Origin: Cafeteria roenbergensis
Lineage: Eukaryota > Sar > Bigyra > Bicosoecida > Cafeteriaceae
Direction of reading: 5' to 3'
Length of the DNA: 40,395 nucleotides
Assembly (NCBI GenBank): GCA_008330645.1
Contig: VLTN01000107.1
Location: forward strand, 1 to 40,395
Part shown: in pieces, positions 1-40,395 of the stretch
How the letters are laid out: the number at the start of each line of letters is the position of its first letter
Numbering within the stretch: position 1 is the stretch's first letter
The notes under the pieces: generated by a model
The model's database searches: none
What the model was told of the DNA's origin: nothing
Seen by the model: the letters and a program-made list of their open reading frames with translations, nothing else
Program-made: the position numbers and the translations under genes

Positions 1-2
1 CC

Positions 3-3000
3 GCACTCGGGACGCTTCGCTACAAGCCCGATGCTGACTATTGGGGAGGCGACACCGTGCGCATCATTGCAGACGATGAGGGAAGCGTCTGGCCTGGATT
101 CTCGGGCGGCAAGCATCGTTGCGGGGTTGCTCGCAGTCCCTTCGACGAGGCCCGGGGCTCGGCGCAGGACGGCAGCTGTGCCCCTGGCCTTTGTGCACGC
201 GGCCGTCGCGTCGGCAGCGGGCGTCAGATTCGACGCAGGCAGCCTGGCCGCGGGCGCGAGCACAGATGCCGCGGCTGCAGGGATAGTTGCGCTGGCGCGC
301 TCCTGGCAGTCCCTGCGGTCGGATCCTTTGGACATTGCCGTGCGCGTCGGCCAGTCGCCGACCCCTTGCTAGTTCTGGCCCCGTTTCGGCTGACGGCCGC
401 TCGCCCCTTCGCGCAACAGTTCGCGAAGGCGAATCGACTCGGCTAGCAGCGCCTTCCTCCGCATTCGTTACGCCAGCCGGTGCATGGGCCCAAGTTTCAG
501 ACAGCACTGCGCTGAGCCCGCTTACCGCCCAAGCTGCTGCTGCCCAACTGGATGGGGGCGTCGAGTTGTGGGCAAGCCGAGTGGGCCCGCCCGCTGCGCG
601 CGACGACGCAGGCCTGGGCAGCGACTCGTCGCCGTCACCTCCTGTGACCGGGCAGGAGCCGTGGCGCCTTTGGCGGGTCACAGGTGCCGACGGGGTCAAC
701 GCTCGCGGCCCGCTGAACCCTTGCCTTGGCGCCTTGGTGGGCCGAACGTTTCTTACGGCGGAGGAAGCACCGGCCAGCCGTTCAGCAGTCCAGCCCGGGT
801 GGCACCCGGTCTCGCTGGGGCCGTTTCGTCACTGCTGGGCGCACAGCTCAGGCGGCTGGGATCCGGAACTGCCGTCGTGCCGCCGGCCCTGGAAGCCCAA
901 ATGGGCCCCAACTCGACGGCGGCCGAAAGCGCTCGGCGGAGGTGCAATGCTCCTTGTTGCAACCGACACGCCGCCCGGCGGCAGCGATGTCATGCCAGCG
1001 TCTGTTCAGCAGCGACGCCGAGACCGCAGGCGCTGCCTCTGGCCTGAAGCTTGCGGGCCTGGCTGAGAGAGCTCTGGAGGTCCGATTGGCACGGCGGCCG
1101 GCACGCGCCTCGTTGCAGATCTGCTTCCAAGCCCGGCATTTCGAGTCCGCGGGACTTGACTCCGCACGGCGGGGCGAGTGTGGTTCAGTGCTGCGGGCAT
1201 CGACACCACGTGGGTGCTGCGGGGAGGATGCCTGCGGCGGAGTTCGGCTGAGCGCCGTGTCTGCCGCGTTCGTTTCCCTGGCAGGAGGCCGTCAGGCGCT
1301 CTCTCCCCCGGCATATGCCGCAGGCTGTCGCGCTTCGAGCCTGGCCGCTCACCCTTTAGCGACGCAGGGAAGCGGCGGCATTGGGGAAGCGGCCGCCAGC
1401 ACGCCGCGACGCCGTGGGAAGCGGCTGCTCGATCGCACGGCGTCAAGGAGGTCGTGTACGTGGCGTCTCTGCAGACGGACTGGGAGCCCAGTCGCGAATA
1501 CGACTGCCCCGCAGGGTATCGCTGGGCCACAACGACGCGGAGGGCCTCGAGGTCTTTGGAAGGGGCAGAGCTGAACTTGCGCGGGGGGCGAGAGTCCGGA
1601 GCGGTGGCTGCCGCAGCCCGGGCCAACGTCCTGTCGCAGGCGCCAGGCTCGCGCAGCTCCGGGGCGGGGTTGCCTCACGACCCGTGGCAGCACCGTCGCT
1701 GTTTGGGCATTGCGGGTGGAACGGGATCGTTTGGCGGCAAGCAAAAGGCGAAGGCTTCGATTCCGAGACTCGCGCCTCTCGGGAGCTTGGAAGGATGCCG
1801 GAGCCGCCGACGCGGAGGCCGTGCGTCTTGGGAACTTTGAACGGAGCGAGTTTTGCAGGCATTGTGTGCCTATCGGGCGACGCTCTCGGCTCGCTGGCGC
1901 CAGGGGCACCTGTCGCGGCATCCCCATGGAGTCAGCGGGGGTCCATCGTCGGCGCCTCGGCGGCTTTCTGATGCGTCGCTCGCCGCGGCGTGCAAGCGCC
2001 CATCGGAGAAGCGGAGGCGACCCCAGCTCTGCGCCGGGGGCTTGCGCGTCGGGCCGTGAGCAGTGCATGCCGGCCGCAGGGCGCGCTCTGTGGGTCACCG
2101 ACGGGACTGCAGACGGCACCATTCGCGTGGCCCCGGCCGCCTCCGGACTCGACCCGCAGTGGATCGTCTCCACTGACGCTGCCCCGATGGGGCCGGGAGC
2201 TTGGACACCGCCCGCAGAGACTTGGGCAGGGCAGCCGCTCGCCTTTGGTCGCTGGAGGTGGCAGAGGGCGGAACGAGTCCCGCTGTTTTTCGCGGGTGAC
2301 ACCACTGGCGCGGCCAAGGCGGCCTCTCAGCATCAAGCCCTGGCGGCGGACGAGAGCTGTGGGCAACAGACGGCACGCCAGACGGCACTCGGCCGTCACG
2401 AACCTTGCTGTGGCAGCGTCAGACGGCAAGGGGCCTGCCTGGGTTGCGTGGCTGCCAACGGCAGCCCCTGCGGAGTCGGGGACTGGCTTGCTGCTCTTCT
2501 CCGCGTCGGACCGCGGTCGCGGCCGCGAGTTGTGGCGGCTCAACGTGACGGCGCTCGCAGCCGCAATGCGTGCCGATGCTGCCCCAGAGTACCAAGCATC
2601 AGCAAGCGGCGTCGCGCTGCCCACGGAAGGCATCCGGCAGTCGTGGGCAATGGCGGCGGTGCTGCGGCTCCAGTCAGCGACATTCGCCCTGGACCAGGAG
2701 GCTCAAGCCCGCAGGAGGTTGTGGTAGCAAGCACCGGGTCGGCGACGCCGCTGGCACTGTTCTCGGCGGACGACGGCGTCGTCGGGCGCGAGCTGTGGGC
2801 AAGCGACGGCACGGCCGCAGGAACGCGTCTCGTGGCTGACCTGCGCACCGGCCCGGGCTCTTCAGATCCTCGTGACTTTACTGTCGTTGCTGCGCCCAAC
2901 AGTGGCGGAGCTGGCATTGTGTTTTTCTCTGCGAACGACGGCGTGGCAGGGCGTGAACTGTGGCGGACGGACGGCACGGCAACAGGCACGTGGATGGTCG

Positions 3001-4202
3001 CAGACTTGGTGCCCGGCTCCGTCGGCTCGCTGCCCTCGCAGCTTTCCGCCTGGGCACCGTGCCCTGGTGGGAACTGCGGGTCGTCGCGCGGCACAGGGGC
3101 GAGCGAGCAGTTGTGGTTCATGGCCAGACTCCCAGCCGGTTCTGGACAACTCGACAGGGTCGCTTTTTCGAGCGACGGATCAAGGCAAGGCACGCGCCGA
3201 GTGAACCAAGCGACAGGGCCCGAAGTTGCGTCGCTTCCGCCTCGCGCTGAGCCCCTTGGCAGGGGGCATGCCCTGGCGCTTCCGTTCCGGTCCTCGATGT
3301 TCTTCCCCTCGTGGCAGGGCAGCGGACGACGCTTGGCTGGAAACGCTCCCGGCGAGGCCGCGCCGCCTGAGGTGGGGCATGCGGCCATGGTCTTGGATTT
3401 GGAGTATGCGGGCGCTGGCTCGCAGCCAAGCCGCAGGTTGCACATGACCGTGAGCGCCGTGGGTGGCCTGGTGTCCTTGGCGACTCCTTGGGCAACCCAC
3501 CTCCCGATGTCGCCGAGCGTGTCGCTCGACTGCACTGCTCCTGATTGCACTGCCGCGCTGCGGACGCTCGAGTTCACGGCTGGGCGGCACAGTCGTGGCA
3601 CTGCAACGGTCAACGTTTCCGTTCACGAGCGCCGGGACAGCAACAGCGCTGCTGGTGCAGGCGAGCGAAGCGCTTGGGCCAGCCTTGAGGTTGAAGTCCT
3701 CCCGGTAAACTCGCCCCCAGAGTTGGGGGTGCCGTCGGAGGTGATCTCGGCCCAGGCCGGCGCACTCCACGAGCTGCCGCCAATCGGGCTGGCGGATGCT
3801 GACTTTGAGAATCTCAAGGTGCACGACGCAGGCAGTTTCCTCACCATCCTTCTCGAAATCAGCAGTGCTGGCAACGCATCTGGCGCAAACCAGACCAGCG
3901 GCCGGCTGTGGCTCGGGTCCACGGCTGGCTTGACACTTCTGCAAGGCACCGGAGCTGCCGACGCGCGAGTTTGCTTCTCCGCAGGAATGGAGGACTCACG
4001 AAGGGCGCTTTTGGGCCTTCGGGCTGGCTGCCTGGCGCGACATGGTTGCCTTGCGGCGCTGGCCAGCGAGGCAGGGACCGCTGCAACGACAGCTGTGGTC
4101 CGGATCCAAGTGACTGACAATGGGTTCGGCGGCGAGGGCGGGCCGAAGCAGGCCGCGGGCGAACTGACGATCGTTTTTGCTCGCCCGGGCCAGCAAGCCT
4201 GA
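3..4202 (+). pseudogene. ELWxxDGT-repeat / cadherin-like repeat protein, 5' end outside window, frame broken by indels
   Basis: Seen: the first bases read, in frame 3, as the end of a tandem-95/cadherin-like module (G-T-L-R-Y-K-P ... Y-W-G-G-D-T-V ... A-D-D-E-G). ELWxxDGT motifs follow in changing frames: RELWRSD near 1069-1086, continued as GTAAGTRLVADLLP from 1088 only after dropping one T in GATTGGC; RALWVTDGTADGT near 2085 (frame 3); RELWATDGTPDGTR near 2351 (frame 2); RELWRLNVTA near 2524 (frame 1); RELWASDGT near 2788 and RELWRTDGT near 2953 (frame 3). The frame switches fall inside or right beside motifs, leaving no room for introns, so they are small indels. Family knowledge: ELWxxDGT repeats are propeller-like and found in large secreted proteins. 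Inference: one long secreted or adhesion protein, either decayed or misread. No clean exon structure was found between 1100 and 2000. Confidence 0.6.
2664..4202 (+). CDS. Intact C-terminal block of the ELWxxDGT/cadherin-like protein
   Basis: This is the longest stretch (513 codons including the stop) in which one frame carries all recognisable motifs. It opens with the tail of one repeat (PVSDIRPGPGGSSP), then two full ELWxxDGT repeats (RELWASDGTAAGT...VADL and RELWRTDGTATGT...VADL), then a degenerate one (QLWF ... SSDGSRQGTRRV, about 3109-3200). The last 200 or so residues look like tandem-95/cadherin-like modules: V-N-S-P-P-E-L, a G-L-T-L-L-Q-G-T-G turn with an alternating hydrophobic strand pattern, then VRIQVTDNG-GEGG near the end. 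The stop is TGA at 4200-4202. No transmembrane helix or anchor follows, which fits a secreted protein. The frame is open further upstream to 1710, but motifs there lie in other frames, so I do not take that start as real. Confidence 0.6.
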   Translation, partial: AAPVSDIRPGPGGSSPQEVVVASTGSATPLALFSADDGVVGRELWASDGTAAGTRLVADLRTGPGSSDPRDFTVVAAPNSGGAGIVFFSANDGVAGRELWRTDGTATGTWMVADLVPGSVGSLPSQLSAWAPCPGGNCGSSRGTGASEQLWFMARLPAGSGQLDRVAFSSDGSRQGTRRVNQATGPEVASLPPRAEPLGRGHALALPFRSSMFFPSWQGSGRRLAGNAPGEAAPPEVGHAAMVLDLEYAGAGSQPSRRLHMTVSAVGGLVSLATPWATHLPMSPSVSLDCTAPDCTAALRTLEFTAGRHSRGTATVNVSVHERRDSNSAAGAGERSAWASLEVEVLPVNSPPELGVPSEVISAQAGALHELPPIGLADADFENLKVHDAGSFLTILLEISSAGNASGANQTSGRLWLGSTAGLTLLQGTGAADARVCFSAGMEDSRRALLGLRAGCLARHGCLAALASEAGTAATTAVVRIQVTDNGFGGEGGPKQAAGELTIVFARPGQQA

Positions 4203-4302
4203 GCCGCGGATTGTTCGGAAAGGCGTCTGTGATGCATTGCCTGGGCAAATGCGATGCTGTCTTGTTTCTGGTTGGCAGCGTGGAGGCGATGATCGCCGAC
4301 GA

Positions 4303-4485
4303 TGACCTAGTGACTAAAGATTCTGCTCGGCGGGGACCGCCAGGGTCGCCCGAGGGACGGGAGGGTGGGTCAAACGAGTTCACGCACACACCACACGGGG
4401 CGCGCACGCGAGACGGTACGGGGGGGTCGCCCGGGAAGCCCACGTGGGCTAGACCACCGGGTGCGCTCGCTTCTCGGAGGGCGCA
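4303..4485. repeat. Half copy of the foldback element found complete at 32116-32766
   Basis: From about 4303 (GACCTAG...ACTAAAG) through GGGTCGCCCGAGGGACGGGA and the AGTTCACGCACACACCACAC run to GCCCACGTGGGCT near 4438, the order of words matches one arm of the palindrome at 32116-32766, read as the reverse complement of its right arm. Only one arm is present, so this copy cannot fold back on itself. Divergence is clearly higher than between the two arms of the complete copy. Outer limits are approximate. Confidence 0.55.
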
Positions 4486-4905
4486 AAACGATTGACGATC
4501 GGCGAGGTGCAGCTCTGCCGTAGAAAGCAGAGCCGCATGCGCTCGCGAGGGCTTTACGGTGGCGTTTCGATGCCAACCAAGTTGAACAGCAGCCCTAGAT
4601 TTCGATCATGGATTTGACTGTAGGGTCGGTAGTTTGACCTTGACGTGTACATATTTGCCCGCACCCATACATCGTGGGACGCGCTCTGCCAGCTTCCGCC
4701 GGCCCGCGAGCTGCCGACCGGGCCACCTTGCTCGGGTACGCACCCAGCATCGGCCCCAACGCGCTCCGTGTGCCGTTGGGTGATCGTTTCTCCCACCCTC
4801 CCAGCCCTCGGGCAGAGCCGCTTCGGCTCTGCTCGCCGTGCTGTGGGGCTCTTATCGAGCCCCGTCTGCCACACACCGTCTCCCCCGACATACGCGGATA
4901 GAGGT
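4486..4905. other. Unassigned intergenic DNA with one perfect 9-bp hairpin
   Basis: I see no supportable gene here. A perfect hairpin lies at 4812-4832 (arms GCAGAGCCG / CGGCTCTGC, 3-nt loop). The segment around 4645-4680 (CATATTTGCCCGCA) resembles part of the split repeat of the tyrosine-recombinase element (CATATTTGTCCGCA), but the likeness does not hold across the block, so I do not call it a copy. Confidence 0.4.
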
Positions 4906-5562
4906 CATTTCCAAAACGATTAATCATCACCGACCCCGCCAAACCCGCAATCCCAAGTCCCAAATTCCAGATCACTCCCATCACACTGCCACGAGCCGCC
5001 ACTCAGCCGCCCCTGCTCACCGCATGCGCTCCACCTGCTGTCGCAGGTACTGCGTCTGCCCGATCAGCTGGGTCGCCAGTCCCTTGGCGATGACCTCGTT
5101 CAGCCTCGACAGCCAGCGAAAGGCCCAGCGCGCACGCTCCCTCGGCCGGTCGCCGAAGGCCGTGTCCGCCACCTTCTTGAGGAAGGCGAAGGCCGCCGGT
5201 CCCATGCGTCCCGTGGTCGTGACGACGAAGGGCACAATGGAGCTCAAGTTGTCCTTTGTAGCTGAGCTCTTCTTGTACTCCCCCTTCTTGTCATTCTCAC
5301 GGCGCTCGAGAAAGGCGTCCATGCTGTGCAGGCCCTGCGTCACGTAGGACTTGCTCACCGCCGAGGTGATCTGCACGTCGACGAGACGGGTGGTCTCGAA
5401 GTCGACGTGCACCCGCAGGTCCGGTCGCTTGCGCGCGGCCTCGCTGGACCCCGGCTGGGATCCAAAGCGCGTCTGCCCGTCCTGCCAGCTGGAGGGCTCC
5501 ACCACCGACTGCAGCCCCGCCGAGCGCACCGCCGCGTGCAGGACGTCGCGGACGTCGTTGCG
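4906..5562 (-). mobile_element. LINE copy A: 5'-truncated restriction-endonuclease-type LINE
   Basis: From about 4920 to 5562 this matches the 3' end of the LINE family at 6652-22221: a 3' UTR (CAATCCCAAGTCCCAAATTC, then CTCCCATCACACTGCC) followed by the C-terminal coding part. Homology stops near 5562, where copies B and D continue into GTGCGCCCGG. Loss of the 5' side is the usual result of incomplete target-primed reverse transcription. The outer 3' terminus with the G8 tract seen in copies B, D and E is missing, so the left limit is approximate. Confidence 0.75.
5017..5562 (-). pseudogene. C-terminal fragment of LINE endonuclease domain (copy A)
   Basis: The minus-strand reading ends at a stop at 5017-5019 with the same C-terminus (QQVERMR) as the longer copies. 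It keeps the core restriction-like endonuclease motif, K-R-P-D followed 14 residues later by D, and the later K-x3-Y motif, here changed to GEYKK. The zinc-binding CxC...H...C segment upstream is lost by truncation. An in-frame ATG at 5595 lies outside the homology and is not the original start. It cannot mobilise itself without its reverse transcriptase. Confidence 0.7.
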
Positions 5563-5683
5563 CCTCGTTGAACCCTGCGCCCTACGTTGAAGCAAACACT
5601 ACGGCCATCGGGCTCTGCAACAATGCTGGCTTGGTGCACAGCTCCCAGCGAGCGCTCGCCCTCCACCCGGCGCATCAGACGGC

Positions 5684-6455
5684 ATGGCCACCCCTGCTAT
5701 GGATGGAAATGCATTGGCAAGCGGGCTCTGGGAGGCGGCGAAGGCCGGGAGCACTGCCGAGGCCGGCAGGCTGCTCGATGAGGGCGCGCCAGTGAACTGG
5801 AAAAACGCTGCAGCCGTGAGCGCTGAGGCTGTTGGCATGCTCCCCACTCGCTGACGAGGGGATGAGGTCCAGTACAACCAGCAAGTTGTCTTTGTACCTC
5901 TTGTTAGGCTGCTGCACCACGGACCGCGCGGGGAAGCATGCGGGACAGTCTGGGGCGCGACGGTGATCGGGGCAGCAGCATTGCGACGTGGGCGCCGGTG
6001 GGCAGCTAGCTGCAGGTGTCGCCGATCGCATGCCGAGAGGGTTGTGGTTGTGGAAGGCACGTGGCCTCGCAGCATGGTCGGACGGCGCTGATCATGGCGG
6101 CATGGCGTTGCCGCAGGGACATGGCGGAGTTGCTGCTGGACCGCGGCGCCGACCTGGAGGCCAAGGACAGGGTGAGCCGGGCAAGGTTGCTGTTTTGAGG
6201 GCGGACCGCGCGCGGGCGTTATGGGCGGGCCGCGGACCGCGTTAGCGATGAGGAGCGATGTCATGGGGTGCTGGGTGGCAAGCGAGTGGGTCGCTGAATG
6301 TGGCGTCAGCGGCCTCGTGTTGGAGGTGTGCTTGTTGACGCCACATGACCTCGCAGCGTGGTCGGACCGCACTGATCCTGGCGGCATGGCGTGGCGACAA
6401 GGACACTGTGGAGCTGCTGCTGGACCGCGGCGCCGACCTGGAAGCCAAGGACAGG
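5684..6455 (+). CDS. Ankyrin-repeat protein, 5' part: exons 5684-5815, 6073-6171, 6357-6455
   Basis: Exon 1 begins with ATG at 5684 (MATPAMDGNALASGLWEAAK...) and encodes an N-terminal capping ankyrin helix pair ending ...EGAPVNWKNAAA, followed by the donor GTGAGC at 5816. Exons 2 and 3 are each exactly 99 bp and 33 codons. They follow CTCGCAG acceptors and end at GTGAGC (6172) and GTGGGT (6456). Each reads as one ankyrin repeat: HGRTALIMAAW...ELLLDRGADLEAKDR and RGRTALILAAW...DRGADLEAKDR. All introns are phase 0 (257 and 185 bp). Ankyrin repeats bind other proteins; the partner is unknown. Intron 3 begins at 6456 and at about 6509 runs into LINE sequence. The next ankyrin exon lies at 29087. 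Upstream, 5563-5683 shows no clear TATA box. An alternative in-frame ATG is at 5699. Confidence 0.75.
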
Positions 6456-6509
6456 GTGGGTCGGCAAGGCTGCTGGTTTGAGGGCGGACCGCGGGCGGGC
6501 GTTAATGGT

Positions 6510-6650
6510 GAACATCGTTGGGGGGGGTCGAAAACTCGCGTAACCATGCCACACACTCGATTCACAGACTCAGCAATCACCAATCCAGCAACTCCATCAC
6601 CGATGAGTCACAAACCGCGCCAAACCCACACTCCCAAGTCCCAGATTAGG
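6510..6650 (-). mobile_element. LINE 3'-UTR fragment, no coding sequence
   Basis: This 141-bp stretch has the shared LINE 3' terminus (TGAACATCGTTGGGGGGGGT on the plus strand) and the first part of the 3' UTR, then breaks at CCAGATTA. It is followed at once by the same terminus again at 6652, the 3' end of copy B. It is therefore a severely 5'-truncated insertion, or a duplicated end, next to copy B, and lies inside the ankyrin intron. Confidence 0.75.
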
Positions 6651-6651
6651 T

Positions 6652-9600
6652 GAACATCGTTGGGGGGGGTCAAAAGCTCGCAAAACCATACCACACACTC
6701 GATTCACAGACTCACCAATCACCAATCCAGCAACTCCATCACCGATGAATCACAAACCGCGCCAAACCCACAATCCCAAGTCTCAAATCCCAGATCCCTG
6801 CCATCACACTGCCTCGAGTCACCACTCAGCCGCCCCTGCTCACCGCATACGCTCCACCTGCTGCCGCAGGTACTGCGTCTGCCCGATCAGCTGGGTCGCC
6901 AGTCCCTTGGCGATGACCTCGTTCAGCCTCGACAGCCAGCGGAAGGCCCAGCGCGCACGCTCCCTCGGCCGATCACCGAAGGCCGTGTCCGCCACCTTCT
7001 TGAGGAAGGCGAAGGCCGCCGGTCCCATGCGTCCCGTGGTCGTGATGACGAAGGGCACAATGGAGCTCAAGTTGTCCTTTGTAGCTGAGCTCTTCTTGTA
7101 CTCCCTCATCTTGTCATTCTCACGGCGCTCGAGAAAGGCGTCCATGTTCTGCAGGCCCTGCGTCACGTAGGACTTGCTCACCGCCGAGGTGATCTGCACG
7201 TCGACGAGACAGGTGGTCTCGAAGTCGACGTGCACCCGCAGGTCCGGTCGCTTGCGCGCGGCCTCGCTGGACCCCGGCTGGGACCCGAAGCGCGTCTGCC
7301 CGTCCTGCCAGCTGGAGGGCTCCACCACCGACTGTAGCCCCGCCGAGCGCACCGCCGCGTGCAGGACGTCGCGAACGTCGTTGTGCGCCCGGATGGTGGA
7401 GCCCTTGCCGCAGCGGCAGCGCGCCAGGTGATGTGCCACGCCCGAGACCCCGCCGATGTGGACGGTGCCTCTCGCGGTGGTGTCTCGCTGCATGCACGCG
7501 CAGTTGATCGACACGCCGTCTGGCACCACGTGGTCAGCCTCGGAGGCTCCGATGCGGTAGCGGGTGACCACCGCGAACTCCTCGTCTGTGAGCCCGCGGG
7601 GTCCCATCATCGTGTTGCGGAGCCAGTAGTGCGTTCCCGGCACGCACGCCTCTCGGAACGCGACCAGGTCGCTCATGACGCGCAGCATGGCCGGGTCGTC
7701 GATGTTGGCGACACGCTTCTCCGGCGTGCCCTTGGCCAGCGCCTCGGCCCTGCAGCGTGCTGTGCAGGCCCTGCGCGCCTTGGCCAGACGGCGCAGGAAG
7801 ACACACTCGTGCTTGATGCGCAGCATGTCGTCGTGGTGCAGCACCATCTTGCGCTGCCAGGGCGCCTCGGTCTGCTCGTTCGCCCGCGCTGTCACCCCGT
7901 CGCCGTACAGGCACTTGCGGAGCTTGGCCTTCAGCTCGCCCGGCAGCTTACCCAGGGTGTCGGGCAAGAAGCCCTCGAACCCTGTCGCTGCGGCCAGGCA
8001 GCGGGCTCCCTTGCAGGCCCTGATGAACTCCTCCACCAGGTTTGCAGTTGCCTCCATGTCATCCGACGACTCGTCGTCAGATCTGAGCTCCATCATCGCC
8101 TCCAGCGCCAGCTCCTCGATCTCGGCGCGCAGCTCTTCCAGGCCCTCGACAGCCCCCGCGATGTCCGACCTCCACACATGCGCCAGCTGGTAGCGCTTCT
8201 TCACCCTGGCGGCATGAAGGTCGGCCTCCTTGCCCACGACGCAGTCCTTGTCCGGCCTGAAGTACCGTGCCTCGGTGCAGGCGTCCTTGTACTCCTTGCT
8301 GTCCCGCTCGTAGTCCCGGTAGGCTCCCTTGGCGACCTCCTCGCATCGCAGCAGGATGTCGCCCACCTCCTTGGTCGCATCGCTGCGGTCTGAGCGCTTC
8401 AGCGCCCGCATCACGAGTTTCTTGAGCGAGATGCCCTTCCAGTTGGGGTCGTTGCCGTCCGCGTCCGCGTCGGGTCCGTCCCTGGCCAACCCGATCGCCG
8501 GCGTTCGCCTGACCGAGTAGACCTGTGCCGCATCCGCTCTCGGCTGTGCGGCATCAGATGTCTCTTGGCCGGTTGGAGCGCCAGCCGCACTAGCTGCCGC
8601 TGCGCCGCCGCCGCTCGTCGTCATCTCGGTCGCCGCTCCCGCCGCGCTGGCGGCAGCCGCACCTCCGCCGACCGTCTGGCCTCCGCTTGTCGGTGTTGGC
8701 TGATGCCCCGGTTCAGCCGCTCCCCCCGTACCGCTGACGAGCCAGCCGTCCAGCGTACCTGCAAGCTGCTGCCCGTGCGCCGGCCCCTCCTCGCAGTCCT
8801 CCTTGGACTCGCTCTCTCCGACCGCCGGGTGGTCCACCCACGGCGTGCCGCCCGCTGCAGCAGCCGCCGCACCCGACTCATCCTCCGCTTCCGCCTCGCC
8901 GGCGTTGGCTGGTCCCGCTCCGGCACCACTCCCCGACGCCGGCTCTCCTCCGCCTCCACCAGTGCCGGGTCCGTCGAGGGCCTCCTCCGGCGGTGGTGCC
9001 ATCTCGAACCGCCCTTTCCGCATGTCCCGAACGGCCTCGATGAAGCCCGCTGTCGCCTCGAAGCGGAACTGCGCCACGCCAGGCAGGCCCATGCCCCCGG
9101 CTTTGCAGCCCTTGCTCAGCATCTTTGCCAGCCTCATCTGAGCGTAGCCTCCCTTCTTCAAGGCCGGGTTGGACGCTGCCGATGCGAGCCGAGTCACACC
9201 GTCGGCTTCCCGGCCCAGGAGCGCCCACCACGCCTCCCGCCTTGCGTGCTCGTCCGGCAGCCCCCGAACAAGCGCCTCGATGGCCTTGGACATGGCCTCA
9301 CGGAAGCCGTCCTCGGTCACCGTGCACATCTCGTCCGAGAGCGCGTGGCCGATCGCATCCAGCTCCGTCTTGTGCGCCACTGCCGACAGGTTGGCCAGCA
9401 GCGCCGCATGGAACACCGCCAGCTCCTGGCCCGCCGCCGCACCCGCTGCTCTGTGCAGGTAGCTGAACTTCTGGCCCACCACTGACAGCAGTAGGTGGTG
9501 CGCCCGCTTGAGCCCGCAGACCTCGATGCCCGCGAGCAGGCGTTCCGCCGCCGGCCCGAACTCCTTCTCTAGTCGCTTCATCGAGTGCTCAAGTGCCACC

Positions 9601-12600
9601 TCCGGCGAGAGGTCCTCCCCCACAGGACACTGCAGCACCGCCACGCTCCGTTCGGTGAGGTGGCACCCCTCCAGCACCGAGGGTGGGGACCCTGGATCGT
9701 CCCTACTCCGCTTCATCTCCCGCCGAATTCTGGCTTTGGTTCTCCTCGCGCTGTCCTCGCTTGCACAGCACCTGGGTCTTGTCGGCGTTCATCCGCAGCC
9801 CCACCGTGCTGAGCCGCTCGGCCAGCATCTGGGCTGCCTTGAAGGCGCTCCTCCTCGGGCCCACGAGCGTCGTGTCGTCGGCCATCTGCAAGATGAGCAC
9901 ATCTGGGAAGGCGCGCCTCACCTCGTCCACCAGGGGGTGCACTGCGATCGCAAACAGTGCGCCCGCTGCCGGGTCGCCTTGACGCACGCCCCTGTTGGAC
10001 TTCAGCTCAAAGACCTCGCCCTCGTCCGTGGCAAAGAGGAGCGGGCTGGACGAGCCGTACAGCGCCAGCACCGCCGGCACGAGCTTCTCGTCCAACCGCC
10101 GCACCTCCTCGATCATCGCGCGCCTGGAGACGGAGTTGTAGGCGTTGGCCATGTCCAACGCTACCACCACCGTTCTGATCTCCTCCCTCCTCGAACGCGG
10201 TGCGGACAGCATGGACCAGCCTGCACGACCCGTCTCGGCAGCCCAGGAACTGGAAGCGCAGCTGGTCCAGCAGTCCGTGCTTCCCCAGGATGGTGTTCAC
10301 CACCTTGCCCACCAGCTTGCCCAGGCCCGAGACCATGGCCACCGGCCTGATCTTGCCGTTGCCCTTGGGAATCGCCATCAGGGTTGACGACCCGAGGACC
10401 CTGCGCTCCTCGGCAGAGAGGTCGTTCCTCAACGCCCTTCGGACAAATGACACGAGCGCATCCAGGTCCTTCTCGGCGATGTTCTCCAGCTGCTTCGCGA
10501 CCATGCCGTCCGGGCCCACGGCCTTCTTGTGCGGCATCGACTGAATCGCCGCCGACACCATTTCCCGGAGCTCGGAGTCGGTGAGGTCCGGCGCTTCTCC
10601 CTCCACTGTGCCGTCGACCACCTCCTCCTCGCTCGGGTGCAGGCTCATCAACGCCTCCAGCGTCTCCCTGTCCTGCGCGACGGTGCCCGCCGACGCCATG
10701 CTCTTCGCCAGGTCCTTGGCGGAAGTGCCGTTTTGACGCCGCAGATACGCCTTCAGGGCCGCTACCGTGGTGAGCTGCACCCTTATTCCCGCCGCTTGCT
10801 CGACGGTCGGGTGGCCCTCCGCGTTGCCTCTGCGCCCAGCACCCGCCAGGGACGCCGCCGCTGCCATGGTGCCATGCTGTAAGGTGGGCTCGAGCGCCAC
10901 CGGCACGTGCTCGCTCACCGCCTTGCGCTGCCGCAGTTTGTCCGCGGCAAAGGCCTCGCCGAAGGTGCACTGCCGGAGCAGCGCCTTGATGTACCACTGC
11001 ACCCACTTCTTGGAGGGACATCCGTGTCTCAGAAAGGCTCCCTTGGCGAGGCTGTCCGGAGAGCTGGTGGAGCACCGCTTGCACCGCCCGTCCCCACACG
11101 CCCTCTCTCCGTCAGAGAGTGGCGTCTCGTTGCCTCCTGCTTCCGCCATCGCTCCCGTCACGTCCTCCGCGTCATCCCCCTCCAATCCGTGGCTTGCATC
11201 CATGTCCCCCTCCTCGCCCGTCGGTGGCTCCGCTGTCCGGTTCGCTCCGGCCAACTGCCCTGTGACTCCTGCCGCCGCCGGCACCTCCACCTCGAGCTGC
11301 GGCATGGTGCTGTGAACCTGTCCTACACTCGGGTCCCCCGCCGCGTTTGCAGCCGATGGACCCAGCGCTCCGCCAGTTGCGCCAGTCTCCTCCGCCGACT
11401 CGTCCTCCTCCCTACTCGCCTCCTCATCATCCGCCGCCGGGTCATCCTCCACCTCCCCCGATTCACCATTGTCCACCGTCGACCCCTCTCGCTCCGCCCT
11501 GGCTGCGCTGTCGCCCGCCAGCGACCCGTCCTCCTCCTCGACCGAGGCGCCATCATCCTCTGACGTCTCGCTCCTCGGACTCCATCCTCCGTCGTCCATT
11601 GTCTCCTCGACTTGGTCCTGGCTGGCTGCGCTGTCGCCCGTCATCTGCCAGTCCTCCTCCTCACTCGCCTCGCCGTCGTCCTCCGACCCCTCGTCACTGG
11701 CCTCGTCCGTTGTGCCATAGTCCATGGAGCCTCTGGTCTGGCTCCCAGTAGCTTGGCATCCATCCACCAGCCATGCACCAGTGTTCCCATCCGCCGCGTC
11801 CTCACCTCCCGACGCCTCGCTCTCCTCCGCACTCACTGCGTCTTCATCCATTGACGCCCCGTCACAGTCTCCACCAACGACATCATCATCCTCCCCCGAC
11901 CCGTCTTCGTCGTCACCCGACGCGTCCTGAGTCTCCGGTGGCTGGCTCTCCTCCTCCATGGCTGCTCCGCCATCCACCGGCAGTGAATCCTCACGTGCGC
12001 CGGCACCTCCGATCTGCCCACCGTTTCCCCGGTTGGGGCTTCTGGTCGCGGCAGCCTCGTCGCCGTCCGAGTCATCGTCGTCCTGGTCCGAGTCCTGCTG
12101 CCTGCGCGGAACCACTGGCTGCGGTCGCCTCTCGGTGACCTCCCGGGCAAGCATCTGCGCCACGTTTGACTTGTCTTGGCTAAGCGCCACTGTTAGGCCT
12201 GCGGCTCCGGCCAGCTGACGCAATTGGGCGTCGGAAAAGTTGTCCTGGAGCGCCACTGCGGTCAGGCCGCCTCTTTGGGCCAAGTCTTGCAGCATCTGGG
12301 GTGCTGTCATGCTGTTCACAGTCACTCGTTTTGTGTTCTCCAGTCTGGCTTTTCTGGCCAGGTAGCCCCTGAGAATCGCTGAAGGATTGAGATGGCTCTC
12401 AGTTCCGCAGTTTGCGGCGCGGCTCCTGGCAGAGCCGGCAAGGAGACGCTGCGTGCCGGGACTGCAAGCGCTGACGAGCACCCGTCCGGGACCCACAGCT
12501 GTGCGCCTCTGGCCACACGCGGTCGCGCGCCCCTCGGTCCGCCCGTCCACACGCCTCTCAGAACGCCCGGCCGTGGTCCTCCGGGCCCCCGCAGCCGCCC

Positions 12601-12611
12601 TTCCTCCGGTA
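6652..12611 (-). mobile_element. LINE copy B: longest copy, with N-terminal region
   Basis: On the minus strand this copy runs from the 72-bp repeat array through a long ORF region to a 3' UTR of about 190 bp, ending at the G8 tract. It is the only copy here that carries the region upstream of the point where copies C and D are truncated (N-terminal acidic domain and Cys cluster). The 5' limit is not defined by comparison; I placed it at the edge of the 72-bp array. An RLE-type LINE of this kind nicks its target and primes cDNA synthesis from the nick. Confidence 0.75.
6840..12310 (-). pseudogene. LINE polyprotein, copy B: acidic N-terminus, RT, linker, zinc motif, restriction-like endonuclease; two frameshifts
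   Basis: Proposed start is ATG at 12310 (MTAPQMLQDLAQ). Order: a short SAP-like helix-turn region (QLRQLAGAAGL), about 270 residues rich in Asp/Glu, a Cys cluster (CGDGRCKRC), then RT with AVGPDG, IPKGNGKIRPVA, motif A ALDMANAYNSV, motif B GVRQGDP, motif C MADD and NADKTQVL. After RT come a thumb-like region, an Ala/Gly/Glu-rich linker, CxC...HH...C, and the endonuclease (K-R-P-D, D 14 residues on, K-x3-Y). Two +1 changes relative to copy C break it: near 10180 (GTTCTGATCTCC for GTTTTGGCTCC) inside motif A, and near 9740 (GGTTCTCCTC for GGTTTCCTC). The last 958 residues (9716 to 6840) are open. The domain order places it with R2/CRE/NeSL-like LINEs rather than APE-type LINEs. Confidence 0.8.
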
Positions 12612-13490
12612 CGCATTGCCTCGCGCCCTCGGAAACGCGCGGCCGTGTGCCCGTTGGCAGCCTCGACCGCCCGCTCGCCGGAACGCGTTGCCTCGCGCCC
12701 TCGGAAACGCGCGGCCGTGTGCCCGTTGGCAGCCTCGACCGCCCGCTCGCCGGAACGCGTTGCCTCGCGCCCTCGGAAACGCGCGGCCGTGTGCCCGTTG
12801 GCAGCCTCGACCGCCCGCTCGCCGGAACGCGTTGCCTCGCGCCCTCGGAAACGCGCGGCCGTGTGCCCGTTGGCAGCCTCGACCGCCCGCTCGCCGGAAC
12901 GCGTTGCCTCGCGCCCTCGGAAACGCGCGGCCGTGTGCCCGTTGGCAGCCTCGACCGCCCGCTCGCCGGAACGCGTTGCCTCGCGCCCTCGGAAACGCGC
13001 GCGGCCGTGTGCCCGTTGGCAGCCTCGACCGCCCGCTCGCCGGAACGCGTTGCCTCGCGCCCTCGGAAACGCGCGGCCGTGTGCCCGTTGGCAGCCTCGA
13101 CCGCCCGCTCGCCGGAACGCGTTGCCTCGCGCCCTCGGAAACGCGCGGCCGTGTGCCCGTTGGCAGCCTCGACCGCCCGCTCGCCGGAACGCGTTGCCTC
13201 GCGCCCTCGGAAACGCGCGGCCGTGTGCCCGTTGGCAGCCTCGACCGCCCGCTCGCCGGAACGCGTTGCCTCGCGCCCTCGGAAACGCGCGGCCGTGTGC
13301 CCGTTGGCAGCCTCGACCGCCCGCTCGCCGGAACGCGTTGCCTCGCGCCCTCGGAACCGCGCGGCCCGTGTGCCCGTTGGCAGCGCTCGACCGCCCGCTC
13401 GCCGGAACGCGTTGCCTCGCGCCCTCGGAAACGCGCGGCCGTGTGTGCCCGTTGGCAGCTCTTCGACCGCTCATCGCTCGCCGGAACGCG
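12612..13490. repeat. 72-bp minisatellite, about 12 units
   Basis: The unit begins CCTCGCGCCCTCGGAAACGC and ends CGCTCGCCGGAACGCGTTG. Units start about every 72 bp from 12619; most are identical. The unit ending near 13003 has an extra GC, and the last two or three (from about 13340) carry small indels. 72 is a multiple of three, so in minus-strand reading it encodes a 24-residue Arg/Gly/Ala repeat without stops, but nothing suggests this is selected. It lies directly 5' of LINE copy B. Confidence 0.9.
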
Positions 13491-14110
13491 TTGGCCCTGC
13501 GCGACCCTCGGATCTGCACGTCGACGAGACGGCCGTGTGCCCGTTGGCGCGCGGCCTCGCTGGCCTCGACCGCCAGCGCTCGCCGCCGAACGCGTTCGCG
13601 GACGTCGCGCCCTCTTGGCAAACGCCACGCCGAGACCCCGCCGATGTGTGCCTCTCCGTCCCGCTGGCACGCCAGTTGATCGACCGCCGTCCGCGTGGTC
13701 GCCTCGGAGGCTCCGATGCGGTAGCGTTGACCACCGCGAACTCCTCGTCTGTGAGCCCGCGCGGGTCCCATCATCGTGTTGCGGAGCCAGTAGTGCGTTC
13801 CCGGCACGCACGCCTCTCGGAACGCGACCAGGTCGCTCATGACGCGCAGCATGGCCGGGTCGTCGATGTTGGCGACGCGTGCCCTTGGCCAGCGCCTCGG
13901 CCCTGCAGCGTGCTGTGCAGGCCTGCGCGCCTTGGCCAGACGGCGCAGGAAGACACACTCGTGCTTGATGCGCAGCATGTCGTCGCACCATCTTGCGGCC
14001 GGAACGCATGTCGCCTCGCGCCCTCGGAAACGCGCGTGTGCGCCGTTGCGCCGTACGCAGGCAGCTTCGAGCTTGGCCTTCAGCTCGCCCGGCAGCTTAC
14101 CCGCGTGTCG
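13491..14110 (-). other. Scrambled patch: LINE 3' coding sequence interleaved with 72-bp repeat words
   Basis: Aligned by eye with copy D (17629-18430), the order of LINE words is kept, but segments are missing and replaced by pieces of the 72-bp unit. GATCTGCACGTCGACGAGAC (LINE) is followed by GGCCGTGTGCCCGTTGGC (repeat), then GCGCGGCCTCGCTGG (LINE), CCTCGACCGCC (repeat), and further on GAGACCCCGCCGATGTG (LINE). Near 14005 a near-complete half unit (GCCTCGCGCCCTCGGAAACG) sits inside the LINE. The zinc and endonuclease core of copy C is destroyed here. Confidence 0.7.
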
Positions 14111-17090
14111 GGCAAGCCCTCGAACGCCTGTCGCTGCGGCCAGGCAGCGGGCTCCCTTGCAGGCCCTGATGAACTCCTCCACCAGGTTTGCCGCTGCCTC
14201 CATGTCATCCGACGACTCGTCGTCAGATCTGAGCTCCATCATCGCCTCCAGCGCCAGCTCCTCGATCTCGGCGCGCAGCTCTTCCAGGCCCTCGACAGCC
14301 CCCGCGATGTCCGACCTCCACACGTGCGCCAGCTGGTAGCGCTTCTTCACCCTGGCGGCATGAAGGTCGGCCTCCTTGCCCACGACGCAGTCCTTGTCCG
14401 GCCTGAAGTACCGTGCCTCGGTGCAGGCGTCCTTGTACTCCTTGCTGTCCCGCTCGTAGTCCCGGTAGGCTCCCTTGGCGACCTCCTCGCATCGCAGCAG
14501 GATGTCGCCCACCTCCTTGGTCGCATCGCTGCGGTCTGAGCGCTTCAGCGCCCGCATCACGAGTTTCTTGAGCGAGATGCCCTTCCAGTTGGGGTCGTTG
14601 CCGTCCGCGTCCGCGTCGGGTCCGTCCCTGGCCAACCCGATCGCCGGCGTTCGCCTGACCGAGTAGACCTGTGCCGCATCCGCTCTCGGCTGTGCGGCAT
14701 CAGATGTCTCTTGGCCGGTTGGAGCGCCAGCCGCACTAGCTGCCGCTGCGCCGCCGCCGCCCGTCGTCATCTCGGTCGCCGCTCCCGCCGCGCTGGCGGC
14801 AGCCGCACCTCCGCCGACCGTCTGGCCTCCGCTTGTCGGTGTTGGCTGATGCCCCGGTTCAGCCGCTCCCCCCGTACCGCTGACGAGCCAGCCGTCCAGC
14901 GTACCTGCAAGCTGCTGCCCATGCGCCGGGCCCTCGTCGCAGTCCTCCTTGGACTCGCTCTCTCCGACCGCCGGGTGGTCCACCCACGGCGTGCCGCCCG
15001 CTGCAGCAGCCGCCGCACCCGACTCATCCTCCGCTTCCGCCTCGCCGGCGTTGGCTGGTCCCGCTCCGGCACCACTCCCCGACGCCGGCTCTCCTCCGCC
15101 TCCACCAGTGCCGGGTCCGTCGAGGGCCTCCTCCGGCGGTGGTGCCATCTCGAACCGCCCTTTCCGCATGTCCCGAACGGCCTCGATGAAGCCCGCTGTC
15201 GCCTCGAAGCGGAACTGCGCCACGCCAGGCAGGCCCATGCCCCCGGCTTTGCAGCCCTTGCTCAGCATCTTTGCCAGCCTCATCTGAGCGTAGCCTCCCT
15301 TCTTCAAGGCCGGGTTGGACGCTGCCGATGCGAGCCGAGTCACACCGTCGGCTTCCCGGCCCAGGAGCGCCCACCACGCCTCCCGCCTTGCGTGCTCGTC
15401 CGGCAGCCCCCGAACAAGCGCCTCGATGGCCTTGGACATGGCCTCACGGAAGCCGTCCTCGGTCACCGTGCACATCTCGTCCGAGAGCGCGTGGCCGATC
15501 GCATCCAGCTCCGTCTTGTGCGCCACTGCCGCCAGGTTGGCCAGCAGCGCCGCATGGAACACCGCCAGCTCCTGGCCCGCCGCCGCACCCGCTGCTCTGT
15601 GCAGGTAGCTGAACTTCTGTCCGAGCACTGACAGCAGTAGGTGGTGCGCCCGCTTGAGCCCGCAGACCTCGATGCCCGCGAGCAGGCGCTCCGCCGCCGG
15701 CCCGAACTCCTTCTCTAGTCGCTTCATCGACTGCTCTAGGGCCACCTCCGGTGAGAGGTCCTCCCCCACAGGACACTGCAGCACCGCCACGCTCCGTTCG
15801 GTGAGGTGGCACCCCGCCAGCACCGAGGGTGGGGACCCTGGATCGTCCCTACTCCGCTTCATCACCCGCTGAATTCTGGCTTTGGTTTCCTCGCGCTGTC
15901 CACGTTTGCACAGCACCTGGGTCTTGTCGGCGTTCATCCGCAGCCCCACCGTGCTGAGCCGCTCGGCCAGCATCTGGGCTGCCTTGAAGGCGCTCCTCCT
16001 CGGGCCCACCAGCGTCGTGTCGTCGGCCATCTGCAAGATGAGCACATCTGGGAAGGCGCGCCTCACCTCGTCCACCAGGGGGTGCACTGCGATCGCAAAC
16101 AGTGCGCCCGCTGCCGGGTCGCCTTGACGCACGCCCCTGTTGGACTTCAGCTCAAAGACCTCGCCCTCGTCCGTGGCAAAGAGGAGCGGGCTGGACGAGC
16201 CGTACAGCGCCAGCACCGCCGGCACGAGCTTCTCGTCCAACCGCCGCACCTCCTCGATCATCGCGCGTCTGGAGACGGAGTTGTAGGCGTTGGCCATGTC
16301 CAACGCTACCACCACCGTTTTGGCTCCTCCCTCCTCGAACGCGGTACGGACAGCATGGACCAGCCTGCACGACCCGTCTCGGCAGCCCAGGAACTGGAAG
16401 CGCAGCTGGTCCAGCAGTCCGTGCTTTCCCAGGATGGTGTTCACCACCTTGCCCACCAGCTTGCCCAGGCCCGAGACCATGGCCACCGGCCTGATCTTGC
16501 CGTTGCCCTTGGGGATCGCCATCAGGGTTGACGACCCGAGGACCCTGCGCTCCTCGGCAGAGAGGTCGTTCCTCAACGCCCTTCGGACAAATGACACGAG
16601 CGCCTCCAGGTCCTTCTCGGCGATGTTCTCCAGCTGCTTCGCGACCATGCCGTCCGGGCCCACGGCCTTCTTGTGCGGCATCGACTGAATCGCCGCCGAC
16701 ACCATTTCCCGGAGCTCGGAGTCGGTGAGGTCCGGCGCTTCTCCCTCCACTGTGCCGTCGACCACCTCCTCCTCGCTCGGGTGCAGGTCCATCAATGCCT
16801 CCAGCGTCTCCCTGTCCTGTGCGACGGTGCCCGCCGACGCCATGCTCTTCGCCAGGTCCTTGGCGGAGGTGCCGTTTTGACGCCGCAGATACGCCTTCAG
16901 GGCCGCTACCGTGGTGAGCTGCACCCTTATTCCCGCCGCTTGCTCTACGGTCGGGTGGCCCTCCGCGTTGCCTCTGCGCCCAGCACCCGCCAGGGACGCC
17001 GCCGCTGCCATGGTGCCATGCTGTAAGGTGGGCTCGAGCGCCACCGGAACGTGATCGCTCACCGCCTTGCGCTGCCGCAGTTTGTTAATG
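14111..17090 (-). mobile_element. LINE copy C: truncated at both ends
   Basis: This copy carries the RT and linker regions, almost identical to copy D. Its 5' end is cut at GCTGCCGCAGTTTGTT (plus strand, ending 17090), exactly where copy D is cut near 21379. Its 3' end fades into the scrambled patch, so the endonuclease and 3' UTR are lost. It abuts the 3' terminus of copy D with only two or three intervening bases. Confidence 0.8.
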
Positions 17091-17134
17091 AACATCGTTG
17101 GGGGGGGTCGAAAACTCGCGTCACCATACCACAC
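14111..17134 (-). pseudogene. LINE RT-linker polyprotein, copy C, frame open
   Basis: The reverse transcriptase is intact in one frame: LMAIPKGNGKIRPVAMV, motif A VVALDMANAYNSV, motif B GVRQGDPAAG, motif C LQMADDTTLVG, then MNADKTQVLCKRG. It continues into the thumb and the Ala/Gly-rich linker without the frameshifts seen in copies B and D. The ATG at 17134 lies in the 3' UTR of copy D, so it is not the native start. The native N-terminus (acidic region and Cys cluster) is missing. The frame stays open through the scrambled patch, the minisatellite and into copy B as far as 10007. Confidence 0.75.
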
Positions 17135-20100
17135 ACTCGATTCACAGACTCACCAATCACCAATCCAGCAACTCCATCACCGATGAGTCACAAACCGCGC
17201 CAAACCCACAATCCCAAGTCTCAAGTCCCAGATCCCTGCCATCACACTGCCTCGAGTCGCCACTCAGCCGCCCCTGCTCACCGCATGCGCTCCACCTGCT
17301 GCCGCAGGTACTGCGTCTGCCCGATCAGCTGGGTCGCCAGTCCCTTGGCGATGACCTCGTTCAGCCTCGACAGCCAGCGGAAGGCCCAGCGCGCACGCTC
17401 CCTCGGCCGGTCACCGAAGGCCGTGTCCGCCACCTTCTTGAGGAAGGCGAAGGCCTCTGGTCCCATGCGTCCCGTGGTCGTGATGACGAAGGGCACAATG
17501 GAGCTCAAGTTGTCCTTTGTAGCTGAGCTCTTCTTGTACTCCCTCATCTTGTCATTCTCACGGCGCTCGAGAAAGGCGTCCATGCTCTGCAGGCCCTGCG
17601 TCACGTAGGACTTGCTCACCGCCGAGGTGATCTGCACGTCGACGAGACAGGTGGTCTCGAAGTCGACGTGCACCCGCAGGTCCGGTCGCTTGCGCGCGGC
17701 CTCGCTGGACCCCGGCTGGGACCCGAAGCGCGTCTGCCCGTCCTGCCAGCTGGAGGGCTCCACCACCGACTGTAGCCCCGCCGAGCGCACCGCCGCGTGC
17801 AGGACGTCGCGAACGTCGTTGTGCGCCCGGATGGTGGAGCCCTTGCCGCAGCGGCAGCGCGCCAGGTGATGTGCCACGCCCGAGACCCCGCCGATGTGGA
17901 CGGTGCCTCTCGCGGTGGTATCTCGCTGCACGCACGCGCAGTTGATCGACACGCCGTCTGGCACCACGTGGTCAGCCTCGGAGGCTCCGATGCGGTAGCG
18001 GGTGACCACCGCGAACTCCTCGTCTGTGAGCCCGCGGGGTCCCATCATCGTGTTGCGGAGCCAGTAGTGCGTTCCCGGCACGCACGCCTCTCGGAACGCG
18101 ACCAGGTCGCTCATGACGCGTAGCATGGCCGGGTCGTCGATGTTGGCGACACGCTTCTCCGGCGTGCCCTTGGCCAGCGCCTCGGCCCTGCAGCGTGCTG
18201 TGCAGGCCCTGCGCGCCTTGGCCAGACGGCGCAGGAAGACACACTCGTGCTTGATGCGCAGCATGTCGTCGTGGTGCAGCACCATCTTGCGCTGCCAGGG
18301 CGCCTCGGTCTGCTCGTTCGCCCGCGCTGTCACCCCGTCGCCGTACAGGCACTTGCGGAGCTTGGCCTTCAGCTCGCCCGGCAGCTTACCCAGGGTGTCG
18401 GGCAAGAAGCCCTCGAACCCTGTCGCTGCGGCCAGGCAGCGGGCTCCCTTGCAGGCCCTGATGAACTCCTCCACCAGGTTTGCCGCTGCCTCCATGTCAT
18501 CCGACGACTCGTCGTCAGATCTGAGCTCCATCATCGCCTCCAGCGCCAGCTCCTCGATCTCGGCGCGCAGCTCTTCCAGGCCCTCGACAGCCCCCGCGAT
18601 GTCAGACCTCCACACATGCGCCAGCTGGTAGCGCTTCTTCACCCTGGCGGCATGAAGGTCGGCCTCCTTGCCCACGACGCAGTCCTTGTCCGGCCTGAAG
18701 TACCGTGCCTCGGTGCAGGCGTCCTTGTACTCCTTGCTGTCCCGCTCGTAGTCCCGGTAGGCTCCCTTGGCGACCTCCTCGCATCGCAGCAGGATGTCGC
18801 CCACCTCCTTGGTCGCATCGCTGCGGTCTGAGCGCCTCAGCGCCCGCATCACGAGTTTCTTGAGCGAGATGCCCTTCCAGTTGGGGTCGTTGCCGTCCGC
18901 GTCCGCGTCGGGTCCGTCCCTGGCCAACCCGATCGCCGGCGTTCGCCTGACCGAGTAGACCTGTGCCGCATCCGCTCTCGGCTGTGCGGCATCAGATGTC
19001 TCTTGGCCGGTTGGAGCGCCAGCCGCACTAGCTGCCGCTGCGCCGCCGCCGCCCGTCGTCATCTCGGTCGCCGCTCCCGCCGCGCTGGCGGCAGCCGCAC
19101 CTCCGCCGACCGTCTGGCCTCCGCTTGTCGGTGTTGGCTGATGCTCCGGTTCAGCCGCTCCCCCCGTACCGCTGACGAGCCAGCCGTCCAGCGTACCTGC
19201 AAGCTGCTGCCCGTGCGCCGGTCCCTCCTCGCAGTCCTCCTTGGACTCGCTCTCTCCGACCGCCGGGTGGTCCACCCACGGCGTGCCGCCCGCTGCAGCA
19301 GCCGCCGCACCCGACTCATCCTCCGCTTCCGCCTCGCCGGCGTTGGCTGGTCCCGCTCCGGCACCACTCCCCGACGCTGGCTCTCCTCCGCCTCCACCAG
19401 TGCCGGGTCCGTCGAGGGCCTCCTCCGGCGGTGGTGCCATCTCGAACCGCCCTTTCCGCATGTCCCGAACGGCCTCGATGAAGCCCGCTGCCGCTTCGAA
19501 GCGGAACTGCGCCACGCCAGGCAGGCCCATGCCCCCGGCTTTGCAGCCCTTGCTCAGCATCTTTGCCAGCCTCATCTGAGCGTAGCCTCCCTTCTTCAAG
19601 GCCGGGTTGGACGCTGCCGATGCGAGCCGAGTCACACCGTCGGCTTCCCGGCCCAGGAGCGCCCACCACGCCTCCCGCCTTGCGTGCTCGTCCGGCAGCC
19701 CCCGAACAAGCGCCTCGATGGCCTTGGACATGGCCTCACGGAAGCCGTCCTCGGTCACCGTGCACATCTCGTCCGAGAGCGCGTGGCCGATCGCATCCAG
19801 CTCCGTCTTGTGCGCCACTGCCGCCAGGTTGGCCAGCAGCGCCGCATGGAACACCGCCAGCTCCTGGCCCGCCGCCGCACCCGCTGCTCTGTGCAGGTAG
19901 CTGAACTTCTGTCCGAGCACTGACAGCAGTAGGTGGTGCGCCCGCTTGAGCCCGCAGACCTCGATGCCCGCGAGCAGGCGCTCCGCCGCCGGCCCGAACT
20001 CCTTCTCTAGTCGCTTCATCGACTGCTCTAGGGCCACCTCCGGTGAGAGGTCCTCCCCCACAGGACACTGCAGCACCGCCACGCTCCGTTCGGTGAGGTG

Positions 20101-21381
20101 GCACCCCGCCAGCACCGAGGGGTGGGGACCCTGGATCGTCCCTACTCCGCTTCATCACCCGCTGAATTCTGGCTTTGGTTTCCTCGCGCTGTCCACGTTT
20201 GCACAGCACCTGGGTCTTGTCGGCGTTCATCCGCAGCCCCACCGTGCTGAGCCGCTCGGCCAGCATCTGGGCTGCCTTGAAGGCGCTCCTCCTCGGGCCC
20301 ACCAGCGTCGTGTCGTCGGCCATCTGCAAGATGAGCACATCTGGGAAGGCGCGCCTCACCTCGTCCACCAGGGGGTGCACTGCGATCGCAAACAGTGCGC
20401 CCGCTGCCGGGTCGCCTTGACGCACGCCCCTGTTGGACTTCAGCTCAAAGACCTCGCCCTCGTCCGTGGCAAAGAGGAGCGGGCTGGACGAGCCGTACAG
20501 CGCCAGCACCGCCGGCACGAGCTTCTCGTCCAACCGCCGCACCTCCTCGATCATCGCGCGCCTGGAGACGGAGTTGTAGGCGTTGGCCATGTCCAACGCT
20601 ACCACCACCGTTTTGGCTCCTCCCTCCTCGAACGCGGTACGGACAGCATGGACCAGCCTGCACGACCCGTCTCGGCAGCCCAGGAACTGGAAGCGCAGCT
20701 GGTCCAGCAGTCCGTGCTTTCCCAGGATGGTGTTCACCACCTTGCCCACCAGCTTGCCCAGGCCCGAGACCATGGCCACCGGCCTGATCTTGCCGTTGCC
20801 CTTGGGGATCGCCATCAGGGTTGACGACCCGAGGACCCTGCGCTCCTCGGCAGAGAGGTCGTTCCTCAACGCCCTTCGGACAAATGACACGAGCGCCTCC
20901 AGGTCCTTCTCGGCGATGTTCTCCAGCTGCTTCGCGACCATGCCGTCCGGGCCCACGGCCTTCTTGTGCGGCATCGACTGAATCGCCGCCGACACCATTT
21001 CCCGGAGCTCGGAGTCGGTGAGGTCCGGCGCTTCTCCCTCCACTGTGCCGTCGACCACCTCCTCCTCGCTCGGGTGCAGGTCCATCAATGCCTCCAGCGT
21101 CTCCCTGTCCTGTGCGACGGTGCCCGCCGACGCCATGCTCTTCGCCAGGTCCTTGGCGGAAGTGCCGTTTTGACGCCGCAGATACGCCTTCAGGGCCGCT
21201 ACCGTGGTGAGCTGCACCCTTATTCCCGCCGCTTGCTCGACGGTCGGGTGGCCCTCCGCGTTGCCTCTGCGCCCAGCACCCGCCAGGGACGCCGCCGCTG
21301 CCATGGTGCCATGCTGTAAGGTGGGCTCGAGCGCCACCGGCACGTGCTCGCTCACCGCCTTGCGCTGCCGCAGTTTGTTGA
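17091..21381 (-). mobile_element. LINE copy D: RT to 3' terminus, 5'-truncated
   Basis: A 4291-bp unit. Its 3' terminus on the plus strand is TGAACATCGTTGGGGGGGGT at 17091, and its 5' cut is at GCTGCCGCAGTTTGTT near 21379. The next copy's 3' terminus (copy E) follows at once. Because copies C and D share the same 5' breakpoint and the same neighbour, the D unit probably arose by tandem duplication rather than by an independent insertion. Confidence 0.8.
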
Positions 21382-21457
21382 ATGAACATCGTTGGGGGGG
21401 GTCGAAAACTCGCGTAACCATACCACACACTCGATTCACAGACTCACCAATCACCAA
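17278..21457 (-). pseudogene. LINE RT / zinc / restriction-like endonuclease polyprotein, copy D, one frameshift
   Basis: The RT part (from 21457; truncated N-terminus) holds motif A Asp at residue 289, motif B GVRQGDP at 344-350 and MADD at 379-382. The C-terminal part (20115 to 17278, 945 residues) holds the thumb, the linker, CxC...HH...C, RPD...D and K-x3-Y. The two are separated only by one extra G near 20117 (CCGAGGGGTGGGG where copy C has CCGAGGGTGGGG). That single homopolymer base is the sole visible lesion, so this copy may be intact in the real genome apart from its missing N-terminus. Confidence 0.8.
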
Positions 21458-22221
21458 TCCAGCAACTCCATCACCGATGAGTCACAAACCGCGCCAAACC
21501 CACAATCCCAAGTCTCAAGTCCCAGATCACTCCCATCACACTGCCACGAGTCGCCACTCAGCCGCCCCTGCTCACCGCATACGCTCCACCTGCTGCCGCA
21601 GGTACTGCGTCTGCCCGATCAGCTGGGTCGCCAGTCCCTTGGCGATGACCTCGTTCAGCCTCGACAGCCAGCGGAAGGCCCAGCGCGCACGCTCCCTCGG
21701 CCGGTCACCAAAGGCCGTGTCCGCCACCTTCTTGAGGAAGGCGAAGGCCGCTGGTCCCATGCGTCCCGTGGTCGTGATGACGAAGGGCACAATGGAGCTC
21801 ATGTTGTCCTTTGTAGCTGAGCTCTTCTTGTACTCCCTCATCTTGTCATTCTCACGGCGCTCGAGAAAGGCGTCCATGCTCTGCAGGCCCTGCGTCACGT
21901 AGGACTTGCTCACCGCCGAGGTGATCTGCACGTCGACGAGACAGGTGGTCTCGAAGTCGACGTGCACCCGCAGGTCCGGTCGCTTGCGCGCGGCCTCGCT
22001 GGACCCCGGCTGGGACCCGAAGCGCGTCTGCCCGTCCTGCCAGCTGGAGGGCTCCACCACCGACTGTAGCCCCGCCGAGCGCACCGCCGCGTGCAGGACG
22101 TCGCGGACGTCGTTGTGCGCCCGGATGGTGGAGCCCTTGCCGCAGCGGCAGCGCGCCAGGTGATGTGCCACGCCCGAGACCCCGCCGATGTGGACGGTGC
22201 CTCTCGCGGTGGTGTCCCGCT
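21382..22221 (-). mobile_element. LINE copy E: 3' part only, cut by the tyrosine-recombinase element
   Basis: It has the 3' terminus with G8, the 3' UTR and the last 215 or so codons. Homology to copies B and D ends at CCGCTG (22221), where intact copies continue into CA(T/C)GCACGCG. From there the sequence is the outer end of the tyrosine-recombinase retrotransposon. The missing 5' side of copy E is not found at the other end of that element. Confidence 0.8.
21572..22221 (-). pseudogene. LINE endonuclease-domain fragment, copy E
   Basis: The minus-strand frame retains the second part of the zinc motif (AHHLARCRCGKG), the R-P-D...D core and K-x3-Y, and ends at the common stop (21572-21574). 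A substitution turns DNLSS into DNMSS. The frame stays open upstream to 22447 through the split repeat of the neighbouring element, giving a chimeric 291-residue ORF. I regard the extra residues as accidental. Confidence 0.7.
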
Positions 22222-22750
22222 GTCCGGCAACGCCTCCGATTCGCCCTGGTGCGTGTGATCGTAGGGAATGGTGATCACGCATCCAGCAGTGGCCAAATGG
22301 GCACCTGTTAGGTGTCCGGCGCCAGCAGGCTAGGAGTGGCAGTGCCTTGCTCGGAGTCTGCACCCACAGGGGCACTGAAACCTCGCAAGCCACCTCCCAG
22401 CCTGCCGCGGGATGGGCGGGCGGGTCACGAATGCGGCTTGCTCTCACACAACCTCAAAGCCGACCGCAACGGGCCCTGGAGTGCTGTGCGAGCGTTCGCA
22501 CGGCACGGCGGGCAAAGCGAAGCGCACGCTGCGCGCGCCTTGCCGGCGAGCTGCTTGTCTTGGCCGCCGACGCAGGCGGGTAGACCAGAGCTCGGGACCC
22601 TCTGAGTCACGCCGAGGGCAGCCCCCAGCACGCTGTGGGGGAGCCGCGTAGCCCAAGAGAGTGTCGTGACGATGCCAGATGGGCTCGTCTGTTTTTGTCG
22701 GGGTAGAATCTACGTCTGCGGACAAATATGAACCCAACCGGTTACCGAAC
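22222..22750 (-). repeat. Joined split repeat (A2-B2) of the tyrosine-recombinase element
   Basis: 529 bp. The part 22222-22406 repeats at 22752-22936 (start GTCCGGCAACGCCTCCGATT). The part 22418-22750 repeats at 28753-29084 (end GAACCCAACCGGTTACCGAAC on the plus strand). Eleven bases (22407-22417) join the two parts. It differs from the other A copy by a few single-base indels (for example GGCTTGC against GGCTTTGC). The same 529-bp block occurs alone at 31489-32016 in the opposite orientation. Confidence 0.9.
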
Positions 22751-22751
22751 T

Positions 22752-22936
22752 GTCCGGCAACGCCTCCGATTCGCCCTGGTGCGTGTGATCGTAGGGAATG
22801 GTGATCACGCATCCAGCAGTGGCCAAATGGGCACCTGTTAGGTGTCCGGCGCCAGCAGGCTAGGAGTGGCAGTGCCTTGCTCGGAGTCTGCACCCACAGG
22901 GGCACTGAAACCTCGCAAGCCACCTCCCAGCCTGCC
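22752..22936 (-). repeat. Split direct repeat, part B1
   Basis: 185 bp, matching 22222-22406. It is separated from A2 by a single T at 22751 (CCGAAC-T-GTCCGG), which marks the likely recombination junction used by the circle. Homology ends at CCTGCC, after which the sequence runs toward the recombinase stop codon at 23079. Confidence 0.9.
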
Positions 22937-23078
22937 TCCGCGCCACCCATTGATTGAATGGCCACTGGGCACCCTCCGTAGAACAAGGTTGAGGGTACGG
23001 AGAAGGGTGCCGCGTGCCGCTGCCTGCCGGGACGGGAGGTGCGGCACGCCGGAGCGGCGAGGAGGTTGCGCCTGTGGG

Positions 23079-24194
23079 TCAGAAATGGTGTCGTCCCCCG
23101 GTCGCATCCTCCTCGCGTAAGAGAAACGGTGCGTTCTCTCTGATGTATGAGACTACACTGGCAGGATTGTGCCATCGTCCCAGGCTTGCGATGCGTATGA
23201 CTGACGCCTTCCTTGAGGTGTAAAGCCAAGTGGCGCCCGAGATGCGGAAGGCGTGCCCCGTCGTCGGGTGGCCGTCGCGGCGGTGGCGGGTCACCAGCTC
23301 CGCCACCATACGCTTCGTCACCGCAAGCCCCGTCTTGGTCAGCCAAGCGGGACCCGGCCCGCGCCTCGCTCGCGTCCTGACGTATTCGCGCACCAGGAAC
23401 GGGGAGCCGCAGGACGCCGGGTTGTAGAACGCCGAGGCGGGATCCGCCGAGACGGTCACGCGCTCGCCTTTTGGTGACATTTTGTCTTGGATCGTCACCG
23501 AGTACGCCGGCCAGCTTGAACCTTCATGCAGCGTGAGCGCCTGGATTTGGAGTGCTCGACGCCCGGCAGGGCACGCCTCCTCTAACAGGCTGCCGAGGCG
23601 GCAGAGGCCGTCCCAGGCTATCGCACACACCGTCCGAATCGCTAGGTCGGTGTATGGGTCTGACGCCGCAGCCATGATCGTGGAAGGGCCGAAGGGAATG
23701 CGGGCGTCAAACTTGGGCTCGGCCATGCGATTCATGCGCGCCACGATGAGCTTGATGGCCGAGTGCTTGTCCGACATCGGGTCGTCTGCCTCGTCAAAGG
23801 CGAACCGCGCGAACCTTCTCACCGCGAAGAGGTAGCTGACCAGGCTCGACGGGGACAATTCCGTGTCTCCCGCCATTAGCGCCCGGGCGAAGATCGACGC
23901 TGCCGCCAGCGTGATCCGCCCCGAGCGGGGAAACCTCGCGCCCTTTGCTGCGCAGAGCGCTCGCCACGCCCTGACAGCCGCCACCACCGTGGGCCGGCCT
24001 GTTCTAACGTCCGTGAGGGCCAGCATGGCCGCGAACACGTGGGAGTTGCCGTCCCGGTCCAGGACGCTCAGCAGCCGTGTGGCTCGTCCACCGGGACGAC
24101 CGTCGGTGGCAGCACGAGCTTGGGCCACGCAGGCGGCGCAGTCGCGCAGAAAGAGCTCGCAGCCGTCGAAAGACACCTCGTACCCAGCTTCCAC
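23079..24194 (-). CDS. Tyrosine recombinase of the retrotransposon
   Basis: A 371-residue ORF. All catalytic residues of the family are visible: Arg199 (DGLCRLGSLLEE), a candidate Lys238 (IQDKMSPKGE), His314-x-x-Arg317 (GHAFRISGATW), His342 (LGRWHNPAS) and the nucleophile Tyr350 (VVSYIR). The N-terminal 170 residues fit a core-binding domain. It would cut and rejoin the circular cDNA with the target through a Tyr-DNA bond. It is the most downstream ORF and its ATG-delimited reading overlaps the RT ORF by 127 nt in another frame, so its true start may lie within or depend on that overlap. It looks functional as read. Confidence 0.85.
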   Translation of the reverse strand: MEAGYEVSFDGCELFLRDCAACVAQARAATDGRPGGRATRLLSVLDRDGNSHVFAAMLALTDVRTGRPTVVAAVRAWRALCAAKGARFPRSGRITLAAASIFARALMAGDTELSPSSLVSYLFAVRRFARFAFDEADDPMSDKHSAIKLIVARMNRMAEPKFDARIPFGPSTIMAAASDPYTDLAIRTVCAIAWDGLCRLGSLLEEACPAGRRALQIQALTLHEGSSWPAYSVTIQDKMSPKGERVTVSADPASAFYNPASCGSPFLVREYVRTRARRGPGPAWLTKTGLAVTKRMVAELVTRHRRDGHPTTGHAFRISGATWLYTSRKASVIRIASLGRWHNPASVVSYIRENAPFLLREEDATGGRHHF

Positions 24195-25618
24195 AAGGGC
24201 CCCTCGATGGCCACCTGCGGGGAAAGGCGGCTCAGGCGGTCAGCACAGATATTGTCAACGCCAGCGATGTGGCTCGCATCTAGGCGCACCCGGTTGTGCA
24301 GCAGGAACTCGGCAAGCTCCTCGGCCAGGTCATCGGCGTGCCCGGCCGAGAGCGATGCCCGGAACCTTGACGACACAGCCTGAGTGGCCACGTTGTCGGT
24401 CAAGAGGTGCACGGACGTCCCCGCAACTTGGTGCCTGAAGTGCTGGAGCGCACGCGTCGCGGTCAGCAGCTCGGAGCGGGTACTCGATCCAATGTGTTCC
24501 GGCCACTCGAAGCGGGCCACCTGCCATGGAGATCCCGGATCATGCAGGTCTATCAGCACCGCTCCGCCCGCTTGCCCACAGGCGTCTGTGGCAAGCAGAT
24601 ACTTCGGCCTAGGGTCGGGCCCGCGGGCTCGGTCCGCCACGTCCCGGACCCGCACTGAGGGAGATCGGTGGAGCAGCCTGGACAAGGCCTTCGCAGCGCT
24701 CTCCGCTCGGCTTGTCCAGCGAAACCGGCGACGAGGCGCACGTGCCGCCGGAACGATCTCTTGGGCCAGCCGTCGAATCCATGCCTTGATGGGCAGGCAC
24801 AGGCAGGAGAGCCAATAGGCTCGCCCCAGCATCGGTTCGTGGACCGAGACGGAGATGCGACCTCCGGCTCGGACTGAGTCCAGTGCCCCCAAGAGCTTCT
24901 GTAGGGTGGATGGTTTCACCGACACCAGCGTCAGGTCCGATCGGGAGGAGAAGCGCAGCCCCACGTAGTCCGCCACATGGGCTGGGGGTGGGCATTTCTC
25001 CACGGCCACTGGTAAGCCAAGCTGCCCGCAGAGTTCCGCCGCACGATCCCGGTCCGCGCGAGCGCCCGCCTCGTCGCAGGCCGACACCAGCAAGATGTCG
25101 TCCGCGTACACGGCCACCCCCGTGTGGTCCGTGCGCAAGGCGTCTCCTAGCGCTGCCGTGGCTGCGCACAGCGCGGACGCGCTGAATCTCGCACCCATCG
25201 GCAGCGCCACGTTCATAAGGGTGACCTTTCCCGAGGCTATGGTCAGCAGGGGCGTGGCTCCCGCCCCCGCCGACAGCTGTCTGTAGGCGGCCTGGATGTC
25301 CATGGGCGCCAGGAACAAGGGTCCGTTATGCTTGTCCTCCATGTCAGCGATGAGCTGGCACAGCTCCGCGGCCGATGGGACCTTCGGGAACTCGAGGAAC
25401 GATGTGTCTACTCGCGAGTTCACTCCGCGGAGGGCCGCGGGGGCCGCCGATGCTGAGTTGTCCTGGACCATTCGTGCCCGGGGCCGGCCGTCTGCTCCCA
25501 GGCCTGACTTGGGCACCAGCTTACAGGGGGCCGTGCGGCGCAGGAGTTGCTTGGGCCAGTCCGATGGCACTGGCAGCGACCAGCCGCGCGCGACTTCGTC
25601 CGCCAGAGCGCTCTCCAA
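24068..25618 (-). CDS. Reverse transcriptase-RNase H of the tyrosine-recombinase retrotransposon
   Basis: 516 residues from the first ATG. The same frame continues upstream through typical pre-RT sequence (WWKPVRPRGRPPNYRSPGF), so the protein probably begins earlier, near or before 25690. RT: Asp107 in APMDIQAAYRQ, ALPMGARFS (motif B), and YADD at 171-174. RNase H: Asp345 (LLATDACGQAGG), Glu383 (STRSELLTATRAL), Asp408 (LLTDNVATQ) and Asp460 (NICADRLSR). This makes double-stranded cDNA from the element RNA. The family is DIRS-order, with RNase H directly after RT and no protease or DDE integrase. No frameshift or missing catalytic residue is visible. The DIRS-type methyltransferase domain is not evident. 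Confidence 0.85.
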   Translation of the reverse strand: MESALADEVARGWSLPVPSDWPKQLLRRTAPCKLVPKSGLGADGRPRARMVQDNSASAAPAALRGVNSRVDTSFLEFPKVPSAAELCQLIADMEDKHNGPLFLAPMDIQAAYRQLSAGAGATPLLTIASGKVTLMNVALPMGARFSASALCAATAALGDALRTDHTGVAVYADDILLVSACDEAGARADRDRAAELCGQLGLPVAVEKCPPPAHVADYVGLRFSSRSDLTLVSVKPSTLQKLLGALDSVRAGGRISVSVHEPMLGRAYWLSCLCLPIKAWIRRLAQEIVPAARAPRRRFRWTSRAESAAKALSRLLHRSPSVRVRDVADRARGPDPRPKYLLATDACGQAGGAVLIDLHDPGSPWQVARFEWPEHIGSSTRSELLTATRALQHFRHQVAGTSVHLLTDNVATQAVSSRFRASLSAGHADDLAEELAEFLLHNRVRLDASHIAGVDNICADRLSRLSPQVAIEGPLWKLGTRCLSTAASSFCATAPPAWPKLVLPPTVVPVDEPHGC

Positions 25619-26612
25619 CTGCGCCTCCGTGAACCCGGGCGACCGATAGTTGGGTGGACGGCCACGCGGTCGTACTGGTTTCCACCACGGCCGTGTCCGC
25701 GCCGATCAGGGCCGTCGCAAACGGTTCCCGCCAGCGCCGCGATACGGGTCTCAGCAGCTCAAGCACGCTAACTGGGTTAATCCCTCCGGCAGCTCCGTCT
25801 GTTCCCCAGAGGATGGGGTGCGCCGCCAGAGCAGTGTGGAGAAACCCGTCCGACGCTGCCGCCCCGGGGTCCAGTGCTACCGCGTTACGCGCAGCATCGA
25901 CTGCTTGCTGCAGCACCCCAGAGGCACGCAGGCGCTCCAAGGCCGCCCGCAGCTGATGCGGCGCTACCCGTTCGGGGTCCATCCCTATCAGTGAAAGAAG
26001 CCGCCGCGCCCGTTGGTATTGACGCAGGCCCGTCTCATCCGAAGCGGCCCATATCCGCCCCGTCGCTGAGCGCACCTGCCGCTTCGGACGCGGGGGGTCG
26101 TACCGATGGCGAAGGGCGCGTAGGTACCGCCTCGCCAGCTCCAGCGTCGGCAACGGTTGGTCCCGTGCCGGCGCCGGAGCCCAGCGCGCAGCTCTGTAGC
26201 CCTCGGTCCGCGGCGTGAAGGTGGTCGTGAGCCGGTTGCCGCGGCGGCGACGCCTTCCGCCCGCACCTGGGTTCCGCCCCCGCCCCCGCCGTTTGTTCTT
26301 TCGGCTGGGCCATCTCCGCCTCCGTCGTTCCTTCTTGCGCTGCCGCGGCCCGGGCCGCCACGCGTCGGGAAAGAACGGGGGGGCTGCAGGGTCTAGCCGC
26401 GAGAGGTCCGGCCTCCACCGTTCAGGACGCTGTCGGCTTCCCACCTGCGGCGGTTCCGCGTCGGTCACGTCGTCCCCCGACCTCAGACCCCGCCGCGATG
26501 GAGGGCCATGAGGCCTGAGCCAGACGTGACCGTGCAGAGCCCGATCACGCCGTCCCTGTTGGCTCAGGCCTCGGGAAAACCCAGTCCGAGCCGCTGGCGG
26601 AGCAACGCCCAC
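25521..26612 (-). CDS. Basic ORF between gag-like region and RT; probable N-terminal part of RT protein or end of gag
   Basis: 363 codons. The first half is very basic (runs such as KKERRRRRWPSRKNKRRGRG), which suggests nucleic-acid binding or nuclear targeting. The second half has a regular helical pattern (QLRAALERLRASGVL, then VDAARNAVALD and VLELLRPVSRRW). Its last part overlaps the pre-RT sequence in another frame near 25680, where VVETSTTAW gives way to WWKPVRPRG. A frameshift there, programmed or accidental, would fuse it to RT. No named domain recognised. Confidence 0.5.
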   Translation of the reverse strand: MGVAPPAARTGFSRGLSQQGRRDRALHGHVWLRPHGPPSRRGLRSGDDVTDAEPPQVGSRQRPERWRPDLSRLDPAAPPFFPDAWRPGPRQRKKERRRRRWPSRKNKRRGRGRNPGAGGRRRRRGNRLTTTFTPRTEGYRAARWAPAPARDQPLPTLELARRYLRALRHRYDPPRPKRQVRSATGRIWAASDETGLRQYQRARRLLSLIGMDPERVAPHQLRAALERLRASGVLQQAVDAARNAVALDPGAAASDGFLHTALAAHPILWGTDGAAGGINPVSVLELLRPVSRRWREPFATALIGADTAVVETSTTAWPSTQLSVARVHGGAVGERSGGRSRARLVAASAIGLAQATPAPHGPL

Positions 26613-27488
26613 GTGTCTGCGGGCGATCCCGGAGGGTCGTCACCCAGCCCAAGCGCGCCAGCAATTGCTTCCGCCAGCGCGTTCGCCGTCAGGCCTCCTT
26701 TGAGCACATGTGCCATCTTGCCCTCTGCCAGAGCAGGGATCAGCATTGGGAGGCCGCCCCGACGCCCCCGTGCGCCGCCACAAGGACGACATGAAGTCCG
26801 ATGGCGACATTCCGAGCAGCGCTGTGAACTGCCCCGTCAGCGAGGAAGAGGGCTTCTTCTGCCGCCGCGGCTGCGCGGACGTTGCTTTTGTCGCCGGAGC
26901 GGACGGTGCCGCCGCCCCCGCAGCGAGTGCGGCCTGGCGGGGCGCCGCCCGGCCTCGTCGCTCCGCCGTGGGCCGGGCCCGGCGCGCCTCTCGCCGGTCT
27001 GCATACCGGAGGACTCGGTCGTGAACCCGCGGACCCGAGCCCCGAAGGGCGGGTCGGGGCATGAGCTCTGCGTCTGGAAGAGCTTCGTCCAGCAGGAGCC
27101 GCAGCTCAGCTCCCTCTCCGTCCGCGGGGTCCACCAGCGCCACTGCCGTTGCCGCCAGGACAACGGCAAATGCGGCCGGGCCCACTGGGATGCCTGCCGT
27201 TCGCCAGTCAAACGCCGAGGCGGCCACGGCTGTGACAGCTGCACGCAGCGCCGCCTCGGAATCCGATGCCCAGAGGTACTCCAGGGCTTCGACCGTCACT
27301 GACCACGGGTGCTCTTGGATCTCCTGCGCCAGCAGGTGCTTAGTCTTTGTCCGCTGCGCCGCCAGCGTTGCCAGCGCCGCGACGAACAAGTCCTGTACCC
27401 GCTTGATCGGGGGTGGCGCGCCCGCTGCTACCCAGGCAGCTGCCACAGCGTGGAGCTGGTCCTCGACCGCCGTCCGGAAGCCGCCCAC
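26564..27488 (-). CDS. Gag-like ORF, second segment, with a probable frame change near 26760
   Basis: From 27488 (MGGFRTAVEDQLHAVAAAW) the frame is Ala-rich and helical, with no recognised domain. The nominal frame ends at 26640, but from about 26760 coding character (Leu/Ala helices, e.g. EGKMAHVLKGGLTANALAEA) moves to a neighbouring frame that ends at 26564. The upstream frame also stays open beyond 27488 toward the end of the preceding ORF (STCVLRAAVEAAARAE), so the two segments may be one gag-like protein read across a frame change. Assignment rests on position before RT only. Confidence 0.45.
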
Positions 27489-27558
27489 CGGGGAAGGGGA
27501 GGGCGGAGTTTCGGCCCTCGCGGCCGCCTCGACCGCCGCGCGAAGGACGCATGTGGAA

Positions 27559-28746
27559 TCAGCAAGGGGCGAGGTCTCGAGAAGCGTCGTTGACCACGCT
27601 CTCAGGGACGCTCGTTATGCCAACGCCAGTCGCGACTGCAACGAGCGCCGCCATCTTCGGCGAGGGCACGTGGAGGAGTCCCGTCAGGTAAGCAAGGGTC
27701 CCTGCATCTGCCAAGCAAGATTTCAGCTCACCTGTTGTTCGGGGTGGTCGCGCCGGTGACGCGATTTCTCGCCAGATGCCTCCTTCGGCCCGCGCGGCCG
27801 GCCAGGGGTCCATTTCGTTGTCCAGGTCCCTCCGTGGGGTGAGCGCAAACGGTGAGTGCGCGGCCAGTGCCTCGCGCGCAGGCTCAGGCGGTCTCACCGA
27901 GTGAGCAGGCGAGGCCGGCAGGTCCTGCCGCGTCGCGTCGTGTCCCAGCAGTCTGCTCCGGGCAAGTTCCGCGACGGTCGCTGTCGTGCGGGCGAGGTCC
28001 ACGTCGGCGGGCACCTCATCGATGGTCCCGCCCTCTGTGAGGAGCGCATGCCCGATGGCCGCATGGAGTACGAGCCGCACGCGTTTCGCAACCTCGTCGG
28101 ACTGTGCTCGCGACACGGCTTTGCAGGCCACTGTGGCCAGCACGTCGCAACAGTCGGCCGCGCTGTCGAATGACTGCCCCACAGGCGGCTGCGCGAGCGC
28201 AGCGAAGCCCGCCGTCAGGTCCGCTGCGATGGGACCCTGCCCTGCCGAGTGGGTGAGGGAAACCGTGACGGCGCGAACCTGCATCGTGACGACGTCGCCA
28301 TAGAGCTCTGCCGACAACGACCGCTCGGGAGCTGCGCGCGCTCGCGACCCTGTCTCGGCCGCTGAGGCCCGCGTTGCCGCCGCGGACGGCGCCGCTGCGA
28401 CCCCCGCCCCCGCCAGCCCACGCTCCCGTGTGCGTGGGGGCGCAGAGGGGCGTGCGGTGCGCGGGGTTTCGCTCCGTGCCGCTTTGGGAAGGTGCAGCTG
28501 ATCCATGACGTGAAGGATCTTGACTAGCCAGCCGACACGCGTAAGCCTGCCCGCCCGCTGAAAATGACGGCCCAGCTCGGGCCATGTGCTAAGTATGGCG
28601 TCGGCACTGCCCTCGCCCAGGCATTCGTCCGCCGTGAAGAGGGCCGGGCGCGGCGCCGCGGCCGAGGCGGCCGCCGCCGAGTTCTGCGCTAGTGGCAGTT
28701 TCGCGACCGCCTCGTCCAGGGAAATGTCAAGGGGAGCCTCGTCCAT
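27559..28746 (-). CDS. Gag-like ORF, first segment, of the tyrosine-recombinase retrotransposon
   Basis: 395 codons starting with ATG at 28746, seven bases inside the A1 repeat, which fits the first ORF of such an element. Acidic N-terminus (MDEAPLDISLDEAVAKLPL), a short conserved-looking segment (RHFQRAGRLTRVGWLVKIL), a Pro/Ala/Arg-rich middle, then a helical region with two Cys (AADCCDVLATVACKAV). No CCHC knuckle is visible. I call it gag-like by position and composition, not by homology. It ends at 27559 close to the next segment in another frame. Confidence 0.5.
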   Translation of the reverse strand: MDEAPLDISLDEAVAKLPLAQNSAAAASAAAPRPALFTADECLGEGSADAILSTWPELGRHFQRAGRLTRVGWLVKILHVMDQLHLPKAARSETPRTARPSAPPRTRERGLAGAGVAAAPSAAATRASAAETGSRARAAPERSLSAELYGDVVTMQVRAVTVSLTHSAGQGPIAADLTAGFAALAQPPVGQSFDSAADCCDVLATVACKAVSRAQSDEVAKRVRLVLHAAIGHALLTEGGTIDEVPADVDLARTTATVAELARSRLLGHDATRQDLPASPAHSVRPPEPAREALAAHSPFALTPRRDLDNEMDPWPAARAEGGIWREIASPARPPRTTGELKSCLADAGTLAYLTGLLHVPSPKMAALVAVATGVGITSVPESVVNDASRDLAPC

Positions 28747-28752
28747 AGCTCG

Positions 28753-29084
28753 GGGCGGGTCACGAATGCGGCTTTGCTCTCACACAACCTCAAAGCCGAC
28801 CGCAACGGGCCCTGGAGTGCTGTGCGAGCGTTCGCACGGCACGGCGGGCAAAGCGAAGCGCACGCTGCGCGCGCCTTGCCGGCGAGCTGCTTGTCTTGGC
28901 CGCCGACGCAGGCGGGTAGACCAGAGCTCGGGACCCTCCGAGTCACGCCGAGGGCAGCCCCCAGCACGCCGTGGGGGAGCCGCGTAGCCCAAGAGAGTGT
29001 CGTGACGATGCCAGATGGCTCGTCTGTTTTGTCGGGGTAGAATCTACGTCTGCGGACAAATATGAACCCAACCGGTTACCGAAC
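28753..29084 (-). repeat. Split direct repeat, part A1
   Basis: 332 bp matching 22418-22750. The outer end is AACCCAACCGGTTACCGAAC at 29084. The next two bases (AG) and an ankyrin exon follow. As the 5' end of the element on the minus strand, it would have to hold the promoter, but I see no clear TATA motif. Confidence 0.88.
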
Positions 29085-29086
29085 AG

Positions 29087-31062
29087 AGTGGCGCAACGGC
29101 GGTCTTGCGGGCGGCATGGGAAGGCCACAGGGACACAGTGAAGCTGCTGTTAGACCGCGGCGCCGACCCTGAGACCAGCAACCGCGTGAGTGCGACGGCG
29201 GTGCGTGTTGTGCGTCGGGCTCGCGAACGGCGTGACAGGCGTGGTACAGTTGTTATATAGTGCAAAATATAAGACCAGACCGTAACAACAGTGAAGTATC
29301 ATACTTTGCACAAAAGCAAAGCGAGTCGGGACCCCGATGGCGATGAGCCGTTGAGGCGCAGTGCTCCTGTCGCGAGCCGGCGTGTGAGGCGGCGTTGATG
29401 CCGGGATGTATCGGGGAGAGCGATGGTGTGACGAGGCGAGGTGTGGTGCGGGTTTGCGATCTCGCAGTATGGCGAAGCGTTGATTATTCTCGCCGCTCAG
29501 CGAGGCCACAGGGACATGGTGGAGCTGCTGCTGGACCGCGGTGCCGACCTGGAGGCCAAAGATAACGTGAGTGCGGCAACGGTGCGTGATGCGCGACGGG
29601 ACCCTGGCAGGCATGGCGGGTAGGCCAGGAACCGCGATGGCGATGAGCCGTCGGGGCGTCGTGTTCCCGTCGCGGGACTGCGTGTCTGGTGGTGTTGGTG
29701 TCGGGTTGACTGGAACGCAGTGATGGTCCGATGACTTGTCGCGATGAGTGGGCGTGCAACCGTGCAGGACGCCGCAACGGCGCTTTTTCGGGCTGTGGCA
29801 TTTGGCCACAGGGCCACGGTGAAGCTGCTGGTGGACCGGGGCGCCGACCTGGAGGCCAAGGACTGCGTGAGTGCAGGGACGGTGTGTGCTGCGCGGCGAA
29901 ATGCGGAGTGTGGACTGGACGGGCCTGGACGGGAGGCGGCGCTGGGGGGAATGTCTGGAGGGGAGCGAGGGTGCGACGATGTGTGGTCTGATGCGGGCAT
30001 GCGACGTCGCAGTATAGCGAAGTGGTGCTTATTCGGGCTGCGGCATGTGGCCACGCGGACATGGTGAAGCTGCTGCTGGACCGGGGCGCAGACCTGGAGG
30101 CCAAGAACAGCGCGAGTGCGGTGATGGTGTGTGCTGCGCAGCGAACGGCGGCGTCCGCGACCAGCCGGCCAGGGACCGCGATGGTGATGAGCCGTCGGAG
30201 CACCCTGCTCCTGTAGCGGGTCGGCGTGTGAGGCGGCGTGGGTGTCGGGACTTCTGGAGGGCAGCGTGGGTGCGACGCGGCGAGGTGTGGCGCGGGCATT
30301 CGACCCTGCAGTTTGGTGCCACATCGCTCGACCGGGCTGCATTGCGAGGCCACAAGGAAACGGTGGAGCTGCTGCTGGACCGCGGCGCCGACCCGGAGGC
30401 CAAGGACCACGTGAGTGCGGTTTCGCTGCCTGCTGCGCAACGGGTCCGCAAGGGCGACACCGGCCGGCCAGGGACCGCGTTGGAGATGACGCGTCAGGGC
30501 GTTGTGCTCCTGTGGCGGGCCGGCGTGGGAGGTGGCGCTGGCGGGGGGGCATGCCGGTATGGTTGCGATTGTGCGACGAGGTGGTGTGACATGCGGGCCT
30601 GCAGTACGACAAAACGGCGGTGATCAAGGCGGCGATAGCAGGCCACAAGGACACGATGGAGCTGCTGCTGGACCGTGGCGCGGATCTAGATGCCAAGGAC
30701 CACGTGAGTGCGGTTTCGATGTGTGCTGCGCGGCGGACCGCGAAGGCAACGCCGCCGGCGTGGGGATCGCGATGGTGATGAGCCGTTGCGGCGCCTTGCT
30801 CCTGTCGCGAGCCGGCGTGCGAGGCGACGTTGGTGTCGGGACGTCTGCGGCGGCAGTGGTGGTGTGAAAGCGTGTGGTGATGAGGGAGCATGCGGTCTCG
30901 CAGAGTGGGAACACGGCGCTACTCGTGGCAGCAGACCGTGGCCACAAGGACACGGTTGAGCTACTGCTGGACCGGGGCGCCGACCTCGAGGCCAAGAACT
31001 CTGTGAAACCCAAGAGGTCGCTCAGTTTGCAATGCCTTTGGCTGACCGGTGACATCAAGTGA
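29087..31062 (+). CDS. Ankyrin-repeat protein, 3' part: seven exons, one repeat each
   Basis: Exons: 29087-29185, 29468-29566, 29768-29866, 30013-30111, 30312-30410, 30605-30703 (each exactly 99 bp, phase 0) and terminal 30904-31062 with stop TGA. Each encodes one ankyrin repeat ending LLLDRGADLEAK or close to it, for example YGEALIILAAQRGHRDMVEL and SGNTALLVAADRGHKDTVEL. Donors are GTGAGT, except GCGAGT after 30111 (a GC-AG intron); acceptors are CAG. Introns are 146-282 bp and visibly related to each other (shared GTGAGTGCG start and a GATGAGCCGT word), so exon plus intron duplicated as a unit of 245-381 bp, mostly about 300. The last exon adds a short basic tail (VKPKRSLSLQ). There is no start codon on this side; joined to 5684-6455 it gives about 360 residues. 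Role: protein binding, partner unknown. Confidence 0.8.
29234..29322. repeat. AT-rich hairpin-forming insertion in an ankyrin intron
   Basis: About 90 bp with far lower GC than its surroundings, and without counterpart in the sister introns. Inverted arms GTTGTTA (29249-29255) / TAACAAC (29283-29289) and GTGCAAAATATA (29260-29271) / CATACTTTGCAC (29300-29311, two mismatches) overlap rather than nest, so they allow alternative hairpins. It could be a small MITE-like insertion. Neither target duplication nor a second copy was found. Confidence 0.4.
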
Positions 31063-31365
31063 ATTGCTCAGGGGGAGCCGGAGCATGGTGGATTTGAGGC
31101 TTGGCCTCCAACGATGGCCGCGCACAATGATTGTCTTGGCTCGTGGCTCGCTGTCGGATGCTCTCACCATCGGATTCGGTTGTTTGAATGCAGGCTGGCA
31201 AGAACGCGCTGGCGCTTTGTGCGAGTTTAGGTCCATGCGCCGAAGTGCTTCGCAGTGCCGAGCGGCTCCAGCGATGGCACCGCCGCAGAGTCCTGGCGTT
31301 GTGGGCGCAATGATGCGCTTTTGCAGAGTTCAGACTCTCCGCAGCACAGGGGATCGGGAGCGAAG
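31063..31365. other. Downstream flank of the ankyrin gene, no gene seen
   Basis: This 303-bp interval lies between the ankyrin stop codon and the next LINE fragment. It probably holds the 3' UTR and polyadenylation region. No AATAAA-like signal, RNA gene or protein motif stands out. Confidence 0.4.
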
Positions 31366-32113
31366 GACTCGCGTAACCATACCACACACTCGATTCACAG
31401 ACTCATCAAACACCAATCCAGCAACTCCATCACCGATGAATCACAAACCGCGCCAAACCCACAATCCCAAGTCTCAAGTCCCAGATCAGTTCGGTAACCG
31501 GTTGGGTTCATATTTGTCCGCAGACGTAGATTCTACCCCGACAAAACAGACGAGCCATCTGGCATCGTCACGACACTCTCTTGGGCTACGCGGCTCCCCC
31601 ACAGCGTGCTGGGGGCTGCCCTCGGCGTGACTCAGAGGGTCCCGAGCTCTGGTCTACCCGCCTGCGTCGGCGGCCAAGACAAGCAGCTCGCCGGCAAGGC
31701 GCGCGCAGCGTGCGCTTCGCTTTGCCCGCCGTGCCGTGCGAACGCTCGCACAGCACTCCAGGGCCCGTTGCGGTCGGCTTTGAGGTTGTGTGAGAGCAAA
31801 GCCGCATTCGTGACCCGCCCGCCCATCCCGCGGCAGGCTGGGAGGTGGCTTGCGAGGTTTCAGTGCCCCTGTGGGTGCAGACTCCGAGCAAGGCACTGCC
31901 ACTCCTAGCCTGCTGGCGCCGGACACCTAACAGGTGCCCATTTGGCCACTGCTGGATGCGTGATCACCATTCCCTACGATCACACGCACCAGGGCGAATC
32001 GGAGGCGTTGCCGGACACTCCCATCACACTGCCTCGAGTCGCCACTCAGCCGCCCCTGCTCACCGCATGCGCTCCACCTGCTGTCGCAGGTACTGCGTCT
32101 GCCCGATCAGCTG
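31366..32113 (-). mobile_element. LINE copy F: short 3' fragment, interrupted by a solo split repeat
   Basis: 31366-31488 and 32017-32113 together match the LINE 3' UTR plus the last 25 or so codons (plus strand: GACTCGCGTAACCATACC ... CCAGATCA / CTCCCATCACACTGCCTCGA ... GCCCGATCAGCTG). The 3' terminus lacks the G8 tract. The 5' truncation point is at 32113, where the palindromic element begins two bases later. Confidence 0.8.
31489..32016 (+). mobile_element. Solo split-repeat (A-B) of the tyrosine-recombinase retrotransposon
   Basis: 528 bp, the reverse complement of 22222-22750 with few differences, inserted in a LINE 3' UTR. Removing it restores CCAGATCACTCCCATC exactly as in copies A and E, so both borders are known to within one base, and no target duplication larger than that one ambiguous A exists. 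It most simply arose by recombination between A1 and A2 of a full element, which removes all ORFs, as solo LTRs arise from LTR elements. Orientation is opposite to the full element at 22222-29084. Confidence 0.88.
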
Positions 32114-32115
32114 AG

Positions 32116-32766
32116 TGCTGACCTGTGTGGGTGTTAAGAGGCCTCTTGTTGGCGAAAGACTGGTGTTGACTCAAATGGCTGCACTTCGGCGCGGCGGGGA
32201 CCACACGGGGTCGCCCGAGGGACGGAAGGGCGGGGTCAGGCGATCGAATCGAGCACACACACACCACTAAACCCTATCCTAAACCGGGGTATGGTCGGCG
32301 AGCCCCTCGTGGGCTCGAACCGGTGTCCCCGCCCCACAGGGCGGGCTTGCGAGCGGGCCGAAATGGCCCGCGCCTGCCGTGTGGCAGATCGGGCCCATGC
32401 TTGTGATTTAAATCTTGTGCTGCTGTCCCCTCGAGTTGAGCGGCCGCCGCCCTCAAGACAGTGCAACAACCCCAGGCCCGCTCTGCGCCACGGCAGCCGC
32501 GGCCCATCCGACCCGCTCGCAAGCCCCACCTCAGGGCGGGCACGCCGGTTCGAGCCCACGTGGGGCTCACCGGCCGCACCCGCACCCGTACCCGCCGCAC
32601 GCCCGCGCCCCGAGTGGTGTGTGTGTGAACTCGATTCGAACGTTTGACCCTCCCTCCCGTCCCTCGGGCGACCCTGTGTGGTCCCCGCCGCGCCGAACTT
32701 TAGCCATTTAGGTCAACATCAGTCCTTCACCAGAATGCGGCCTCTCAACGTCCACACAGGTCAGCA
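32116..32766. mobile_element. 651-bp palindromic (foldback) element
   Basis: The outer 15 bases are perfect inverted repeats (TGCTGACCTGTGTGG at 32116, complement ending 32766), and the symmetry continues through nearly the whole element. Examples: GGCGCGGCGGGGACCACAC and CGCCCGAGGGACGG near 32190-32225 against their complements near 32660-32690; GTGGGCTCGAACCGG near 32307 against CCGGTTCGAGCCCAC near 32547. The centre is near 32441. No ORF is credible. It would be a non-autonomous foldback or long-TIR element. The inner GGTTCGAGCCC resembles a tRNA B box, but no tRNA can be folded from it. A few bases in the left arm (TAAACCCTATCCTAAACC) have no partner in the right arm. Confidence 0.75.
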
Positions 32767-34459
32767 TGAACATGCAGGCCAAGACCCAAGACGCGGCAGT
32801 GAAGATGCAGGCCGATGTGCACAACATGGCAATGGATGTCGCTCGGCGCAAGGTCGAGGACGACTGTGCCGATGCCATGGGGCTGATGGGGTCTGCGTTC
32901 GAAGTGGCGCACCGCGCTCACGCCATGGGAGTCCGGACCGCGTACCGGGGCATGACCGCAGCGACGCGAGAAGCAGCTGACCTGTGCGACATGGCTTGGG
33001 CGGCCGTCAGCCAGACGACGACGCCCTCGGCGGCACAGCCCGCAAGCATGGCGCACCCCGACGTCCGACCCGGCGCGATGGCATTCGTGCAGGCGGAGCT
33101 CCACTACTACCACGCCTCAACGTGCTTGCACTGCGTTGATGAGGGCCAGGAGGTGGTGGGCGCCGAGCCGCTCACGCCAGGCAGAGGCTGGACACCGCGA
33201 GGCAGATGGTCGAAGAGGCCGGCCGAAGCCTCGACAAGGCCACAAGGTGCCTCGCGGCCAACACGGGGTCGGACATGGCGTCGGCGGACCTTCTCCGGCG
33301 TCGCATCGAGCTGCGCAAAGCGGACGCCGACAGCTTCCGGCGGTCGCTGGGAGGTGGGCGGGAACCACACACGTCCCACACGCCGTACCTCGGCTTGCTG
33401 GAAGAGACGGGAGACACGGACTTCGCTGCGGATGACGCAGCCACGGCACGGTTCGTTGCACGCGCGGCCAACAACTACGCCATGGCTCTGTTCGGGTCGC
33501 AGAAGACCGCGGATCAGGCTGCTGGGCAGCTGTTGTTTGCCATGGACCTCCTCTTCGACGACCGTGTGATGCGAGCCACGCTCGCGTCGGCCGAAACCCA
33601 GCCGGCCCGGAAAGCTGCGCCGTCGACTGAGCCCCCCAAGGAGCTTGCGACTCGGCTTCGGCCGCTGTGGCGCCGCGTCGATGTGACCCGTGACCGTCTT
33701 CGCACCGCCCAGGCGTCGGACCGCGAACGCCTCACGTGCCGCAAGATGCTATCGACGTCAGCCGCGTGGTTGTTCTTCCGCTCGCAGAGCCAGCCCGTCA
33801 GCGCGCGCGACATCATGCGCGTGGTCAGCGGGGACCGCGCGATGGTGCTCCCGCCAATGCGCCCGTCGTCGTCATTGTCCTCGTTTGACGCCGGAGAGTT
33901 TGGTGCAAAGCCTGGCACGCCGATTGAAAAGCTTCGGGAGAATCTCCAGGGCACTGACGAGGCGTGGCTCAGGCGGAGGGGGTACGTGCGGCTTCTTGTG
34001 GCCATCCACGCGGCGCTAGAGGCCGCACCGACCGACGACGAGACCAACGGCACAGCCACGGCCCGGGCCTCCGACCTTCCTTCCACGAGGGCGCTCGCGC
34101 GCGAGATCATCGAGACGGCGGCCGAGATCGGAACGGCGCCGCGCCGCATCGGGACCGGCACCGAGTCCACGTCCGGGGACTGGGGCACGTACGCGTACCT
34201 GGTGTCCCGCTGTGCCGACGAGACACCCACGAAGGGCGCCAAGGCCGCCGCGCCGACAGAGCTTGGTGAGGAGGGTCCGAGGTTCTCCGAGCTGGGACGC
34301 GCCCGGCGATTCGCGGAGCTCGCGGCGAGGCGTCGCGACGGCCCGCCGGAACGCTCGGTCGGCGTCGCGGCGGCCTGCGATGCCGACCGCAAGGCCATCT
34401 GGGCGCTGCTGAAGCATGTGCGGGCCAAGTGCGGGCTCGACAGGGCGGGAGCACCCTGA
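32766..34459 (+). CDS. Tandem gene of unknown function, copy 1 (5'-truncated, one frameshift)
   Basis: The cleanest of three copies. 32766-33180 reads MNMQAKTQDAAVKMQADVHN... to ...GAEPLTPG; one missing G (CGCCAGGCAGAGG where copy 2 has CGCCAGGGCAGAGG, about 33178) shifts the frame; then 33206-34459 is open for 417 residues to TGA. The first 55 or so residues of the family, including its hydrophobic N-terminal segment, are absent because the palindromic element sits there. Visible traits: a helical N-terminal part rich in Ala and Met, a HYYHASTCLHC segment, a long Arg/Ala/Glu-rich helical middle, and a charged C-terminus (KHVRAKCGLDRAG). I recognise no domain. Agreement of three copies in one frame supports real coding. 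Confidence 0.6.
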
Positions 34460-35400
34460 GCGAACGCATGCCTTGTGTGTTGCGGTCGTGAGTACCGAAG
34501 GTTTTTGTTGCCATGCACGGGCGCGATGCGTCCATTGCGCGTGGTTGTTTTCAAAACAAGCCGAACGGGAACTCGGACCTGCAGTCCCGACAAGCTCTGC
34601 ATGGGAAGGCGTCTGCGCGGCCCTCCCGGAGCGTTCTCTGCCCTGTGCCTGGCCGAGCCGGCGGCTCGCGGCTGGCATGACGACAGACACGGCGCCAAGC
34701 CTGTGCGTTGCGCCCATGGTCGGTGTTTTGCCTGCCTCGATCGAACACACTCGCTCTGCGCGTTCCTGAGAACGGCTGGGACCTTGGAAGTACCTATGGT
34801 CTGTATGGTTTACAGAGCCTTTCGGTAAGGTTGTAAGGCTTACAGAGCGTCTGTAACCCTGACAAAGACCTCTGTAAGCCTGGCAGAGTCTACAATTTTG
34901 TTCGCCAAAGTTAACAATTTTTCGCTGCACCAGCAGAATCCGAGTCGCTTGTGTCAACACTAATATTGAAGCCTTACAATGCGGTATTTGCCTGAAAGGT
35001 CAAGATTATGTACTTCCAGAGCCCCTGTCGTGGCCTCGGCACTCTCACGACCGATCGGTGAGCGGCTATGCCCGGGCGCCGGCCGAACGCGCTCCCTTTG
35101 TCCCGTCTGCGCCCCATGGGCGGCGTGGCCCATTGGCTGGAAGGCTGCCAGGAGCGCATCGGGCGATGTTCCGGCGCGGTTCCGCGTGATTGAAGCCCGG
35201 GAGATTTTTGCCAGCGAGACCTTGCCCCGCGCCTCGACCGGTTGCCGCACGGCTTGCTTCAAACCCGTGAAAAGGCGCCTTTGATTGATGTGACGACCGG
35301 CGCAGACAGGTTGCGGGGGCATGCTCGCATGCGCAAGCCGGCGAGCGGCGGCACGGGCCATTACGGTTGCCCGGACAGCACGTCGTTCCCGCGCACTCTG
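34460..35400. other. Spacer between tandem gene copies 1 and 2
   Basis: 941 bp, repeated as 37251-38197. It holds the 3' flank of one gene and the 5' flank of the next. The centre (about 34800-35000) is distinctly AT-richer than the genes and contains several TTACAGAG / CTCTGTAA words. A palindromic GCATGCTCGCATGC lies near 35319, about 80 bp before the next start codon. No ORF in it has support. Confidence 0.6.
34838..34879. promoter_or_regulatory. 10-bp perfect inverted repeat in the tandem-gene spacer
   Basis: GCTTACAGAG at 34838-34847 and CTCTGTAAGC at 34870-34879, with a 22-bp loop, plus related words TTTACAGAGC (about 34809) and TCTGTAAC (about 34850). The second spacer keeps the arrangement near 37630-37675 with one base changed in the left arm. 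It could be a protein-binding site or an RNA 3'-end hairpin; sequence alone does not decide. Confidence 0.35.
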
Positions 35401-37250
35401 ATGACTGAAACAGCCGACAAGCCCCAGCAAGTGTCGGAAAGCTCCGTCCTTTCACGGGTGGCGGCGGGGGCATCCACGGGCGCAGCGATCGCGTCTTCTG
35501 CATGTGCGGCGGTTTTCGGCCTCCGGATTCTGAACAGGCAGGCCAAGACGCAAGAGATGCAGGCCCAAGACCCAAGACGCGGCAGTGAAGATGCAGGCCG
35601 ATGTGCACAACATGGCAATGGATGTCGCTCGGCGCAAGGTCGAGGACGACTGTGCCGATGCCATGGGCTGATGGGGTCTGCGTTCGAAGTGGCGCACCGC
35701 GCTCACGCCATGGGAGTCCGGACCGCGTACCGGGGCATGACCGCAGCGACGCGAGAAGCAGCTGACCTGTGCGACATGGCTTGGGCGGCCGTCAACCAGA
35801 CGACGACGCCCTCGGCGGCACAGCCCGCAAGCATGGCGCACCCCGACGTCCGACCCGGCGCGATGGCATTCGTGCAGGCGGAGCTCCACTACTACCACGC
35901 CTCAACGTGCTTGCACTGCGTTGATGAGGGCCAGGAGGTGGTGGGCGCCGAGCCGCTCACGCCAGGGCAGAGGCTGGACACCGCGAGGCAGATGGTCGAA
36001 GAGGCCGGCCGAAGCCTCGACAAGGCCACAAGGTGCCTCGCGGCCAACACGGGGTCGGACATGGCGTCGGCGGACCCTTCTCCGGCGTCGCATCGAGCTG
36101 CGCAAAAGCGGACGCCGACAGCTTCCGGCGGTCGCTGGGAGGTGGGCGGGAACCACACACGTCTCACACGCCGTACCTCGGCTTGCTGGAAGAGACGGGA
36201 GACACGGACTTCGCTGCGGATGACGCAGCCACGGCACGGTTCGTTGCACGCGCGGCCAACAACTACGCCATGGCTCTGTTCGGGTCGCAGAAGACCGCGG
36301 ATCAGGCTGCTGGGCAGCTGTTGTTTGCCATGGACCTCCTCTTCGACGACCGTGTGATGCGAGCCACGCTCGCGTCGGCCGAAACCCAGCCGGCCCGGAA
36401 AGCCGCGCCGTCGACTGAGCCCCCCAAGGAGCTTGCGACTCGGCTTCGGCCGCTGTGGCGCCGCGTCGATGTGACCCGTGACCGTCTTCCGCACCGCCCA
36501 GGCGTCGGACCGCGAACGCCTCACGTGCCGCAAGATGCTATCGACGTCAGCCGCGTGGTTGTTCTTCCGCTCGCAGAGCCAGCCGTCAGCGCGCGCGACA
36601 TCATGCGCGTGGTCAGCGGGGACCGCGCGATGGTGCTCCCGCCAATGCGCCCGTCGTCGTCATTGTCCTCGTTTGACGCCGGAGAGTTTGGTGCAAAGCC
36701 TGGCACGCCGATTGAAAAAGCTTCGGGAGAATCTCCAGGGCACTGACGAGGCGTGGCTCAGGCGGAGGGGGTTACGTGCGGTTTCTTGTGGCCATCCACG
36801 CGGCGCTAGAGGCCGCACCGACCGACGACGAGACCAACGGCACAGCCACGGCCCGGGCCTCCGACCTTCCTTCCACGAGGGCGCTCGCGCGCGAGATCAT
36901 CGAGACGGCGGCCGAGATGGAACGGCGCCGCGCCGCATCGGGACCGGCACCGAGTCCACGTCCGGGGACTGGGGCACGTACGCGTACCTGGTGTCCCGCT
37001 GTGCCGACGAGACACCCACGAAGGGCGCCAAGGCCGCCGCGCCGACAGAGCTTGGTGAGGAGGGTCCGAGGTTCTCCGAGCTGGGACGCGCCCGGCGATT
37101 TCGCGGAGCTCGCGGCGAGGCGTCGCGACGCGCCCGCCGGAACGCTCGGTCGGGGTCGCGGCGGTCTGCGATGCCGACCGCAAGGCCATCTGGGCGCTGC
37201 TGAAGCACGTGCGGGCCAAGTGCGGGCTCGACAGGGCGGTTGCATCCTGA
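35401..37250 (+). pseudogene. Tandem gene of unknown function, copy 2 (complete ends, many single-base frameshifts)
   Basis: Starts with ATG at 35401 (MTETADKPQQVSESSVLSRV) and ends TGA at 37248-37250, about 615 codons. Residues of roughly 20-47 form a small-residue hydrophobic stretch (AAGASTGAAIASSACAAVFG), a possible membrane or signal segment, followed by a Gln/Lys/Ala helical segment of coiled-coil look. Compared with copy 1, breaks occur near 35567 (CC to CCC), 35666 (one G lost), 36076, 36104, 36487, 36582, 36716, 36771, 36918 and 37101. Most are one base in a short run. Frames therefore jump while the encoded words stay the same as in copy 1. Whether these are true lesions or consensus errors cannot be told here. 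Confidence 0.6.
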
Positions 37251-38197
37251 GCAAATGCATGCGTTGTGTGTTGCGGTCGTGAGTACCGAAGGTTTTGTTG
37301 CCGATGCACGGGCGCGATGCGTCCATTGCGCGTGGTTGTTTTCAAAACAAGCCGAACGGGAACTCGGGACCTGCAGTCCCGACAAGCTCTGCATGGGAAG
37401 GCGTCTGCGCGGCCCTCCCGGAGCGTTCTCTGCCCTGTGCCTGGCCGAGCCGGCGGCTCGCGGCTGGCATGACGACAGACACGGCGCCAAGCCTGTGCGT
37501 TGCGCCCATGGTCGGTGTTTTGCCTGCCTCGATCGAACACACTCGCTCTGCGCGTTCCTGAGAACGGCTGGGACCTTGGAAGTACCTATGGTCTGTATGG
37601 TTTTACAGAGCCTTTCGGTAAGGTTGTAAGGACTTACAGAGCGTCTGTAACCTGACAAAGACCTCTGTAAGCCTGGCAGAGTCTACAATTTTGTTCGCGC
37701 CAAAGTTAACAATTTTTCGCTGCACCAGCAGAATCCGAGTCGCTTGTGTCAACACTAATATTGAAGCCTTACAATGCGGTATTTGCCTGAAAGGTCAAGA
37801 TTATGTACTTCCAGAGCCCCTGTCGTGGCCTCGGCACTCTCACGACCGATCGGTGAGCGGCTATGCCCGGGCGCCGGCCGAACGCGCTCCCTTTGTCCCG
37901 TCTGCGCCCCATGGGCGGCGTGGCCCATTGGCTGGAAGGCTGCCAGGAGCGCATCGGGCGATGTTCCGGCGCGGTTCCGCGTGATTGAAGCCCGGAGATT
38001 TTTGCCAGCGAGACCTTTGCCCCGCGCCTCGACCGGTTGCCGCACGGCTTGCTTCAAACCCGTGAAAAGGCGCCTTTGATTGATGTGACGACCGGCGCAG
38101 ACAGGTTGCGGGGGCATGCTCGCATGCGCAAAGCCGGCGAGCGGCGGCACGGGCCATTACGGTTGCCCGGACAGCACGTCGTTCCCGGCGCACTCTG
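37251..38197. other. Spacer between tandem gene copies 2 and 3
   Basis: 947 bp, nearly identical to 34460-35400 apart from scattered single-base indels (for example GTTTTACAGAG for GTTTACAGAG, and TTCGCGCC for TTCGCC). It includes the same AT-rich centre, the imperfect copy of the inverted repeat and the GCATGCTCGCATGC palindrome. No gene seen. Confidence 0.6.
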
Positions 38198-40101
38198 ATG
38201 ACTGAAACAGCCGACAAGCCAGCAAGTGTCGGAAAGCTCCGTCCTTTCACGGGTGGCGGCGGGGGCATCCACGGGCGCAGCGATCGCGTCTGCATGTGCG
38301 GCGGTTTTCGGCCTCCGGATTCTGAACAGGCAGGCCAAGACGCAAGAGATGCAGGCCAAGACCCAAGACGCGGCAGTGAAGATGCAGGCCGATGTGCACA
38401 ACATGGCAATGGATGTCGCTCGGCGCAAGGTCGAGGACGACTGTGCCGATGCCATGGGGCTGATGGGTCTGCGTTCGAAGTGGCGCACCGCGCTCACGCC
38501 ATGGGAGTCCGGACCGCGTACCGGGGCATGACCGCAGCGACGCGAGAAGCAGCTGACCTGTGCGACATGGCTTGGGCGGCCGTCAACCAGACGACGACGC
38601 CCTCGGCGGCACAGCCCGCAAGCATGGCGCACCCCGACGTCCGACCCGGTGGCGGCCGATGGCATATTCGTGCAGGCGGGAGCTCCCACTACTACCACGC
38701 CCTCAACGTGCTTGCACTGCGTTGATGAGGGCCAGGAGGTGGTGGGGGCGCCGAGCCGCTCACGCCAGGGCAGAGGCTGGACACCGCGAGGCAGATGGTC
38801 GAAGAGGCCGGCCGAAGCTCGACAAGGCCACAAGGTGCCTCGCGGCCAACACGGGGTCGGACATGGCGTCGGCGGCGGACCTTTCTCCGGCGTCGCATCG
38901 AGCTGCGCAAAGCGGGCGCCGACACTTCCGGCGGATCGCTGGGAGTGGGCGGGAACCCACACAGTCTCACACGCCGTACTCGGCTTGCTGGAAGAGACGG
39001 GAGACACGGACCTTCGCTGCGGATGACGCGCCACGGCACGGTTTCGTTGCACGCGCGCCAACAACTACGCCATGGCTCCTGTTCGGTCGCAGAGACCGCG
39101 GATCAAGGCTGCTGGGCAGCTGTTGTTGCCATGGACCTCCTCTTTCGACGACCGTGTGATGCGAAGCCACGCTCGCGTCGGCCGAACCCAGCCGCCCGGA
39201 AAAAGCCGCGCCGTCGACTGAGCCCCCAAGGAGCTTGCGACTCGGCTTCGGACCGCTGTGGCGCCGCGTCGATGTGACCCCGTGACGCGTCCTTCGACCG
39301 CCCAGGCGTCGGACCGCGAACGCCTCACGTGCCGCAAGATGCTATCGACGTCAGCCGCGTTGGTTGTTCTTCCGCTCGCAGAGCCAGCCCGTCAGCGCGC
39401 CGCGACATCATGCGCGTGGTCAGCGGGGGACCGCGCGATGGTGCTTCCCGCCAATGCGCCCGTGCGTCGTCATTGTCCTCGTTTGACGGCCGGAGAGTTT
39501 GGTGCAAAGCCTGGCACGCCGATTGAAAGCTTCGGGAGAATCTCCAGGCACTGACGAGGCGTGGCTCAGGCGGAAGGGGTACGTGCGGTTTCTTGTGGCC
39601 GAATCCCACGCGGCGCTAGAGGGCCGCACCGCCACCGACGACGACCCGACAACGGCAGCAGCCACGGCCGGGCCTCCGAACCTTCCTTCCACGAGGGCGC
39701 TCGCGCGCCGAGATTCATCGAGACGGCGGCCGAGATCGGAACGGCGCCGCGCCGCATCGGGACGCGGCACCGAGTCCACGTCCGGGGACTGGGGCAGCGT
39801 ACGCGTACCTGGTGTCCCGCCTGTGCCGACGAGACGCGCCCACGAAGGCGCGCAGCAAGGCCCGCTGCGCGCGACAGAGCTTGGTGAGGAGGGTCCGAGG
39901 TTTCTCCGGACTTGCACGCTGCGCCCTCGGCGATTCGCGGAGCCTCGAGCACCGCCGCGTCGCGACGGCCCGTCCGGAACGCTCGGTCGGTCCGCCGAGG
40001 GCCGCGCTGTGCCATGCCGACCGCAAGGCCATCTGGGACGCTGCTGACCAGCTACGGGCTGCGCGGCCAAGTGCGGGCTCGACAGGGCGGTTGCATCCTG
40101 A
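38198..40101 (+). pseudogene. Tandem gene of unknown function, copy 3 (heavily indel-ridden)
   Basis: ATG at 38198 and TGA at 40099-40101 correspond to those of copy 2. The first 440 bases follow copy 2 closely. From about 38645 onward there is an indel every 20-40 bases (for example GGTGGCGGCCGATGG for GGCGCGATGG, and TGGTGGGGGCGCC for TGGTGGGCGCC), and no long frame survives. The same words as in copies 1 and 2 can still be followed to the end. Substitutions are few relative to indels, which is more typical of poor consensus than of neutral decay. Confidence 0.6.
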
Positions 40102-40395
40102 CAATATGATGCGTTGGTGTGTTGCGGTCGTGAACCGAAGGTTTTGTTGCCATGCACGGGCGCGATGCGTCCATTGCGCGTGGTTGTTTTCAAAACAAGC
40201 CGAACGGGAACTCGGACCTGCAGTCCCGACAAGCTCTGCATGGGAAGGCGTCTGCGCGGCCCTCCCGGAGCGTTCTCTGCCCTGTGCCTGGCCGAGCCGG
40301 CGGCTCGCGGCTGGCATGACGACAGACACGGCGCCAAGCCTGTGCGTTGCGCCCATGGTCGGTATTTTGCCTGCCTCGATCGAACACACTCGCTC
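40102..40395. other. Start of a third spacer, cut by the window end
   Basis: It matches 34460-34750 and 37251-37550 with very few differences, unlike the noisy gene copy just before it. The array therefore probably continues to the right of the window. Confidence 0.55.

Follow-up and report, generated by a model that had tools for sequence, protein, structure and literature searches.

Arrays of single-repeat 99-bp ankyrin exons in a Cafeteria genome, with diversity concentrated at inferred contact codons

Structure of the locus

The DNA analysed here (the window) spans positions 1 to 40,395 of contig VLTN01000107.1, from a genome that is almost certainly that of Cafeteria burkhardae. Ten ankyrin-coding exons, numbered E1 to E10, lie on its forward strand and flank a block of transposable elements:

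5684..5815, + strand: E1, first exon of the left gene fragment (132 bp); 44 codons that comprise the start codon and an N-terminal capping half-repeat; the same in contig C39
6073..6171, + strand: E2, 99-bp ankyrin exon, left gene
6357..6455, + strand: E3, 99-bp ankyrin exon, left gene; the following intron is interrupted by a LINE at about 6508
6508..22219, - strand: LINE tract of several copies rather than a normal intron, 3' ends toward the left gene
22220..29084, - strand: Ngaro-like retroelement; its direct repeats are split (B2A2 22220-22749, B1 22750-22936, A1 about 28753-29084)
29087..29185, + strand: E4, 99-bp ankyrin exon, right gene; adjoins the Ngaro end, the original acceptor being reduced to AG
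29468..29566, + strand: E5, 99-bp ankyrin exon
29768..29866, + strand: E6, 99-bp ankyrin exon
30013..30111, + strand: E7, 99-bp ankyrin exon, followed by a GC-AG intron
30312..30410, + strand: E8, 99-bp ankyrin exon
30605..30703, + strand: E9, 99-bp ankyrin exon
30904..31062, + strand: E10, terminal exon; ankyrin repeat with the donor lost (GTGAAA), a short tail and a stop codon ending at 31062
31493..32015, - strand: solo AB repeat of the Ngaro-like element in a downstream LINE remnant; borders by eye

The initial annotation had described eight phase-0 exons of 99 bp, each coding for a single repeat, and both the borders and the translation of E2 to E9 bear this out. A check of the sequence confirms that each of the eight is 99 bp long, in phase 0, and encodes one 33-residue ankyrin repeat; each is preceded by AG and followed by GT, with the exception of E7, which has a GC donor. 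The window has 11 instances on its + strand and nine on its - strand of an AG followed by 99 open bases and GTGAG, GTAAG or GCGAG, compared with a mean of 3.85 in shuffles of base pairs. When an ankyrin-like core is also demanded, the pattern is found seven times on the + strand and never on the - strand. Because this second pattern has a mean of 0.0 in 20 shuffles, chance is no explanation for the 99-bp ankyrin exons. At the level of sequence the exons are real, and splicing at their borders is predicted.

The 22.6 kb between E3 and E4 consists of LINE copies and the Ngaro-like element. Within the LINE tract, one open reading frame (19736-21457) matches RVT_1 in a profile search. The Ngaro-like element carries a reverse transcriptase and RNase H reading frame at 24068-25618, for which RT_RNaseH scores above its cut-off, and RVT_1 and RT_RNaseH_2 under theirs. 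Its direct repeats pair 22438-22682 with 28774-29018 (99% identity) and 22220-22406 with 22750-22936 (100%), and the element at 22220..29084 has the split layout A1-[ORFs]-B1A2B2 of Ngaro retroelements. Ngaro-like elements have already been described for C. burkhardae (PMC8547959).

The initial annotation also treated 5684-31062 as a single gene, a claim that is probably wrong since the two parts match separate contigs. E1 to E3 (5684-6455) and their flank match contig C39, in which one further unit precedes the LINE, giving the left gene three 99-bp units there versus two in the window. E4 to E10 (29087-31062) match contig C36, where another first exon and another first unit lie upstream. The Ngaro retroelement sits within an intron of the C36 copy, and subtracting it leaves a 200-bp intron that ends in TCGCAG; its left flank is ankyrin intron in C36 but LINE in the window. 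In addition, the unit period is 284 bp in the left units, but mostly about 300 bp in the right units. A single gene whose 22.6-kb intron is packed with transposons would fit the placement of both parts on one contig, in phase and on the same strand, and the AG acceptor kept at E4; yet the extra unit in C39, the separate first exon and unit in C36, the differing periods and the differing Ngaro flanks make it highly improbable. The window is probably made up of pieces of two family members. A LINE would have truncated one gene and Ngaro would have inserted into the other, supplying the parts of the 22.6-kb join, and either ectopic recombination or an assembly error at repeats could have brought the two pieces together.

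A genome-wide family of ankyrin exon arrays

DNA matches across the same genome revealed dozens of ankyrin-exon arrays, of up to 24 units each. In the regions fetched, 243 of 258 resolved unit exons are exactly 99 bp, where the 258 include copies of one locus and one of 225 hits, which lay at a locus edge and did not resolve, was dropped from the counts. The 15 exons of other lengths fall in C114 (five), C129 (three), C36 and C88 (two each), and C20, C51 and C10 (one each); two of them are cut by a locus or contig end. All but one of the 243 99-bp exons are free of stop codons, the exception being a unit of C52. That stop and a 1-bp deletion in E8 of C36 indicate that some family genes may have decayed, or that the assembly is wrong at these points.

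Across a set of 196 introns, which includes C4 and window units, the donor is GTGAGT in 140 and the acceptor TCGCAG in 156. An in-frame stop is present in 121; as 47 are open and keep the frame, intron retention would not always be frame-breaking. First exons of the same kind as E1 were located in 13 of the 21 stretches searched, and 10 arrays close with a unit whose donor is replaced by GTGA[A/T] and whose frame reads on to a stop. This terminal-exon model is not general, because the last unit found retains GTGAGT in C12, C51 and C79, and GTGAGC in C10 (274k), C129 and C14. A typical member would open with a first exon that carries the start codon and a capping half-repeat, and continue with n phase-0 ankyrin exons of 99 bp, with related introns of about 200 bp after each. 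Its terminal exon would usually have lost the donor, the frame reading through to a stop.

Relatedness of the introns, as first proposed for this locus, was confirmed in the window and extends to the other arrays compared. That exon and intron duplicate together as one unit, proposed at the same time, is well supported by the unit periods (mostly about 284-318 bp), by the long arrays (reaching 24 units) and by the array-wise likeness of introns, the nearest neighbour of an intron lying within its own array for 147 of 191 units. These 191 of the 258 units, on which the mean within-array differences below are also based, include one without an array mate, and the label C10 merges two arrays among them. 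Excluded were three copies (L022, L024 and L036), E2 and E3 of the window (equivalent to C39), a stray L034 hit, six divergent C4 units, exons that are not 99 bp, and units with no downstream intron.

The further suggestion, that repeat number could vary between transcripts or strains, draws partial support from a comparison of genomic copies. Unit content differs between genomic copies at C39 and, with the caveat that C129 is corrupted there, between C10 and C129, whose flanks are 99.1% and 98.2% alike and whose unit order differs from unit 10 on; against this, the E4-E10 gene has the same seven units in three copies (C36, C107 and C114). From the array-wise similarity and the mosaic nature of units we infer that exon plus intron would be the unit duplicated, lost and exchanged through unequal recombination. 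Gain or loss of units leaves the frame intact, each being 33 codons long and in phase 0.

Genomic location of the arrays

Among the matches listed, 25 of 33 array places on contigs longer than 100 kb are no more than 20 kb from a contig end and are transcribed toward it, with nine shorter contigs with matches excluded and neighbouring arrays on C43, and on C68, counted as one place each. Setting aside the C12-end and C45 places, which match the first exon only, gives 23 of 31 among the matches listed. A LINE lies within about 2 kb of the arrays on C68, C39, C74, C17, C45 and C31. The clustering could be an artefact of assembly, with contigs breaking in LINE tracts 3' of the arrays: by eye, several contigs begin in LINE and some finish in array sequence, and no TTAGGG tract was found in the assembly. 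However, arrays face outward at both ends of C8 and of C31, and the 3' side of the LINE is inward in 15 of 15 matches on contigs of known length above 100 kb, at left and right ends alike (40 of 264 candidates scored, C107 excluded from the 15). We regard an artefact as possible but unlikely. The arrays near contig ends, several of them beside LINE tracts, are probably subtelomeric, a position that would favour array turnover.

Diversity at contact codons

Contact codons were defined as 33, 1, 3, 11 and 12, a set modelled on designed ankyrins, and codons 7, 8, 15 and 32 were kept out of the framework for their variability. The sets were chosen after the entropies had been seen, and therefore the p-values given here are not those of a blind test. 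The natural variable codons 1, 3, 11, 12 and 33 presumably match the randomised positions of designed ankyrins, and codons 8 and 32, which vary in Cafeteria, we take to lie outside that randomised set.

In 14 array groups of at least five units, the mean within-array difference is 0.153 for introns and 0.162 for framework third positions, and 0.081 for framework first and second positions. The corresponding value for first and second positions of the contact codons is 0.454, and for codon 8 it is 0.506. Contact codons exceed introns in 14 of 14 groups (Wilcoxon p = 1.2e-4), and the five contact codons likewise differ from the other 28 (p = 1.2e-4), whereas framework first and second positions fall below introns in all 14. 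Decaying subtelomeric arrays free of selection, their copies spreading with LINEs and drifting, would be in keeping with the few frameshifts, the one stop, the LINE truncation and the position at contig ends. Such drift is very unlikely given that 242 of 243 99-bp exons have no stop and that, relative to introns, the difference is about half at framework first and second positions on average and about threefold at contact codons.

Alternatively, the variable codons could mark a hotspot of mutation or conversion, for example short-tract conversion of whole codon blocks. Several bases often change together in contact codons, units are mosaics, and third positions of contact codons are themselves raised (0.347 versus 0.162 in the framework), such that contact first and second positions exceed them in only nine of 14 groups. 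Four-fold sites, on the other hand, differ by 0.219 in contact codons versus 0.155 in framework, nearer the framework level, and at codons 1, 8, 12 and 15 the first two bases vary while the third is mostly conserved. A hotspot is consequently quite unlikely. Targeted hypermutation of contact codons was rejected on the same four-fold sites; with these nearer the framework level, point mutation and selection suffice.

Pairwise comparisons are less straightforward to read. Among 45 pairs with near-identical introns, exons differ by 9.9 per 99 bp versus 0.77 expected, an excess of about 13-fold that we do not use as proof because the reverse choice, pairs with near-identical exons, shows introns 5.9% apart. 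As units are mosaics, such excesses arise partly from the selection of pairs, and our claim rests on the unconditioned means. Over 136 nearest pairs dN/dS is 1.21 for contact codons and 0.49 for framework; these values agree in direction with the means, though multi-base codon changes weaken them. Selection would preserve the ankyrin framework and drive change at residues of the target-contact face, a reading that follows from the pattern of diversity and takes the contact role from ankyrin structures.

Protein product and genomic partners

When the exons of the C36 gene were joined, with E8 taken from the window, the protein matched PF12796, PF00023 and PF13637 above cut-off in a Pfam profile search. 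Several of its repeats pass the Pfam Ank cut-off, identifying an ankyrin protein, and only ankyrin-type families matched in this one protein scanned. Its relatives in the PDB are ankyrin-1 and designed ankyrin repeat proteins. A profile search of the genome gave no match to NB-ARC and a single NACHT match; this lies at C2:1115110, a long way from the array on C2, which is at the contig start. NLR-type partner genes were sought beside the arrays and none found, and no common upstream gene was apparent by eye among the longest upstream frames of 11 stretches. Most likely, the gene encodes an intracellular binding protein of solenoid form that carries no enzymatic domain.

Discussion

In vertebrate ankyrin genes such as ANK1, exons match single repeats, but the repeats are old and diverged. 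Receptors of brown algae are reportedly the subject of work by Zambounis (2012) and Teng (2023), both cited in PMC11378527. That paper describes two kinds of candidate immune receptor, ROCO (LRR) and NB-ARC-TPR, that have one repeat per exon, undergo exon shuffling and alternative splicing, and show positive selection at sites of the concave face. Shared with Cafeteria are the stramenopile host and exons that hold a single repeat and are uniform in length and phase (243 of 258 at 99 bp, phase 0); exon shuffling would be common to both, and diversification of the face is indicated here by diversity relative to introns at the contact codons. In contrast, the brown-algal repeats are LRR or TPR rather than ankyrin, the ROCO exons are 72 bp in phase 2, and a GTPase or NB-ARC domain is joined to the repeats (PMC11378527). 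Neither ROC-COR nor NB-ARC was found in the joined Cafeteria protein scanned, and NB-ARC had no match in the genome either.

The LRR arrays of Tetrahymena also form a protist family with exactly equal exons and uniform intron phase. Their young genes lie near pericentromeres and subtelomeres beside LINE-like elements, and unequal crossing over has been proposed there too. They differ in belonging to a ciliate and in having 90-bp phase-2 LRR exons; the text of the paper on the Tetrahymena arrays discusses Ka/Ks and has no occurrence of 'positive selection'. For fungal NLRs, PMC4986451 reports internally conserved ANK, TPR and WD repeats, with concerted evolution suggested; the ankyrin repeats are polymorphic in number and under positive selection, chiefly on the concave face. 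Fungal repeats stand behind a NACHT or NB-ARC domain, unlike the Cafeteria protein, and the words exon and intron do not occur in the main text of PMC4986451. PRDM9 zinc fingers are likewise near-identical repeats in tandem whose contact residues are under positive selection, although these bind DNA (PMC5120217), and designed ankyrin repeat proteins combine 33-residue repeats, a fixed framework and variable contact positions by engineering (PMC8683736).

Ankyrin is named once in one paper on C. burkhardae, as a domain enriched among stationary-phase genes, and has no occurrence in the main text of PMC6972860 or PMC8547959. Among the literature matches listed, the array family is absent from titles and the starts of abstracts.

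Overall, we consider it likely that duplication and recombination act on exon-intron units, that selection at the same time diversifies the face used for binding, and that the window holds pieces of two genes of this family. Plausibly the family is a diversified binding set for recognition of intruder or prey components, or for starvation signalling. A bolder proposal, which we regard as rather doubtful, is that this unicellular predator maintains, at the ends of its chromosomes, a natural repertoire of ankyrin-based binders. Its exon-sized paratope cassettes would be reshuffled as arrays recombine with one another, and perhaps also through the choice of exons during splicing, with chromosome-end LINEs driving truncation and renewal. 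Such a repertoire would resemble the brown-algal candidate receptors in intracellular form and could act, for example, against giant virus or virophage, for both of which this species is a host.

One-exon-one-repeat LRR arrays with selected contact residues were already known from brown algae (with TPR as cited there; PMC11378527), as were equal-exon LRR arrays from Tetrahymena. Its ankyrin counterpart in a single-celled stramenopile suggests that exon-sized repeat cassettes have been adopted more than once. With the four sequenced strains VLTL, VLTM, VLTN and VLTO, and the published RNA-seq PRJEB36247 named in PMC7852580, turnover, splicing and selection are directly testable in C. burkhardae.

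Ankyrin exons and gene structure in the window

In the window, 99-bp patterns that contain an ankyrin-like core are much commoner than chance would give, with seven matches on the plus strand and none on the opposite strand, against a mean of 0.0 in 20 shuffles. The initial annotation had described eight 99-bp phase-0 exons encoding one ankyrin repeat each, and this is borne out at the sequence level. It had also placed them in a single gene at 5684-31062, which, judged by sequence matches elsewhere in the assembly, they probably do not form. The features are as follows.

5684-5815 (+), exon E1
6073-6171, exon E2
6357-6455, exon E3
12606-13512, 72-bp tandem repeat, about 12 copies, inside the LINE tract
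17089-21382 and 21383-22219, LINE copies in head-to-tail order, repeating about every 4.29 kb
29085-29086, the two bases (AG) that alone separate the end of an Ngaro-like element from E4
29087-29185 (+), exon E4, first of seven right exons
30904-31062 (+), terminal exon E10
32772-40395, a roughly 2.79-kb unit present three times in tandem

Together with the flanking DNA, exons E1-E3 match contig C39 at 99.6% identity over 2.37 kb. After the equivalent of these exons, C39 has one further 99-bp unit and then LINE sequence, so that the two copies differ by one unit. Exons E4-E10 sit within a 10.5-kb stretch that is 99.0% identical to contig C36, where the first exon and unit upstream of the Ngaro element both differ from the left exons of the window; in the window, LINE sequence borders this element on the left. 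Because of the C39 and C36 matches and the differing left flank, the window appears to connect one gene cut short by a LINE with another split by the Ngaro element, and the join could have arisen by ectopic recombination or misassembly. Freed of the element, the C36 site is a 200-bp intron ending with the usual TCGCAG, and the insertion point lies between TCGC and AG of this acceptor. Since only AG is left before E4 in the window, the rest of the acceptor context is now supplied by the element. Split direct repeats and solo AB repeats, described for Ngaro elements of Cafeteria burkhardae in the relevant part of PMC8547959, are also present in the window.

A genome-wide family of arrays

In two DNA searches, the organism's own genome (36,303,456 bp in 167 contigs, the window being one entire contig) gave at least 199 and at least 287 matches. 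A published Cafeteria burkhardae primer has exactly one perfect match in this genome, and the organism is almost certainly that species, formerly called C. roenbergensis. The fetched regions resolve into 258 units, a total that includes copies of one locus. Of these, 243 measure exactly 99 bp, and one of the 243 carries a stop. The C36 copy of E8 (stretch L022, 9341-9438) has a 1-bp deletion and one minus-strand unit of C52 (stretch L047) has a stop, reflecting either decay or assembly error. The longest arrays have 24 (C74), 21 (C14) and 19 (C20) units. The median intron is 207 bp, with donor GTGAGT in 140 and acceptor TCGCAG in 156 of 196 introns. A similar first exon is present in 13 of 21 stretches searched. 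In 10 arrays the terminal unit lacks a donor and its frame continues until a stop codon, the tail often being similar; the last unit found retains GTGAGT or GTGAGC in C12, C51, C79, C10 (274k), C129 and C14. With exons joined, the C36 gene is ankyrin by Pfam and resembles ankyrin-1 and designed ankyrin repeat proteins in sequence.

The gene containing E4-E10 has a matching set of seven units in C36, C114 and the window, and the C36 and C114 copies carry small indels. C10 and C129 have common flanks (99.1% and 98.2%) and their unit order departs from unit 10 onward; C129 is corrupted in this region, and comparison of their unit counts is therefore unsafe.

Ankyrin matches also occur in long intronless open frames on C28, C26, C45, C46, C48, C86, C126 and C162, spaced by eye at about 102 bp (34 residues) and, on C26, C28 and C45, close to LINE copies. 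These are perhaps a second, intronless array family. On C55 near 182001 (stretch L038), an open frame directly upstream of an ankyrin array has, by eye, tandem near-identical TPR-like repeats of about 42 residues.

Most listed arrays lie near contig ends

Among the matches listed, 33 places are on contigs longer than 100 kb. Of these, 25 are less than 20 kb from a contig end, where 3.6 would be expected, and all 25 have their transcription directed toward that end. The 3' side of the LINE points inward in 15 of 15 LINE matches (contigs of known length above 100 kb other than the window), the orientation of LINEs adding to chromosome ends. No run of three TTAGGG occurs in the 36.3-Mb assembly. 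Truncated arrays, such as the left gene of the window, might conceivably be broken ends healed by LINEs. Both head-to-tail LINE copies in the window are preceded by the same truncated 5' sequence, an arrangement also seen in telomere-associated LINE tracts. The third 2.79-kb copy, which lies at the contig end, is rich in small indels, suggesting that the consensus is poor there.

Contact codons diverge more than introns

The nearest neighbour of a unit lies within its own array for 147 of 191 units by introns, 97 by exon framework and 112 by contact codons (1, 3, 11, 12 and 33). Adjacent units are barely more alike than distant ones, with C20 and C43 as exceptions. Across 14 array groups, within-array difference is much alike for introns (0.153) and framework third positions (0.162; Wilcoxon p 0.33), and is 0.081, half that of introns, for framework first and second positions. 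For contact codons it is 0.454, three times that of introns and above them in 14 of 14 groups, with 0.347 at their third positions; the contact set was chosen after codon entropies were seen, so these tests are descriptive. The seven most variable codons by first and second base are 8, 1, 12, 11, 33, 32 and 3, of which all except 8 and 32 belong to what we take to be the randomised positions of designed ankyrin libraries. For the ankyrin repeats of a fungal NLR, PMC4986451 reports positive selection at sites that fall on the concave face but for one exception.

Probable function

NB-ARC has no match in the whole genome and NACHT a single one, away from the arrays, and for this reason the array genes do not look like NLRs. 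Closest in working, as outlined in PMC11378527, are the LRR and TPR exon arrays of brown algae, whose receptors carry an NTPase domain, whereas the one joined Cafeteria protein scanned (C36) shows none. A chromosome-end position beside LINEs, as sketched for the Tetrahymena LRR arrays in PMC6564038, may be shared by the Cafeteria arrays; their ankyrin repeat type sets them apart from both. Ankyrin repeats are mildly enriched among stationary-phase genes of strain E4-10 (log2 0.75, adjusted p 0.026; from an excerpt of PMC7852580), an enrichment that is class-wide and does not place these array genes among those raised. The product is likely a binding solenoid. Recognition is the likeliest function for it, with perhaps an even chance of being correct.
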